DNA of 59,497 bases, from positions 1 through 59,497 of the forward strand of contig CADBWK010000011.1 of assembly GCA_902798385.1 (NCBI GenBank), written 5' to 3'. The notes under the pieces are model-generated. The model was not told the DNA's origin, did not search any database, and saw only the letters and a list, made by a program, of their open reading frames with translations. This document shows positions 1-59,497 of the stretch, one piece after another. Each line of letters opens with the position of its first letter. Positions within the stretch are counted from its first letter, which is position 1. The DNA comes from an uncultured Bacteroidales bacterium. GTDB taxonomy: Bacteria; Bacteroidota; Bacteroidia; Bacteroidales; Paludibacteraceae. The translations under genes and the position numbers were made by a program.

Positions 1-27
1 GTTTCATAATTTTGTCCTCCAAATTTA

Positions 28-44
28 GTTAAACATCGTTTAAC
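28..44. promoter_or_regulatory. Perfect 7-bp inverted repeat, possible operator
   Basis: GTTAAAC and its exact reverse complement GTTTAAC are separated by ATC. The palindrome directly abuts a possible leftward -7 box (complement of 20-27), a place where a repressor could act on a gene leaving the window to the left. The role is inferred. Confidence 0.35.
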
Positions 45-87
45 GTAGCTTGCGTAGTTTACGTTGTTGGCGTAGTATGCGTAATTG
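43..87 (+). repeat. Five degenerate 9-bp tandem units
   Basis: The units ACGTAGCTT, GCGTAGTTT, ACGTTGTTG, GCGTAGTAT and GCGTAATTG follow each other without gaps. The period of 9 differs from the 7-bp period of the other short tandem repeats in the window. Function unknown. Confidence 0.5.
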
Positions 88-116
88 CGTTTTCACCCTT
101 AATAAGGCAAATTATG

Positions 117-188
117 TGCCAACCCCAAAATCTCTGCCAATATGTCCATCTTTCGTGCCAAATTGTCCACTTTCTGCCAATTTGTCCA
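117..188 (+). promoter_or_regulatory. Four spaced TGCCAA boxes, three as TGCCAAnnTGTCCA
   Basis: TGCCAA starts at 117, 135, 156 and 175 (spacings 18, 21 and 19, about two helical turns). The copies at 135, 156 and 175 continue as TGCCAAnnTGTCCA. The same core occurs near groES (24643 and 24661). The regular spacing suggests cooperative protein binding; the protein is unknown. Confidence 0.4.
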
Positions 189-273
189 TATCCCATACAC
201 CTTATATATTGTCACACGAGCGTTACGCGCACACGTGCGTATACTTACTCTCGCGCTTTTTTTGCATTTTTAT

Positions 274-304
274 TTGCATATATCAGAAAAATGCAGTAAC
301 TTTG
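274..304 (+). promoter_or_regulatory. Promoter of the yqeY-gcvP-yitT run
   Basis: The -33 element TTGCATATATC starts at 274 and the -7 element TAACTTTG lies at 297-304, 23 bases from TTG to TA. The expected transcription start near 310 leaves a leader of about 48 nt before the ATG at 358 and rules out the longer reading frame that begins at 142. Confidence 0.75.
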
Positions 305-357
305 CAAGCAAATTTGCGTGCAAAGCTAAAACGAAGACTAAAAACAAATACGAAGAT

Positions 358-804
358 ATGAAAAATGAGCTTAATGCCTTGATCATGGAGGCGATGAAGA
401 ACCATGATTCCGTGCGCACAGAGAGCCTGCGCGCTATCAAGAGTGCTTTCCTTAATTGGTCCACAAGCAAAGAGAACTCGGGTAAAGAAATGACCGAAGC
501 GGACGAGATCCAGATCATCAAAAAGATGGTTAAACAACGTCAGGAGTCGGTGGAGCAGTATATCGCTGCCAAGCGTCAAGAGTTAGCCGACGCGGAGCAG
601 GCACAGATAGATGTGCTGGAGACTTTCCTGCCCAAAGCAGCAAGCGAAGAAGACATCGTTCGTGCGTTCAATGCAGCCAAGGAAGCGAACGGCTGGGAAG
701 CCGAGAAAAAGAACATGGGTCTCTTCGTCAAAGCCATCAAAGCAGCCCTGCCCAATGCCGACGGCAAGATGGTCGCACAAGTTGTTCAGAGCCAATTGGC
801 ATAA
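358..804 (+). CDS. yqeY: GatB/YqeY domain-containing protein
   Basis: A 148-residue protein of the YqeY family, which resembles the tRNA-binding C-terminal domain of GatB. Its physiological role is not firmly established. The sequence is almost wholly helical and charged, with the family core EADEIQIIKKMVKQRQESV near residues 46-64 and the usual length of about 150. The reading frame stays open back to 142, but the promoter at 274-304 puts transcription start near 310, so the ATG at 358 is chosen. gcvP follows after 42 bases, probably on the same transcript. Confidence 0.85.
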   Translation: MKNELNALIMEAMKNHDSVRTESLRAIKSAFLNWSTSKENSGKEMTEADEIQIIKKMVKQRQESVEQYIAAKRQELADAEQAQIDVLETFLPKAASEEDIVRAFNAAKEANGWEAEKKNMGLFVKAIKAALPNADGKMVAQVVQSQLA

Positions 805-846
805 TCCCGGAACTCTTACCAGTGCACATAAAAAAACACATATACA

Positions 847-3678
847 ATGAAAGTGAATTACTTGGAGTCGCGTCATATCGGACTCACAGAACAAGACGAA
901 AAAAAGATGTTAGCGGCCGTAGGTGCCGAGTCGATGGAAGCGTTGGTACGCGAGACGATGCCGGCGGATATCCTGTTGCCGGAACCTATCGAGTTGGATG
1001 AGCCGTTCACGGAGCAGGAGTACTTGACGGAATCGGAGCAGGAGTTGCAGAACAACGATGCCTCCGCCCGCTCGTGTATCGGTCGCGGTTGGTACGGCAC
1101 GATCACACCGGCTGTCATTCGTCGTAACATGTTGGAGAACCCCGTTTGGTACACGAGCTACACACCGTATCAGGCCGAAGTGAGTCAGGGACGTCTGGAG
1201 GCGCTGTTTGTATTCCAGACCATGATCAGCGACTTAACGGGTCTGCCGCTGGCTAACTGTTCGTTATTGGACGAGGCCACCGCAGCGGCTGAGTCGGTGA
1301 CGATGATGCGCAACCTGCGCAGTCGCGAGCAAGTGAAGAACAACGTGCGTAAGGTCTTCGTGGATGAGAAGATATGGCCGAACACCTTATCGGTATTGCG
1401 TACGCGCGCTGCGGGACAAGGTATTGAATTGGTTATTGGTAATTGGTCATCGGTGATTGGTCAACTGAAAGCCGAGGAGTATTTCGGTGCGCTCGTTCAA
1501 TGGCCGAACAGCGATGGTTCGATCGAAGAGTACGATGCTTTCGTGGAGGAGTGTCATGCGGCAGGACTCAAAGTGACGGTAGTAGCCGATCTGATGGCAC
1601 TGGCATTGCTCAAGCCGCTGGATGCGGATATCATGTGCGGCACGGCGCAACGTTTCGGTCTGCCGATGGGCTTCGGTGGTCCGACGGCCGGCTATATGGC
1701 TACGCGCGACGAGTACAAACGTGACATGCCGGGACGAATCATCGGTCTGAGTAAGGATAAATACGATCGTCCGGCTTACCGTCTGGCGTTGCAGACCCGT
1801 GAACAGCATATCAAGCGCGAGCGTGCGACCTCGAACATCTGTACGGCCGAGGCACTGTCGGCGATGATGGCAGGTATGTACGGCGTTTATCACGGCGCAG
1901 AAGGTATCCGCGAAATCGCCGAAGGTATCCACGGCAAGGCCGTTTATCTGAGCGAGATGCTGCAGGCCTACGGTTACAATCAAGAGAATGCGGAGTTCTT
2001 CGACACGCTCAAGATCACACGCGACGAGGACGATGAATGGCAAGACAGACTGCGTGAGATAGCGGAAGATGCCGGCTTCAATTTCTATTACGATCCGGAA
2101 GGGTGGGTGAGTCTGGCGATCGATGAGACCATCGGTTTGGCAGAGATGAACCAGTTGATTCAGATCTTTGCGTGGGCAAGCGACAATATCCCGCAGTACG
2201 AAGACAGCGAAGAGGCGTTCGAGAACCTATGGATCATCGATGAGAGTCGTGTGCGCGAGGTCGATTATATGCAGGCAGAGGTATTCCGGAAATACCACAC
2301 GGAGACGGAGTTGATGCGTTATCTGAAGCGCCTCGACCGCAAGGATATCTCGTTGGCCACCTCGATGATTCCGCTGGGCAGTTGTACGATGAAACTGAAC
2401 CCTGCGGCTGCGATGATTCCGATCACCTATACCTGCGCGATGAATATCCATCCGCTGGCTCCGGCAGACCAAGTAGAGGGTTATACGGTGGTAATGGACG
2501 AGTTGAAGAAACAGCTGTGCGCGATTACCGGTTTTGCCGCTTGTACGCTGCAACCGACATCCGGTGCTGCTGGCGAATATACAGGTTTGGTAGTGATCCG
2601 CGAGCGCTTGCATCGTCTGGGACAAACGCAACGCAAGGTACTCTTGATCCCGGCTTCGGCACACGGTACAAACCCGGCTTCGTGTGTTCAGGCAGGCTTT
2701 GAACCCTGCGTGGTGAACTGCGACGAGAAGGGAAATACCGATCTGGCGGACTGGAAAGCAAAAGCAGAGGCGAACAAAGAGGTTCTCGCGGGCTGTATGA
2801 TCACGTATCCGTCCACGCACGGTATCTTCGAGCAAGCGATCCGTGAGATGATTGCGGCTGTGCATGACAACGGCGGACTCGTTTATATGGACGGCGCGAA
2901 CATGAACGCGCAGATCGGTTGGACGAACCCTGCTTATATCGGCGCGGATGTGTGTCACCTCAATCTGCATAAGTCCTTCGCATCGCCTCACGGCGGCGGT
3001 GGCCCGGGCGCAGGTGCGGTATGCTGCACAGAGGCCTTGGCGGACTGTCTGCCGACCGAAGACAAGAACCGCGTTTCTGCCGCTCTCTACGGCAATGCGA
3101 ACATGGCGCTTATCTCGTGGGGTTATATAGCGATGATGGGTGCGGAAGGTCTTCGTCACGCGACGGCCGCTGCTATTTTGAGCGCGAACTACATGGCCAA
3201 ACGTCTGAAGGACGCGTACGGCATCGTTTATACGGGTGCAACGGGTAGAGTAGGACACGAGTTGATTCTCGACTGCCGTCAGTTCCACGCTATCGGCATC
3301 ACGGAGGCAGATATCGCCAAGCGTCTGATGGACTACGGTTATCATGCTCCGACGCTTTCGTTCCCGGTACACGGCACGCTGATGGTAGAGCCGACGGAGA
3401 GTGAGTCGCTCGAGGAGATCGATCGTTTCTGCGACGTGCTGCTGCAGATTCGTCAGGAGATAGCCGATATCGAGAGCGGTAAGGCGGATAAGACGGATAA
3501 CGTGCTGCTCAATGCGCCGCACCCGGAGTATGAGGTGGTAGCTGATGAATGGACGCACCCGTACAGCCGTAAGCAGGCCGCTTATCCGACGGATTGGGTG
3601 GCACAGACGAAGTTCTGGTGCCCGGTAGGACGTGTGGATAACGGATGGGGAGACAGAAACCTGATTGCTAAATTCTAA
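847..3678 (+). CDS. gcvP: Glycine dehydrogenase (decarboxylating), P-protein
   Basis: The PLP-dependent P-protein of the glycine cleavage system. It decarboxylates glycine and passes the aminomethyl group to the lipoyl H-protein. At 943 residues it is a full-length single-chain enzyme (the fused alpha/beta form). The PLP lysine lies near residue 708 in the motif HLNLHKSFASPHGGGGPG. The partner genes gcvT and gcvH are not in the window. The N-terminal half contains a five-unit 7-bp repeat (1426-1460), read in frame as GIELVIGNWSSVIGQLK. It is in the opposite orientation to most of the CAATNAC-type arrays in this window. The following YitT gene starts one base after the stop. Confidence 0.97.
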   Translation: MKVNYLESRHIGLTEQDEKKMLAAVGAESMEALVRETMPADILLPEPIELDEPFTEQEYLTESEQELQNNDASARSCIGRGWYGTITPAVIRRNMLENPVWYTSYTPYQAEVSQGRLEALFVFQTMISDLTGLPLANCSLLDEATAAAESVTMMRNLRSREQVKNNVRKVFVDEKIWPNTLSVLRTRAAGQGIELVIGNWSSVIGQLKAEEYFGALVQWPNSDGSIEEYDAFVEECHAAGLKVTVVADLMALALLKPLDADIMCGTAQRFGLPMGFGGPTAGYMATRDEYKRDMPGRIIGLSKDKYDRPAYRLALQTREQHIKRERATSNICTAEALSAMMAGMYGVYHGAEGIREIAEGIHGKAVYLSEMLQAYGYNQENAEFFDTLKITRDEDDEWQDRLREIAEDAGFNFYYDPEGWVSLAIDETIGLAEMNQLIQIFAWASDNIPQYEDSEEAFENLWIIDESRVREVDYMQAEVFRKYHTETELMRYLKRLDRKDISLATSMIPLGSCTMKLNPAAAMIPITYTCAMNIHPLAPADQVEGYTVVMDELKKQLCAITGFAACTLQPTSGAAGEYTGLVVIRERLHRLGQTQRKVLLIPASAHGTNPASCVQAGFEPCVVNCDEKGNTDLADWKAKAEANKEVLAGCMITYPSTHGIFEQAIREMIAAVHDNGGLVYMDGANMNAQIGWTNPAYIGADVCHLNLHKSFASPHGGGGPGAGAVCCTEALADCLPTEDKNRVSAALYGNANMALISWGYIAMMGAEGLRHATAAAILSANYMAKRLKDAYGIVYTGATGRVGHELILDCRQFHAIGITEADIAKRLMDYGYHAPTLSFPVHGTLMVEPTESESLEEIDRFCDVLLQIRQEIADIESGKADKTDNVLLNAPHPEYEVVADEWTHPYSRKQAAYPTDWVAQTKFWCPVGRVDNGWGDRNLIAKF
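1426..1460 (-). repeat. Heptamer array inside gcvP (5 units)
   Basis: GAATTGG, TTATTGG, TAATTGG, TCATCGG and TGATTGG run in exact 7-bp register. The reverse strand gives the CCAATNA type seen elsewhere. The reading frame passes through without a stop. Confidence 0.8.
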
Positions 3679-3679
3679 G

Positions 3680-4603
3680 ATGGTCAATTTTAGAGAACCG
3701 ATTCGGAAGTACTACCGCGTTTTACCTTGGATCACGCTCAAGGAATTTCTGCTGATCATCATCAGCACCGTTCCTTATGCCTTGACGGTGAACCAACTGT
3801 TGGTACCTCACGCGATCGTAGGCGGCGGTGTAACGGGTTTATGCGAGATCATCTATTTCGCGACGAACACGTACGTGCCTATCTGGCTCAGTAGCGCGCT
3901 GATCAACGTTGTGCTGCTGTTTGTCGCCGCATTCACGATCGGTTGGCGCTATGCATTGCGTACGGTTTGGGGCGTGTTATGGCTGACGATTTGGCTCAAA
4001 GTGATACCTATCGCGGAGATTCCGTTGCTGACCGATTCGTTTATGGCGGTGGTGATAGGTGGTCTTTTCACCGGTTGTTTCCTAGGTATCTGTTTCCTCA
4101 ATAACGGTTCGACAGGCGGTACGGATATCATCGCAATGATCGTCAATAAATACCATCATTTGCCGATGGGGCGCGTGCTGTTATTCGCCGACATGACCAT
4201 CATCTCGTCGGCTTTCTTCCTTCCGAATATCCAAGCGGTCGGCACGCAAGGAGCGATCGAGAAGATCCTTTTCGGTCTGACCTATACGTTTATGCTCTCC
4301 ACGGCTGTGGACTGGATCATGAACCGAATGCGACAGTCGGTGCAGTTTATGATCTTTACGCAGAAACCCGATGAGATAGCGAAAGCTATCATCACACAAG
4401 CCCATCGCGGCTGTACCTTCCTGGATGCGGAAGGCGGCTACAACAAGAAACCGATGAAAGTGGTTACGTGTATCGCTCGTTCGTACGAGTCGGCAACGAT
4501 CTTCCGTCTGGTACGTGCTATCGATCCGAACGCGTTTGTGAGTCAGAGTCAGGTGCGCGGCGTGTTCGGACAAGGTTTTGATCCTATGGCTAACGGAAAG
4601 TAG
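3680..4603 (+). CDS. YitT family membrane protein (first of a tandem pair)
   Basis: A 307-residue integral membrane protein with five to six hydrophobic segments in the first two thirds (YitT_membrane, formerly DUF161) and a soluble C-terminal DUF2179 domain from about residue 220, with the family motif NKKPMKVV and the ending VRGVFGQGFDPM. Substrate and role are unknown for the family. The ATG at 3680, one base after the gcvP stop, is preferred over the TTG at 3665, which would overlap gcvP. A paralogue follows directly; the two share the motif GxxxxNNGSTGGTDIIAMI (here near residue 150). Confidence 0.9.
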   Translation: MVNFREPIRKYYRVLPWITLKEFLLIIISTVPYALTVNQLLVPHAIVGGGVTGLCEIIYFATNTYVPIWLSSALINVVLLFVAAFTIGWRYALRTVWGVLWLTIWLKVIPIAEIPLLTDSFMAVVIGGLFTGCFLGICFLNNGSTGGTDIIAMIVNKYHHLPMGRVLLFADMTIISSAFFLPNIQAVGTQGAIEKILFGLTYTFMLSTAVDWIMNRMRQSVQFMIFTQKPDEIAKAIITQAHRGCTFLDAEGGYNKKPMKVVTCIARSYESATIFRLVRAIDPNAFVSQSQVRGVFGQGFDPMANGK

Positions 4604-4631
4604 TTTAGTGTTTAGAGTTTAGTGTTTAGAG
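4604..4631 (+). repeat. Heptamer array between the two yitT genes (4 units)
   Basis: TTTAGTG, TTTAGAG, TTTAGTG, TTTAGAG in exact tandem fill nearly the whole gap between the stop at 4603 and the ATG at 4634. Confidence 0.85.
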
Positions 4632-4633
4632 AT

Positions 4634-5611
4634 ATGATACGTTACAGTCAATTTGTTAACCCGCACTATACGCCGCGTGAGTCGTCCGGTCGTAGGGCTT
4701 TTGAGTATCTGACCATAATCATCGGTATCGCTCCAATGGCGTTGATGGTCAACTGGGTGCTGCTTCCGCACGCTTTTGTGGGCGGCGGATTGACGGGTAT
4801 CTGCTCGATCATTTATTACCTGACAGGTGGTCTGTTTCCGGGCTTGTTCCCCGAGTACGGAGGCGCTATCCCGGTATGGCTGACGACGTTTGTATTCAAT
4901 GCCATTCTGCTGCTGATAGCGGGTCTGACGGTAGGATGGAAATTCTGTATCCGTACGATGGTGGGTGTGGCGGCGATCACGTTCTGGTACCGCGTCATTC
5001 CGATCTTGCCTCAACCTATTATCGCCGATCCGTGGCTTGGCGCTATCATCGGCGGATTTGTGTTCGGTCTCAGTTTAGGCTGCGTGTTGGCAGCTAACGG
5101 TTCATCGGGAGGCACGGATATTGTAGCGATGATCATCAATCATTACCATAATATCTCGCTGGGCAATATCATGCTGGCGTGCGATATCCTGATTATCGCG
5201 TCGGCTTTCTTCCTGCCCTTACCGGAATCGATGATAGAGGAGGGGACTAATCCGATTTATCTGCATATCAAACGCGTGCTGTACGGTGTGGCGATGACGA
5301 TCTCGTATACCGTAGCTGTGGATTGGCTCATGGCGCGTTTACACCAATCGGTGCATTTCCTGATCTATTCCTCGAAGTACGATGAGATAGCAACGGCAAT
5401 CAACACGACCGTCAATCGCGGTGTCACGGTGCTGGACGGCACGGGCTGGTACTCGAAGAAACCGGTTAAGGTGATCTCGGTGCTAGTGCGCAAACCGGAG
5501 AGTTCGTTGGTGTTCAAGTTAGTGCATGACATCGATCCGAATGCGCTTGTGTCAATTGCCGATGTGCGCGGTGTGTTTGGTTCCGGATTCGATAAAATCA
5601 AGGCAAAATAG
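4634..5611 (+). CDS. YitT family membrane protein (second of a tandem pair)
   Basis: A 325-residue paralogue of the preceding gene: hydrophobic N-terminal half, the shared motif AANGSSGGTDIVAMIIN near residue 155, and a C-terminal DUF2179 domain with WYSKKPVKVI and VRGVFGSGFDKIK. The two proteins align along their whole length, so this is a tandem duplication or a heteromeric pair. A GTG at 4622 lies in frame inside the heptamer array, but ATG 4634 fits the usual N-terminus. Function unknown. Confidence 0.88.
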   Translation: MIRYSQFVNPHYTPRESSGRRAFEYLTIIIGIAPMALMVNWVLLPHAFVGGGLTGICSIIYYLTGGLFPGLFPEYGGAIPVWLTTFVFNAILLLIAGLTVGWKFCIRTMVGVAAITFWYRVIPILPQPIIADPWLGAIIGGFVFGLSLGCVLAANGSSGGTDIVAMIINHYHNISLGNIMLACDILIIASAFFLPLPESMIEEGTNPIYLHIKRVLYGVAMTISYTVAVDWLMARLHQSVHFLIYSSKYDEIATAINTTVNRGVTVLDGTGWYSKKPVKVISVLVRKPESSLVFKLVHDIDPNALVSIADVRGVFGSGFDKIKAK

Positions 5612-5630
5612 CAAAAAAATACGCAAACGC

Positions 5631-5661
5631 TTGCGTATGTCAAAAAAAAGCAGTACCTTTG
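5631..5661 (+). promoter_or_regulatory. Promoter of tRNA-Ser
   Basis: TTGCGTATGTC starts at 5631, followed by an A-run, and TACCTTTG at 5654-5661. The TTG to TA distance is 23. The expected start near 5668 is about 20 nt before the tRNA. Confidence 0.75.
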
Positions 5662-5686
5662 CACGCTTTTTCGATGGAAATAGCGA

Positions 5687-5778
5687 GGAGAGTTGACTGA
5701 GTGGTCGAAAGTGCCGCACTCGAAATGCGGTGTACGCATTACGTCGTACCGGGGGTTCGAATCCCTCACTCTCCGCCA
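5687..5778 (+). tRNA. tRNA-Ser (anticodon CGA)
   Basis: The acceptor strands GGAGAGT and ACTCTCC pair fully, followed by discriminator G and an encoded CCA (5776-5778). The anticodon loop CTCGAAA places CGA at 5721-5723, which reads UCG. A long variable arm and the TTCGAAT T-loop are present, as expected for a class II serine tRNA. Its last 13 bases overlap the 3' end of the convergent folK gene. Confidence 0.95.
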
Positions 5779-6200
5779 ATCTCGCGAAGGGGAATAACAA
5801 CGAAATCGCGTTGTTTATAGAGCGGATGGGGTATAGTGAGTAACGGATCGTTGCTCACTATTTCTTTTTGTGTATCGTCATAGACGCGAATGATATCGAT
5901 GTCGATCGGTCGATCGGAATAGACCGGTTTGTGATTGGTAATTGGTGATTTTTGATTTCTGCCTAGGGCGCGCTCGATGGCTTGTGTGGCGTTCAGTACG
6001 TCCATCGGCTGCATAGGTGTCTCTACGCAGCAGCAGATATTACAGAAGGGATTCGGGGACTCAAAGCCCCAGGGCTCGGAATAGAAAAAAGAAGAACAGC
6101 GGGTGACTGTTCCAATCTGCTGCTCAATGCGTTGGAGCGCCTCTTGCAGCGTCTGTTCGCGGTTGCCGAGATTACTTCCCAGCGAAAGATAATAATGCAT
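5766..6200 (-). CDS. folK: 2-amino-4-hydroxy-6-hydroxymethyldihydropteridine pyrophosphokinase (HPPK)
   Basis: Transfers pyrophosphate from ATP to the pterin in folate synthesis. The 144-residue protein has the N-terminal motif LSLGSNLGNR, the SEPWGF segment, and the signature YSDRPIDIDII. The loop just before that signature is lengthened by a 7-bp repeat (NQKSPITNHKPV, genomic 5931-5958), a place where family members normally have a short flexible loop. The gene begins 29 bases inside the end of the cvpA-like gene, and its last five codons (IGGE and stop) are read from the antisense of the tRNA-Ser acceptor stem. Confidence 0.93.
   Translation of the reverse strand: MHYYLSLGSNLGNREQTLQEALQRIEQQIGTVTRCSSFFYSEPWGFESPNPFCNICCCVETPMQPMDVLNATQAIERALGRNQKSPITNHKPVYSDRPIDIDIIRVYDDTQKEIVSNDPLLTIPHPLYKQRDFVVIPLREIGGE
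5931..5958 (-). repeat. Heptamer array inside folK (4 units)
   Basis: On the genomic strand: GTGATTG, GTAATTG, GTGATTT, TTGATTT. On the coding strand these are AAATCAA, AAATCAC, CAATTAC, CAATCAC, giving QKSPITNH. Confidence 0.8.
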
Positions 6201-6654
6201 GTGTTCCCTTCACCATTTGCGGGTATACCACGGATGTCTTCACTATCTGCGCGTCATCCAACCAATGGAAGGCGTCATTCGTTCGATCCATGACAAACAC
6301 CACTAACAATACGAGAATACCGAACTTAAGCACTCCGAATGCACCTCCCAAGAGTCTGTTAGCCCATCCGAGATGGATGGCACGCATGAATTTCGTCAGC
6401 AGTTTAGCCAGGAAGGACAATAGGATGGCTACGCCTAAGAAGAGCAGGGTATAAGCCACCACATCGCATACTCCTTGCGGCCAGGCGAACTGGGTAAGCA
6501 GCCAAGCGGAGAAAGGTGGCGCTCCGAATCGTGCGCCGAGCACTCCGAGAATCACCACCACAATGGCGATGATCTCGGAGATAAGCCCGCGCATGAGGCC
6601 TTTAACAAGACCCACAATCAGCGGTAGAACTAATAATACGTCCAACCAATTCAT
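6172..6654 (-). CDS. CvpA family membrane protein
   Basis: A 160-residue inner-membrane protein with four hydrophobic segments, matching the CvpA (colicin V production) family in length and in its N-terminus NWLDVLLVLPLIVGLVKGLMRG. The glycine-rich GLMRGLISE turn and the RLLGGAFGVLKFG segment are typical. The exact function in Bacteroidetes is unclear. Its ATG overlaps the upstream stop (TAATG), and folK starts inside its 3' end, so the three genes look translationally coupled. Confidence 0.85.
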   Translation of the reverse strand: MNWLDVLLVLPLIVGLVKGLMRGLISEIIAIVVVILGVLGARFGAPPFSAWLLTQFAWPQGVCDVVAYTLLFLGVAILLSFLAKLLTKFMRAIHLGWANRLLGGAFGVLKFGILVLLVVFVMDRTNDAFHWLDDAQIVKTSVVYPQMVKGTHALLSFAGK

Positions 6655-7928
6655 TATTTATCGTTCGGATCGTACTCTACCGGTTGCCAGATCAAGGTCG
6701 TGTCACGACCATCGATTTTGGTCTTCTTCTGTACGTTGATATCCGAAATACCGAATCCCTTGATACCACGCGGCGTGATGGACCAGCTGTAGGTGTAGGA
6801 GTTGGGCACAGGACTCTTCTCAGAGTTCTCCAGTTTGGAGGCGGTATCGAAATACCATCCTAAGATACCAGTAACCGTACCTTTCCAGTTCTTGCAATCC
6901 GTTACACCGGCTTTAGAGGCACCCGGGAGGTAATAATAAGCGAACTTGGAATACTCGGAGTTAGAGCACATGATCTTATTGGTAGTACCTGCAGCGCCGA
7001 GGAAACGGCTCTGCGGATAGCCGATATTCTGCGTTGAAGGCGCAAAGACATTCGCTCCACCTACGGTATCGGGGTGACCTACCACACAGTTGACGATATT
7101 CTCGTTATCGAGGTATTGTCCGGTGAAATAGACATCTTTCAATACAATGAGTCGTCCGTCCGCTCTACGTACCTCGTTCATCGTAGTGGTATTAACCGGT
7201 TTCGGAATCATCTGGATCTCCTTGTACAACTGGGTAAGCGTCAAGGTATCGTATTTGAGTTTCGTCGGATCCGGTGCGCCGATCATATGGGCAACACGGC
7301 GGAAGACGGAACCCGGGATACGACCGGGAGCCCATCCTGTCTTTTGCGTAGCGTTCATCGCAAAGATATTGTTGTTGTACGACGGGATACAGAGTTGCGG
7401 TTGGTTCGCATACAGACCCAGAGCCAAGCCGTTACAACGTATAATCACCTCTTGTCCGATCTGGAACATACCACCACCGGAACCGAGGTCCACCGAGATA
7501 CGGAGGTTCTGCTGCTTGCCGTCAACGACTTGCTGAATCACCATCGATTTGTAGAAGTTTCCTCCGTAATCATCGGTCGTTACGCGTCCGCGGATATAGA
7601 TACCGATGGTATCCTTTTTGATGGTATCGAGACTGTACACGTAGATTTTGTACTTCGCGTTATACGCGCGCTCTCTATATTGCGTCGTATCACTATACCA
7701 GTTACCTTCCTCGGTTTTGTGGAACTCATTATAGAACTCATCGAGCGTGTAGATACGATATTGACCATCCCAGGCTTCGTTCTCAGCCTTAAGCATCTCG
7801 TCCAGACTGGTTGAATCGATTTTCTCGAACACGTCGTCCGGAGTCAGCTCTTTGGGTTCGCAGGAAGTCATGAGCGCAATGATCGGCATAGCCAATACCA
7901 TTGCATATGTATAAATAGACTTTCTCAT
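6654..7928 (-). CDS. DUF5689 family lipoprotein
   Basis: A 424-residue exported lipoprotein: signal segment followed by a lipobox ending LMTSC (cysteine 23). The central part, about residues 105-210, with IGIYIRGRVTTDDYGGNFYKSMVIQ, fits the DUF5689 / OB-fold-like region found in Bacteroidetes proteins encoded next to TonB-dependent receptors. It follows the receptor gene after five bases, so the two probably form a surface complex. The ligand cannot be inferred. Confidence 0.75.
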   Translation of the reverse strand: MRKSIYTYAMVLAMPIIALMTSCEPKELTPDDVFEKIDSTSLDEMLKAENEAWDGQYRIYTLDEFYNEFHKTEEGNWYSDTTQYRERAYNAKYKIYVYSLDTIKKDTIGIYIRGRVTTDDYGGNFYKSMVIQQVVDGKQQNLRISVDLGSGGGMFQIGQEVIIRCNGLALGLYANQPQLCIPSYNNNIFAMNATQKTGWAPGRIPGSVFRRVAHMIGAPDPTKLKYDTLTLTQLYKEIQMIPKPVNTTTMNEVRRADGRLIVLKDVYFTGQYLDNENIVNCVVGHPDTVGGANVFAPSTQNIGYPQSRFLGAAGTTNKIMCSNSEYSKFAYYYLPGASKAGVTDCKNWKGTVTGILGWYFDTASKLENSEKSPVPNSYTYSWSITPRGIKGFGISDINVQKKTKIDGRDTTLIWQPVEYDPNDK

Positions 7929-7933
7929 AGTTG

Positions 7934-10900
7934 TTAGAATTTATAAGTTACAGTTAAGAAGAAGTTAACACCCCATGCATAGTAGTACTTGGACGGGTAT
8001 TTCCATGCATTCGCCGTAATAACGGAGTTGTGATAATCCAGCTGTCCCTGACGAACGCCACGCGGCAGACGAGCCTGTTGGTAACCACCCGTCTTGAAGT
8101 GCGTATTGTTCGTGATGTTACTTACACTCAGGTTGATAGAGAGCGATTGACGTTTCGGCAGATAGATCAGTTTACCTACGGAGAGATCAATCATGAAGCG
8201 GTTGAGCGGGTTGGTTGCAGCCAGCGACTCCTGCTCTACCATGGTGTTGAACGGATATTTGAGAACCGGCACACCGTTTGCATCGAGCACAGCGTTCTCG
8301 TAGATCGGGTTGTTGTTCTCATCGAAATCAACGCGGAGCGCCATACCGTCAGTAGTCTGGATCGCATTGGTGTTATCATCGCCGAACCAGCCGTTTACAG
8401 CCGTTCCGTCGAGACGTGTACCGCAGTACAGACCTTGCATACGACGGCTCGGGGCCACCGACAGATAGTTCCAGTCATGGTAACTAACCGTTACGTCAGC
8501 AAACCACATCTTCGGGTGGAAGAACGAGAGCTTGAGGCTGGCGTTGACTTGCGGACCCGTGGAGAGTTTGAGACCCTTCAACAGCACCTTATCCGTGGTC
8601 TCGAAGATCAGACTCTGGTCGGTGATATCCTGTGTCATCGGCATACCGTTTTCAGCCGATTGGATAGCCACAGCGTCGCTGGTATAGCGGTAATCGCCTA
8701 CGGAAGCCACACCGGTCAACGTGAAGTACGTACCGAGTTTAACAGCAGCAGCTGCTTCGATACCCATGTAGCGTTTGTCGATACCGGTCATAGCCTGGTT
8801 GACGAACGTACGAGCCTCGTCATCATAGTAGCCGTTCAACTCCGTTCCGTCCCAAGTCTGGGTGAAGAAACCGGTAATACGACCGCGAACGATCGGGTAG
8901 TTGAACTCGTAGGTGAGGTCAGCCGAAACGACTTTCTCACTTGCTGCATAGAAGTCCTTCAGGTTCTTTGCTTTATCGTGTACGTAGATATTCTCTACTA
9001 CGCGATCGTGTACACGCTGCGAAACATAAGCATCGCGTGCGTACGGAGAACGGGTCTCAATCAACGAGTTGAGTTTCAGTCGGTTACGTCCGTTGATCTT
9101 ATAGATTACACCTGCTTTGAAGCCCGGATCGAAGAAATGATGCGCAGTACCTACATAGGTTGTACCTGCATGTACCTGACTTTCCAGCGTGTTCAAGCCC
9201 AGCTGGCTCAGACGTGCGTACTCTTTCTCACCGAAGTAGTACTCCGGATGAACCGTAGGATCGGAAGCTAACTGCTTCTCAGCCGAGTATGCCAAGTACC
9301 ATGCACGTCCGTTGAGCATGTTCGTTGTACGTTGCATCATGCTGTATTTGAGTGCCAAAGCATAGTAAACATCCACCTCGGTGAAGTTCCACTCGTTCTG
9401 GAACCACGCTTTGACATTACCCATGTTCATGCGGTAGTCATAACCGAAACGGCGTCCGTTGTCCTTGATGATGGCATTGTAATCGTCTGCAATCTCGTTC
9501 TTACGAACGTTCTTGATCTCTTCCTGCGTGAAGCCGGAGTTAGAAGCCAACTCCTTGATATCACGGTCTGCGAAAGCATCGAGGTCAATAAACTGATTAC
9601 CACCCAGCAGGTCATCAATCGTCTTGTAGTGGATTCCTTGCGAGAACTTGCCTTCTACGCCCAAGGTCATCTTCAGATGATCAAATTGGGTATTGGTATA
9701 GAAGAACGAAGCCGTAGCCTCTTGGATGTCGTTGTGACGACGCTCGAGAATATAACGTGCCGAAGTGATGGTATCAGCAATAGCATCGTTGGCGTTGTTG
9801 GCGTAGTTCGATGCATAGATATGATCCCAGTCGATCTGCGTGGTCTTGTTATCGCGACTCTTCCACAGGTTCACCAGATTGTTGTATTGATCTCTGTCGA
9901 TCGACGGACCTATGAGATTACCGTCGTCTGCTACATAGCCGGAGCCGAGATAGTTACCGTTCATATCTTCGCCGATGAACAGTCCCCATCCGTAAGGGTT
10001 ACCATTGGCGTCATAGAGCTGATCCGCACTAATCTCATTCCAGGGGTTAGCGATCTGACCGTCCCACATAGCCGAAGGCAGGTTGCGGTAGTAGTCCGGA
10101 CGCGGATCCGGAGCGTTGAAGTAGTTCAGCGCCGAGTTCGAGTACATCGAGTAGTGATAACCTACAGCTGCTTTGATCTGCTGCTGCTCGTCGATCTTGT
10201 ACTCATATGCTGCAATCACGGTCGGGTCGTAGGACTTCACGATACGCGAGTTACGCACCTTACCGTTCTGGTAGCCCCAATAGGGATTGTAATAGATCGA
10301 ACCGGTCAGGTCATATACCTCTTGCGTCACCGCTGCATTCTGTCCGCGCTCTGTCGGCGCACCGAAGGTGATAAGTTTGAGGCGTGCATTGTCCCAAACG
10401 CGCTCTGCCGTGAAGAAGTAACCGAGCGAATAGTACTTGATACCTTCGCCGAGGATACCCTTGTTGTCGATGTAGGGCGAGAAGCGGTAAGCCAACTGTC
10501 CTGTGAAAGCCCATCCGTTATTGAGCAGTCCGCTGGAGTAGGTGGCATTCACACGTGCTTTGTAGTTACGGTTCGTACCGGCAACACCTACTTTCCAACC
10601 CTGCGCATAACGCGTAGCACCCATCAGGTAATTGGTCGATTGACCGATACCACCAAAGGTGAAGTTCGTTGCCTCCATCGGGTTGAGTACCTCTTTGTAG
10701 CGGCTTGCATCGTTCAGACCACCCATAGCCGAGTAGTTGAACTGACCCCGTTCTTGCGAACTGAAGTTCAAGCCCTCGATGTAGTAACTCTCCGCTGTCT
10801 GTTGGTAACCACGGTTGCGATAACGCACGGAGGACCAAGCAAACGAAGTGGTGGAGTTAAAGACATCCGTCGAAGCGGAAGACGCGGAAGCCTGAGCTTG

Positions 10901-11284
10901 CGAACGACCTTCATCGTCCGTCATCTCTTCTTCGGTCAGGTTCAACAAGATCTCATCGTGTTGTTGCGCCACAAGATCTTGCTTGAGAAGGACGTCATCC
11001 ACTACATTGGACTGATCAGGTTTGAGGTTGATCAGCTCCAACTCAACGACGTAACCGTCTTTTTCTACTAACATTTCCTCGTCGATAGCCTCCAGGTAGA
11101 GCAGTGTAAACTCACCTTGAGCATTCGTCGTCGTGGAGATGTTCTGGTTCGCGAGTGTGACTTTTGCTTCGACAACAGGACTGTTGGTCTCATTGTCTAA
11201 CACTCGACCCTTGAGTGATGTCTGTGCAAAGGCTGTTACCCCTATTGCGAGCACAAACATCAACGAAAAGAGTTTGTTTCTCAT
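7934..11284 (-). CDS. TonB-dependent receptor with carboxypeptidase-regulatory-like domain
   Basis: A 1116-residue outer-membrane protein. Order of parts: signal peptide ending AFAQ (about residue 21); a CarboxypepD_reg-like beta domain (about 24-105, SLKGRVLDNETNSPVVEAKVTL); a low-complexity acidic linker (about 110-140); a plug-like segment (VRYRNRGYQQTAESYYIEGLNF, NYSAMGGLNDASRYKE); and a long beta-barrel ending in the aromatic terminus FFLTVTYKF. No clear TonB box was found by eye. It lies 42 bases downstream of asnS and just upstream of the DUF5689 lipoprotein. The transported substrate is unknown. Confidence 0.85.
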   Translation of the reverse strand: MRNKLFSLMFVLAIGVTAFAQTSLKGRVLDNETNSPVVEAKVTLANQNISTTTNAQGEFTLLYLEAIDEEMLVEKDGYVVELELINLKPDQSNVVDDVLLKQDLVAQQHDEILLNLTEEEMTDDEGRSQAQASASSASTDVFNSTTSFAWSSVRYRNRGYQQTAESYYIEGLNFSSQERGQFNYSAMGGLNDASRYKEVLNPMEATNFTFGGIGQSTNYLMGATRYAQGWKVGVAGTNRNYKARVNATYSSGLLNNGWAFTGQLAYRFSPYIDNKGILGEGIKYYSLGYFFTAERVWDNARLKLITFGAPTERGQNAAVTQEVYDLTGSIYYNPYWGYQNGKVRNSRIVKSYDPTVIAAYEYKIDEQQQIKAAVGYHYSMYSNSALNYFNAPDPRPDYYRNLPSAMWDGQIANPWNEISADQLYDANGNPYGWGLFIGEDMNGNYLGSGYVADDGNLIGPSIDRDQYNNLVNLWKSRDNKTTQIDWDHIYASNYANNANDAIADTITSARYILERRHNDIQEATASFFYTNTQFDHLKMTLGVEGKFSQGIHYKTIDDLLGGNQFIDLDAFADRDIKELASNSGFTQEEIKNVRKNEIADDYNAIIKDNGRRFGYDYRMNMGNVKAWFQNEWNFTEVDVYYALALKYSMMQRTTNMLNGRAWYLAYSAEKQLASDPTVHPEYYFGEKEYARLSQLGLNTLESQVHAGTTYVGTAHHFFDPGFKAGVIYKINGRNRLKLNSLIETRSPYARDAYVSQRVHDRVVENIYVHDKAKNLKDFYAASEKVVSADLTYEFNYPIVRGRITGFFTQTWDGTELNGYYDDEARTFVNQAMTGIDKRYMGIEAAAAVKLGTYFTLTGVASVGDYRYTSDAVAIQSAENGMPMTQDITDQSLIFETTDKVLLKGLKLSTGPQVNASLKLSFFHPKMWFADVTVSYHDWNYLSVAPSRRMQGLYCGTRLDGTAVNGWFGDDNTNAIQTTDGMALRVDFDENNNPIYENAVLDANGVPVLKYPFNTMVEQESLAATNPLNRFMIDLSVGKLIYLPKRQSLSINLSVSNITNNTHFKTGGYQQARLPRGVRQGQLDYHNSVITANAWKYPSKYYYAWGVNFFLTVTYKF

Positions 11285-11326
11285 ACGATTGTTTGTTAGT
11301 GTTTTTATGGTTAATATTATGTTTAA

Positions 11327-12724
11327 TTAAAATTCTGCTGTTTTCGGTGTACGCGGGAACGGGATGACGTCGCGTATGTTCTGCATACCGGTCACAAAGA
11401 GCATCAATCGCTCGAAGCCCAGACCGAATCCTGCGTGCGGAGCGCTACCGAAACGACGTGTATCCAGGTACCACCACATATCCTTCATCGGAATATGACG
11501 ACGCTCGATCTCTTCGTTGAGCAGATCCAGACTCTCTTCACGCACACTACCGCCGATAATCTCTCCGATCTGCGGGAAGAGTACATCCGTACCTTGTACG
11601 GTCTTTCCGTCCTCGTTGATCTTCATGTAGAAGGCCTTGATATCTTTCGGATAATCGGTCATGATCACCGGTTTCTTAAAGTGTTCCTCTACGAGGAAAC
11701 GCTCGTGCTCCGAACTCAAGTCATCGCCCCAGTTGCACGGGAACTCAAACTTCTTGCCGTTTTTGATGGCCTCTTGCAGGATGCGAATACCCTCCGTATA
11801 CGGCAAACGTACAAATTCGGTGTCCACTACGGATTTCAAACGTTCAATAAGGCCCTTGTCCACGAATTGGTTGAGGAACTCGAGATCATCCATACAATGA
11901 TCGAGTGCCCAGCGCACGCAGTACTTGATGAAGTCCTCTTCGAGGTCCATCAGCTCGTCCTTTTGGATGAACGCTACTTCCGGCTCGATCATCCAGAACT
12001 CTGCCAGGTGACGCGGGGTGTTACTGTTCTCCGCACGGAAGGTCGGACCGAAGGTATAAATCTTACCGAGTGCCATCGCACCGAGCTCACCTTCGAGCTG
12101 ACCGCTTACGGTCAAGGCTGCCTGCTTGCCGAAGAAATCATCGGAGTAGTCGATCTGACCGTTGTCGTCATACTTGAGGTTATAGAGGTTCTTCGTGGTC
12201 ACTTGGAACATCTGACCCGCACCCTCACAGTCACTCGCCGTGATCAGCGGCGTATGGAAATAGAAATAGCCGTGCTCATGGAAATAGGTGTGGATCGCCA
12301 TGGCCATATTGTGGCGGATACGGAAGACCGCACCGAAGGTGTTGGTACGCGGACGCAGATGCGCGATCGTGCGCAGGAACTCCATACTCAGCCCTTTCTT
12401 CTGCAGCGGATATTTCTCCGGATCGGCGGTGCCGTACACTTCCAAGTCGGTCAGTTGGATCTCCACAGCCTGGCCTGCTCCCTGACTCTCTACCAATACA
12501 CCCGTCGCCGAGATACACGAACCGGTCGTAACGGGTTTGAGACGCTCTTCATCGAACTTCTCCAAGTCAACGACAATCTGGATGTTCTTAATGGTGGAAC
12601 CGTCGTTGAGGGCAATAAACGATACCTGTTTATTACCTCGACGGCTACGCACCCAGCCGCGGACGTTGATCGTGGCACCGAAATCGGTGCGCTTCAATGC
12701 GTCTATGATTACTGTTCTTTGCAT
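11327..12724 (-). CDS. asnS: Asparagine-tRNA ligase
   Basis: Class II aminoacyl-tRNA synthetase charging tRNA-Asn. The 465 residues comprise an N-terminal OB-fold anticodon-binding domain ([23 protein letters not shown], about 20-42) and the catalytic core with motif 2 ([25 protein letters not shown]) and motif 3 ([12 protein letters not shown] near the C-terminus, ending [15 protein letters not shown]). [15 protein letters not shown] distinguishes it from AspRS. It sits between dnaB and the TonB-dependent receptor in the leftward run. Confidence 0.97.
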
Positions 12725-12734
12725 ATATAAATAA

Positions 12735-12755
12735 TTTCAAATATCAAATTTCAAT
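12735..12755 (+). repeat. Heptamer array between dnaB and asnS (3 units)
   Basis: TTTCAAA, TATCAAA and TTTCAAT are in 7-bp register and run up to the dnaB stop codon. Confidence 0.6.
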
Positions 12756-14278
12756 TAAAATTGCGGAGCAATATTCTCACCCATCGAGTTCATACTCGAT
12801 TGGAAGGTCATACTGTTACTGTCATCAGCCATCGGCATAACGCTGTTCTGCTCATCCGGATCAACGGCCTCGTCCTCGTTTTGGAACTTGGCATACTTGC
12901 CGCGGAAGCGCAACCAGATGCTGTCGGTAGCACCGTTACGGTGCTTGGCTACGATGATCTGTGCCAACCCGCGCAGGTCCTTACCGGTCTTGTCATCGCT
13001 ATAGAGGTGGTAATACTCCGGCCGGTGGATGAAACAAACCATATCGGCATCCTGCTCGATGGCACCGGACTCACGCAAGTCGCTTAACTGCGGGGTCTTG
13101 CCTTCTACGCCCTGACGCGCTTCCACACCACGGTTGAGCTGTGAGAGCGCGATGATGGGGATGTCCAACTCTTTGGCAAGTCCCTTTAGACCACGCGAGA
13201 TGATGGATACCTCTTGCTCACGGCTACCGAAGGACGAACCCTGTGCGTTCATGAGCTGCAGGTAGTCGATGATGATGATCTTCACTCCGTGCTCGCGCAC
13301 GAGCTTGCGCGCTTTGGACCGTAACTCAAAGATCGAGAGGGAAGGGGTGTCGTCCAGATAGAGCGGTTTGCCCTTCATGATGTTGATCTTCGTATTCAGA
13401 CGTTTGGCGTCCTCTTTGCTCATCTTACCGGTCTTGATCTTGTCGCCTTCGAGCTCGCACACGTTCATGATCAAACGGTTGACGAGCTGTACATTACTCA
13501 TCTCGAGCGAGAAGATAGCCGTCGGTATCTCGCGATCCACCGCCATGTGTTTGGCCATGGAGAGCACGAAAGCCGTCTTACCCATCGCGGGGCGTGCGGC
13601 AATGATAACCAGATCCGGTGTCTGCCATCCCGATGTAATCTTATCCAGCGCATGGAAACCGGACGGGATACCGCTTATCGAACCGGTGTTCTTCGCCGCT
13701 TTCTCCATTCGTTTGAAGGCCTCTTCGATGACGGGATCGATCTGTGTCACATCGCGTTTCTGACTGCGTTGGGTGATCTCGAAGATACCGGCTTCTGCCG
13801 TTTGCATCAACTCGTCCACATCCTGCGTCTCGTCGTAGCCCATCTCTTCGATCTGTGCCGCCAGCGCAATGACATCGCGCGCGGTGGCTTTCTTGGAGAC
13901 GATCTCCGCATGATAACGCAAGTGCGCGGTGGAGGAGACACGACGTGTCAATTCCGCCAGATAGACCACACCACCGGCTTTCTCCAACGTGCCTTGACTC
14001 TTGAGTTTCTCACCCACGGTCATCAGGTCGATCGGTTGGTCTTTGGCTGCCAACTCGCGGATAGCCTCATAAACCACGCGGTTCTGGTCCTTATAGAATA
14101 CCTCCGGACGTAGCAAGTCCGCTACAGTTCCGTAGGCCTCTTTCTCAAGCATCAACGCGCCCAAAACAGAGTCTTCCAACTCCTGAGCCTGAGGGGGTAA
14201 CTTACCGGCCTCATTGGCGCCGACCTTGATGATCGTCGTCTGCTGGGTGCGTTTGTTGTTTTTACTTGTTCCTGCCAT
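12755..14278 (-). CDS. dnaB: Replicative DNA helicase DnaB
   Basis: The hexameric 5'-3' helicase of the replication fork. Its 507 residues include the N-terminal primase-interacting domain (ELEDSVLGALMLEKEAYG at about 33-50) and the RecA-like C-terminal domain, with Walker A ARPAMGKTAF near 228-237, Walker B IIIIDYLQLM, and the DnaB signature SLSQLNRGVEAR (here IALSQLNRGVEAR). No intein is present. It begins 17 bases inside the end of the meaB-like gene. Confidence 0.97.
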   Translation of the reverse strand: MAGTSKNNKRTQQTTIIKVGANEAGKLPPQAQELEDSVLGALMLEKEAYGTVADLLRPEVFYKDQNRVVYEAIRELAAKDQPIDLMTVGEKLKSQGTLEKAGGVVYLAELTRRVSSTAHLRYHAEIVSKKATARDVIALAAQIEEMGYDETQDVDELMQTAEAGIFEITQRSQKRDVTQIDPVIEEAFKRMEKAAKNTGSISGIPSGFHALDKITSGWQTPDLVIIAARPAMGKTAFVLSMAKHMAVDREIPTAIFSLEMSNVQLVNRLIMNVCELEGDKIKTGKMSKEDAKRLNTKINIMKGKPLYLDDTPSLSIFELRSKARKLVREHGVKIIIIDYLQLMNAQGSSFGSREQEVSIISRGLKGLAKELDIPIIALSQLNRGVEARQGVEGKTPQLSDLRESGAIEQDADMVCFIHRPEYYHLYSDDKTGKDLRGLAQIIVAKHRNGATDSIWLRFRGKYAKFQNEDEAVDPDEQNSVMPMADDSNSMTFQSSMNSMGENIAPQF

Positions 14279-15353
14279 ATGCAGTTAATAAATTATGCGC
14301 AGCAATAAAACTGCTTATCTCGTTATTGAGCACCTGTCTTTCTGCCACTTCTATCTGGTGCTCCATCTGTTCGTTCTTATAGAATCCGTCCAATAGCGAC
14401 TGGTTGATTGTCTCGTACATCCAGAACTTAGCCTGCTCCGTACGATGGGCGTCGAAATAGCCGTTCTGCTTGGTGAACGCGATGTAGTCTTCTATGTTCT
14501 TCCACACATCCATCACACCGGAATGGTCGATGGACGAGCAGCAGATGGCTTCCGGAGTCCAACCGCTTTCCGAGGGAGGGAAGAGCATGAGTGCGTTCTT
14601 GAAGCTCACGCGCGCGGCGTGTGCGCGTTCTATATTATTTCCGTCGCATTTATTGATGGCTATACCGTCCGCCATCTCCATGATACCGCGCTTGATACCT
14701 TGTAACTCGTCTCCTGTTCCCGTCACTTGCAGCAGCAGGAAATAATCGACCATCGAGTGCGCCGCCGTCTCCGACTGACCCACACCGACTGTCTCCAGGA
14801 GTATCGTATCGAAGCCCGCTGCTTCACAGAGCACGATCGTCTCACGCGTCTTACGTGCCACGCCGCCTAACGAACCCGCACTCGGGCTGGGGCGGATGAA
14901 CGCGTTGGACTTGACGGATAGTTCGTTCATTCGGGTCTTGTCTCCCAAGATCGAACCTTTGCTTCGTTCGCTGGATGGGTCGATGGCCAGCACGGCCAGT
15001 TTCTTACCGGCGTCGCATAACTCACTTCCCAAAGCCTCGATGAACGTTGATTTGCCGGCTCCCGGTACACCCGTGATACCCACGCGTATGGAGTTACCGG
15101 CATAGGGTAGGCAGAGCTCTATCACTTTCTGCGCAATCGCTTGGTCCGCCGGCAGATTGCTCTCCACCAGCGTCACAGCCTGACTGAGAATCGTCATATC
15201 TCCACGGCGAATGCCCTCGAAATACGCTTCGGGGCTCAACACTGTTTTCCTACGGTGAAACGTAGCATAGGGATTGACGGAAGGCAGGTTTTCTACTCCT
15301 GCATTCACCGTCAAACCTTTGTACTCTGCGCTATTTTCCGGATGATCTATCAT
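14262..15353 (-). CDS. meaB: MeaB/ArgK family GTPase (methylmalonyl-CoA mutase-associated)
   Basis: G3E-type P-loop GTPase that guards and loads cobalamin-dependent methylmalonyl-CoA mutase. The 363-residue chain has Walker A GITGVPGAGKSTFIEALG, the AIDPSSERSKGSILGDKTRM segment, ETVGVGQSE (Walker B region) and NKCDG as the NKxD-like guanine motif. mutA/mutB are not in the window. It overlaps the DUF1573 gene by 4 bases (ATGA) and dnaB by 17. Confidence 0.93.
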   Translation of the reverse strand: MIDHPENSAEYKGLTVNAGVENLPSVNPYATFHRRKTVLSPEAYFEGIRRGDMTILSQAVTLVESNLPADQAIAQKVIELCLPYAGNSIRVGITGVPGAGKSTFIEALGSELCDAGKKLAVLAIDPSSERSKGSILGDKTRMNELSVKSNAFIRPSPSAGSLGGVARKTRETIVLCEAAGFDTILLETVGVGQSETAAHSMVDYFLLLQVTGTGDELQGIKRGIMEMADGIAINKCDGNNIERAHAARVSFKNALMLFPPSESGWTPEAICCSSIDHSGVMDVWKNIEDYIAFTKQNGYFDAHRTEQAKFWMYETINQSLLDGFYKNEQMEHQIEVAERQVLNNEISSFIAAHNLLTAYGRNK

Positions 15354-16429
15354 TCAACAACAAAGTTGAGCTTTACTTTCTTGATCGGATTGATATAGTC
15401 GTTGGTGATCACCACTACCTCGCGGCTGTATGCACCCGGTTTCATACCGAGTGTACGGATCTCTACCGTCACATTGCCTTTCTTACCGGACTTAACGGCT
15501 TTCGGCGCTTTGCATACCAGCGCTTTGTCGGCTGCATACACGCGGCGAACCTCCAGCGGGTTCACGCCGATGTTCTTGATCGGGAAATTGAACTTAACCG
15601 TCTTACCGGAAGCGATCTTACCTGCGTTCTGCTCGGCTGCCGTCTCGATGATCGGAGCCTGTTGTTTTTGCTCGACTGTCAGTTGGCTGAAGTCTTCCTC
15701 GATATTGGCCTTGATGGTCAGTTTGTAGGTCTCGCTGATCTCTCGCTTGCCGTCCACTACTACGTAAGCATATACCTCTACCGGACCGTAGAGCTTGGTA
15801 GCTTTGCTGTCCAGCACGAACACAAACTTACCGATCTCATTCGCTTTCGGATCTGCCAAGGTCACTTGGTTGATCACATAAGCATCTGCCGAGTTGGTAG
15901 CCAACTCTACGTGGTGATTAGCCTGCGTAAGGTTCGCATACTCCAGCTCGCCGTTCATACTTGCGCCTTTTTTGATCGTACCCAAATCCAGCACTTTGGT
16001 TTTCATACTCAGATCACCTACGGCTACCGTGTATTTGTTTACAGGTTTAGCGCTCTTCGGGATCACCTCACCTTTGATGTACACTTTCTTCGTCGGCTCG
16101 CTGGCGTTCGAAGTGATGGTGACGGTTTTCTGGAAACGCCCCGGACGTCCGTTTGGGTTATACGTCACGGTGATACTACCGGTCTGACCCGGCTCTACCG
16201 GCTCTTTGGTCCAAGTAGGAGTCGTACAACCGCAACTGGCGCGTACGTTACTCAGTACCAACGGAGCCATTCCTTCGTTCTTAAACTCAAACACTACCGA
16301 CACGCGACCATCTGCCTCATTGATCTTACCGAAGTCATGCTCGGTCTTTACAAACGTGATTACAGGATCTTGTGCCATCATGGCTACTGCTACAAGAGCC
16401 ATGCAGAGAGTACTCAAAATCTTTTTCAT
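15350..16429 (-). CDS. DUF1573 domain-containing exported protein
   Basis: A 359-residue secreted or periplasmic protein with a signal peptide (about residues 1-19, ending MMAQ) and Ig-like repeats. The first repeat, about 25-110, has the DUF1573 pattern HDFGKINEADGRVSVVFEFKN and SCGCTTPTW; a further ASH/MSP-like repeat is near 270-358. The family is abundant in Bacteroidetes and its function is not known. The stop overlaps the start of the MeaB gene. Confidence 0.85.
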   Translation of the reverse strand: MKKILSTLCMALVAVAMMAQDPVITFVKTEHDFGKINEADGRVSVVFEFKNEGMAPLVLSNVRASCGCTTPTWTKEPVEPGQTGSITVTYNPNGRPGRFQKTVTITSNASEPTKKVYIKGEVIPKSAKPVNKYTVAVGDLSMKTKVLDLGTIKKGASMNGELEYANLTQANHHVELATNSADAYVINQVTLADPKANEIGKFVFVLDSKATKLYGPVEVYAYVVVDGKREISETYKLTIKANIEEDFSQLTVEQKQQAPIIETAAEQNAGKIASGKTVKFNFPIKNIGVNPLEVRRVYAADKALVCKAPKAVKSGKKGNVTVEIRTLGMKPGAYSREVVVITNDYINPIKKVKLNFVVE

Positions 16430-16432
16430 ATA

Positions 16433-16453
16433 TTTAAACTTTAAACTTTAAAC
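16433..16453. repeat. Heptamer array between spoT-like gene and DUF1573 gene (3 units)
   Basis: Three perfect copies of TTTAAAC stand between the start codon at 16429 and the upstream stop at 16454. Confidence 0.85.
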
Positions 16454-18706
16454 TTAATTATCCGTTATTACTCGTTTCACTTCTTTGATATCATCGATTT
16501 TACGAATTGCCTTCAACAGGTCTTCCAACTCAGCCCGGTCGTACACATAAAGCTCCATCGTGCCTTTGAAGATACCGTCTTCGCTGGAGACGTTGATGGC
16601 GCGCATGTTGATGTGGAATTCCGTCGTGATGGCTTGCAGCACTTGGATGAACACACCGAACTGGTCTATTCCCTTGAGTTCGATCGTCTCTACGAACGAC
16701 TGCACGCGGTGGGTGTTCCAGGTGGCCGAATAGAGGCGTTTGCCGTAACTGGTCTTGAGCAAGGCCGCCTCCGGACAATCCACTTTGTGGATGTACATCT
16801 GTCCTTTCTCGTCTTTGTATCCCAGCACTTCATCTCCGGGGATCGGATGGCAACAACTGCTCAGCAAATACTCTGTCCCTAAGTTCTCATCCGTCAGTAT
16901 GATGGCATGTGCTTCTTTCTTTTTCTCCTTCGACGCTTCCTCTTTCTTCTCTTGACTCTCGATCGGCTTGGCCACACTCGGTTTATCGTTGCCCAAGAAC
17001 GGTATATACGACTTCCAACCGCGTTTTGGGAATACGATATCATGGATATTATCCAACCGTATAGCGCCTTGTCCCACCTGTAGATACAGTTCCGCAGGCT
17101 GTGTCATGCCATAGTACGTCAATAACCGTGCCAAAGCATCTTCGGGATTAGCGGCCAGGTCCTTGTCCATACTGATCGCATCGCCTACCAAGCGTTCGCC
17201 GTGCTTGGTGTATTTGCGCTCCTCGCGCATGAAATACTGGTTGAGTCCCTTCTTCGCTTTGGCGGTTGTTACGATTCTCAACCATTCTTTCTGCGGATGC
17301 TGGCTGTTGGACGTGAGCACCTCCACCTGATCGCCGCCTTTTAACTGATAGGACAGCGGCACGAGACTGTGGTTGACCTTGGCGCCGATACAATGTTCGC
17401 CGAGCTCGGAGTGGAGCAGGAAAGCAAAATCCAAAGCAGTCGAACCCTGCGGCATGGTCTTGATCTCTCCTTTCGGCGTGAAGACAAACACCTCTTGCGC
17501 GAACAAGTTGAGTTTGAACGTGCCCAAGAACTCCATGGCATCCTTGTCGGGATGCGCCAGGATCTCTTTGATATCCTCGATCCACTTATCCAACTCGCTG
17601 TCATCCGACTCACCGGTCTTGTATTTCCAATGCGCCGCATAACCGTGCTCTGCGATCTCGTGCATTCGGTCGGTACGGATCTGCACTTCGATCCACTCGC
17701 CGTTCTTTCCCATTACCGTCACATGCAAGGCCTCATAACCGTTGGCTTTCGGCGTCGAGATCCAATCGCGGATACGCTCCGGATGCGGACGGTAGATCTC
17801 TGTGATCGCCGAGTAGATCATCCAGCATTGGTCTTTCTCGCTCATCGTCTCATGGGGCGTGAAGATGATACGCACCGCCATGATGTCGTACACATCCTCG
17901 AAGGCGCATTGCTTGCTCATCATCTTCTTCCAGATCGAATAAACCGACTTGATACGCGCCTTGATGGTGAAGGTATAACCCATACTCTCCAGACGTTCAC
18001 GGATAGGCTGGGCAAACACCTCATAGTTCTCCAACTTGGTTGCCTTGATGGCTTCCAGTTTGTCGTGAATATCCTGCCAGGTCTCCGGATGTTGGTATTT
18101 GAAACTCAGATCCTCCAACTCTGTCTTAATCGGGAACAAACCCAGACGGTGGGCCAACGGAGCGTATATATACTGCGTCTCACCGGCAATCTTGTACTGC
18201 TTGTCCTTGCGCTGCGAACCCAAGGTCCGCATGTTGTGCAACCGGTCGGCAATCTTAATGAGCACTACACGGATATCATCGCTGATAGTCAGTAGCAACT
18301 TACGGAAGTTCTCCGCTTGCTCACTGGCCTGCTCGCCGAATACACCACCGCTGATCTTCGTCAGACCACTCACGATCTGTGCAATCTTATCGCCGAACAG
18401 ACCCGCTATATCCTGCTCCGTGTAATCCGTGTCTTCCACCACATCATGCAGCAGCGCTGAACAGATACTTGTGCTACCCAAACCGATCTCCCGCACACAG
18501 ATACGCGCGACAGCAAGCGGGTGCATAATATAAGGCTCGCCGCTCAAGCGACGTACACCGTAATGCGCCTTGTGCGCGAAGTTGAATGCATGCGTGATCA
18601 ACTCCACTTTCTGTCGGTGCGGAGTGTGCGCATAGTCGTCCAACAACGCCTCAAACTCGCGTTGGATCATCAACTCTTCTTCCGGTGTAAACTCACTTTT
18701 TTGCAT
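16454..18706 (-). CDS. Bifunctional (p)ppGpp synthetase/hydrolase (RelA/SpoT family)
   Basis: Makes and degrades the alarmone (p)ppGpp. Domains in order: HD hydrolase (YIMHPLAVARI, then LLHDVVEDTDYT, an intact HDxxED motif) at about 40-190; synthetase (RIKSVYSIWKKMMSKQ) at about 240-380; TGS (FVFTPKGEIKTMPQGSTALDFAFLLH); and ACT at the C-terminus. Intact hydrolase residues argue for a bifunctional Rel/SpoT enzyme rather than a hydrolase-dead RelA. The frame is open to a TTG at 18730, but that codon lies in the -7 box (18728-18735), so the ATG at 18706 is the start. About 750 residues, standard length. Confidence 0.95.
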   Translation of the reverse strand: MQKSEFTPEEELMIQREFEALLDDYAHTPHRQKVELITHAFNFAHKAHYGVRRLSGEPYIMHPLAVARICVREIGLGSTSICSALLHDVVEDTDYTEQDIAGLFGDKIAQIVSGLTKISGGVFGEQASEQAENFRKLLLTISDDIRVVLIKIADRLHNMRTLGSQRKDKQYKIAGETQYIYAPLAHRLGLFPIKTELEDLSFKYQHPETWQDIHDKLEAIKATKLENYEVFAQPIRERLESMGYTFTIKARIKSVYSIWKKMMSKQCAFEDVYDIMAVRIIFTPHETMSEKDQCWMIYSAITEIYRPHPERIRDWISTPKANGYEALHVTVMGKNGEWIEVQIRTDRMHEIAEHGYAAHWKYKTGESDDSELDKWIEDIKEILAHPDKDAMEFLGTFKLNLFAQEVFVFTPKGEIKTMPQGSTALDFAFLLHSELGEHCIGAKVNHSLVPLSYQLKGGDQVEVLTSNSQHPQKEWLRIVTTAKAKKGLNQYFMREERKYTKHGERLVGDAISMDKDLAANPEDALARLLTYYGMTQPAELYLQVGQGAIRLDNIHDIVFPKRGWKSYIPFLGNDKPSVAKPIESQEKKEEASKEKKKEAHAIILTDENLGTEYLLSSCCHPIPGDEVLGYKDEKGQMYIHKVDCPEAALLKTSYGKRLYSATWNTHRVQSFVETIELKGIDQFGVFIQVLQAITTEFHINMRAINVSSEDGIFKGTMELYVYDRAELEDLLKAIRKIDDIKEVKRVITDN

Positions 18707-18727
18707 ACATGTGCCCAAATTACCGTG

Positions 18728-18758
18728 CAAAGGTACGAAATTATTTTTATATACGCAA
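18728..18758 (-). promoter_or_regulatory. Promoter of the rel/spoT run
   Basis: On the minus strand TTG at 18758 is followed 23 bases later by TACCTTTG (18735-18728). Transcription should start near 18720, some 15 nt before the ATG at 18706. Confidence 0.75.
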
Positions 18759-18827
18759 GCCCGCGCGCATAAAAATCGAAAAAAAACGCACTTTTGGCAT
18801 AAAAATTGCTAAATAGACGCGAGGGAA

Positions 18828-18858
18828 TTGCCTATTTGAAATAAAAATTGTAATTTTG
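18828..18858 (+). promoter_or_regulatory. Promoter of the amidase-mce pair
   Basis: TTG at 18828 and TAATTTTG at 18851-18858, 23 bases apart; the ATG follows at 18881. It is divergent from the rel/spoT promoter. Confidence 0.7.
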
Positions 18859-18880
18859 CAAACGATTAAATTGGCTTAGT

Positions 18881-19972
18881 ATGCGGAAAATCCTATATAT
18901 GCTCCTCGTGGTTTGGATGGCGCTGCCTCTGGCAGCCCAGAAGCCCTATACGGTCGTGCTCGATGCCGGGCATGGCGGTAAAGACCCGGGGGCTGTGGGT
19001 AAGTTCTCTCAGGAGAAAGACCTGAATCTTGCGCTAGTGCTGAAGGTGGGCGAACTCATCGGTGAGCAGTATCCGGACGTGAATGTCGTTTATACCCGCA
19101 ATACGGATGTCTTCATCCCGCTCCAGACGCGCGCGGACATTGCGAACAAGAACAACGCCGATCTATTCATTTCCATCCATGCCAACGCTTCGGAGAACAA
19201 GGCTTCAAAGGGCGTGGAGACCTTCATCCTCGGAACAGAGAAGATGGAGAAAAACCTCGATGTGGCGATGCGAGAGAACGCCGTGATGAAACTGGAGGCG
19301 GACTACAAAACGACCTATCAGGGATTTGATCCCAACTCGATCGACTCGTACATTATGTTCGAGCTGATGCAAAACAGTTTCATGGATCAGTCGCTTCAGT
19401 TTGCCGAGCAGGTGCAGAAACGCTTCGTCGGACATCTCAATCGCTCCGATCGCGGTGTGCAACAGGCCTCTTTCTGGGTGCTCCTCAAGACAGCTTGCCC
19501 TTCCATCCTCTTTGAAATGGGTTTTATCTCCAATCCCGAGGAAGAGCGCTTCTTGAACGAGAAAGCCTCCGTGGCGCAGATGGCGAATGCACTCGTCAAT
19601 GCCTTCGGCGCGTATACGCATAAGCAAGCCGTGCGCAAGGAAACACTTGCCATCGATACTACCGCACAACCTGTTCCGGCGACACTACCTGTCGATACGA
19701 CAAAACACGGTAACGACACGCTAACGACACGGAATCGGGATGAAGTTAAAAGCACCCCTACAACATATTATGCACTGCAGATCTGTGCGTCCCGTACGCC
19801 GCTCGATCCGTCTGATCCCAAACTGAAGGGCGTTCCCTGCGAATACCGTCAGGTCGGCGATTGGTACAAATACTACGCCATCATCGATACGGACCGCAAC
19901 AAAGTGGTGGAGAAACAGCAGGAGATCAAGAAAATCTTCCCCGACTGCTGGATCACTAAATTTGAAAAATAA
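18881..19972 (+). CDS. N-acetylmuramoyl-L-alanine amidase with SPOR-like C-terminus
   Basis: Zinc-dependent Amidase_3 enzyme cutting the amide bond between MurNAc and the stem peptide. The 363 residues start with a signal peptide ending LAAQ (residue 20). The catalytic domain (about 23-235) has DAGHGGKDPGA (first zinc histidine), the glutamate of QEKD, SIHANAS (second histidine) and LFEMGFISNPEEE (catalytic glutamate). After a polar linker, residues 290-363 resemble a SPOR-type domain (YYALQICASRTPL), suggesting septal peptidoglycan binding. The mce gene follows after 21 bases. Confidence 0.93.
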   Translation: MRKILYMLLVVWMALPLAAQKPYTVVLDAGHGGKDPGAVGKFSQEKDLNLALVLKVGELIGEQYPDVNVVYTRNTDVFIPLQTRADIANKNNADLFISIHANASENKASKGVETFILGTEKMEKNLDVAMRENAVMKLEADYKTTYQGFDPNSIDSYIMFELMQNSFMDQSLQFAEQVQKRFVGHLNRSDRGVQQASFWVLLKTACPSILFEMGFISNPEEERFLNEKASVAQMANALVNAFGAYTHKQAVRKETLAIDTTAQPVPATLPVDTTKHGNDTLTTRNRDEVKSTPTTYYALQICASRTPLDPSDPKLKGVPCEYRQVGDWYKYYAIIDTDRNKVVEKQQEIKKIFPDCWITKFEK

Positions 19973-19993
19973 CAACTGATAAAACCATTCATA

Positions 19994-20893
19994 ATGAAAT
20001 ACGCACGAGAAATAAAAGTTGGCATTCTGGCCGCCGTTTGTCTTTTCCTCCTCTTCTTCGGATTTAACTTCCTTAAAGGCAAGAATATCTTCTCGCCCAC
20101 GAACAGCTACCACGGAACGTTTTATAACCTCCATAACCTCGAGGAACAAGCCGCTGTCTATATCCGTGGACACAAAGTCGGACAGGTAGATGCTATCGAA
20201 TACGATTTCACCCGTGATAGCGCCTTCACCATCGATATCTCCATCAATAAGGATATCGCCCTTCCGGAAGGTACGCAGATGGCACTCGTTTCGGACGGAT
20301 TGCTCGGCGGTATGGCGATCGAACTCCAGTTCCCCGACCAATCACCAATCACCAATGACCAATTACCCATGATTGCTCACGGTTCCTTCCTGCCAACTAC
20401 CTATGTTCCCGGACTCGTAGAATCCCTGCAGACCGAGCTGATTGCGCATGTGGACGGAGCTATTCAGGATGTCGATAAAGCCGTGGGGAACATCGATTCG
20501 CTCGTTGCCGAGATTCGTACTCAAGTGGAAGGCGATCATATCAAACATTCGCTCAAGAACGTCGATCGTATATCCGGCGATCTCACGTCTGTCTCGGCCG
20601 ACCTCAAATCGATGATGAACAACCAAGTGCCGCGTATCATCAACAATGCCGATACGGCGATCGCGAACCTCAACACGGTAGTGGCGGATGTCAAAGCCGC
20701 AGATATAGGTGCTACGATCGCTCGCGTAGACACGGCTGTGGATAATGTGAACGCCGTGGTAGAGCGTGTAAAATCGCCGATTTTGCAGCATATAGATGAA
20801 ACGATCGTTTCCGCCGATTCGTTGCTCCGAGACCTCAAAGCGCACCCCAAACGCTACGTGCATTTCTCGATTTTCGGACGGAAAGACAAATAA
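19994..20893 (+). CDS. MlaD/MCE family lipid-transport protein
   Basis: A 299-residue protein with one N-terminal membrane helix (about 9-27, VGILAAVCLFLLFFGFNFL) followed by an MCE domain (about 37-125) and a helical C-terminal part with heptad-like repeats (IDSLVAEI, ISGDLTSVSADLKSM). It would be anchored in the inner membrane and carry phospholipid as part of an Mla-type transporter; the ATPase and permease are not in the window. Residues 115-128 (DQSPITNDQLPMIA) come from a 7-bp repeat array, placed just after the MCE core. Confidence 0.88.
   Translation: MKYAREIKVGILAAVCLFLLFFGFNFLKGKNIFSPTNSYHGTFYNLHNLEEQAAVYIRGHKVGQVDAIEYDFTRDSAFTIDISINKDIALPEGTQMALVSDGLLGGMAIELQFPDQSPITNDQLPMIAHGSFLPTTYVPGLVESLQTELIAHVDGAIQDVDKAVGNIDSLVAEIRTQVEGDHIKHSLKNVDRISGDLTSVSADLKSMMNNQVPRIINNADTAIANLNTVVADVKAADIGATIARVDTAVDNVNAVVERVKSPILQHIDETIVSADSLLRDLKAHPKRYVHFSIFGRKDK
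20339..20366 (+). repeat. Heptamer array inside the mce gene (4 units)
   Basis: CAATCAC, CAATCAC, CAATGAC, CAATTAC run in exact tandem and are read in frame as QSPITNDQLP. Confidence 0.85.
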
Positions 20894-21122
20894 GCGAAAA
20901 ATCCATAATTTTGTGTTGAAATTTTCTGCGGAACAGCCGTTCCACAATTTGTAGATTTTCTAAATTGAAATAATTTTCAACAATCTGTTGCATACTGAAA
21001 AATCAGTCAATTGTGAATTTTTTCAACAAAAAATAATTTTTCTCTTGCACAGTTCAAAACTCCCTTAAATAGGGGCATTTAAACAGGCGAAAAGGCGTAA
21101 AGTACTGAAATTTAGCATATTT

Positions 21123-21169
21123 ATGCGTAATTGTCGAAAAAACAGGCAATTACGCATTTTTGATTTTTG
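21123..21169 (+). terminator. 11-bp stem-loop with following T-rich tract
   Basis: ATGCGTAATTG (21123-21133) and CAATTACGCAT (21147-21157) pair perfectly around a 13-nt loop, followed by TTTTTGATTTTT. It lies 230 nt after the mce stop and 53 nt before the dnaA -7 box, where it could end upstream transcription or act in dnaA control. Confidence 0.55.
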
Positions 21170-21186
21170 TCAACTCAATTGACGAT

Positions 21187-21217
21187 TTGCTCATGTCGAA
21201 AAAAAGCAGTACCTTTG
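21187..21217 (+). promoter_or_regulatory. Promoter of dnaA
   Basis: TTGCTCATGTC starts at 21187, followed by an A-run and TACCTTTG at 21210-21217; the distance is 23. The expected leader to the ATG at 21270 is about 46 nt. Confidence 0.75.
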
Positions 21218-21269
21218 CACTCGCTTTTGATCGAAGGTACCCCCCTACCTGAGAAAAAATCGCTTAAAA

Positions 21270-22637
21270 ATGAACACGGAATTGCAACAAAAATGGGCTC
21301 AGTGTCAGACCATCCTGGCGGACAATCTGACGAGCAGTGCGTACCAGACTTGGTTCGCGCCCATTATCCCGTTGCAGTTCGAGAACGGCGTACTGGTTCT
21401 CCAGGTAAAATCGCAGTTTGTGGCGGAATATATAGAAGAGAATTATATTCAACTCCTCTCCGCTACGATCATCCGCGTGTTCGGGCAAGGTACCCATTTG
21501 GAATACCGTGTGCTGATCGACGCTACATCCGGAGCAACGACCATGTTGCCTTCTGCGGGCGCGCCGGCGCACGCTAATCCTATTAATAATGTGCCTAAAC
21601 AGCCGGATCATTTCGATTCCCAGCTGAACACGTTCTATACCTTCGACTCGTTTGTGGCCGGAGAACCCAATAAACTGGCACGAACGGCCGGTATGGCGAT
21701 TGCCAAGCAACCCGGTTATACCGCTTTCAACCCGCTCTTTGTGTACGGAGGAAGCGGAGTAGGGAAGACCCACTTGGTGAACGCTATCGGTAATCAGGTG
21801 CAGGCACTCAATCCGCACGCTCGCGTGCTGTATGTCAGCGCCAATACCTTCAAACTGCAGTATCAGGATGCTGCGAAGACCAACCGTATCCCGGATTTCC
21901 TCAATTTCTATCAATCGGTGGACGTACTGATCGTCGATGACATACAGTACTTCGCTGGACTCAAGGGAACCCAGGATACCTTCTTCCACATCTTCAACTA
22001 TCTGCAGCAGAGTCGAAAGCAACTCATTCTTACCTCGGATCGTCCGCCGATTGAGCTCAAAGAGATCGAGGAGCGACTCCTCACCCGCTTCAAATGGGGA
22101 CTTTCTGCGGAGATCAAGCACCCGGACTATCCGTTGCGTAAGAATATCCTGCTCTCCAAAATGCGTCGCGACGGTATCACGCTTACGGACGATGTGGTGG
22201 ATTTCATCGTGTCCAACGTACGCAACTCCGTGCGTGACCTCGAGGGCATCTTAGCATCGCTCCTGGCGCACTCTACGCTTACCGACCGCGAGATCGATGT
22301 CAAACTGGCAGAACAAGTGGTCAGTCATATCGTAGCGATCCAACCGCGCAGAATCACCGCCGGCGATGTGTTAGGAGCGGTGGCGGAACATTACAGCGTA
22401 CCGGAGAAAGCTATTCTATCGGCCAACCGTTCGCGCGAAGTGACAGCCGCCCGCCATCTGGCTATCTATCTGACCAAGGAACTGACGGACAACTCCCTCA
22501 CCGAGATAGGCTTTAAAATGGGCAAACGTTCGCACGCTACTATCTTGCACTCGATCGCCCTCGTGCGTGAGAAACTGGAGTTTGATCCTGTCCTGCGTCA
22601 GACGATCTCTCAAATTGAATCGCAGCTGCGTTATTAA
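21270..22637 (+). CDS. dnaA: Chromosomal replication initiator protein DnaA
   Basis: AAA+ initiator that binds DnaA boxes and opens the origin. The 455 residues include domain I (WAQCQTILADNLTSSAYQTWFAPIIPL), a short linker near 90-110, the AAA+ domain with Walker A YGGSGVGKTHL near 158-168 and Walker B VLIVDDIQYF, and the C-terminal domain IV helix-turn-helix with the DnaA signature KRSHATILHSI. Length is normal. The gene is flanked by an mce gene and groEL rather than dnaN, as often seen in Bacteroidetes. A bidirectional terminator follows. Confidence 0.97.
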   Translation: MNTELQQKWAQCQTILADNLTSSAYQTWFAPIIPLQFENGVLVLQVKSQFVAEYIEENYIQLLSATIIRVFGQGTHLEYRVLIDATSGATTMLPSAGAPAHANPINNVPKQPDHFDSQLNTFYTFDSFVAGEPNKLARTAGMAIAKQPGYTAFNPLFVYGGSGVGKTHLVNAIGNQVQALNPHARVLYVSANTFKLQYQDAAKTNRIPDFLNFYQSVDVLIVDDIQYFAGLKGTQDTFFHIFNYLQQSRKQLILTSDRPPIELKEIEERLLTRFKWGLSAEIKHPDYPLRKNILLSKMRRDGITLTDDVVDFIVSNVRNSVRDLEGILASLLAHSTLTDREIDVKLAEQVVSHIVAIQPRRITAGDVLGAVAEHYSVPEKAILSANRSREVTAARHLAIYLTKELTDNSLTEIGFKMGKRSHATILHSIALVREKLEFDPVLRQTISQIESQLRY

Positions 22638-22653
22638 TAAAGTGAATTATTAA

Positions 22654-22687
22654 AAAAAATGGCACCCAAGCGGGTGCCGTTTTTCTT
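22654..22687. terminator. Bidirectional terminator between dnaA and groEL
   Basis: GGCACCC-AAGC-GGGTGCC (22661-22678) has an A-run before it (22652-22659) and GTTTTTCTT after it, so it can end both converging transcripts. Confidence 0.85.
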
Positions 22688-22688
22688 A

Positions 22689-24594
<1,906 letters not shown>

Positions 24595-24619
24595 AGTATA
24601 TCTGTTTTAAATATGTTGC

Positions 24620-24635
24620 TGTCATTTTAATGACA
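24620..24635. promoter_or_regulatory. Palindrome in the groES leader
   Basis: TGTCATT-TT-AATGACA is a perfect 7-bp inverted repeat 26 bases upstream of the groES ATG. It could be an operator or an RNA hairpin controlling chaperonin synthesis. Confidence 0.4.
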
Positions 24636-24660
24636 ATTCCCGTGCCAATGTCCTAAATCA

Positions 24661-24673
24661 TGCCAAATTGGCA
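24661..24673. promoter_or_regulatory. TGCCAA-A-TTGGCA palindrome at the groES transcription start
   Basis: A perfect inverted repeat with one central base, lying just downstream of the expected groES start (near 24678). A further TGCCAATGTCC sits at 24643. The same TGCCAA...TGTCC core is repeated at 117-188, hinting at a shared regulator. Confidence 0.4.
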
Positions 24674-24683
24674 GATTTGCGTG

Positions 24684-24713
24684 CAAAGATACAACTTTTT
24701 TTGCATATGTCAA
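24684..24713 (-). promoter_or_regulatory. Promoter of groES-groEL
   Basis: On the minus strand TTGACATATGC begins at 24713 and TATCTTTG lies at 24691-24684, 22 bases apart. The CATATG core (24704-24709) is also the -33 core of the opposite promoter. Confidence 0.75.
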
Positions 24714-24731
24714 AAAAAAGCAGTAATTTTG
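24701..24731 (+). promoter_or_regulatory. Promoter of the menaquinone methyltransferase run
   Basis: TTGCATATGTC starts at 24701 and TAATTTTG lies at 24724-24731, 23 bases apart. The ATG at 24707 used in the CDS entry falls inside this module. Confidence 0.65.
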
Positions 24732-25435
24732 TCGCGGTTTTGGAAGAAAAGCAACACATAGGGCAGTTATTCGATCGTATCGCATCGACGTACGACGGGC
24801 TTAATCACGGGCTGTCGCTCAACATCGATCGCCGTTGGCGTCGTAAGACGGTGTCGCTGATGGCGCCTGCCAAGCATGTGCTCGATGTCGCCATCGGTAC
24901 TGCCGATCTCACGATTGAGATGCTCCGCCAAGGCAAAGTCGAACAAGTGACCGGCATCGATCTCTCCGATCAGATGATGGCAATCGGGCAGGGTAAGGTA
25001 GAACGAATGAAAGACTTAGCGAATGAACAGGTCCAATTTGTGCATGCCAATGCACAAGCCATGCCTTTTGAGGACGCCTCTTTCGATGGCGTGACTTGTG
25101 CGTTCGGTTGTCGTAATTTCAGCAATCTCGACGAAGGTCTGCGTGAGATGTACCGCGTGCTCAAGCCCGGCGGACAGGTGACTATCCTCGAATTCAGTTA
25201 TCCGACACGCCGATACATCCGCGTGCTCTATGATTTCTATTTCACGCACGTGCTGCCGACTATTGGTCGCATCGTCAGCCGCGATAAGACGGCATACACC
25301 TACCTCAACAAGAGCGTCAAGTCCTTCTGTTGGGGCGAGGCATTTGCACAGCATCTCCATGACGCAGGGTTTAAAGAGGAGAGTTTTGAAACCCTTACTT
25401 TCGGAATAGCAACTATTTATACCGCAATAAAATGA
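24707..25435 (+). CDS. menG: Demethylmenaquinone methyltransferase (UbiE/MenG)
   Basis: SAM-dependent C-methyltransferase of the last step of menaquinone synthesis. Class I Rossmann motifs: LDVAIGTADLTIEM (motif I), GIDLSDQMMAIGQGK, ANAQAMPFEDASFDGVTCAFGCRNFSNLD, and the C-terminal SFCWGEAFAQHLHDAGF. From ATG 24707 it has 242 residues. The start is uncertain: that ATG lies within the promoter, and transcription should begin near 24738. A TTG at 24740 would give a nearly leaderless message with the N-terminus EEKQHIGQLFDRIA. The next gene overlaps by 4 bases (ATGA). Confidence 0.9.
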   Translation: MSKKSSNFVAVLEEKQHIGQLFDRIASTYDGLNHGLSLNIDRRWRRKTVSLMAPAKHVLDVAIGTADLTIEMLRQGKVEQVTGIDLSDQMMAIGQGKVERMKDLANEQVQFVHANAQAMPFEDASFDGVTCAFGCRNFSNLDEGLREMYRVLKPGGQVTILEFSYPTRRYIRVLYDFYFTHVLPTIGRIVSRDKTAYTYLNKSVKSFCWGEAFAQHLHDAGFKEESFETLTFGIATIYTAIK

Positions 25436-25737
25436 TCAAGCACATTATCTTATGGCGTCTCCGCTCGGAGTTGAGCGAGACCGAGAAACGCGAGAAAGCA
25501 CTCGCTATCAAACAAGGACTCGAATCCCTCAAAGGCCAGGTACCCGGTCTGATCGATATCCACGTGCAGATTGACGGTCGTCTCGAGACTTCCAATGCCG
25601 ACATTATGTTGGACTCTACGCTCGATTCGTTCGAGTCGCTCAAGGGCTATGCCGTTCATCCTGCTCATCTGGCGGTGGCCAACGGCGTTGTTCGCCCCAA
25701 TACGGAGTTACGTACCTGCTTAGATTACGAAGTATGA
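25432..25737 (+). CDS. Dabb (stress-responsive A/B barrel) domain protein
   Basis: A 101-residue single-domain protein with the start MIKHIILWRL and the pattern of the dimeric alpha-beta barrel (Dabb) family, ending HPAHLAVANGVVRPNTELRTCLDYE. Members are small dimers with mostly unknown activity. It overlaps menG by 4 bases and the next gene by 4 bases, so the three are one operon. Confidence 0.85.
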   Translation: MIKHIILWRLRSELSETEKREKALAIKQGLESLKGQVPGLIDIHVQIDGRLETSNADIMLDSTLDSFESLKGYAVHPAHLAVANGVVRPNTELRTCLDYEV

Positions 25738-26396
25738 AAAAACTCCTTACCTGCTGCCTGCTTATTCTCTCGCTCTGCGCTTTCTCACGACCGCAGACGC
25801 GTGTGGTCGTTGTAGATACCGTCTGCGAGACCTCGATAGCCCACTTCCTGCCGGTCATAGACCATTTCTGCTATCAGTTCCAGGCATGCCCGGACTCCCT
25901 CTTCGAGTGGGCGTACAAGAACCTCGGTCAACCCGGGGTGGAGGAGAGCAAAGGCAAAACGAAGGACAGCAAGGATGTCATTCAACTTGATTATAAAGAT
26001 CGCGTCTATGATCCTAAGTCCAAGACAGGTGATGTGTCGATCGATATCTATGTGCTGGGCGTACGGTGGTGGAAAGACCAGCATCTTGGCACCAAATATA
26101 CTCTCACGCGCCCGGCGGGTGCCAAGTATCCGCTGACAGCTCATCTGAAGGCTACTTACAGCGGTTCGCTGCTCGAGGGAGGAGACATCATCTTCCACCT
26201 CGAACCAATCTCGCCTACGCGTACGCGCGTTCACTATGAATTTAGTATATCCTTTGGACGCGTGCTCTCTACGTTTATCTCCGATAAAATATGGCGAAAC
26301 GCCATCGAGTGGCGTTTCGAGACGATTCTGGACAATATCATTGAATACACCGAAACAGGTACTGTCCAAAAGCGGGAAGTCGGACCGAAGAAATAA
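25734..26396 (+). CDS. Exported protein of unknown function
   Basis: A 220-residue protein with a signal peptide (MKKLLTCCLLILSLCAFS). The rest is beta-rich with no family recognised: conserved-looking blocks are VIQLDYKDRVYDPKSKTGDVSIDIYVLGVRWW and ILDNIIEYTE near the C-terminus. Alternating hydrophobic strands and an ordered pattern of tyrosines suggest a START/SRPBCC-like or lipocalin-like fold, but this is a guess. Its TAA directly abuts the stop of the convergent barrel gene, with no bases between. Confidence 0.6.
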   Translation: MKKLLTCCLLILSLCAFSRPQTRVVVVDTVCETSIAHFLPVIDHFCYQFQACPDSLFEWAYKNLGQPGVEESKGKTKDSKDVIQLDYKDRVYDPKSKTGDVSIDIYVLGVRWWKDQHLGTKYTLTRPAGAKYPLTAHLKATYSGSLLEGGDIIFHLEPISPTRTRVHYEFSISFGRVLSTFISDKIWRNAIEWRFETILDNIIEYTETGTVQKREVGPKK

Positions 26397-27311
26397 TTAT
26401 CTTCTCTTTCTGTTCGGCTTGATACCTGCGTAGTTGTTGATGATGCGGCAGTGCTCGCAGTTACGCCATTGATACGTCACGCTGATACCTACTTGGAACC
26501 AACCGTCGTTCCAGTGGATATGCTCCTTGCCGTAACGGTCTGTCCATTTGCCGAAACTGTTACCCAGGGCTACTCCCTCGCTGTTCTGCGATTCTGCCAA
26601 CGGCCATGCATCCAAGTTCATGTAGTGCGTATCGATCAAACCTTCGGAAACCATGATCTCTGCGCTCATGATCCACGATTCGGTCAGACGCCAACTGTAG
26701 CCTATACCTAACTGTACCATTGGCAAGATACCGAACGTACTGCCCTGGATCTTGTCGCGCACTTTATTATTGCCTACATTCTTGTAGTAGTAGAACTCGT
26801 AATTGGTGATGATACTACCGGCAACGGCCAAACCGCCGTACAGGTAGAAACCGGCGTTCGAGAACGGATAGTATTGAACGCCTACTGCAGGCTGGATCAA
26901 GATTGAATTGAATTTACGGTAGTCATCGCGCGGCTCAGCAAGATTGTCGAACTTAACCTTGTTATTGCCGTTCAGCGTTCCGCCCATGATACCGAATTTC
27001 ATATTGACATGATTGCCTACCGGAAGACTGTAGTTGAAAGACAAACTACCGCCGTAACTGACATTGTCTTTGTTGAATCCACCTGTTAAAGCCACACCCT
27101 CATTATCCACATCGCCGAAATAGTACATCGCGTTCACGCCTATCGTCACGCCGTGCGAAACAAAATAGTTTTTCGTAGTGTACAGACCGGTCGACGAACT
27201 TGCCTTGCTGCTCCATACAACCCGCTGATGCCCGGACTTAGCCGCGGCGACAGAAGGAAGCGCTAAGAACGCTATGACGCACAATAGGATGAAGTGTGAA
27301 CGAATATTCAT
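26397..27311 (-). CDS. Outer-membrane beta-barrel protein
   Basis: A 304-residue protein with a signal peptide ending SVAAA (about residue 24), then alternating aromatic and polar strands typical of an 8-12-strand barrel (GVTIGVNAMYYFGDV, VSYGGSLSFNYSLPVG, MVQLGIGYSWRLTE, FQVGISVTYQWRNC). After the last strand comes a short basic tail with CEHC and KPNRKRR rather than a terminal aromatic residue. Similar in style to the PorT/DUF6089-type barrels of Bacteroidetes; no precise family is claimed. Confidence 0.7.
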   Translation of the reverse strand: MNIRSHFILLCVIAFLALPSVAAAKSGHQRVVWSSKASSSTGLYTTKNYFVSHGVTIGVNAMYYFGDVDNEGVALTGGFNKDNVSYGGSLSFNYSLPVGNHVNMKFGIMGGTLNGNNKVKFDNLAEPRDDYRKFNSILIQPAVGVQYYPFSNAGFYLYGGLAVAGSIITNYEFYYYKNVGNNKVRDKIQGSTFGILPMVQLGIGYSWRLTESWIMSAEIMVSEGLIDTHYMNLDAWPLAESQNSEGVALGNSFGKWTDRYGKEHIHWNDGWFQVGISVTYQWRNCEHCRIINNYAGIKPNRKRR

Positions 27312-27356
27312 GTGTGTTTATTCTGTCAGTTTTAAGGATTCGTACAAAATCGACTG

Positions 27357-27387
27357 CAAATTTACAACAATTTTCTGATATACGCAA
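27357..27387 (-). promoter_or_regulatory. Promoter of the beta-barrel gene
   Basis: On the minus strand TTGCGTATATC begins at 27387 and TAAATTTG lies at 27364-27357, 23 bases apart. The ATG is at 27311. Confidence 0.75.
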
Positions 27388-27399
27388 ATATATTTTGCT

Positions 27400-27440
27400 T
27401 TTTTTTGAAAAAAAATAAAAACGACCCGTGAAGGTCGTTT
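27400..27440 (-). terminator. Terminator of tRNA-Glu
   Basis: On the minus strand AAACGACC (27440-27433), a 6-nt loop and GGTCGTTT (27426-27419) form an 8-bp stem followed by a long T-rich run, four bases after the tRNA 3' end. Confidence 0.85.
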
Positions 27441-27443
27441 CAG

Positions 27444-27516
27444 TAGTGCTACCCGGACTCGAACCGGGGTTTACGGCGTGAGAGGCCGTTGTCCTAGGCC
27501 ACTAGACGATAGCACC
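27444..27516 (-). tRNA. tRNA-Glu (anticodon CTC)
   Basis: Read on the minus strand: acceptor GGTGCTA pairs with TAGCACT (the first pair is G-U), D-arm GTCTAGTGGCCTAGGAC as in other glutamate tRNAs, anticodon stem ACGGC/GCCGT with loop CTCTCAC (anticodon at 27480-27482, reading GAG), T-stem CCCGG/CCGGG with loop TTCGAGT. CCA is not encoded. It has its own promoter and terminator. Confidence 0.92.
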
Positions 27517-27594
27517 CGGAAGTGTCCCCGTTAATCGGGGAAACTGGCTTCCGCCGGAAGGGGCTATGTGCATCCCTCGAGCGGAAATCGGGTG
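27517..27594 (-). other. Structured leader of tRNA-Glu
   Basis: About 78 nt between the promoter and the tRNA. It can form CCCCG-ATTAA-CGGGG nested in GGAAG/CTTCC, and CTTCCGGCGGAAG. Its first seven bases (GCACCCG) are complementary to CGGGTGC at the tRNA 5' boundary (27512-27518), so the leader could compete with the acceptor stem. It is more GC-rich than the surrounding intergenic DNA. Confidence 0.4.
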
Positions 27595-27625
27595 CAAAAG
27601 TACTGCTTTTTTTCGACATGACCAA
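27595..27625 (-). promoter_or_regulatory. Promoter of tRNA-Glu
   Basis: On the minus strand TTG at 27625, then CATGTC, an A-run and TACTTTTG at 27602-27595, 23 bases apart. Confidence 0.75.
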
Positions 27626-27725
27626 ATTTTTTTGCAAAAAAATGCATTTTTACCCTCATTTTTTTTGTTTTGGCATCAAATTATCCTTTCTGAGTGAAAA
27701 AAAACGCGAAAAGAACGGTATATGC

Positions 27726-27756
27726 TTGCAAATTTGAAAAATTTGTAGTAATTTTG
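27726..27756 (+). promoter_or_regulatory. Promoter of the ffh run
   Basis: TTGCAAATTTG starts at 27726 and TAATTTTG lies at 27749-27756, 23 bases apart. ATG follows at 27782. Confidence 0.75.
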
Positions 27757-27781
27757 CACCCGCAATTAAATTAGGAGTACT

Positions 27782-29086
27782 ATGTTTGATAATTTATCAG
27801 AGCGATTAGAACGAAGTTTTAAGATTTTGAAGGGTGAGGGTCGTATCACCGAGATCAATATCGCGGAGACCGTGAAGGATATCCGCAAAGCCTTGCTGGA
27901 GGCGGATGTTAACTACAAGACGGCCAAGCAGTTCACCGACCAAGTGAAGGAGAAAGCGCTTGGTCAGAACGTGATGACGAGTGTGCGTCCTGGTCAGTTG
28001 ATGGTTAAGATCACGCACGATGAGTTGGCGGCCTTAATGGGCGGTGAAGCGCAGGAGATTAACCTAAAAGGCAATCCGGCTGTTATCCTCATGGCAGGTT
28101 TGCAGGGTAGCGGTAAGACGACTTTCGCTTCCAAACTCGCCAATTATCTCCAAACGAAGAAGAACAAGAAAGTGATGCTCGTGGCCTGCGACGTCTACCG
28201 CCCTGCCGCTATCGAGCAGCTACGTGTACTCGGTGAGCAGATCAACGCGAAGGTCTATACAGGTGAGAACGAGTCGAATCCCGTAAAGAAAGCCCAAGAC
28301 GCGATCGCGGAAGCGAAGAAATACGGTTATGATGTCGTGATTGTCGATACCGCCGGTCGTTTGGCCGTCGATGAGCAGATGATGCAGGAGATAGCGGCGA
28401 TCAAACATGCTATCGAACCGAGCGAGACCTTGTTCGTTGTCGATGCCATGACCGGTCAGGATGCTGTGAACACCGCCAAGGAGTTCAATGACCGTCTGGA
28501 TTTTGATGGTGTGGTACTGACGAAGCTCGACGGTGACGCCCGCGGCGGTGCAGCGCTCTCGATACGTTCGGTAGTCAACAAACCGATCAAGTTCATCGGT
28601 ACGGGTGAGAAGATGGAAGCACTCGATGTGTTCCATCCAGCGCGTATGGCGGATCGTATCCTTGGTATGGGTGACGTGGTGAGCCTCGTTGAGCGCGCAC
28701 AGGAGCAGTATGATGAAGAGGAGGCACGCCGGATCTCGAAGAAGATCGCCAAGAACCAATTCGATTTCAATGACTTCCTCGGCCAGCTCAACCAGATCAA
28801 GAAAATGGGTTCGATGAAGGAACTCATGGGTATGATCCCGGGTATGGACAAAGCGTTGAAGGGCGTGGAGGTGAGCGATGATGCGTTCAAACCTATCGAG
28901 GCGATGATCAACTCGATGACACCGCAAGAGCGCGCTAACCCGGCGCTGCTGAACGGTAGTCGTAAGGCACGCATCGCGAAGGGTGCCGGTGTCGATATCG
29001 TGGCGCTCAACCGATTCCTCAAGCAGTTCGAGCAGACCTCGAAGATGATGCGCAAAGTGCAGCAGATGAGCGGTAAAAGACGTTAA
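27782..29086 (+). CDS. ffh: Signal recognition particle protein Ffh (SRP54)
   Basis: GTPase that binds signal peptides and SRP RNA and brings ribosomes to the membrane. The 434 residues comprise an N domain, a G domain with GLQGSGKTTFASKLA near 105-120, VDTAGRLAVDEQMM and TKLDGDARGGAALS, and a methionine-rich M domain ending MMRKVQQMSGKRR. Standard size. The next gene starts inside its stop codon (TAATG), so several genes here probably share the promoter at 27726. Confidence 0.98.
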   Translation: MFDNLSERLERSFKILKGEGRITEINIAETVKDIRKALLEADVNYKTAKQFTDQVKEKALGQNVMTSVRPGQLMVKITHDELAALMGGEAQEINLKGNPAVILMAGLQGSGKTTFASKLANYLQTKKNKKVMLVACDVYRPAAIEQLRVLGEQINAKVYTGENESNPVKKAQDAIAEAKKYGYDVVIVDTAGRLAVDEQMMQEIAAIKHAIEPSETLFVVDAMTGQDAVNTAKEFNDRLDFDGVVLTKLDGDARGGAALSIRSVVNKPIKFIGTGEKMEALDVFHPARMADRILGMGDVVSLVERAQEQYDEEEARRISKKIAKNQFDFNDFLGQLNQIKKMGSMKELMGMIPGMDKALKGVEVSDDAFKPIEAMINSMTPQERANPALLNGSRKARIAKGAGVDIVALNRFLKQFEQTSKMMRKVQQMSGKRR

Positions 29087-29601
29087 TGAGCGAAGAAAAA
29101 TCATATCAGCCGGGATGGGGAGAGAAGAAGCATCATCACCACCATCACCATGTGGGACCCAACGAGAAAAACCGGGGTCTCGGCGGGGCGCTACGCATGA
29201 AAGACAAGCAGGCGTATTACGGGCTGATGTGTGTGATCGTCGTGGTGCTGTGTTTTGGCGCGTACAAACTGATCCGGATGTTCGCGCATGAGTTGCGCGC
29301 CATGCCCAACGATGACCCGACGACGGAAATGACGGTAGATGAGTTGCGTATCCATAAGGTGGCGGAACAAGATGCTGTCCTCATGGGAGACAGCCTCGCA
29401 GAGGAATACAATGTCGATTCGCTCAAGCATACCGTGCAGATAGAAACCCGACCGGTTTATCGTCCTCCCAAGCGCGAAGACAAGTGGTACATAACGCAAT
29501 CGGAATGGAAGAAAATCTGGAGGAGTTATAAGACCTGGCGGTGGGAGAAGAAAAGGGATAAAGAGTTGAAAGAGGAAAGTGGAAAGTCGAAAGAACAATG
29601 A
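29086..29601 (+). CDS. Single-pass membrane protein with a natural seven-histidine run
   Basis: A 171-residue protein of unknown function. Residues 16-22 are seven consecutive histidines, which could bind metal. One membrane helix follows (about 46-63, YGLMCVIVVVLCFGAYKLI), then a periplasmic or cytoplasmic charged tail with WYITQSEWKKIWRSYKTWRWEKKRDKE. The final residues (EESGKSKEQ) come from a 7-bp repeat array. It overlaps ffh by one base and folD by four, so it is co-transcribed with housekeeping genes. No family recognised. Confidence 0.7.
   Translation: MSEEKSYQPGWGEKKHHHHHHHVGPNEKNRGLGGALRMKDKQAYYGLMCVIVVVLCFGAYKLIRMFAHELRAMPNDDPTTEMTVDELRIHKVAEQDAVLMGDSLAEEYNVDSLKHTVQIETRPVYRPPKREDKWYITQSEWKKIWRSYKTWRWEKKRDKELKEESGKSKEQ
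29574..29594 (+). repeat. Heptamer array at the 3' end of the His-rich gene (3 units)
   Basis: GGAAAGT, GGAAAGT, CGAAAGA in tandem, just before the ATGA overlap with folD. Confidence 0.65.
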
Positions 29602-30482
29602 TATTAGACGGTAAGAAAATAGCCGCGGAGATACGTGGCGAATTGCGCGCGCAGATAGAGGCGCTCCAAGCCGCAGGCAAGCGAGTGCCTAAGTTGGCCA
29701 TCGTTATCGTGGGGGAGAACCCGGCGAGCGTGACGTATGTGAACAATAAGATGAAGGCCTGTGCGGAAGTGGGCATCGAGGCGGTGAAGATCGCTTATCC
29801 GGTGGAGATTACCGAGCAGACGCTGCTTTCCGAAGTGCACAAACTCAATAATGACCCGTCCATTGACGGATTCATCGTCCAACTACCTTTACCTGATCAT
29901 ATCTGCGAGACCACTATTATGTGTGCGATCGACCGTCGCAAAGATGTGGATGGTCTGACGCCGGAGAATGTAGGTCGGACGGTACAAGGGCTGCCTTCGA
30001 TCATCAGTGCCACGCCGCGGGGGATCCGCGAACTGCTGGCGCGCTATCAGATCGCTACGGAAGGCAAGCATGTGGTGGTGATCGGTCGCTCGAATATAGT
30101 GGGCAAGCCGATGGCGATCCTGCTCATGCAACGTCCGTACCTGAGCCTGCCGGGCATGAGTGCCGCTTCGCTCGGAGACGCTACCGTCACGATCTGCCAT
30201 TCCAAGACCCGCGACTTGACTGCTATCTGCCGTACTGCCGATATCATCATCGTAGCCGCAGGCAGTCCAGGACTGCTGACAGCCGAGATGGTCAAAGAAG
30301 GCGCAACAGTCATCGATGTGGGCATCAACCGCGTGAACGGTAAACTCGTCGGTGACGTGGATTTCGAGCACGTTGCTCCGAAAGCTGCTTATATCTCCCC
30401 TGTACCCGGAGGCGTAGGTCCGATGACGATCGTTTCTTTATTACAAAACACATTGCAAGCTTATCATGAACATACTCGATAA
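29598..30482 (+). CDS. folD: Bifunctional methylenetetrahydrofolate dehydrogenase / methenyltetrahydrofolate cyclohydrolase
   Basis: Interconverts one-carbon folates using NADP. The 294 residues contain SVTYVNNKMKACAEVGI (catalytic lysine K in the NNKMKAC segment), QLPLPDHICETTIMCAIDRRKDVDGL, the VIGRSNIVGKPMA nucleotide-binding loop, and the C-terminal YISPVPGGVGPMTIV. It starts within the upstream stop and its last 17 bases overlap prfA. Confidence 0.97.
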   Translation: MILDGKKIAAEIRGELRAQIEALQAAGKRVPKLAIVIVGENPASVTYVNNKMKACAEVGIEAVKIAYPVEITEQTLLSEVHKLNNDPSIDGFIVQLPLPDHICETTIMCAIDRRKDVDGLTPENVGRTVQGLPSIISATPRGIRELLARYQIATEGKHVVVIGRSNIVGKPMAILLMQRPYLSLPGMSAASLGDATVTICHSKTRDLTAICRTADIIIVAAGSPGLLTAEMVKEGATVIDVGINRVNGKLVGDVDFEHVAPKAAYISPVPGGVGPMTIVSLLQNTLQAYHEHTR

Positions 30483-31533
30483 GATAGACGGATTAGAGGC
30501 GAAGTTCCATGAGGTGAGTCTGCTGATCACCGACCCGGCCGTCATCGCCGATCAGGCACGGTATGTGCGGCTAAACCGCGAGTACCACGATCTTGAGCGC
30601 GTACTCGGCGTGGCGCGCAGGTACCGCCAAGCCCTCGATGATCTCAAAGAAGCCAAAGAGATCAACTACAAAGAGGCGATCGACGAACTCGAACCGCAGA
30701 TTCCCAAGTTAGAAGAGGAACTCAAACTGCAGCTGCTACCCCAAGACCCTGAAGACGGCAAGAATGTCGTCATGGAGATCCGTGGCGGTACGGGCGGTGA
30801 CGAAGCGGCTATCTTCGCCGGAGATCTCTTCCGGATGTACACCAAGTATTTCGAACTCAAGGGCTTCAAATATAGTATCTCCTCTTTCAACGAAGGTGCG
30901 GCCGGCGGTTACAAGGAGATCATCTTCAATGTGACCGGTCAGAACGTGTATGGTACGCTCAAATATGAGAGTGGAGTGCATCGTGTACAGCGTGTTCCGG
31001 TGACAGAGACCCAGGGACGTGTACATACCTCCGCAGCCACCGTGGCCGTACTGCCTGAGGCGGATGAGTTCGAGGTACATATCAACGAAGGCGAGATCAA
31101 ATGGGAGACCTTCCGTTCGGGTGGAGCCGGTGGACAGAACGTCAACAAAGTGGAGTCCGGTGTGCGGTTGCGTTATAACTGGAAGAACCCCAACACGGGG
31201 GAGATACAGGAGATCCTGATTGAGTGCACCGAAACACGTGACCAACCGAAGAACAAAGAACGCGCGCTCTCGCGCCTGCGCACGCAGATATATGATAAGG
31301 AGCATCAGAAATATATCGATGACATCGCCGCACGTCGTAAGACCATGGTGTCCACCGGTGATCGCTCCGCGAAGATACGTACCTATAACTATCCGCAGGG
31401 TCGTATCACCGATCATCGTATTGGTTATACGGTCTATAACCTCGCCGCCTTCATGGACGGCGACATCCAAGGCGTGATTGATGCCCTCCAAGTAGCCGAA
31501 AACGCAGAACGACTTAAAGAATCGGAATTATAA
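30466..31533 (+). CDS. prfA: Peptide chain release factor 1
   Basis: Recognises UAA and UAG and triggers peptide release. The 355 residues include RVPVTETQGRVHTSAATVAVLPE (codon-recognition region), the catalytic GGQ in RSGGAGGQNVNKVESGVRL near 220-238, and the C-terminal YNYPQGRITDHRIGYTVYNL. No frameshift, as expected for RF1. It overlaps folD by 17 bases and rsmE by one (TAATG). Confidence 0.97.
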   Translation: MNILDKIDGLEAKFHEVSLLITDPAVIADQARYVRLNREYHDLERVLGVARRYRQALDDLKEAKEINYKEAIDELEPQIPKLEEELKLQLLPQDPEDGKNVVMEIRGGTGGDEAAIFAGDLFRMYTKYFELKGFKYSISSFNEGAAGGYKEIIFNVTGQNVYGTLKYESGVHRVQRVPVTETQGRVHTSAATVAVLPEADEFEVHINEGEIKWETFRSGGAGGQNVNKVESGVRLRYNWKNPNTGEIQEILIECTETRDQPKNKERALSRLRTQIYDKEHQKYIDDIAARRKTMVSTGDRSAKIRTYNYPQGRITDHRIGYTVYNLAAFMDGDIQGVIDALQVAENAERLKESEL

Positions 31534-32237
31534 TGTATTTATTTTACGCCCCGGACATAGCGACCACACCCGTTCTCCCCGAAGAGGAGAGCAATCATTG
31601 TGTGCAGGTGCTGCGCCGTACTGCCGGCGATGCGATATGCGTCACGGACGGACAAGGGCAACTCTATCATGGCGTGATCACCAATCCGCATCGCAAGCAT
31701 TGTGAACTGCGTATCGAGCGTATCGAGACCCCCGAGGCATTGCACGCGGGATGGGTTCATGTGGTGCTGGCGCCGACCAAGAACATCGACCGTACCGAGT
31801 GGGCGATTGAGAAATGTGTGGAAATGGGGGCAGATGAGATCACGCTGCTGCTCTGCGACCATTCGGAGCGTAAGACGGTCAATATGGACCGACTGCAGAA
31901 GATCGTGATCTCCGCCGCCAAACAGAGTCTCAAAGCGCGCTTCCCGATCCTGCATCCGCTAACGAAGATGACGGACTTGTCCCTCGACGGCGATACGTTC
32001 ATCGCGCATTGTATAGAGGGCTACAAAGCTACGGATGACAAACGCGCACTCAAGGATAAGATCGTTCGCGGGCATAAGACGACCGTGTTGATCGGACCCG
32101 AAGGAGATTTCTCGCCTCAAGAGGTGGGGTGGGCGTTACAGCACGGTTGGCAACCCGTCAGTCTGGGTGCGGCACGTCTGCGTACGGAGACAGCAGCGAT
32201 CGTGGCGTGTCATACCGCCGTGTTAATGAATGAATGA
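31533..32237 (+). CDS. rsmE: 16S rRNA (uracil-1498-N3)-methyltransferase
   Basis: SPOUT-class methyltransferase modifying U1498 of 16S rRNA. The 234 residues have an N-terminal PUA-like domain, then VLAPTKNIDRTEWAIEKCVEMGADEITLL, AAKQSLKARFPILHPL, and the knot motif VLIGPEGDFSPQEV with SLGAARLRTETAAIVA. Its last codons lie in a 4-bp repeat (AATG x5), which supplies the TGA stop. Confidence 0.95.
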   Translation: MYLFYAPDIATTPVLPEEESNHCVQVLRRTAGDAICVTDGQGQLYHGVITNPHRKHCELRIERIETPEALHAGWVHVVLAPTKNIDRTEWAIEKCVEMGADEITLLLCDHSERKTVNMDRLQKIVISAAKQSLKARFPILHPLTKMTDLSLDGDTFIAHCIEGYKATDDKRALKDKIVRGHKTTVLIGPEGDFSPQEVGWALQHGWQPVSLGAARLRTETAAIVACHTAVLMNE

Positions 32238-32244
32238 ATGAATG
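32225..32244 (+). repeat. Tetranucleotide repeat AATG x5 at the rsmE/PAP2 junction
   Basis: Five perfect AATG units hold the last codons and stop of rsmE (TGA at 32235-32237) and the start codon of the next gene (ATG at 32242). Because the tract contains TGA in every frame and ATG in every unit, copy-number changes would keep both a stop and a start. Confidence 0.85.
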
Positions 32245-32817
32245 AGTTGGGATTTTGACATAATACTTTGGATCAATGGCCATTATACGGAATGGCTGGA
32301 TCAGGTGATGTGGGTCATCAGCCGCGCGAACACCTGGATCCCGTTGTACGTCCTACTTGTGGGCCTGATCGTCTATCGCTATCGGAACTGGAAATATGTG
32401 CTCTTCATCCTCATCGGCTTCGGTATAGCCGTCGGACTGAGCGATTATACCTGCAGCGGCATCCTGAAACCGCTTGTCTGCAGGCTGCGGCCGACGCATG
32501 AACCAGCACTCGAAGGCATGCTCCATATAGTGAACGGTTATACCGGCGGTTTATACGGTTTCTGCAGTTCCCACGCGGCGAACACGATGGCTGTGGGACT
32601 GCTCTTCAGCCTGCTGTATCGCAACAAAATAGCCACCGCAGGCTTGATGACCTGGGTGGCACTCAATTGCTATAGTCGCATGTATCTCGGGGTGCATTAC
32701 CCTACAGATATCATTTGTGGTCTGGCGATTGGATCGCTCTGGGCGGTCCTTGTTTGGCTGGCATTAACACGTTGGCTCCACGTGGACGACGCGGTTGCTC
32801 AGCGGGGTGGTTCATAA
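32242..32817 (+). CDS. PAP2 superfamily membrane phosphatase
   Basis: A 191-residue integral membrane protein with the acid-phosphatase triad: KPLVCRLRPTHEP (motif 1, near 80), CSSHAANTM (motif 2, near 112) and SRMYLGVHYPTDIICG (motif 3, near 148). Such enzymes dephosphorylate undecaprenyl pyrophosphate or phosphatidate; the substrate cannot be told here. The 3' end overlaps a convergent gene by 107 bases. Confidence 0.9.
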   Translation: MSWDFDIILWINGHYTEWLDQVMWVISRANTWIPLYVLLVGLIVYRYRNWKYVLFILIGFGIAVGLSDYTCSGILKPLVCRLRPTHEPALEGMLHIVNGYTGGLYGFCSSHAANTMAVGLLFSLLYRNKIATAGLMTWVALNCYSRMYLGVHYPTDIICGLAIGSLWAVLVWLALTRWLHVDDAVAQRGGS

Positions 32818-33115
32818 ATTGCTCGAACTCCTCCGGCGTCAACAGATGCTTGAGTTCCTCGTAGATAGCCTGCATGCGCTGCATGTTCTCTGCACGCGTC
32901 AGACCCTTCTGCCGAACCAACGCATACTTGAGGTGCATCCGATAAATCGTATCAAAACGAACGGAGTCCCGGATACCTAACTCGCGAACCAGACGCATGG
33001 TCTGCTGCAGAGCCTCCTCTTCAGGAGTACGTTGAGGACGATTCATAACCGGCTCTTGAGCCCATAAACTGCCCGCAAAAAGGGCAACACAAAGAAAAGA
33101 GATAAGTTGTTTCAT
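32711..33115 (-). CDS. Small exported protein of unknown function
   Basis: A 134-residue protein from ATG 33115, with a signal peptide ending SLWAQ (residue 20) and a helical, charged body (EEALQQTMRLVRELGIRDSVRFDTIYRMHLKYALVRQKGLTRAENMQRMQ), similar in style to Spy/periplasmic heavy-metal-sensor-like or DUF4890-type helical proteins of Bacteroidetes. The start at 33142 would place a non-signal extension in front and touch the next gene. Its last 35 codons lie antisense to the PAP2 gene. Confidence 0.65.
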   Translation of the reverse strand: MKQLISFLCVALFAGSLWAQEPVMNRPQRTPEEEALQQTMRLVRELGIRDSVRFDTIYRMHLKYALVRQKGLTRAENMQRMQAIYEELKHLLTPEEFEQFMNHPAEQPRRPRGANVLMPAKQGPPRAIQSPDHK

Positions 33116-33140
33116 AACTAAAAAATATACCACAAAAATC

Positions 33141-34373
33141 ATGCCGAAGATACCGGAAATAGCGTTGGCAACAAAACTTTATTTCTCCCAAAAGGGAGAA
33201 TCGCGTCATGCGCGGCCTGCTATTCGGGTGGCGTTAGCCGGTATGATTGTTGGCGTGATGGTGATGATCCTGACTATCTGTGTCGTAGTGGGATTTAAGC
33301 AGACGGTGACGGATAAAGTGGCGGGCTTCGGTGCGCATATTCAGTTGGTTTCGTTTGATAACAACAACACCTATGACCTGCAGCCTATCGAGGTCTCGGA
33401 CTCGTTGATCCGGCGTCTGAGCACCTATCCCAACGTGCGGGCTGCCGTGCCGTTCATCACCAAACCCGGCATGCTCAAGACCGATTCGGCTTTTCACGGC
33501 ATCGTGCTCAAAGGGACGGATTACTGGGATTTTTTTGCGCAGAACCTGATAGAAGGCGCGTTGCCCGAAGCCCCTCAAGAAGTGCTCGTCTCTCAAGCGG
33601 TATCCCACCAACTGCACCTGCAAACGGGTGATGCGGTGAATACCTATTTCGTGGATGAGAGCGATGTGCGGGCACGGCGATTGAAGATAGTCGGTATCTA
33701 TGATACCGGGTATGGTCAGTTTGATGACCTGTTTGTCGTTGCTCCGCTCGAGACAGCACGCAGACTGCAAGGCTGGGAAGCGAACACCTATTCCGGCGTG
33801 GAGATCCTCGTAGAGGATATCAAAGCCTTGGACGAGACGGCAGATGCGATCTATTTTGCGACGGTCAATCATCTGGACGAAGACGGCTATCATGTGTATT
33901 ATGTGCAGACGCTGCGCGAGCAAAACCCTGCTGTCTTTGCATGGCTCGATTTGCTCGATATGAACGTTATTGTGATCATCGTGCTGATGCTGTTAGTAGC
34001 CGGATTCAATATAGTCAGCGGACTGATCATTCTGATCTTGGACGGTATCCAACTCATCGGTACACTCAAGGCACTCGGCGCCGACAACCGTTTCGTACAA
34101 CGTATCTTCCTCACGCAGGCGGCACTCCTGATCGGTAAGGGTATGCTGTGGGGCAATATACTCGGTTTGGGCTTGGCAGCGCTGCAGTATTTCGGTCATT
34201 GGATTCCGCTGGAAGCCGCCACCTATTATGTGAGCTATGTCCCGATCGCTTTTGACTGGTTCTGGATCATCACGCTCAATATCCTGACGATCGTGGTATC
34301 GCTGCTGATTTTATTGTTGCCGTCGATGATCGTTGCCAAGATCAGCCCGGCGAAGGTAATGCATTTTGAATGA
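33141..34373 (+). CDS. FtsX-type ABC transporter permease (LolC/E-like)
   Basis: A 410-residue inner-membrane permease of the MacB/LolC class. There is one membrane helix near 30-52 (VALAGMIVGVMVMILTICVVVGF), a large periplasmic domain, and three C-terminal helices forming the FtsX domain (VIVIIVLMLLVAGFNIVSGLIILILDG, IGTLKALGADNRFVQRIF). LolC/E members extract lipoproteins for the outer membrane; the ATPase is not next door. It overlaps the GSCFA gene by 4 bases. Confidence 0.9.
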   Translation: MPKIPEIALATKLYFSQKGESRHARPAIRVALAGMIVGVMVMILTICVVVGFKQTVTDKVAGFGAHIQLVSFDNNNTYDLQPIEVSDSLIRRLSTYPNVRAAVPFITKPGMLKTDSAFHGIVLKGTDYWDFFAQNLIEGALPEAPQEVLVSQAVSHQLHLQTGDAVNTYFVDESDVRARRLKIVGIYDTGYGQFDDLFVVAPLETARRLQGWEANTYSGVEILVEDIKALDETADAIYFATVNHLDEDGYHVYYVQTLREQNPAVFAWLDLLDMNVIVIIVLMLLVAGFNIVSGLIILILDGIQLIGTLKALGADNRFVQRIFLTQAALLIGKGMLWGNILGLGLAALQYFGHWIPLEAATYYVSYVPIAFDWFWIITLNILTIVVSLLILLLPSMIVAKISPAKVMHFE

Positions 34374-35221
34374 TGAAACTGCAAACAATCGTGGACATAC
34401 CGGCTTCGCCGTGGAAGATAGGCTATGAGGATCGAATCCTCCTATTGGGTTCGTGTTTCTCGGATGAGATCGGCGAGCAGATGAAGCAGCGTTACCTGAA
34501 CGTAACCTGCAATCCTTTCGGTACGCTCTATAACCCGCTCTCTATCGCGAGTGCGATAAATCTCCAATTACCAATATCCAATGACCAATTGCCGCTCGTA
34601 GAATACGACGGGATGTGGCACTCAATGGCGCATCATGGCTCCTTCTCTCGGGCTACCAAAGAGGAAACCTATGGCGCTGTAAAAGCCTCTGTTGAGACCA
34701 TGCAGAAATCTCTCCGAGAGGCAACGGTGGTCATCGTGACTTTCGGTACGGCATGGGTGTATGAGATGGATGGTGCAATCGTCGGAAACTGCCATAAACT
34801 GCCGGAGAAAAATTTCACGAGGCGACGTCTGACGGTCGATGAGATCGTGGCGGCATGGAAGCCTATCCTCGAGCGTTATCCCGATAAGCACTGGCTCTTT
34901 ACGGTCTCGCCTATACGGCATATCAAAGACGGCTTGCATGAGAACCAACTGTCGAAAGCAACGCTCATACAGGCCGTAGAAGTTATCAGTAATCAGTATT
35001 CAGTTGCCAGTTATTTCCCCTCGTACGAGATCATGCTGGATGAACTGCGCGACTACCGTTTCTATGCGGACGATCTGGTGCATCCCTCCTCCTTGGCGGT
35101 TCAGTATATATGGGAGCGATTCACGGATACGTTCTGCACGAATCAGACCAAGAACGAACTCATCCTTCGGCATAAACAATGGAAGCAAGCACAACATGTG
35201 CCGTTGCATGACAGAACATAA
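34370..35221 (+). CDS. GSCFA domain-containing protein
   Basis: A 283-residue member of the GSCFA family, an SGNH-hydrolase-like group common in Bacteroidetes. The naming motif reads LLLGSCFSDEIGEQM (about 24-38), followed by NPFGTLYNPLSI, VIVTFGTAWVYE and FTVSPIRHIKDG, with YRFYADDLVHPSSLAVQYIWE near the C-terminus. Substrate unknown. Two 7-bp repeat arrays lie in frame: LQLPISNDQLPLVEY near residue 67 and EVISNQYSVASYF near 204. Confidence 0.92.
   Translation: MMKLQTIVDIPASPWKIGYEDRILLLGSCFSDEIGEQMKQRYLNVTCNPFGTLYNPLSIASAINLQLPISNDQLPLVEYDGMWHSMAHHGSFSRATKEETYGAVKASVETMQKSLREATVVIVTFGTAWVYEMDGAIVGNCHKLPEKNFTRRRLTVDEIVAAWKPILERYPDKHWLFTVSPIRHIKDGLHENQLSKATLIQAVEVISNQYSVASYFPSYEIMLDELRDYRFYADDLVHPSSLAVQYIWERFTDTFCTNQTKNELILRHKQWKQAQHVPLHDRT
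34565..34592 (+). repeat. Heptamer array 1 inside the GSCFA gene (4 units)
   Basis: CAATTAC, CAATATC, CAATGAC, CAATTGC, translated as QLPISNDQL. Confidence 0.85.
34981..35015 (+). repeat. Heptamer array 2 inside the GSCFA gene (5 units)
   Basis: AGTTATC, AGTAATC, AGTATTC, AGTTGCC, AGTTATT in exact 7-bp register, translated as VISNQYSVASY. Confidence 0.85.
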
Positions 35222-35244
35222 AATCAAAAAAAATGCGCAAAAAC

Positions 35245-35275
35245 TTGCATATATGCAATTTTTGTTGTATCTTTG
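35245..35275 (+). promoter_or_regulatory. Promoter of hpf and the pectinesterases
   Basis: The -33 region is a perfect palindrome TTGCATATATGCAA (35245-35258) and the -7 box is TATCTTTG (35268-35275); TTG to TA is 23 bases. Confidence 0.75.
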
Positions 35276-35321
35276 CAGCAGATTTGAAAAAATATCTTTT
35301 AACCAATAAAAATACAGTACT

Positions 35322-35597
35322 ATGAATTTGACAATTAATGCCGTAAACTTCGAAATGGCGGAGAAACTCGAGCAGTTTATTGAGAAGAAAATGAATCGTT
35401 TTGAGCGTCACTTGAACGCAGATGACAAAGTGGAGATCCGTATGTCGGTTATCAAGCCGCAGACGAATGCCAACAAAGAGGTGAAAGTTCGTATCGCAGG
35501 TCTGTTTGCCGAGAAAACAGCAGACACCTTCGAGGAAGGTCTTGACGCATGTCTGAGCGCGTTGGAAGGACAGCTCGAGAAACGCAAGAACGCATAA
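35322..35597 (+). CDS. hpf: Ribosome hibernation-promoting factor, short form (HPF/RaiA family)
   Basis: A 91-residue single-domain protein of the YfiA/HPF family, which binds the 30S decoding region and stops translation in stationary phase. The beta-alpha-beta pattern (NLTINAVNFEMAEKLEQFIEKKMNRFERHL, VEIRMSVIKPQTNANKEVKVRIAG, FEEGLDACLSALEGQLEK) is typical. The C-terminal dimerisation domain of long HPF is absent. The first pectinesterase gene starts four bases after the stop. Confidence 0.9.
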   Translation: MNLTINAVNFEMAEKLEQFIEKKMNRFERHLNADDKVEIRMSVIKPQTNANKEVKVRIAGLFAEKTADTFEEGLDACLSALEGQLEKRKNA

Positions 35598-35601
35598 ACG
35601 A

Positions 35602-37107
35602 ATGACAAGACGCTTTTTCTTATTTATAGCGTTACTAATCAGTATGTGGACGGTGGCAGGGTCCCATGATTTGCTCTGGGACTATACCACCGCCCCTCCC
35701 GTATCTAATCCGGATAACGGGCTTCATTTCGATGGCATAGTGAACGATGCGCAAGGCGTCAAGAACGGACTGAAAGGTATCAAACTGAACAGCTCCGGTT
35801 GGTGCTGGTTTACCAAAGCACCCGTAGCCGGCGTACTCAAACTGACGTTTGGACCCCGTAGCGGACTGAACCGTGCCTCGCTCCAAGTACATACATGGAG
35901 CGGGGAACAACCGATGGAAGAGACGCGTATAGGCGTGACCTGCGAGATACGTAAGTCCGGTACGCAGTGCATCCCGCTCACCGCGGAGCAGAATAATATC
36001 TTCATCACGCGCCTGCTGAACATGGAAGCGGTGCTGCAGCGCATCGAGTTTGTCGAAGGCGAGACCTATGTGCCCGTACCATGCGATAAGGATAAAGGCG
36101 AAGAGCAGGGCTTGATCCGTGAGGTGAATATAGACAGCCTCTCGGATAACGCACGTTTTTTTATACGCGCGCTGGCGGACGCGAACGCGGGAGGCAATAA
36201 AACGATCTACTTGCCTAACGGACTCTATGACTTAGGCGAACTGACGCTGACAGCTATCGAAGCGGATGGCATCAGCATCATTGGCGAGTCGATGGAGGGA
36301 ACGATCATCCGGAACGCACCCGACTACCAACTCGAGTCGATCTCCAAGACAGCCACGCTCCGGATTGCCAATGACGTTGAGGGCACTTATCTGCAGAACC
36401 TCACCATCGAGAACGCACTCGATTATTATGCCAACAACAACGGCCGCGCGGTGTGTCTTTGGGATCAGGGAACGAAGACGATCTGCAAGAACGTGTGTCT
36501 GCTGTCTCATCAGGATACGTATTACAGCGATGCGGTGGGAGGACTCAAGTACTTCGAGGATTGCGAGATACACGGAACGGTGGATTATATATGCGGAGAC
36601 GGCAATGTGTTTTTCAATCGCTGCCTGCTATACTGCGAGCGGCGCGGCAACGACGGGGCGGATTATATCACCGCGAGCAAAGCGGCGGAGAAGGACAAAG
36701 GTTACGTGTTCGAGAGTTGTACCATCCGAAGCGAGTGCCCGGTTGTGAGCCTCGGGCGCAGTTGGCGCAACGCACCCAAGTGCGTGTTCCTTCGCACGAC
36801 GCTCGATCTCAGTGCCGGTGCGTTTGCATTATCAGACAATAAGAATCAGCAGCGTTGGACGCTGCCCGGCATGACAGTTATGCCATTCTGTTTCGGCGAG
36901 TACCGCACGATGGATGTCAAGGGAAAGGTGATCTCGCCGAAGAAGAACGAAGTGATCTTCCATTACCGCGGACAGGAGCGTCCGATGAACACGATCCTCA
37001 CAGCCAAAGAGGCGAAAATCTATACGATGGAATACGTCCTCGGCGAGTGGGCTAAAGAAGCAAAAAACAAAATACAATCATTTAACAATAAAAAACAAGT
37101 ACAATGA
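35602..37107 (+). CDS. Exported pectinesterase-like protein (CE8 family)
   Basis: A 501-residue secreted protein of the pectin methylesterase superfamily. The signal peptide ends about residue 20. An N-terminal beta-domain (about 25-155) precedes a right-handed parallel beta-helix with CE8 landmarks: HQDTYY near 303 (catalytic QD), HGTVDYICGDG near 325 (catalytic Asp) and LGRSWR near 383. The third site reads LGRSW rather than LGRPW, still keeping the arginine. Residues 460-501 are a lysine-rich tail. Its stop overlaps the start of the larger pectinesterase (ATGA). Confidence 0.85.
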   Translation: MTRRFFLFIALLISMWTVAGSHDLLWDYTTAPPVSNPDNGLHFDGIVNDAQGVKNGLKGIKLNSSGWCWFTKAPVAGVLKLTFGPRSGLNRASLQVHTWSGEQPMEETRIGVTCEIRKSGTQCIPLTAEQNNIFITRLLNMEAVLQRIEFVEGETYVPVPCDKDKGEEQGLIREVNIDSLSDNARFFIRALADANAGGNKTIYLPNGLYDLGELTLTAIEADGISIIGESMEGTIIRNAPDYQLESISKTATLRIANDVEGTYLQNLTIENALDYYANNNGRAVCLWDQGTKTICKNVCLLSHQDTYYSDAVGGLKYFEDCEIHGTVDYICGDGNVFFNRCLLYCERRGNDGADYITASKAAEKDKGYVFESCTIRSECPVVSLGRSWRNAPKCVFLRTTLDLSAGAFALSDNKNQQRWTLPGMTVMPFCFGEYRTMDVKGKVISPKKNEVIFHYRGQERPMNTILTAKEAKIYTMEYVLGEWAKEAKNKIQSFNNKKQVQ

Positions 37108-40100
37108 AGAAGATCTTTTCTTTGATGGCAGCTGCTCTGGTGAGCGTTGCCATGATGGCGCAGAAAGCGCAAGTATGGGATCTCGGAGCCGAGCAACTCG
37201 ATGTCGCAACCTACGACAACATGCTCTCGGTGGACGAGATTAACTCCTGGTACCCGAGTGATGTCACCCCGGGCTCATCCGGTAAGACGATTGGTGACAT
37301 CAATGCGTCTGCCAACGTGAACTTTAAGTTCGTTGCCGGCGGTAAGACGAACCACCGTATCCGTACGACCAACACTGCGATTACGCGGTATGATGACAAG
37401 TCGCTCAAGGATGCCGCCGGCGTAGAGTATACGGGCTATATCTATTCAAATGCCAGCTCGGCTACGAATGTCTATATCGAGCAGGCCTACGAAGCAGGTG
37501 ACAAGGTCGAGTTTTATGTGGGCTCTAACGCGAATCCGGCTGTTTATGAGATCACGGCGCCGAATGGTGACAAGCAACAGTTCAACTATACTGCCGCTGC
37601 CAAGATAGAGAAGATTACGTACTATGTAGGTGATGCCGGTAATTATCGGATTCACTGTACGAATGAGAAACTCGTAGTAGCGCGTATCATCCGTACGCCG
37701 GCTACTTATGCTACCGTCAGTGGTACAATCTCCGCTCCCGCTAATATCCCGGCAGGTTATGCAATCGTGTTCACTAATGAGCAGACCGGTGGTGTCGTTG
37801 AGGCTACTCCGGCTGCTGGTGCTTACACGGCTCAACTGCCCGTAGGTTATGACTACGCCGTAAGCCTGAAGGATGCTAACGGATTTGTTGTTACTTCCGT
37901 CAGCCCCATCCATGTAGCCGGTGCTATGACCTATGACGTGGTCATCGAGGGTGTAGAACTTGTTACGGTCACCGGTGCTGTTGAGGGACTTCCAGCTGAT
38001 CAACTGCAGAAAGTGGAAGTGGTGTTCGGTCTGCCTGCCGGCAAAGTGTATGTACCTGAGCTGTCGATTGATAGAGAGAACGCTACGTATGAGGCAGTAC
38101 TGGAGAAGAATGTGAAGTACGGTATCACAGCACTCAATGTGAATGACTACGTGATGGGTTGGGATTCCGTATATGCTCCGTTTAATCTGTCGAATCAAAA
38201 TATCCCGTTCACCGCCAAACCGCGTTATGCCGTTACGATCGTGCCGACCGGAGCTACCGCTGCTGATCTGGCAAACGCTTCGTTTATCTTCACGCGTCTG
38301 GATGACGGATATGTCTATAGTTTTGACGGCTTGCAGGATATCACCTTACGCGACGGTGTCTATACCGTGAAGGCAGAGAACACCGGTGCATTTGTGCAGT
38401 TGCAAACCTCCAACCTGCGTGTAGAGGGTCAGGCTGTCAGCAAGCAGATTGACTTCACCGCTGATATCCACGAATGGAACTTCAATGATGCCGATTTTAT
38501 CGCCGGTGGTTATACTAGTACTTCGGCTACTTATACCTACAAGACACTGGAGTTTAGTGGTTGCAAGAGTCATAACAACGTTTATCTATATGCCGGCAAT
38601 GGTGGTCATATTACAGTACCGGTGAAGGGCAACTGCATCATCACAGTCAATGCTTGCTATGAGTATCACCTGAAGGTGGGTGAGACCATTATAGGAGATT
38701 CTACGTCCGGTTCTACCTCGCAGATAGATGCGCTGACTTATACCTATCAAGGAGCCGCAGGCTCTGTGACGATAGATGCTTTCGGTACTTGCTATATCAA
38801 CAGCATCAGCGTAGAGGCAATAGCAGACTACCAACCGGTAGTAACTGTAGGTGCAGGTAAAGACTATGCGACTATCAACGAGGCACTGGCGGCTATTGGT
38901 CGTATGACTCGTACTGCAGGACAAGGCGTAACCGTACTCATTGAACCGGGTAACTACGAAGAGATGCTTCGTGTCCGCGTAGACGATGTCACTTTCAAAA
39001 ACGCTTCCGAGACGCCTTCGATTGCGCTTAAGGACGGTGGTGTGAATATCGACGAGAATGCCGTTCGTATCACCTCGTATTACGGTCACGGTTATAACTA
39101 CTACTCAATGAATTCGGACTTTTTGTGGGATGCACGGACGTTGGCGGTTAATAAAGAGAACGGCTATCCGTCGACGCAAAACAAAGGTGGTTCAAGCGAT
39201 ACACATTGGAACTCGACCGTAGTGGTTTACGGTAAGAACTTCAGCGCAGAGGGTATCATCTTTGAGAACTCATACAACCAGTATGTATCGCAGAAAGAGA
39301 GTCAGGATATCCTCGAAGTACGTATTGTTCCGAACGAGAAGATAATGCCGGTTCGTCCGACGGATGCGCTCAATACCGACGTACAAGCGCGCAATTATCG
39401 TGAGCGTGCATGCGCTTTGGCGTTTGCCAAAGGTAGTGACCGCGGATTCCTCAAAGATTGTCGTGTTGTCAGCCGTCAGGATGCACTTTATGGTGACAAC
39501 GGTGTACGTGTGGCCATCGAAGGTGGTATCCTCAACGGTGCGTGCGATTATATCTTTGGAGGCATGACGCTGGCAGTGAAGAAGGCAGAATTGGCGATGT
39601 TAGTAACGGCTGATGCTAATGATGTGGCGTATATCACGGCTTCCAAGACCGATGGCGGCAAACGCGGTTATTTGTTCATGGGTTGTAGCGTGACCTCTGC
39701 ACAACCGGGTATTGATATGGTTGAGACCGAGAGTGCCAAGCCGGGTTACTTCGGTCGTCCGTGGAGCACGACAGCAGAGACTGTCTTCTGTCTGACCCAA
39801 GTAGGTAAGAACGGAAACGCATCCCTGATTGCTCCGGATGGATGGAACAACGGTCTGCAGTCTTCCGGTTCTGACCGTTCGTACGAGTACCGCACTATCG
39901 AAGAGTCCGGTGTGGATAATTCTGCGAACCGTGTAAGCTGGGCGACCGTACTCCAGACAAACCAGTTGCCAGACAATACAGAGATTACGCTCTTTAACTT
40001 TACGAAGGGTACCGATAACTGGCAGCCGCTTGAGGAGGAAGAACCCCAAGGCATCTCCAACACCACTGCTGAGGCGCAGACTGCACAGAAAATACTCCGC

Positions 40101-40163
40101 AACGGTCAAGTAGTCATCCTGCGCGACGGCAAGGAGTACAATGTGCTGGGTGCAAAGTTGTAA
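37104..40163 (+). CDS. Large multidomain pectinesterase with C-terminal sorting tail (CE8)
   Basis: A 1019-residue exported enzyme predicted to demethylate pectin. Parts: signal peptide ending MMAQ (residue 19); beta-domain to about 198; two carboxypeptidase-regulatory or Ig-like repeats (about 200-450); a carbohydrate-binding-like beta-domain (about 455-570); CE8 domain (about 577-940) with YATINEALAAI, SRQDALYG near 790, GACDYIFGG near 813 and FGRPW near 882. The last 25 residues (KILRNGQVVILRDGKEYNVLG) match the short beta-type tail found on many secreted Bacteroidales proteins. It is probably paired with the upstream enzyme to act on pectin outside the cell. Confidence 0.88.
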   Translation: MKKIFSLMAAALVSVAMMAQKAQVWDLGAEQLDVATYDNMLSVDEINSWYPSDVTPGSSGKTIGDINASANVNFKFVAGGKTNHRIRTTNTAITRYDDKSLKDAAGVEYTGYIYSNASSATNVYIEQAYEAGDKVEFYVGSNANPAVYEITAPNGDKQQFNYTAAAKIEKITYYVGDAGNYRIHCTNEKLVVARIIRTPATYATVSGTISAPANIPAGYAIVFTNEQTGGVVEATPAAGAYTAQLPVGYDYAVSLKDANGFVVTSVSPIHVAGAMTYDVVIEGVELVTVTGAVEGLPADQLQKVEVVFGLPAGKVYVPELSIDRENATYEAVLEKNVKYGITALNVNDYVMGWDSVYAPFNLSNQNIPFTAKPRYAVTIVPTGATAADLANASFIFTRLDDGYVYSFDGLQDITLRDGVYTVKAENTGAFVQLQTSNLRVEGQAVSKQIDFTADIHEWNFNDADFIAGGYTSTSATYTYKTLEFSGCKSHNNVYLYAGNGGHITVPVKGNCIITVNACYEYHLKVGETIIGDSTSGSTSQIDALTYTYQGAAGSVTIDAFGTCYINSISVEAIADYQPVVTVGAGKDYATINEALAAIGRMTRTAGQGVTVLIEPGNYEEMLRVRVDDVTFKNASETPSIALKDGGVNIDENAVRITSYYGHGYNYYSMNSDFLWDARTLAVNKENGYPSTQNKGGSSDTHWNSTVVVYGKNFSAEGIIFENSYNQYVSQKESQDILEVRIVPNEKIMPVRPTDALNTDVQARNYRERACALAFAKGSDRGFLKDCRVVSRQDALYGDNGVRVAIEGGILNGACDYIFGGMTLAVKKAELAMLVTADANDVAYITASKTDGGKRGYLFMGCSVTSAQPGIDMVETESAKPGYFGRPWSTTAETVFCLTQVGKNGNASLIAPDGWNNGLQSSGSDRSYEYRTIEESGVDNSANRVSWATVLQTNQLPDNTEITLFNFTKGTDNWQPLEEEEPQGISNTTAEAQTAQKILRNGQVVILRDGKEYNVLGAKL

Positions 40164-40194
40164 TTTGTAAATAGTAATTTGTAAATTGTGAATT
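40160..40194 (+). repeat. Heptamer array spanning the pectinesterase stop and transporter start (5 units)
   Basis: GTAATTT, GTAAATA, GTAATTT, GTAAATT, GTGAATT. The first unit contains the TAA stop of the pectinesterase (40161-40163) and the last begins with the GTG start codon of the transporter (40188). Confidence 0.85.
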
Positions 40195-41852
40195 GGTTTA
40201 CTAATCTCTTTTTTGGCACGGGCATAGCACACTCGATAGTGGTGCTTGCCCTTGCCATTACCGTTGGCATCACACTCGGTGCCAAGCTAAAATTTAAAGG
40301 CATCACGCTCGGTATCACGTGGATCCTCTTCTGCGCGATAGCCTGCAGTCATTTCGGTATGACGCTCGACCCGATGGTGGAGTCCTTCGCCAAGGACTTC
40401 GGTCTGATCCTGTTCGTCTACTCGATCGGTCTGCAGGTCGGTCCGTCTTTCTTCTCGAGCTTCGGGAAGGGTGGGCTGAGTCTGAATATGTTAGCGGCGA
40501 GTATCGTGCTGCTCGGTTGTGTCACGGCGTATGTGATTCATCTCGTCAGCGGTGTGGATATCGCCACCATGACCGGTGTGCTCTTCGGTGCTGTTACCAA
40601 CACGCCGGGTCTCGGTGCTGCCGAACAGACTTTCCAGGATATCGCGGGCGTCGCTAATCCCGACATCGCTTCGGGTTATGCGATGTCGTATCCCCTCGGT
40701 GTGGTAGGTATCATCTTCTCGCTGCTGCTCTTGCGCTGGATATTCCGTATCCAACTCGATAAGGAGGAAGAGCAGGTGAAAGCTGAGAAAGGGGAGGAAC
40801 CGCAGATAGTCCATTACGATCTCGAACTAACCAATCCCCAGGTGGAGGGTCTCCGCGTGCGCGATCTCAAGCTCCTGACGCATATCACGATCATCGTCAG
40901 TCGTATCATCGACAAGGACGGCAATGAGTACATGCCCGATGCAGAGACGATCCTGCACGTAGGCGATCAGGTGCGTTTTGTTACCGATCAGGCCAATGAG
41001 CGGACCATCCTCCTGTTAGGTCAGGAGAAAGAGGTGGCGTGGGAAGCACTGGAGAAGAATGTGCATCTGGTGAGCAAACATATTGTGGTCACCAAGCCTA
41101 CTTTCAACGGCAAACGGATCATGGATCTCAAGATCCGCGATGCCTTCACCATCACCATCACGCGCATTCGCCGTGCCGGTATCGAGCTGTTGGCAACGCC
41201 GGAGTTGCGGCTCCAAATGGGAGACCGTCTGACGGTTGTCGGTGAGCAGGAAGCGGTGGATAAGATAGCCGTCAAGTTTGGTAACTCCACCAAGAAACTT
41301 GATGCACCGAATCTGGCATCGCTCTTCTTTGGTATCGTGCTCGGTGTCGTCTTCGGTTCGTTACCGATCATGCTGCCGGGACTCTCGCAACCCTTCAAAC
41401 TCGGTCTGGCGGGCGGTTCGCTGATCGTGGCAATCCTCATCGGTGCGTTCGGTACCAAATGGCATATGGTGACCTACACCACTACCTCCGCCAACCTCAT
41501 GATTCGCGAGATAGGCATCGCCCTCTTCCTCGCGGCGGTGGGCTTTGGTGCCGGAAAATCGTTCATCCCGACGCTCGTGGGCGGAGGATATGTATGGATA
41601 GGATACGGTGTGCTCATTACCTTGATTCCGCTGCTGATCATCGGTTTCATCGCTCGCAAAGGACTCAAACTGGATTACTTCACTCTCATGGGACTCATCG
41701 CCGGCTCAACAACCGACCCGCCGGCATTGGCATACGCTACCTCGCAGTCTTCCGTCAATGACCGGGCGGCTGTGGCGTACTCTACCGTCTATCCCTTGAC
41801 CATGTTCCTTCGTGTGCTCACGGGACAATTGATGATACTCCTGTTCTTGTGA
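40188..41852 (+). CDS. AspT/YidE family transporter with two TrkA-C domains
   Basis: A 554-residue membrane protein of the aspartate-alanine exchanger family. Six hydrophobic segments fall in the first 190 residues (with AVTNTPGLGAAEQ, a repeat of the family signature), two TrkA-C (RCK_C) domains at about 205-370, and a second membrane half with GSTTDPPALAYA near 508, matching the first-half signature. These two related G-x-P-rich loops are typical of AspT. The substrate is unproven. The start is the GTG at 40188, inside a heptamer array; no ATG precedes the first helix. Confidence 0.88.
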   Translation: MNWFTNLFFGTGIAHSIVVLALAITVGITLGAKLKFKGITLGITWILFCAIACSHFGMTLDPMVESFAKDFGLILFVYSIGLQVGPSFFSSFGKGGLSLNMLAASIVLLGCVTAYVIHLVSGVDIATMTGVLFGAVTNTPGLGAAEQTFQDIAGVANPDIASGYAMSYPLGVVGIIFSLLLLRWIFRIQLDKEEEQVKAEKGEEPQIVHYDLELTNPQVEGLRVRDLKLLTHITIIVSRIIDKDGNEYMPDAETILHVGDQVRFVTDQANERTILLLGQEKEVAWEALEKNVHLVSKHIVVTKPTFNGKRIMDLKIRDAFTITITRIRRAGIELLATPELRLQMGDRLTVVGEQEAVDKIAVKFGNSTKKLDAPNLASLFFGIVLGVVFGSLPIMLPGLSQPFKLGLAGGSLIVAILIGAFGTKWHMVTYTTTSANLMIREIGIALFLAAVGFGAGKSFIPTLVGGGYVWIGYGVLITLIPLLIIGFIARKGLKLDYFTLMGLIAGSTTDPPALAYATSQSSVNDRAAVAYSTVYPLTMFLRVLTGQLMILLFL

Positions 41853-43177
41853 CGAACATCAACAAAGACATATTACGACTTGCCATACCGAGTATATTGG
41901 CGAATATCACGATCCCGCTGGTCGGTATCGTGGACACGGCTATCGTCGGGCATCTGAGTGATGCGGCGGCGATAGGCGGCATAGCTATCGGAACGATGCT
42001 CTTTGACCTGTTGTATTGGAACTTCGGCTTCCTGCGTATCGGTACGTCCGGTCTGACAGCCCAAGCCTACGGTGCCGATAACCTCTCGGAATGCCGCAAA
42101 CTCCTGACGCAGAGTCTGACGATCGCCCTGATGGGGGCGGCTGTCATCTGGGCAATACAATGGTTCTTCGTGACGGTCGTCTTGGCGATAGTGCCTTGTT
42201 CGGCGGAAGTGGAGACGGTAGCGAAAAACTATTTCTTCGTGCGTATATGGGCGGCTCCTGCTACGTTGATGCTCTTTGCCTTTAAAGGCTGGTTCATCGG
42301 TATGCAGGATACCAAAAGTCCGATGGCGGTGGATATACTGGTCAATGTGGTGAACATGCTCGCCAGCTATTTCCTCGCCGTCCATACGCCCCTGGGTATC
42401 GTGGGCGTGGCATGGGGAACGCTGATAGCCCAGTACTGCGGATTGCTCCTCGCGGTGGCGATCTTGTTCTTTCGGTATTCGGATATCCCGGTATTCCGGT
42501 ATAGTGATTGGTGCGCCGCCATGCGCTGGCCTCAGATGCGTCGCTTCATGACGCTGAGCGGCAACCTCGTTATCCGTTCGCTCTGTTTTATGGTGGTCTA
42601 TGTAGGTTATACCTACCTGGCCGGCACGCATGGCGATATTGAACTGGCGGTGAGCAGTATCCTAATGAAACTCTTTATGTTCTTCTCCTTCTTTGTGGAC
42701 GGTTTTGCCTATGCCGGAGAAGCACTGGTAGGCAAAGCCTACGGAGAGAAGAATGAATCAAAAATAAAAGATCAAAAATCACCAATCGTGGACGTAGTCC
42801 ACGCACTTTTTAATTGGAGTATCGGTGTAGGACTGCTCTTCACGCTCTTCTATGCCTTGACAGGAAGAACGAATATCGAAATGATGACAAATGATGCGGA
42901 TGTCATAACGGCATCCACACGCTATATAGGATGGCTCATCGCGATGCCGCTCATCAGTACCTTGGCGTTCATGTGGGATGGTATCTATGTGGGCGCGACA
43001 GCAGGCAAACAGATACGTAACTCGATGATCTGGGCAGCCGTCTGTTTCGTGGTAGGCTACGCGGCAACGTATCGCTTGGTGGGGGCGCAGGCTTTGTATA
43101 TCGCCTATTTCGCCCACCTCATCGCGCGAGCCGTTTATTTGACAATAGAATGGAAAAATGTGAAAAATTATGGATAA
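41849..43177 (+). CDS. MATE family efflux transporter (DinF-like)
   Basis: A 442-residue inner-membrane antiporter with twelve hydrophobic segments and the MATE start DILRLAIPSILANITIPLVGIVDTAIVGHL, close to the DinF subfamily. It starts with GTG inside the stop of the previous gene. Residues near 303-314 (ESKIKDQKSPIV) come from a heptamer array in a loop between helices, and the segment FRYSDIPVFRYSD near 207-219 is a second, less regular duplication. Likely exports drugs or metabolites using a cation gradient. It overlaps the adaptor gene downstream by 8 bases. Confidence 0.9.
   Translation: MTNINKDILRLAIPSILANITIPLVGIVDTAIVGHLSDAAAIGGIAIGTMLFDLLYWNFGFLRIGTSGLTAQAYGADNLSECRKLLTQSLTIALMGAAVIWAIQWFFVTVVLAIVPCSAEVETVAKNYFFVRIWAAPATLMLFAFKGWFIGMQDTKSPMAVDILVNVVNMLASYFLAVHTPLGIVGVAWGTLIAQYCGLLLAVAILFFRYSDIPVFRYSDWCAAMRWPQMRRFMTLSGNLVIRSLCFMVVYVGYTYLAGTHGDIELAVSSILMKLFMFFSFFVDGFAYAGEALVGKAYGEKNESKIKDQKSPIVDVVHALFNWSIGVGLLFTLFYALTGRTNIEMMTNDADVITASTRYIGWLIAMPLISTLAFMWDGIYVGATAGKQIRNSMIWAAVCFVVGYAATYRLVGAQALYIAYFAHLIARAVYLTIEWKNVKNYG
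42471..42501 (+). repeat. Short irregular tandem repeat inside the MATE gene
   Basis: TTCGGTA, TTCGGAT, then TATCCCGG, TATTCCGG: units of 7 and then 8 bases, giving the peptide repeat FRYSD-IPV-FRYSD. It is related in style to the heptamer arrays but not in strict register. Confidence 0.45.
42757..42787 (+). repeat. Heptamer array inside the MATE gene (4 units)
   Basis: ATCAAAA, ATAAAAG, ATCAAAA, ATCACCA, translated as SKIKDQKSP. Confidence 0.8.
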
Positions 43178-44219
43178 TAGGTTTTGGATTTTAGGCTTGG
43201 TGGCGTGTCTTTTCTTTTCGTGCGCGCAGCGCGAAGGCACGCAGCATAATCAGGCATCTATCAAAGTGCAGACGATAGTGGTGACGTCTCAAGAGACATC
43301 GGCTACTTCGCGTTATGTAGGAACTATCGAACCGGCACAAGAGACACCGCTCAGCCTGCAGACTACCGGTAGAGTGGTGGCGGTGCATGTAAAGAATGGT
43401 CAGCGCGTCAAAGCCGGACAGGCTATCCTGGATGTGGATAACACGCAGGCTCTCAATGCCCTTCACGGCGCGGAGGCTGCCCTTAAGCATGCGCAAGACG
43501 GGTATGATCGCGTGAGCAAAGTGCATGACAAAGGGGTCGTGTCCGACCAGAAGATGGTGGAGATAGAGAGCGATCTGGCGCAAGCACGTTCCCTCTATAA
43601 CGGTGCCAAACAGCAACTGGCCGAGTGTACACTGAAGGCGCCTTGTGAGGGTGTGATCAGTGGACTCGAAGCCGTCATCGGACAGACCATCATCCCGGGA
43701 ACTACGCTCTGCAAACTGCTGGATGTCTCGGGCTTCAGTGTACGTTTTACCGTGCCGGAGAGCGAGATCAACGGCTTGGGCAAGAGCGGCACGGTAGAGT
43801 GCGCGGCGGTGAATAAGGTGTTGCCGATCACGCTCAAAGAGACAGGCATCGTGGCGAATACCGTCACACATACCTACGACGTCGTGGCGCGTGTCCAAGG
43901 CGGGGCAGACATCCTGAAGACCGGCATGGTCGCCATCGTCAAAATCACCAATCACCCATACCTTCAGATCGTGCCGTCAGGCAAAGAATCACCAATCACC
44001 AATAATAGTATCGTCATCCCTGCCAAATGCATCCTGCTCAAACCCGAGGGACATACCGTGTGGGTGGTAGAAGATGGCAAAGCCGTGCGCCGGTCGATCA
44101 CCATCGACGGCTATCAGGCAGACGGCGTTCGAGTGCTCTCCGGCCTGCAGGAAGGCGATATATTGATTACAGAAGGATACCAGAAACTTTATAACAACTG
44201 TTCCATTGAAAACGAGTAA
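43170..44219 (+). CDS. RND efflux periplasmic adaptor (HlyD/MFP family)
   Basis: A 349-residue membrane-fusion lipoprotein linking an RND pump to an outer-membrane channel. The signal segment ends with the lipobox LFFSC (cysteine about 16). Order: beta-barrel/lipoyl half (VGTIEPAQETPLSLQTTGRVVAVHVKNGQRVKAGQAILDVD), helical hairpin (about 85-140), second lipoyl half (LKAPCEGVISGLEAVIGQ), beta-barrel, and C-terminal domain. SGKESPITNNSIVIP near 269-283 comes from a heptamer array. It overlaps the RND gene by 14 bases; no TolC-type gene is present. Confidence 0.92.
   Translation: MDNRFWILGLVACLFFSCAQREGTQHNQASIKVQTIVVTSQETSATSRYVGTIEPAQETPLSLQTTGRVVAVHVKNGQRVKAGQAILDVDNTQALNALHGAEAALKHAQDGYDRVSKVHDKGVVSDQKMVEIESDLAQARSLYNGAKQQLAECTLKAPCEGVISGLEAVIGQTIIPGTTLCKLLDVSGFSVRFTVPESEINGLGKSGTVECAAVNKVLPITLKETGIVANTVTHTYDVVARVQGGADILKTGMVAIVKITNHPYLQIVPSGKESPITNNSIVIPAKCILLKPEGHTVWVVEDGKAVRRSITIDGYQADGVRVLSGLQEGDILITEGYQKLYNNCSIENE
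43986..44006 (+). repeat. Heptamer array inside the adaptor gene (3 units)
   Basis: GAATCAC, CAATCAC, CAATAAT, translated as ESPITNN. Confidence 0.75.
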
Positions 44220-47200
44220 ACACATAGAAGGAGCCATGCGGCGTCACGGACTCGTAATGGCGTTGTTCTTGGGCCTGATGGCCTTCGGTATTTGGTCGTT
44301 GCCGCAGATGAACAAGGATGAGTTCCCGCAGTTCACCATCCGGCAGGGACTCGTCGTAGCCGTTTATCCGGGTGCTACCGCCGAAGAGGTGGAGCAGCAG
44401 GTGACGATGCCCTTGGAGGACTATATCAACTCCTTCGAGGATGTCGATAAGGGGCTGACCTACAGCATCAGCGAGGATGGCATCGTTTATGTCTATGTGA
44501 TGCTGCGTATGGCGGTGAGTGACAACCAAGAGGCGTGGAATAAGATACGTGCCGGTTTGCCCTTGTTGCAGAAGACCCAACTGCCTTCCGGCGTTCTCCA
44601 GACGCTGCTGATCGATGATTTCGGAAACACCTCTTCCTTGCTGATCGCCGTGGAGAGTGATCAACGCAGCCCTCGTGAGCTGGAGCAGTACGCTAAGCAG
44701 GTATGCTCGCATCTGCGTACGATCCCCGAAATGGGCAAACTGCGTATCATGGGTCAGCAGACCGAAGAGATAGCCGTTACCATCGATACCGAGCGTCTCT
44801 CGCGATACGGTATTAACCCCTCTGTCCTCCAAGCCCAAATGGCGCTGCAAGGACTGCGAACGATAGGTGGAGAGAGCGATGCCAATGGTTTGTTGCAAGT
44901 CGTTATCCCGTATCAGAGCGAGTACGAACTGCAGGAACAGATCATCTGGTCGGATCCCGTCACCGGGGCTGTCATTCGGCTCAAGGATATAGCCACGGTC
45001 GAGCGCCGTTACCAGGCGCCCAAACAATACGTGGACTTCAACGGTGCGTCCTGTCTTATCCTCAATCTGGAAATGGTGCCGGGACATAACATCGTGGCGT
45101 TCGGTAACGAGGTGGATAAGCAGTTAGCCGCTGCTGCGGCACTCCTGCCGCCGGATATCAAGTTCCATCGTATCACCGACCAACCGAAGGTAGTCAACGA
45201 CTCCGTGCTCTCTTTCCTGCGCGATATCGTAATCTCCATCCTCGTCGTCATTGCCGTGATGTTGATGCTCTTCCCGCTGCGTACAGCCCTCGTGGCGGCA
45301 ACGGGACTACCGGTCTGCACAGCGATCTGTATCGGACTGATGTACGTCACGGGTATCGAACTGAATACCGTCACGCTGGCGGCCCTCATCTTCGTGCTCG
45401 GTATGATCGTCGATGACTCGGTCATTGTCATTGACGGTTACACCAATTATCTGGATCGCCATCATTCGCGTTGGTACGCAGCCAATGTCAGCACGTCTCT
45501 GCTTTTCGTGCCGATGTCGCTCGCGACGATGGCGATATGTGGTATGTTCTTCCCTATGACCCGTATTATCACCGGTCCTCTGGGTGAGTTTGTCCAACTC
45601 TTCCCATGGGCGGTTCTTTTTGCACTCGTGGCGAGTATCTTCTATGCTACGTGGGTAACGCCCTTCCTCTCCTTCCGGTTCATTCGCATTCGCAAACCCG
45701 AAGAAATGAATAAGGTGGAGCGCATCCAGACGAAGTTCTTTACCTGGTTGCAAAATACATACAAACGCGGATTGACAGCTTGTTTTGACCATCCTATTAT
45801 TGCATGGACGCTCTTAGGCGGCGCAACCCTGTTGGGTGTCGTGCTGCTCTTCCAATGCAACCTGCAACTGCTGCCGAAAGCCGAACGTGAGTTCTTTGCC
45901 GTAGAGATACACCTGCGCGACGGAGCGTCCCTCGAAGAGAGCGCCTCGGTGGCGGACAGCCTCGCGCGTATGTTACGCGCCGATGAACGGGTAGTGAGCG
46001 TAACGGCATTTATCGGGCAGTCCAGTCCGCGTTTCCATGCTACCTATACCCCGCAGACGCCGGCAACGAACTATGCGCAACTGGTCGTTAATACCAAATC
46101 CTCGAACGCTACCACGCAGGTACTCAAGGATTATAGCACGCGCTATGAGAACTATTTCCCGAACGCCTATGCGCGGTTCAAACAACTGGATTATCAGTCC
46201 TGTAAGAACCCGCTCGAGGTGCGCGTCAAAGGGGAGGACTGGAGCGTGATGGCGACGATAGCGGATTCCATTTTCCGCTATATGGTGACGAAGCCGGAAC
46301 TGCAAGGCGTTCACTGCGACTACAATAACATGGCTCCCTCTACGCGTCTGGTGCTCAAAGCCGATGAGGCAACACGACTCGGCATTACGCAGACCATGCT
46401 CTCGCTCTACTTGCGCGAGGCTACGCAGGGAGCTACCCTCACCACACTCTACGAAGGTTCGTACGCTGTGCCGGTAGTCGTTTATACGGCAGGTGCCAAT
46501 GCGCTCCAAGCCGACGAACTCGGGGCTATCCAAGTGCCGACGGCCATCCCGGGCGTATGGGTGCCGCTACGACAAGTGGCGTCTATCGAACCAGACTGGC
46601 ATCATACGAATCTGGAGCGCCGGAACGCTGTGCGTACCATAACGGTAGGAGCCGATATCAAAGGTTCGGTCAGTCAGGTCGATGCGGAGCGCAAAGTGAA
46701 AAAGTGGATTGACAACAACCTCACAGACCTGCCGGAAGGGGTCGAGATAACATACGGCGGCTTGACGGAGATCAACAACCTCATCGTGCCGCAGATCCTA
46801 TGGTCCATCGTGGCAGCCTTGGCTGTCATGCTGGTGCTGCTGCTCTATCACTTCGGTAAGATAGGTCTCGCCTTCCTCACGCTGAGTAGTGCCATCCTCT
46901 GCCTCTTTGGCTCCATGCTCGGCCTGTGGATCTTTGGACTCGACATATCCATCACGGCGGTGCTCGGAGTCGTCAGTCTGATCGGTATCATCGTGCGCAA
47001 CGCTATCATGATGTACGAATATGCGGAGGCGGCACGCAAATACAAGCACCTCACGTACCGTGAGGCAGCCTACCAAGCCGGTCTGAGACGTATGCGACCG
47101 GTATTCCTCACTTCGGCTACCACTGCCCTCGGTGTGCTGCCGATGATCATTGCCGCTACCAGCCTGTGGATGCCTATGGGTGTCGTCATCTGTTTCGGAA

Positions 47201-47277
47201 CACTCTTCACCCTGCCGCTGACAGTGACAGTCCTGCCGGTGGTGTATTGGAAAGTGTATGCGCATCATGATCTTTGA
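44206..47277 (+). CDS. RND family efflux pump, inner-membrane component (AcrB/HAE1-like)
   Basis: A 1023-residue proton-driven exporter with twelve membrane helices and two large periplasmic loops. Landmarks: LPQMNKDEFPQFTI after helix 1, YPGATAEEVEQQVTMPLEDYI, the helix-4 motif VLGMIVDDSVIVIDGY (Asp pair for proton relay), and SLIGIIVRNAIMMYEYAEAA in the second half. The TTG at 44206 is within the adaptor's end; ATG 44236 (MRRHGLVMALF) is the alternative start and would still keep helix 1. It works with the adaptor upstream. Confidence 0.92.
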   Translation: MKTSKHIEGAMRRHGLVMALFLGLMAFGIWSLPQMNKDEFPQFTIRQGLVVAVYPGATAEEVEQQVTMPLEDYINSFEDVDKGLTYSISEDGIVYVYVMLRMAVSDNQEAWNKIRAGLPLLQKTQLPSGVLQTLLIDDFGNTSSLLIAVESDQRSPRELEQYAKQVCSHLRTIPEMGKLRIMGQQTEEIAVTIDTERLSRYGINPSVLQAQMALQGLRTIGGESDANGLLQVVIPYQSEYELQEQIIWSDPVTGAVIRLKDIATVERRYQAPKQYVDFNGASCLILNLEMVPGHNIVAFGNEVDKQLAAAAALLPPDIKFHRITDQPKVVNDSVLSFLRDIVISILVVIAVMLMLFPLRTALVAATGLPVCTAICIGLMYVTGIELNTVTLAALIFVLGMIVDDSVIVIDGYTNYLDRHHSRWYAANVSTSLLFVPMSLATMAICGMFFPMTRIITGPLGEFVQLFPWAVLFALVASIFYATWVTPFLSFRFIRIRKPEEMNKVERIQTKFFTWLQNTYKRGLTACFDHPIIAWTLLGGATLLGVVLLFQCNLQLLPKAEREFFAVEIHLRDGASLEESASVADSLARMLRADERVVSVTAFIGQSSPRFHATYTPQTPATNYAQLVVNTKSSNATTQVLKDYSTRYENYFPNAYARFKQLDYQSCKNPLEVRVKGEDWSVMATIADSIFRYMVTKPELQGVHCDYNNMAPSTRLVLKADEATRLGITQTMLSLYLREATQGATLTTLYEGSYAVPVVVYTAGANALQADELGAIQVPTAIPGVWVPLRQVASIEPDWHHTNLERRNAVRTITVGADIKGSVSQVDAERKVKKWIDNNLTDLPEGVEITYGGLTEINNLIVPQILWSIVAALAVMLVLLLYHFGKIGLAFLTLSSAILCLFGSMLGLWIFGLDISITAVLGVVSLIGIIVRNAIMMYEYAEAARKYKHLTYREAAYQAGLRRMRPVFLTSATTALGVLPMIIAATSLWMPMGVVICFGTLFTLPLTVTVLPVVYWKVYAHHDL

Positions 47278-47848
47278 TCATATGGATCAGTGTACGGAGG
47301 CCGAAGTGCAACGCATGCTTCCGCTTGTCTCCGCGCAGCGGCGCGAACAAGCACTGAAGTACAAACATACTTTCGGGCAGTTCTGCTGTTTGAAAAGTTG
47401 GTTAATGTTGGAGCAGGAAATGAAATCTTTCAACTTTCCACTTTCCACTTTCAACTACGATAAGTATGGTAAGCCATACGTCGTAAATGGTCCTTACTTC
47501 TCGATCTCGCATTGCAAGGAAGGTATCGCCGTAGCCATTGATGACCAACCGATAGGCATCGATATCGAAGCCATTCGCCATGCCGATGAAGACCTGATAG
47601 AACGTACGATGAACGAAAAAGAACAATTACAAATTACCAATCACCAATTACCAATCGAAAGCGCTCGCGCTTTCACCCGCCTCTGGACGCAAAAAGAAGC
47701 CATTGTTAAAGCCCAAGGAGTAGGGATCAGGTCTTTTGAACAACTCCAATCGATACTCGACAATCGAACATCGAACATCGAGACCGTTGAAAAAGAGAAA
47801 TATATTTATTCAATAGCATATGGAAAATTACATTGTATCGGCGCGTAA
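47258..47848 (+). CDS. 4'-phosphopantetheinyl transferase superfamily protein (Sfp-type)
   Basis: Transfers phosphopantetheine from CoA to carrier proteins. The 196 residues have the two family motifs, IGIDIEAIRHAD near 104-115 (magnesium-binding Asp) and FTRLWTQKEAIVKAQGVGI near 143-161 (WxxKEA). The gene carries three separate 7-bp arrays: FNFPLSTFNYD (about 58-68), QLQITNHQLPIES (about 122-134, between the motifs) and NRTSNIET near the C-terminus. It overlaps the RND pump gene by 20 bases and dnaX by 29. Confidence 0.9.
   Translation: MRIMIFDHMDQCTEAEVQRMLPLVSAQRREQALKYKHTFGQFCCLKSWLMLEQEMKSFNFPLSTFNYDKYGKPYVVNGPYFSISHCKEGIAVAIDDQPIGIDIEAIRHADEDLIERTMNEKEQLQITNHQLPIESARAFTRLWTQKEAIVKAQGVGIRSFEQLQSILDNRTSNIETVEKEKYIYSIAYGKLHCIGA
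47433..47453 (+). repeat. Heptamer array 1 inside the PPTase gene (3 units)
   Basis: ACTTTCC, ACTTTCC, ACTTTCA, preceded by a related 8-base unit ATCTTTCA. Confidence 0.75.
47624..47658 (+). repeat. Heptamer array 2 inside the PPTase gene (5 units)
   Basis: CAATTAC, AAATTAC, CAATCAC, CAATTAC, CAATCGA in exact register, translated as QLQITNHQLPIE. Confidence 0.85.
47763..47783 (+). repeat. Heptamer array 3 inside the PPTase gene (3 units)
   Basis: ATCGAAC, ATCGAAC, ATCGAGA, translated as NRTSNIE. Confidence 0.75.
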
Positions 47849-49511
47849 GTACCGTCCGCAGACCTTTGAGTCAGTGGTCGGGCAACAAGCGCTCACGCAG
47901 ACGCTGCAGAACGCCATCCGGCAGAACCGTTTGGCGCATGCCTACTTATTCTGTGGCCCGCGTGGAGTAGGTAAGACGACCTGCGCACGTATCTTCGCCA
48001 AGACCATTAACTGCCTTAACCCGCAGAACGGTTTTGACGCATGTAACGAGTGCGAGTCGTGTAAAGCCTTCAATGAGCAGCGATCGTTTAACATCCACGA
48101 ACTCGATGCGGCATCTAACAACTCCGTGGAGGACATCAAGTCCATCCTCGATCAGGTGCGCATCCCGCCGCAGATCGGTAAGTACTCTGTCTATATCATC
48201 GATGAGGTACATATGCTCTCTACCCAGGCTTTCAATGCCCTGCTCAAGACACTCGAGGAACCGCCCGCATATGCCATCTTCATCCTCGCTACCACGGAGA
48301 AGCATAAGGTCATACCTACCATCCTCAGCCGTTGCCAGGTCTATGACTTCAACCGCATCACGGTGCAGGACACCGTGGCGCACCTGCAGTCGATTGCAGC
48401 CAAAGAAGGCATTACCGTCAGCGAAGAGGCACTCAACGTGGTGGCGCAGAAAGCCGATGGTGGACTGCGTGACGCCCTGTCGATCTTCGACCAACTCGTC
48501 GCTTTCTGTGGTAACACGATTACCTACGAGCAGACGATTGCCGTGCTCAACGTCCTCAATTCGGATTATTACTTCTCATTGGTGGAGAACGCCTTGCGAC
48601 ATGATGTAACGGCAGCATTACTGCTCTTCAACGACGTCCTCAATCATGGCTTCGATGCCGGACATTTCATCACAGGACTGGCGCAGCACCTGCGCGATGT
48701 ACTCGTCTCCAAAGATCCGCAGACCCTGCCGCTGCTCGAGACTTCCGATGCGATCCGCAAACGTTATGCCGAGCAAGCCCAGCACTGCGCTCCGATCTGG
48801 ATCTTCCAGGCACTCGATATCCTCAATACCTGCGATATCAACTACCGCACGGCGCGTAACAAACGCCTCACGGTGGAGTTAGCTCTCGTCAAACTGACCC
48901 AACTCGGCATCCCGCAGAATGTTCCTACACAGGCTCCATCGGAGCCTACTAAACCGGTGCAGCCGAATAAACTTTCTACACCGGTTGCGCAACAACCGTC
49001 TACACCTCCTAAACAGGCGCAGCCTACTACACCGGCGCAGCCGTCTGCACCCAAAATACCTAGTATCAGTTTGGGATTAGGCAAAAAGAAAGAAGAAATC
49101 ACCAATCACCAATCACAAATCACAAATACTCCTCCTCAGGAGGAGTCCTCCCGCCCTTTTACGGCTGACCAACTCAGAGACGCGTGGGTTGGTCTGGCTG
49201 CTACCCATACAGAACAATTGCGTCTCAAACAGTTGATGGAGACTTACATGCCGCAACTGATCGAAGAGCATATAGCTCAGATTCAAATGCCGAACCCCTG
49301 GCAGATGAAAGAACTGCAAAAAGCCATGCCGGCTCTCCTGCGCCAACTGCGCACCGCTTTGCATAACTCCGATCTGCAGATCAACGTCGTTCAGGAGGAG
49401 TATAGTCAAGAACAAATGGCTTTTACTGCCGAAGAGAAATATGCGCTCATGGCAGAGCAAAACCCCGCTTTGGCGCAACTCAAAGAAACACTCGACTTAC
49501 AGATTGACTGA
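47820..49511 (+). CDS. dnaX: DNA polymerase III subunit gamma/tau
   Basis: Clamp-loader ATPase. The 563 residues start YIVSARKYRPQTFESVVGQ, with Walker A GPRGVGKTTCARIFAK near 43-58, a four-cysteine zinc site (CLNPQNGFDACNECESC), DEVHMLSTQAFNALLKTLEEPP, and sensor 1 ATTEKHKVIPTILSRCQVYDF. A Pro/Gln/Thr-rich linker spans about 365-445 and includes EEITNHQSQITNTPP from a heptamer array, before a C-terminal tau-like domain. No obvious programmed frameshift signal was seen. It overlaps the genes on both sides. Confidence 0.95.
   Translation: MENYIVSARKYRPQTFESVVGQQALTQTLQNAIRQNRLAHAYLFCGPRGVGKTTCARIFAKTINCLNPQNGFDACNECESCKAFNEQRSFNIHELDAASNNSVEDIKSILDQVRIPPQIGKYSVYIIDEVHMLSTQAFNALLKTLEEPPAYAIFILATTEKHKVIPTILSRCQVYDFNRITVQDTVAHLQSIAAKEGITVSEEALNVVAQKADGGLRDALSIFDQLVAFCGNTITYEQTIAVLNVLNSDYYFSLVENALRHDVTAALLLFNDVLNHGFDAGHFITGLAQHLRDVLVSKDPQTLPLLETSDAIRKRYAEQAQHCAPIWIFQALDILNTCDINYRTARNKRLTVELALVKLTQLGIPQNVPTQAPSEPTKPVQPNKLSTPVAQQPSTPPKQAQPTTPAQPSAPKIPSISLGLGKKKEEITNHQSQITNTPPQEESSRPFTADQLRDAWVGLAATHTEQLRLKQLMETYMPQLIEEHIAQIQMPNPWQMKELQKAMPALLRQLRTALHNSDLQINVVQEEYSQEQMAFTAEEKYALMAEQNPALAQLKETLDLQID
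49096..49130 (+). repeat. Heptamer array inside dnaX (5 units)
   Basis: AAATCAC, CAATCAC, CAATCAC, AAATCAC, AAATACT, translated as EITNHQSQITNT in the linker before the tau domain. Confidence 0.85.
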
Positions 49512-51198
49512 CCTGCTCAAATATCTGCCGACAACCAAGAAGGAAACAGATCTGCGCGGCTGGGATGAAGTGGACATCGTCTTCTTCACTGGCGACGCGT
49601 ATATCGACCATCCTTCGTTTGGCGCAGCCGTCTTGGGACGTGTCCTCGAGGCTGCCGGCTATCGTGTGGCGATAGTGCCGCAACCCGACTGGCACGGCGA
49701 CTTCCGGGACTTCAAGAAGTTCGGTCGCCCGCGTCTCTATTTCGCTGTATCAGCCGGCAGTATGGACTCGATGGTCAATCATTACACCGCCGCCAAACGA
49801 CGTCGTTCGGACGATGCCTACACCCCCGACGGACGTGCCGGCATGCGACCCGACTATTGCACCATCACCTACTGCCGTATCCTTAAGCAACTATACCCCG
49901 ATGTACCCGTCGTCATTGGCGGTATCGAGGCGTCCATGCGACGGCTCACTCATTACGATTATTGGCAGGACAAACTCATGCCCTCCATCCTCGTGGACTC
50001 CGGCGCAGACATCCTCGTCTACGGCATGGGCGAACAAGCCATGACCGAGATCGCCAATCAAATCAAAAATCAAAAATCAAAAATCAAAAATATTCCTCAG
50101 ACGGCCTATCTCACTTCCGACAAAAGTGAGATACCGGCTGACGCAATCATCCTCGCTTCCCACGAAGAAGCCCTGCGCGACAAACGCAAGCATGCAGAGA
50201 ATTTCCGCCTCATGGAGATAGAGTCCAATAAGATCCATCAGACCACGCTCGTGCAGCCGGTCGGCAAACAATGGGTGGTCGTCAATCCGTCCTATCCGCC
50301 GATCACGACCGAGCAACTCGATGCCATCTATGACCTGCCGTACACCTATACGCCGCACCCCAAATACAAGGGTAAGCGGATCCCCGCCTACGACATGATC
50401 AAATGGTCCGTCTGCATGCACCGCGGCTGTTTCGGCGGGTGCTCGTTCTGCACGATCTCAGCCCACCAGGGCAAACAGATTGTCTCGCGATCCAAAGCGT
50501 CCATACTGCGGCAGATAGAAAAACTGAGCAAGTTACCCGACTGGCATGGTATCATATCCGATCTCGGCGGACCCTCGGCAAATATGTATCAGATGCATGG
50601 AAAAGACATGTCCCTCTGCGAGAAATGTGCGCGGCCGTCCTGTCTCCAACCCGCTATATGCAAGAACCTCAATCGGGATTTTGCCCCGCTCATCGATATC
50701 TACCGCACCGTGGACAAACTGCCGTACGTCAAGCATGCCTTCGTCGGTTCGGGTATCCGCTATGACCTGATGAGCGAAGACTATGCGCGCCAACTCATCA
50801 CGCGCCATGTGTCCGGACGACTCAAGGTCGCGCCCGAGCATAGCTCTGACCCCGTGCTGCATATCATGCGCAAACCCAATTGGTCGAACTACCTCGAGTT
50901 CCGCAAACTCTTCTTGCGTATCAATGAAGAGGCGGGGCTCCACCAACAGCTCATACCCTATTTCATCTCGTCCCATCCGGGCTGCACCAAGCGCGACATG
51001 GCGCATTTGGCGGAAGAGACGAAAAAAATGCATTATCGCCCGGAGCAGGTACAGGACTTCACGCCGACGCCCATGACGCTCTCGACAACGATGTTCTACA
51101 CCGGCATCAACCCCTATACGCGCGAACCCATTTATGTCGCGCGTACACCCGAAGAGAAAAAACAACAAAATCAATATTTTTTCTGGTATAAGAAATGA
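49504..51198 (+). CDS. ygiQ: YgiQ family radical SAM protein
   Basis: A radical SAM enzyme of unknown substrate. The TTG at 49504, overlapping the dnaX stop, gives LTDLLKYLPTTKKETDLRGW, the usual N-terminus. The frame is open to an ATG at 49441, but that extension lies wholly inside dnaX. The N-terminal domain has VFFTGDAYIDHPSFGAAVLGR; the [4Fe-4S] cluster motif is CxxxCxxC in MHRGCFGGCSFCTISAHQG near 305; PEHSSDPVL follows. QIKNQKSKIKNIPQ near 188-201 derives from a heptamer array. About 564 residues. Confidence 0.9.
   Translation: MTDLLKYLPTTKKETDLRGWDEVDIVFFTGDAYIDHPSFGAAVLGRVLEAAGYRVAIVPQPDWHGDFRDFKKFGRPRLYFAVSAGSMDSMVNHYTAAKRRRSDDAYTPDGRAGMRPDYCTITYCRILKQLYPDVPVVIGGIEASMRRLTHYDYWQDKLMPSILVDSGADILVYGMGEQAMTEIANQIKNQKSKIKNIPQTAYLTSDKSEIPADAIILASHEEALRDKRKHAENFRLMEIESNKIHQTTLVQPVGKQWVVVNPSYPPITTEQLDAIYDLPYTYTPHPKYKGKRIPAYDMIKWSVCMHRGCFGGCSFCTISAHQGKQIVSRSKASILRQIEKLSKLPDWHGIISDLGGPSANMYQMHGKDMSLCEKCARPSCLQPAICKNLNRDFAPLIDIYRTVDKLPYVKHAFVGSGIRYDLMSEDYARQLITRHVSGRLKVAPEHSSDPVLHIMRKPNWSNYLEFRKLFLRINEEAGLHQQLIPYFISSHPGCTKRDMAHLAEETKKMHYRPEQVQDFTPTPMTLSTTMFYTGINPYTREPIYVARTPEEKKQQNQYFFWYKK
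50062..50089 (+). repeat. Heptamer array inside ygiQ (4 units)
   Basis: Four perfect ATCAAAA units, translated as IKNQKSKIKN. Confidence 0.85.
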
Positions 51199-52160
51199 GT
51201 AAAAAGTATCGAATTAACCCGGAAACGCTCCAACTGGAGCGTATAGAGCACGGCCTGCGTTATTGGCTGCGTCGCTCAGGTGGATATATCATAGGAGGTA
51301 TCTGTTTGGGAGTTATCTTCTTCTATACCTTCTTGTATTTCTTCCCCTCCCCGCGCGAGGCCTCGCTCATGCAGTATAACCGTAACCTCACGGCCGAAAT
51401 GGAAGTGCTGGAGGCGCAGGTGGACCAGATGCAGATCATCATGGCCGATCTCTCGCAGCGTGACGATAACCTCTATCGCGCGATGTTAGGGGCCGAACCT
51501 ATTCCGCTGGCGGCGCGCATGGGGGCTACGCAGCAGATCTCTTACTACGACTCGCTCGCACGCATGACCAACACCCAACTCGCGGCGGATCTGCATCGTA
51601 AGGTCGATATCCTCGAGAAAGAACTCTACGTCCAGGCGCGCTCCTATGATGAGATACTCGAGCTGGCGCGCAACCAAGAGGTGCGCATGGAGAATATCCC
51701 TGCCATTCAGCCGGTCCTCAACAAGGACCTCAAGCGCATGGCGTCCGGATACGGATGGCGTATAGACCCCGTCTATCATATCCGTCGCTTCCACGAAGGC
51801 ATGGACTTCACCGCGCCGATCGGAACGGATATATACGCTACCGGAAATGGTACTATTGTTTATTCAGGTTGGAGACAAGGATACGGAGAAACGGTGGAAG
51901 TGGATCATGGCTTCGGTTATGCAACCCGCTATGCGCACTGTTCCAAGCGACTCGTCAGAGTAGGGCAGAAAGTAAAACGCGGCGATGTCATCGCTAAGGT
52001 CGGTAATACCGGTAAATCAACCGGTCCACACCTCCATTATGAGGTCCATTACCAAGGCCGACCTATCGACCCGCGTAACTATTATTTCTATGACCTGAGT
52101 CCGGAAGATTACGACAAGATGGTCCGCCTCTCATCGAACATGGGAAATATGATGGATTAA
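51195..52160 (+). CDS. M23 family metallopeptidase
   Basis: A 321-residue membrane-anchored peptidoglycan endopeptidase or LytM-type activator. One membrane helix is near 31-52 (YIIGGICLGVIFFYTFLYFF), followed by a coiled coil (about 60-150) and the M23 domain (about 190-285). Zinc-binding residues are intact: FHEGMDF (HxxxD) and HLHYEV (HxH), plus YAHCSK. Intact ligands argue for a catalytic enzyme. It overlaps ygiQ by 4 bases. Confidence 0.93.
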   Translation: MSKKYRINPETLQLERIEHGLRYWLRRSGGYIIGGICLGVIFFYTFLYFFPSPREASLMQYNRNLTAEMEVLEAQVDQMQIIMADLSQRDDNLYRAMLGAEPIPLAARMGATQQISYYDSLARMTNTQLAADLHRKVDILEKELYVQARSYDEILELARNQEVRMENIPAIQPVLNKDLKRMASGYGWRIDPVYHIRRFHEGMDFTAPIGTDIYATGNGTIVYSGWRQGYGETVEVDHGFGYATRYAHCSKRLVRVGQKVKRGDVIAKVGNTGKSTGPHLHYEVHYQGRPIDPRNYYFYDLSPEDYDKMVRLSSNMGNMMD

Positions 52161-52190
52161 CCATCTAAACTTTATAAACTCTTTATAAAC

Positions 52191-52252
52191 GTTTTTCAAA
52201 GAAAAACAATTTAACCTAAACGGGAAATCCTTTCAAGGGCTTTCTCGTTTAG
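52191..52252. terminator. Inverted repeats between the M23 and Crp genes
   Basis: GTTTTTC-AAA-GAAAAAC (52191-52207) lies between the converging genes. CTAAACGGGAAA (52216-52227) and TTTCTCGTTTAG (52241-52252), with one mismatch, form a stem inside the 3' end of the crp gene. Termination function is probable but not proven. Confidence 0.45.
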
Positions 52253-52909
52253 TATCTTGACGTGCCTTCCGTCTATCCCTACGATCCCTTCTTGCGCGAA
52301 CTGACTCAGCGTGCGGATGGCATTGCTCGTCGTCATGTTGCTCATGTTCGCCAAATCCTCACGCGGCAATAACATCGCTAAGGTCTGGCCATCCTCTTCA
52401 TAACCGTAGTTCTTAAGCAACAGCAGCAGACTCTCTGCCAAACGACCACGGATATGCTTCTGCGTCAGGTTCACCGTCTGTATCTCCGAGAACGCCAAAT
52501 CCTTCGCCATCATCAGCATCACTTCATAGCAGAACTTACCGTTCTCACGGATCAACTCATTGAAAAACTCCCGGTTCAGACGATACACCATGCAGGCTTC
52601 AAACGCACTTGCGCTCGAGTTATACGGCTCATTCACCGTACACGCACGATAACCGAAAATATCATAAGGCTTGAGCAAACGGATGATCTGCAGACGTTGA
52701 CCGATACCCTCCTTGTAGATACGAACCTTACCCTTCAGCAGCATCCATACATACTGCGACTCATCGCCGTCATTATGGATGATCTCATTCTTCTCGTAGC
52801 GTACTATCTCTACTTGTTCCGCTACGCGGACACGCTCCTCTTCCGTCAACGTCGCCCAGATAGGACTCAACTCCCACATCGGCGCGTATTGCTCTTCTTT
52901 TAACCTCAT
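52211..52909 (-). CDS. Crp/Fnr family transcriptional regulator
   Basis: A 232-residue regulator. The cyclic-nucleotide-binding fold is at about 20-130 (EIIHNDGDESQYVWMLLKGKVRIYKEG, FGYRACTVNEPYNSSASAFEACMVYRL) and a Crp-type winged helix at about 150-225 (LPREDLANMSNMTTSNAIRTLSQFAQEGIVGIDGRHVKIL). The N-terminal domain lacks the cysteines of oxygen-sensing Fnr. The frame is open to 52966, but the promoter at 52936-52966 overlaps that start; the ATG at 52909 leaves a leader of about 20 nt. Confidence 0.9.
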   Translation of the reverse strand: MRLKEEQYAPMWELSPIWATLTEEERVRVAEQVEIVRYEKNEIIHNDGDESQYVWMLLKGKVRIYKEGIGQRLQIIRLLKPYDIFGYRACTVNEPYNSSASAFEACMVYRLNREFFNELIRENGKFCYEVMLMMAKDLAFSEIQTVNLTQKHIRGRLAESLLLLLKNYGYEEDGQTLAMLLPREDLANMSNMTTSNAIRTLSQFAQEGIVGIDGRHVKILNEKALERISRLG

Positions 52910-52935
52910 GCGCAGACTAATACTGAAATTCTGTG

Positions 52936-52966
52936 CAAATATACAACATTTCTCACATATATGCAA
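52936..52966 (-). promoter_or_regulatory. Promoter of the Crp/Fnr gene
   Basis: On the minus strand TTGCATATATG starts at 52966 and TATATTTG lies at 52943-52936, 23 bases apart. Confidence 0.75.
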
Positions 52967-53037
52967 ATAAATTTATGTTTTTTAGCATATTTTCACCATT
53001 TTCCCATCATTCGTTCTCTTTTTTTTTGTCCAAAGAT

Positions 53038-53068
53038 TTGCATATGTCCCAAAAATGTCGTATCTTTG
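53038..53068 (+). promoter_or_regulatory. Promoter of comM
   Basis: TTGCATATGTC starts at 53038 and TATCTTTG lies at 53061-53068, 23 bases apart. The box GTCGTATCTTTGCAC (53057-53071) recurs exactly in the promoter of the integrase gene. Confidence 0.75.
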
Positions 53069-53102
53069 CACCGGTTTAGTATCACATAATTATCGCACAT
53101 TT

Positions 53103-54179
53103 ATGTTAATCAAAATCTATAGTGCCGCACCTGTTGGAATTGATGCAGTACCTGTAACGATTGAGGTACACGCCGTTCCCGGCTTTGATTTTACCTTGGT
53201 CGGACTTCCAGATGTAGCTGTCAAAGAGTCGCACGAACGAATCACGGCTGCTTTGACGGTGAACGGCTTGGAGCAGTTACACCGTGCCTACACTATCAAC
53301 ATGGCTCCTGCGGACATCAAGAAAGAAGGTTCGCTCTATGACCTGCCGCTGGCGATTGGCATGTTAGCCGGAGGAGAGAAGATCAAATCCAAGGACTTGG
53401 GGCGCTATATGATAGTGGGTGAGTTGTCGCTGGATGGATCGTTACAACCCATTCGCGGTGCGCTGCCGATTGCCTTATGTGCGCGAAAAGAAGGATTCAA
53501 AGGTCTCATTCTGCCCGAGGTAAATGCGGAAGAAGCAGCGGTGGTGGATGGCTTGGAAGTATATGGTCTGAAGAACCTTATGGAGGTGATCCATTTCCTG
53601 AATGGCGAACCCAAAGACGAACTGAATCCCGAAGATACGTTCCAACCTGCGCACGTGAATACACAAGCGCTGTTTGACGAGTTAGCCTTCCCGACAGATG
53701 TCGATTTCTCCGACGTACGCGGACAATTCAAAGTACGTCGCGCGGTGGAGATTGCTGCGGCAGGAGGACACAACATGATCATGATAGGTCCCCCGGGAGC
53801 CGGTAAATCGATGATTGCCAAGCGCATCCCGACCATCCTGCCTCCCTTGACACTCGAAGAGGCATTGGAAACAACGAAGATTCATTCGATCGCAGGTCTG
53901 ACGAACAAACGCAAAGGAGCCGGCAGCGCTTTGATTGTAGAGCGTCCGTTCCGTTCGCCGCATCATACCATCACCGATGTGGCCCTCGTCGGAGGTGGTA
54001 CGAACCCCCATCCGGGAGAGATTTCCCTCGCCCATAATGGTGTGCTCTTCCTCGACGAGCATAAGAAAAAAAACTTGTGCCATTTCTTGCATATATCAAA
54101 AAAAAGTCGTATCTTTGCACAAAATTTCAAAATAGATGGCGAAGAACGAGCATATCAGAGAAGCCGCATTGCTTGTTAG
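53103..54179 (+). pseudogene. comM: ComM/YifB Mg-chelatase-like AAA ATPase, cut by the mobile element
   Basis: The 5' part of a YifB/ComM gene, a hexameric helicase-like AAA+ protein involved in DNA uptake and recombination in other bacteria. ATG 53103 follows the promoter; a start at 53055 would lie inside it. Present are the Lon-protease-like N-terminal domain (about 1-165) and the Mg-chelatase domain with Walker A GPPGAGKSM near 229, GLTNKRKGAGSALIVERPFRSPHHT, and the start of Walker B, NGVLFLDE (to residue 319, base 54059). The family would continue ELPEF and run to about 510 residues. Instead 39 unrelated codons from the element lead to a stop at 54179, so ATPase function is lost. Confidence 0.88.
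54087..54117 (+). promoter_or_regulatory. Promoter of the integrase gene
   Basis: TTGCATATATC starts at 54087 and TATCTTTG lies at 54110-54117, 23 bases apart. It matches the chromosomal promoter style and shares 15 identical bases with the comM promoter. Confidence 0.75.
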
Positions 54180-55971
54180 ATGTAGTACTGACAAGCAAGA
54201 TTACGAACGGCAATTAGAAGACCTCCGGATTATTTCAGAGCGTTTTGGGCTTCATGTGAAAGAGCCTGAACACATTTACGGCGAGTATATAACTGGTAAA
54301 GACGATACTACAAAACAGGATCGTCTCTCTATCATTCGTCTTAGAAGCGCAGCAGAACGGAAAGAGTTTGATGTCGTGCTGATATCTGAAGTAAGCCGTA
54401 TGAGCCGTGATTCCGTATCTGGGCGTGTATATGTGCGCCAGTTCTGCAATCTTGGTATTCCTGTTTACTTCCGGGACAAGATGAAGTGGACGATGAACCC
54501 GGACACATTAGAAGAGGATGAATCGTTTATAAAGGAGCTGGGACTATACTTTGATGGTGCGGCGGAGTATCTGAAGAGCATGAAGACCCAGATTGCTTCC
54601 GGTCGCCGTGCCAGTCTGCGTAATAATCAGCTTGTAATCGGTCACGTTCCCTTTGGTTATAAGAAACGTGGGGGTACAGACCGTAGGCATAAGAGTGAAT
54701 TGATTATTGACGAAGAAACAGCCCCAATAGTAAGAGAGATATTCAGCCTCTATATACAGGAAGGTGAATCATTAAAAACAGTCTCTCTTGCGATATCAGC
54801 CAAATACAAAATCAAAAAGACGGTTAGCGGTATACAGCAGATATTAGCACGTCCGGAATACTACACCGGGCAATATACCGTTTATATGAGCGACCCTGAC
54901 AATAAGAAGAAGCCATCAGAGCCGTTTACACTAACCTTTGATCCTCTTATCGACCAAGCTACTTTCGAGGCAGCAAAGGCAAAAAGAGTGGATAAGAAAA
55001 GCTCCAGAACACCATACCCGAAGCAGCAGGTTTATCCATTAACCCGGCTTATCAAATGTCCGTTCTGTGGTCATAGCTTCAGTCCTCGTGCCCGGTCTGG
55101 AGATAGTAAAGGTGAGAAGTACCGTATCATCAATGGAAAAGTCGCTTATTCATGGCTTTGCTGCACTCGGATCAACAATGCCGGTGATTGTCTAAGCCAT
55201 ATTAACCTGAATAACGAGAAGTTGGAAACTATCCTGTGGGACTTCATTAAAGAAGAACTACTGGACTTCGCCGATCCACACAAGGACAACCGGCATGAGA
55301 AGATAGCCCTATTGGAAAAAGAGATAAGGGAAGCTGAGAATGCTATCCCCAAGTATCTGGAGGAGATAGCCAATGCCAAGAAGAGAGCAAAAAGAGCGCA
55401 CACCGTCTATATGGACGCTGTAGAAGTGTTCCCGGAAGAGGCACAGCGTAACTACTTGGAAGAACTGCAAAAGGCTAAGGCTTTACAGGAAGACTACAGC
55501 AAAGAAATCGAAGCGTTGAAGAAGCAGATTCAGGTAAAGCAGAACACTATCGAGTATTACCGGAACAGCACAATCACGCCTCAATACCTACAGAGCATTG
55601 AGAACAATATGGATGGAAAGCGTCTTATCTTCAAACAGCTGATAGAGGCAATCGAACCATATAGTCTTAGTCCGGGTGTTGTTGTGCTGGATATCTCTAC
55701 TATCAATGGAAGTTACTATATCCTGTTCGACGGAAATCAGCGTGGAGAAAAGCGAGTAGCCCACTATATAGCCCAGCCATTTATAAAGTGGCATCCGGAA
55801 ACAGAAGGCAAACTCCAGATGTATGAGCCAAATTCGTACTTCACCCTAAAGAACATAGATATCTTCGAGACATTTGAGGAACTAAACTTGAATCATGCAA
55901 GTTTCTCAGATATCCAATGCCTGTGTACTCTCAATGGGTGGGTATTACCGTATAACTACATATATAAATAA
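54136..55971 (+). CDS. Large serine recombinase (integrase)
   Basis: A 611-residue site-specific recombinase expected to integrate and excise the element. The N-terminal resolvase domain (about 10-150) has the nucleophile serine 17 in VRCSTDKQDYERQ and the conserved R/D block SEVSRMSRDSVSGR. A Recombinase domain (about 165-290, starting GHVPFGYKKRGG) and a zinc ribbon (CPFCGHSF near 307, CC near 343, C near 351) follow, then a long coiled coil (about 390-480) as in integrases whose coiled coil controls synapsis. ATG 54136 lies about 10 nt after the expected transcription start. A short gap of 20 bases leads to the next gene. Confidence 0.93.
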   Translation: MAKNEHIREAALLVRCSTDKQDYERQLEDLRIISERFGLHVKEPEHIYGEYITGKDDTTKQDRLSIIRLRSAAERKEFDVVLISEVSRMSRDSVSGRVYVRQFCNLGIPVYFRDKMKWTMNPDTLEEDESFIKELGLYFDGAAEYLKSMKTQIASGRRASLRNNQLVIGHVPFGYKKRGGTDRRHKSELIIDEETAPIVREIFSLYIQEGESLKTVSLAISAKYKIKKTVSGIQQILARPEYYTGQYTVYMSDPDNKKKPSEPFTLTFDPLIDQATFEAAKAKRVDKKSSRTPYPKQQVYPLTRLIKCPFCGHSFSPRARSGDSKGEKYRIINGKVAYSWLCCTRINNAGDCLSHINLNNEKLETILWDFIKEELLDFADPHKDNRHEKIALLEKEIREAENAIPKYLEEIANAKKRAKRAHTVYMDAVEVFPEEAQRNYLEELQKAKALQEDYSKEIEALKKQIQVKQNTIEYYRNSTITPQYLQSIENNMDGKRLIFKQLIEAIEPYSLSPGVVVLDISTINGSYYILFDGNQRGEKRVAHYIAQPFIKWHPETEGKLQMYEPNSYFTLKNIDIFETFEELNLNHASFSDIQCLCTLNGWVLPYNYIYK

Positions 55972-55991
55972 TCTCTAATTGTATAACTGCT

Positions 55992-57125
55992 ATGGATGAC
56001 ATTCTGATCGAACTAATGGCAATAGGTGAAATTTTATCAAGTGCTGTGCTTCGCCTTTCGCCAAGTAAGGTGGCTGAGTTTATATTATCAGCTGGACGTA
56101 CATACGGGAAACTTCTAAGTCCAGAAAAGTCCTTTGATGTGTTAGTGTCTTTTCCTGTAGAATTTAGAGATAGCATCTTAGCTGAGACAAGTAGTTTTGT
56201 GAAATATAAGAGGGCATTAGATGACAATGACAAGAATGATTTTCTTAGCCTGTGCGAAGAAGACCAGAATGTAAGTAAACTGCTGTATGCGTGTGGATAT
56301 CTAAGTGAATACAATAACGCAGCAAGAACCTTAATTGCACCTGAAGAGAATCCATTTGAAGAAGAAAAGGTCATTAAGAATGCTTATGCCGTAGGAAATG
56401 ATGAGAGCATTTCTTCTAATGTGGATTTGCTTCGTTCCTTGATTAAACGTATACCCTACATTGCTCCATATCTGACTTCTGATGAACAAGACGAATTAGG
56501 ATCGCATTTGATAAAATTCCGTCCAAATATAGAATACTATACCGTTATATTGGAAGAGTTTATTCAGTACGATCCGGAATTACAAGAGCTAAGGGAGGAT
56601 GTAATTAAAGAATATGGAGAAGATGAAATAGAGAGACAATTTATTATTGAGCATTCAGAACACAAGTGGCATCTTCCTTTTGAACTGGAGAATTGCAAAA
56701 ATTACAAATCCTTCTTTAAGATCATGCCTGAAAACACACGCGAGACTATCTATTCAAATATTCATGGCTTTGAAACTTTAATAGAAAACATCGCGACTTG
56801 TGGTCTCATAGAAGATACGGAGGTAGCAAAGAACACTTTATCTCAGATTCTATTAGGAAAAGATTTAGGGTATTCCGAAAATATACCACTTCCATTTAGA
56901 GAACCTTACATTCTTTGTTATATGATTGCCAAGATATATAACAGACGTGGATATGCAGGTCTCAAAAGTTATTTTAGGTGGACAACATTAAACGATAATA
57001 ACAAACCATTTGATACCGATAAACAATGCGTCTCGTATGCAAACGCGTGTGATGGTGATTATCGGGATATTGTCGATGATTTTTTCCCAGATAAAGATTT
57101 TCCATATCCAGACTACGCTAAATGA
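55992..57125 (+). CDS. Unknown 377-residue element protein
   Basis: No family recognised. The protein is acidic and mostly helical, without signal peptide or clear membrane helix, and with few cysteines. Blocks that may be useful for searching: LLRSLIKRIPYIAPYLTSDEQDELG (about 145-169), EHSEHKWHLPFELENCKNY (about 219-237), PLPFREPYILCYMIAKIYNRRGYAG (about 301-325). It is 20 bases after the integrase and probably on its transcript, followed by a strong terminator. Position next to the integrase suggests either an accessory integration function or a carried trait such as defence; nothing in the sequence decides. Confidence 0.75.
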   Translation: MDDILIELMAIGEILSSAVLRLSPSKVAEFILSAGRTYGKLLSPEKSFDVLVSFPVEFRDSILAETSSFVKYKRALDDNDKNDFLSLCEEDQNVSKLLYACGYLSEYNNAARTLIAPEENPFEEEKVIKNAYAVGNDESISSNVDLLRSLIKRIPYIAPYLTSDEQDELGSHLIKFRPNIEYYTVILEEFIQYDPELQELREDVIKEYGEDEIERQFIIEHSEHKWHLPFELENCKNYKSFFKIMPENTRETIYSNIHGFETLIENIATCGLIEDTEVAKNTLSQILLGKDLGYSENIPLPFREPYILCYMIAKIYNRRGYAGLKSYFRWTTLNDNNKPFDTDKQCVSYANACDGDYRDIVDDFFPDKDFPYPDYAK

Positions 57126-57151
57126 TATAATGTAATTCATAATGGAAGCAC

Positions 57152-57180
57152 AAAGGAGGGAGCGTTTTGCTCCTTTTTTT
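57152..57180 (+). terminator. Terminator after the 377-aa gene
   Basis: GGAGC-GTTTT-GCTCC (57159-57173), with A/G bases upstream able to extend the stem, is followed by seven T residues. Confidence 0.85.
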
Positions 57181-57213
57181 GTGTCTTTTTGTATGCTCAG
57201 TTAGCATTCATTA

Positions 57214-57251
57214 TTAGGATTAACTTAGGATTTGCTTAGGAATAATTAGGA
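57214..57251 (+). repeat. Four TTAGGA direct repeats, one per helical turn
   Basis: TTAGGA at 57214, 57225, 57236 and 57246 (spacings 11, 11 and 10), ending four bases before the -33 element of the next promoter. Such phased direct repeats resemble iterons or an activator/repressor binding array. Confidence 0.65.
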
Positions 57252-57254
57252 AAT

Positions 57255-57284
57255 TTGCCAATTAAAAAAAAAGCAGTAATTTCG
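57255..57284 (+). promoter_or_regulatory. Promoter of the second element operon
   Basis: TTGCCAATTA starts at 57255 and TAATTTCG lies at 57277-57284, with a spacing of 22. The -7 box departs from TTTG by one base. Confidence 0.6.
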
Positions 57285-57314
57285 CAGCGGATTTCAATCC
57301 ATACCAAATAGAAA

Positions 57315-57605
57315 ATGGCAAAAAAACAAGAACATATTGCAATTTTGAAGCCCACACCGAGAGAGTTCGTAAGGCTTTGGAATCAGGTTCGCCAAGCACT
57401 TGAAAAGCAGTTGGCGAGCAGCGAGTATGTTTCTTGCCCGACTGTGATCCTCTCCCTTCAGTACACGCCAGAATTGATGCAGAAGGTGGGACTGGTTGTT
57501 GTCCGGTTTGCAAATGATGAGGATAACTATAAACTGGTAAAGGATGTTAAGTTGAGTGTATGCCATCTGGACGAGTTTGTGAACGTCGTGTTAGAGAATA
57601 AATGA
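57315..57605 (+). CDS. Small element protein of unknown function (96 aa)
   Basis: No family recognised. A mixed alpha/beta soluble protein: basic N-terminus MAKKQEHIAILKPTPREFVRLWNQVRQALEKQL, then two likely strands (TVILSLQYTP, VGLVVVRFAND) and a C-terminal VCHLDEFVNVVLENK. It has its own promoter and lies downstream of the TTAGGA array, so it may be the first gene of a replication or regulation operon. A small regulator is possible but not shown. Confidence 0.7.
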   Translation: MAKKQEHIAILKPTPREFVRLWNQVRQALEKQLASSEYVSCPTVILSLQYTPELMQKVGLVVVRFANDEDNYKLVKDVKLSVCHLDEFVNVVLENK

Positions 57606-57678
57606 TGCGCGTGTATATAAGCGTGCGCACACGAACCTTAATAATAATTTACTAAATAAATCTTAAATTATTAAAATT

Positions 57679-57861
57679 ATGTCCAAAGAAAAGAAATTTG
57701 ACTGGAGAGTATTCGTCTCTCAGATTGTAGTAGCCCTTGTAGGTGGTGCTGTTCAATTACTGGTGTTTCATTTAGAGCGAGAAAGCGAGAAACGTGATGC
57801 AGAAGATGCTCAGAAATACTGGGAAGAGAAACAGAAGGAGAACGAGGATGAAGAGAAGTAA
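57679..57861 (+). CDS. Small membrane protein with charged tail (60 aa)
   Basis: A 60-residue protein with a short basic start (MSKEKKFDWR), one hydrophobic helix (about 11-32, VFVSQIVVALVGGAVQLLVFHL) and a highly charged, probably coiled-coil tail (LERESEKRDAEDAQKYWEEKQKENEDEEK). No family recognised. The layout recalls small phage- or plasmid-encoded membrane proteins. Initiation is preceded by an A/T-rich region as in the neighbouring genes, which supports it being real. Confidence 0.6.
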   Translation: MSKEKKFDWRVFVSQIVVALVGGAVQLLVFHLERESEKRDAEDAQKYWEEKQKENEDEEK

Positions 57862-57866
57862 AACCA

Positions 57867-57895
57867 GGGTACAGGGAGTATTTGCCCCTGTACCC
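57867..57895 (+). other. 10-bp perfect stem-loop before the ATPase gene
   Basis: GGGTACAGGG (57867-57876) pairs with CCCTGTACCC (57886-57895) around a 9-nt loop. It fills most of the 50 bases between the 60-aa gene and the ATPase start. No T-run follows on the plus strand, so it is more likely an RNA control or processing hairpin, or a protein-binding site, than a terminator. Confidence 0.6.
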
Positions 57896-57911
57896 CTAAA
57901 AAAGGATTATT

Positions 57912-59189
57912 ATGTACGTAGCAAATCAAATTATTAACAAAATCATCAACGGCGCAATTAGTTATGCGAGGTTCAAATCTAAGCAACAGACAAAGAACGA
58001 GCGCACGCGAGCTAATCTTGACCGAAGGGCTAAAGAATTAGCCAAGAAGAAAGCGGAGAAGAAACGTGATATTCCGGTGTTGCCTCCAGAACTTCTCAAC
58101 AAAGGTGGCATGTCTATGACCGATATTCATTCACTAAATGCAATGGATTTGGATCGGATCAGGTTATGCGGTGAAATCTTTGCTGGATATATCTATATTT
58201 TGTTTGGCGTTACTGGTATAGGAAAATCAATAGCGTTGCTCCAAATGTTGTTTGATATTGCTGTAGGGCGTGTATCTACGCTGTTTCCTCCAATCCCTGT
58301 ATGTGGAATGGTGAATGACGTTCATCTTTATGATGCAGAATTGAGTTATGAGCAATTCAGGGATAGATATCCAGAAGGAGCCGATTATCCGCGTGACCAC
58401 TTTCACCGGTATAGCCCAGAGGACGGATATCCACCGGACATGGACACGATCTATCTTCTAATGGAAAAAAGTGTTGAAGAGGCTACAACCAGTTTAACAT
58501 GGGGAATTGATAATATTACAAAACTCATGGAGCATAACGGAAATGACGCTATAAAACCATTCTTCAAAAAGGTTGAACAGTTGCAACAGAAGATGCGCGA
58601 AAAAGGGCTATATTTAACGTGCATTGCCGTAACGCATCCTGCGAGTAGCAAAGTAAATAAAGCCTATACTGGAGATTTGACCGAAGATATGGTTCTGGGT
58701 AATACCATCTTAGCTACTTTTGCGACAGGTTTATTTGGCATCCATCGCAGTCGCAAAAATGATGTTAATGATGACAATCCATGCTTTCAGATCGTGAAAA
58801 TAAGAACCAAATGCAACTACCACGAATTCGAGACTAAGAGAGTGTCAAAACCTTATGCAATGTTGCAATATAACGGTTCTATCAGCGAAAGCCTTCTGGG
58901 TAATGCAGTCCCTATCGAAAAAAGCATCGACTTCTCACCTTTGGGAGTAGAGTTTATGTTTGAAAAACTTTATATGGATTGTGGGCTTAGCATTGATGAT
59001 ATTGCTAATATGTATTGTTTATCACCTCAACGTATTTCACAAATTTTTATTGAATTTTTCGGCGGTGACTACAAAGATCTGAGAGGGGAAGTTAAAGATA
59101 TAGCGAAAGCGCGTGAATTATTTAGAGAACGGAGAAAGTACATTTGTCCAGTACCTCCTGAATACGAAGGAGAGAAGGCGAAATTATAA
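57912..59189 (+). CDS. RepA/AAA_25-like P-loop ATPase with C-terminal helix-turn-helix
   Basis: A 425-residue protein. The basic helical N-terminus (about 1-55) precedes a RecA-like ATPase core with Walker A GVTGIGKS near 98-105, a hydrophobic-acidic LTWGIDNITKL near 196-206, and LTCIAVTHPASSK near 235-247, like the sensor strand of RepA-type helicases. Residues about 349-375 (LSIDDIANMYCLSPQRISQIFIEFFG) look like a helix-turn-helix. It may unwind DNA or help element replication or mobilisation. Hexameric helicase activity is inferred. The assignment to RepA/AAA_25 is by motif pattern only. Confidence 0.75.
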   Translation: MYVANQIINKIINGAISYARFKSKQQTKNERTRANLDRRAKELAKKKAEKKRDIPVLPPELLNKGGMSMTDIHSLNAMDLDRIRLCGEIFAGYIYILFGVTGIGKSIALLQMLFDIAVGRVSTLFPPIPVCGMVNDVHLYDAELSYEQFRDRYPEGADYPRDHFHRYSPEDGYPPDMDTIYLLMEKSVEEATTSLTWGIDNITKLMEHNGNDAIKPFFKKVEQLQQKMREKGLYLTCIAVTHPASSKVNKAYTGDLTEDMVLGNTILATFATGLFGIHRSRKNDVNDDNPCFQIVKIRTKCNYHEFETKRVSKPYAMLQYNGSISESLLGNAVPIEKSIDFSPLGVEFMFEKLYMDCGLSIDDIANMYCLSPQRISQIFIEFFGGDYKDLRGEVKDIAKARELFRERRKYICPVPPEYEGEKAKL

Positions 59190-59192
59190 ATC

Positions 59193-59226
59193 AAGCCCCA
59201 GAAGTTTTTATTGGCTTCTGGGGCTT
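59193..59226. terminator. Bidirectional terminator
   Basis: AAGCCCCAGAAG (59193-59204) and CTTCTGGGGCTT (59215-59226) form a perfect 12-bp stem with a 10-nt loop, between the ATPase gene and the convergent TonB-like gene. Confidence 0.9.
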
Positions 59227-59232
59227 CCTGTT

Positions 59233-59497
59233 TTAATATAACCTGAAGGCTACATTGGTTGTTGTTCTAACCTTTACATTCTGTCCGTACTTCTTTCCGG
59301 GATTCCATTTTGGCATTGATTTGACAACTCTTATTGCCTCTTTATCGAGGGATGAATCACCGGCAGAACGAGCTACCTCAACATCAGAGATAGAACCATC
59401 TGCATTTACTACGAACTGGATAATGGCTGTTCCCTGTTTTCCATATTCAGCTGCGAGAGCCGGATATTTGATATTATCAGACAAGTATTTTTTGAGT
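59233..59497 (-). CDS. Energy transducer TonB family protein, C-terminal part (5' end outside window)
   Basis: The visible frame encodes a TonB C-terminal domain: LSDNIKYPALAAEYGKQG, IIQFVVNADGSISDVEVARS, LDKEAIRVVKSMPKWNPGKKYGQ, ending VAFRLY. The frame stays open to the window edge (LKKY before LSDN), so the protein is longer and its membrane anchor is not visible; the TTG at 59484 is unlikely to be the true start. It may belong to the mobile element or lie beyond its right end. Confidence 0.85.
   Translation of the reverse strand, partial: LKKYLSDNIKYPALAAEYGKQGTAIIQFVVNADGSISDVEVARSAGDSSLDKEAIRVVKSMPKWNPGKKYGQNVKVRTTTNVAFRLY

What the first reader, a model, noticed from the sequence alone, without database searches (positions are those of the whole stretch)
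1426..50089. Genome-dispersed heptanucleotide tandem repeats that read through genes in frame
At least 17 arrays share an exact 7-bp period but have different unit sequences: CAATNAC (folK, mce, GSCFA, RND adaptor, PPTase, dnaX; reversed in gcvP), ATCAAAA (MATE, ygiQ), TTTAAAC, TTTAGWG, GTAAWTT, ACTTTCC, ATCGAAC, GGAAAGT, AGTNNTC, TTTCAAA. Thirteen are inside genes. Because 7 is not a multiple of 3, a CAATNAC array gives a 7-residue peptide repeat (ITNHQLP). The constant period with variable units points to an active generating process, not to spread of one sequence. Heptameric short tandemly repeated repetitive sequences are known from cyanobacteria; their presence here, inserted into essential genes, looks undescribed. 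The MATE tract at 42471 (7 then 8 bp) may be a decaying example.
Basis: partly seen in the sequence, partly recalled or inferred. Interest (0 to 1): 0.88.

Follow-up and report, generated by a model that had tools for sequence, protein, structure and literature searches.

The report
Seven-base DNA repeats rewriting gene linkers
A gut-type bacterium and its sister species carry many short DNA tracts made of about four copies of a seven-letter word, often inside genes; across species the same spots hold different words, so an active but unexplained process seems to keep adding and rewriting them.

Summary
The window has 13 period-7 arrays (score >=10) against 0.05 in resampled DNA. A 459-kb genome sample has 79, against 0-12 for each other period from 2 to 13. 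Synonymous-codon shuffling removes them (10 versus 0.48). They are a trait of the genus (Bacteroidales, probably Paludibacteraceae).

In an 18-kb syntenic region of 21 genomes, 71 of 97 arrays could be anchored. They fall into 17 sites, 14 of them used by two or more species and one by ten, and most same-site pairs have different units. Length differences between orthologous arrays are mostly multiples of 3 but rarely of 7 (79 and 3 of 100). Against array-less orthologues, 39 of 64 arrays differ by 9 nt or less and 23 gain 12 nt or more, so insertion and length-neutral rewriting both occur. Units are shared within a genome beyond chance (0 of 1000 permutations).

Heptamer repeats, and heptamers as the commonest long repeat class, are known. 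Site reuse with unit replacement, genome dialects and in-frame rewriting of genes seem new. Best reading: neutral turnover by 7-nt misalignment plus template switching. Why seven is unknown.

The parts
1427..1463 (+). array ATTGGTN inside gcvP-like gene (847-3678); stands where 19 of 28 other aligned genomes read G-x-Y-A-D
4602..4631 (.). array GTTTAGW at the junction of two YitT-like genes
5934..5958 (-). short degenerate array in folK-like gene (5766-6200, minus strand), peptide SPITNHKP
   Evidence: (score 9)
12733..12754 (.). weak array TTTCAAA between two minus-strand genes
   Evidence: score 9
16433..16455 (.). array TTTAAAC between two minus-strand genes
20337..20372 (+). array CAATNAC in mce-like gene (19994-20893), peptide QSPITNDQLP; G046, G051, G053, G057 and G059 have arrays at this site
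29564..29593 (+). array GGAAAGT near the C-terminal end of ORF 29086-29601
34559..34589 (+). degenerate array CCAATNN in GSCFA-like gene (found by TRF only)
34981..35004 (+). array AGTNNTC in the same GSCFA-like gene
40158..40195 (.). array GTAAWTT across a gene junction; G003 has no array and is 22 nt shorter here
42745..42790 (+). decayed array in the MATE linker; eight other genus genomes have arrays at this site
43987..44003 (+). array AATCACC in RND-adaptor-like gene; site used by four genomes
47427..47456 (+). array ACTTTCM in PPTase-like gene (47258-47848); site used by four genomes
47624..47655 (+). array CAATTAC in the same gene; +21 nt against several orthologues, +9 or 0 against others
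47750..47781 (+). array ATCGAAC in the same gene; site used by seven genomes
49096..49127 (+). array AATCACM in the dnaX linker; G003 and G048 have equal-length arrays in the same register
50060..50091 (+). perfect array AAATCAA in the YgiQ-like linker; site used by ten genomes with several different units

Best explanation
The tracts are a lineage-specific, still active class of heptanucleotide tandem repeats (STRR or long-SSR type) that keep arising and being rewritten where selection tolerates change: protein linkers, gene ends and short spacers. Shown: period 7, about four copies, diverse units, site reuse across species, unit replacement, frame-keeping, length differences that are seldom whole units, and genome-specific preferred words. 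Inferred: while a short patch is copied, the growing strand repeatedly re-pairs seven bases back, making a run of about 30 nt, and then resumes at another place on the template, so that sequence is added, replaced or both. Part of the time the copied word comes from another array by template switching, which would give each genome its dialect. Existing arrays are homogenised in place by the same misalignment. Purifying selection keeps products that stay in frame without stops or lie between genes. The arrays themselves are probably not adaptive.
For: Period 7 dominates. Sites shared: 14 of 17 by two or more genomes, from 71 of 97 arrays. Of 137 anchored same-site pairs, 37 have equal length; of the 100 others, 79 differ by a multiple of 3 and 3 by a multiple of 7. 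Of 64 arrays with an array-less orthologue, 39 are within 9 nt and only 7 gain a non-zero multiple of 7. gcvP replacement with +9 nt. Equal-length arrays with units changed in nearly all copies and register kept: true register best in 23 of 37, mean identity 0.54 versus about 0.20 at +-3, e.g. AAGCTAA versus AAGGTGA in G015/G046. Dialects: 0/1000 permutations, whole-genome counts. Enrichment near gene ends. Full MutS1 over the cut-off in 56 of 61 genomes, among them G000, G003, G006, G015, G046, G048 and G051.
Against: Nothing shows the 7-nt back-step directly; why 7 is unknown. In the closest pair, 11 of 16 array/no-array comparisons are gains of 12 nt or more, two of them 21, and in G015/G046 three of six array gaps are 21 or 28 nt, as plain expansion predicts. 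Unit similarity is not higher between arrays within 3 kb (62/500 and 203/500 permutations reach the observed value), and G000 units are no more alike within the genome than between G000 and G003. Same-site pairs are not independent, flank indels in divergent linkers blur lengths, and some 'array-less' orthologues may be decayed arrays; three zero-difference cases look so by eye. In the pooled 7-genome and 8-genome sets, lag 7 stays slightly above lag 8 after masking (0.2505 versus 0.2488; 0.2535 versus 0.2498), though not in G000 or G003.
Confidence: 0.45

Rival explanations
1. Ordinary local replication slippage: each array grew from a single local heptamer by 7-nt steps, frame selection kept +21 nt in genes, and point mutation plus slippage changed units over time. 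Shared sites are simply the few tolerant places.
For: Gains of 21 or 28 nt, some with a recognisable local seed (L167:9322 versus G000; ATTGTAA in G046); 11 of 16 close comparisons are gains; period-14 and period-21 higher-order arrays; published slippage hypothesis for heptamers (PMC4692102, passage read).
Against: Only 3 of 100 non-zero length differences between same-site arrays are multiples of 7 and 7 of 64 against array-less orthologues; genome dialects; gcvP +9 nt.
Confidence: 0.32
2. The arrays are functional binding sites (DNA- or RNA-binding protein, nucleoid or translation control), with unit preference following the protein's changing specificity, as suggested for TAACTGA arrays upstream of start codons in Beggiatoaceae.
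For: Genome-specific preferred units; a narrow length range, 187 of 299 between 27 and 34 nt; nearly half lie near gene ends; units use fewer self-complementary steps than shuffled ones.
Against: 87 canonical units among 210 arrays; about half are inside coding linkers of unrelated genes; many species lack an array at a given site.
Confidence: 0.1
3. A templated enzyme, such as a reverse transcriptase working like telomerase from an RNA template, writes heptamers at breaks; template drift gives dialects.
For: Dialects and fixed period; replacement in part.
Against: RVT_1 matches in 14 of 61 genomes (G015 and G046 among them) but not in G000, G003, G006, G048 or G051, all with many arrays (G051 97% complete, the others 74-84%); too many units for one template.
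Confidence: 0.04
4. Chance, coding bias or assembly artefact.
For: None found.
Against: Three controls; the same sites in separately held genomes.
Confidence: 0.01

Closest known systems
STRR heptanucleotide repeats of cyanobacteria (Calothrix, Nostoc)
   Same: Seven-base unit, dispersed arrays. The unit TTGGTCA (STRR2, recalled, from no call) is in the same rotation class as AATGACC, the unit of 4 of 101 arrays.
   Different: Few unit types there (three heptanucleotides in Calothrix, PMC4692102 passage); here 87 classes in 210 arrays, about half well inside genes.
Heptanucleotide long simple sequence repeats (Mrazek and colleagues 2007, seen only as cited in PMC4692102 and PMC4679880)
   Same: Heptanucleotides reported as the most abundant long SSR class in most genomes; slippage linked to the polymerase contact length proposed.
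   Different: In the passages I saw, no rewriting of shared sites, dialects or in-gene replacement; in coding regions multiples of three are said to be favoured.
GGGAATC repeats of Xanthomonas and GGGGA(T/C)T of Nostoc (PMC4692102, passages read)
   Same: Heptamers, most often four units; much length and sequence variation between the same genes in two species.
   Different: One unit family per genus, G-rich, described as intergenic.
TAACTGA direct repeats of Beggiatoaceae, cyanobacteria and five Bacteroidetes (PMC4679880, passages read)
   Same: [quoted passage not shown] The complement TCAGTTA forms an array in the Marinifilum locus L076.
   Different: One unit; related heptamers rarely repeated there; mostly just upstream of start codons; regulatory role proposed.

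Membership tests
Heptanucleotide short tandem repeats (STRR / heptamer SSR) | Head-to-tail units of exactly 7 bp, in excess over other unit lengths | tested here: met
Heptanucleotide short tandem repeats (STRR / heptamer SSR) | Many dispersed sites in one genome | tested here: met
   91 arrays (score >=11) in 459 kb
Heptanucleotide short tandem repeats (STRR / heptamer SSR) | Few unit types, mainly intergenic (as in the cyanobacterial and Xanthomonas sets) | tested here: not met
   87 canonical units in 210 arrays; 47 of 91 well inside ORFs. So filed as a variant, not as STRR in the strict sense
Phase-variable contingency repeats | Copy-number change between strains that switches a gene on or off | not testable with these tools
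   one genome per species is held; several arrays lie in housekeeping-type genes
Mobile repeat elements (MITE, REP, BIME) | One shared sequence | tested here: not met
   87 canonical units in 210 arrays
Mobile repeat elements (MITE, REP, BIME) | Terminal inverted repeats or palindromes, target duplication | not tested
   flanks were only looked at by eye; within units palindromic dinucleotides are fewer than in shuffled units, 1.33 versus 1.72
Telomerase-like or retroelement-written repeats | A reverse transcriptase in every array-rich genome | tested here: not met
   RVT_1 in 14 of 61, absent from several array-rich genomes (MAGs incomplete)

The most novel reading that the evidence does not exclude
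Each genome keeps a drifting pool of seven-base words that is copied in trans into a set of tolerant slots across the chromosome, overwriting coding linkers in frame: a template-driven, genome-wide concerted evolution of short coding sequence in a bacterium.
Probability: 0.22. Interest if true: 0.85.

Novelty: new variant of a known kind. Interest (0 to 1): 0.56.

Why it matters
Why long bacterial repeats favour seven bases is unexplained beyond a polymerase-contact hypothesis (PMC4692102, passage). This genus offers a natural experiment: genomes rich and poor in arrays, close species pairs (G000/G003 83.5%, G015/G046 81.2% DNA identity over about 15 kb), and the same sites filled with different words, so birth, replacement and decay could be dated. 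It also shows a mutational process that writes new peptide segments in frame into conserved proteins (dnaX, gcvP, YgiQ, MATE), a source of linker evolution that would otherwise be read as ordinary divergence.

Tried and rejected
Global lag-7 mutation bias: after masking arrays, lag 7 is level with its neighbours in G000 and G003 and slightly raised in two pooled sets; not pursued. Local spread of units: not significant. Reverse transcriptase: absent from several array-rich genomes. Loss of MutS: not the general cause; 56 of 61 genomes have MutS1 over the cut-off. Below it are G018 (no match), G047 and G075 (weak matches only; G075 is AAAGGTG-rich) and G056 and G062 (fragments), all MAGs of 54-92% completeness. 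Ku-type end joining: 0 of 61. A fixed hexamer plus one free base: deviations do cluster in phases, but one substitution also gives lag-7 runs of six, so I do not claim it. Clean insertion, or overwriting, as the only rule: both rejected. Dialects on a tree: sisters agree (G015/G046, G000/G003), but AAAGGTG-rich genomes occur in several clades of a 30-genome dnaX tree with 11 of 27 inner branches starred. No Pfam, NCBIfam or structure search of the window proteins was made; gene names come from the finding and from reading the translations.
Full report
What is there. Tandem Repeats Finder lists many period-7 rows in the window. A simple lag-match scan finds 13 period-7 arrays with score 10 or more against a mean of 0.05 in 20 dinucleotide-Markov resamplings; other periods from 4 to 24 give 0 to 3, except 14 with 9. 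In the window plus 20 other 20-kb stretches of the same genome (459,497 of 1,920,810 b) there are 79 arrays at score 12 or more, against none in one order-3 Markov control and 0-12 for each other period from 2 to 13. Shuffling synonymous codons within 40 predicted window genes leaves 0.48 arrays on average where 10 are seen, so the repeat is at the DNA level and not a by-product of a peptide repeat.

Where they sit. Of 91 arrays in the sample (score 11 or more), 47 lie well inside ORFs and 44 touch the zones within 35 nt of an ORF end, which are 8.3% of the DNA (gene calls are longest-ORF, so rough). Arrays are AT-rich (GC 0.34 versus 0.50), and their units hold fewer self-complementary dinucleotides than letter-shuffled units (1.33 versus 1.72 per unit). 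Over 299 arrays in 12 genomes, 187 are 27-34 nt long. After masking arrays, lag 7 is level with its neighbours in G000 and G003; in pooled sets of seven and eight other genomes it stays slightly above lag 8.

The genus. The two closest named relatives found with dnaX are an uncultured Bacteroidales bacterium (RUG456) and a Paludibacteraceae bacterium from horse faeces, about 80% identical in protein, so the family is probably Paludibacteraceae; the genome itself is unnamed. Array density varies: 39.5 per 100 kb in G051, 19.8 in G000, 13.8 in G022, and none (score 11 or more) in 19.0 kb of G004, 20 kb of G057 and 8.6 kb of G047, although G057 has 49 CAATCAC hits genome-wide. With the CAATCAC pattern, 21 of 295 genomes sampled from the class have a match, G000 included; 17 of the 21 have five hits or fewer. 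Loci of Terrimonas (L110, five arrays) and Longitalea (L146, eight) also hold diverse arrays.

Same places, different words. I fetched the region around dnaX from 20 other genus genomes. Of 97 arrays (score 10 or more) in the 21 regions, 71 could be anchored on G000. They fall into 17 sites; 14 are used by at least two genomes, one by eight and one by ten. At the YgiQ linker near 50070 the units include AAATCAA, AAAGTCG, AAAGGTG, GGAAAGT, AATTAAA and AATGGCA. Units at the same site are still more alike than expected (21.5% of pairs with at least six of seven identical, versus 9.6+-2.2% after permutation, 0/1000), from shared descent, shared coding constraint or both; the other 78.5% differ more.

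How they change. In 137 same-site pairs with both flanks anchored, 37 have the same length. Of the other 100, 79 differ by a multiple of three, as coding sequence must, but only 3 by a multiple of seven. If arrays changed only by gaining or losing units, in-frame differences should be 21 nt. For 64 arrays that have an array-less orthologue, the best-anchored difference is within 9 nt in 39, a gain of 12 nt or more in 23 and a loss of 12 or more in 2; seven are non-zero multiples of seven. Results on the other side: in the closest pair, G000/G003, 11 of 16 array/no-array comparisons are gains of 12-88 nt, two of them 21, and in G015/G046 six array-bearing gaps measure 28, 15, 26, 21, 28 and 30 nt. 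So births often look like insertions, sometimes of whole units with a local seed, while over longer times the sites are refilled with little length change. The pairs are not independent and linker flanks are noisy.

Clear single cases. In gcvP, 30 genomes were aligned. G000 reads LVIGNWSSVIGQLK, with three residues more than 27 of the others; 19 of the 28 without the array read G-x-Y-A-D at that place; G055 differs in its own way. The segment is 90 nt in G000 and G062 and 81 nt in the four others measured. G062 has a related peptide whose DNA is a degenerate lag-7 repeat (16 of 34 matches; 63 of 5000 shuffles as high), while G043, its nearest in the dnaX tree, lacks it. In the PPTase-like gene, G015 and G046 hold equal-length arrays, TGGAAAG against TGGACAT, in the same register in nearly every copy, and over 37 equal-length pairs the true register is the best of seven shifts in 23. 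So arrays can also be inherited and homogenised without changing length.

Genome dialects. Units at different sites of one genome resemble each other more than when units are reassigned among genomes within sites (16.5% versus 7.8+-1.9%, 176 pairs, 0/1000). Whole-genome pattern counts over 61 genus genomes agree: AAAGGTG gives 146 hits in G015, 111 in G075, 96 in G046, 70 in G051, 10 in G003 and 5 in G000; CAATCAC gives 65 in G003, 58 in G000, 49 in G057 and 17 in G015; G063 has none of CAATCAC but 78 hits of the backwards-read control, CACTAAC. Hits overlap within arrays, so they are not array counts, and the backwards control of AAAGGTG is itself a unit that some genomes use (G000 has 10 control hits against 5). 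Against a dialect: in G000 units are no more alike within the genome than between G000 and G003, and near arrays are not more alike than distant ones. On a dnaX tree of 30 genomes, sisters share dialects but AAAGGTG-rich genomes are scattered.

Mechanism. Shown: period, sites, replacement, frame, dialect. Inferred: 7-nt back-slippage during copying of a short patch, with resumption at a new place, occasional template switching to another array, and later in-place homogenisation. Tested: reverse transcriptase matches in 14 of 61 genomes and not in several array-rich ones, Ku in none, and MutS1 over the cut-off in 56 of 61. MAG completeness (54-100%) limits absences.

Known context. PMC4692102 (passages read) says heptameric repeats were found over-represented in many bacterial genomes, cites three heptanucleotides in Calothrix, reports 186 and 183 GGGAATC tracts in two Xanthomonas genomes with much variation between the same genes, and repeats the idea that 7 nt may be the DNA length in contact with the polymerase. 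PMC4679880 (passages read) reports TAACTGA repeats in Beggiatoaceae, cyanobacteria and five Bacteroidetes and says heptanucleotides were the most abundant class in most genomes. My searches (listings only, open-licence PMC papers) showed no report of genus-wide heptamer arrays with site reuse, unit replacement and in-gene rewriting in Bacteroidales. That is not proof of absence.

Verdict. A real and unusual form of a known kind of repeat. It both inserts and rewrites, it returns to the same slots in different species, and the words are partly shared across each genome.

Noticed in passing
window 53055-55971: A YifB/ComM-like ORF (53055-54179, 374 aa) seems to lack its usual 3' end and overlaps a serine-recombinase-like ORF (54136-55971), so a mobile element may sit in comM here. 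Family names are recalled from the translations, not searched.
   Followed up: no
window 3665-5611: Two adjacent YitT-like membrane genes (name recalled) look like a tandem duplicate, with a heptamer array at their junction.
   Followed up: no
window 49005-49051: The dnaX linker also holds an 18-bp repeat; G003 has a perfect CCAATCA heptamer array in the corresponding stretch.
   Followed up: partly
G003 sample L147, L167-L186; G000 sample: A smaller number of period-11 arrays (13 in G003, 7 in G000 at score >=12) and of period 8 (12 in G000) accompanies period 7.
   Followed up: no
L028:14129-14157 and L183:19335-19363: One heptamer array is identical in G000 and G003 although most compared sites differ; it may be constrained or recently exchanged.
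   Followed up: no
G063 (genus member): Its preferred unit may be CACTAAC, found only because it matched the reversed control pattern (78 hits).
   Followed up: no
L107 (Bacteroidales contig): An 8.3-kb locus with six period-7 and 17 period-8 hits, worth a look as a separate case.
   Followed up: no
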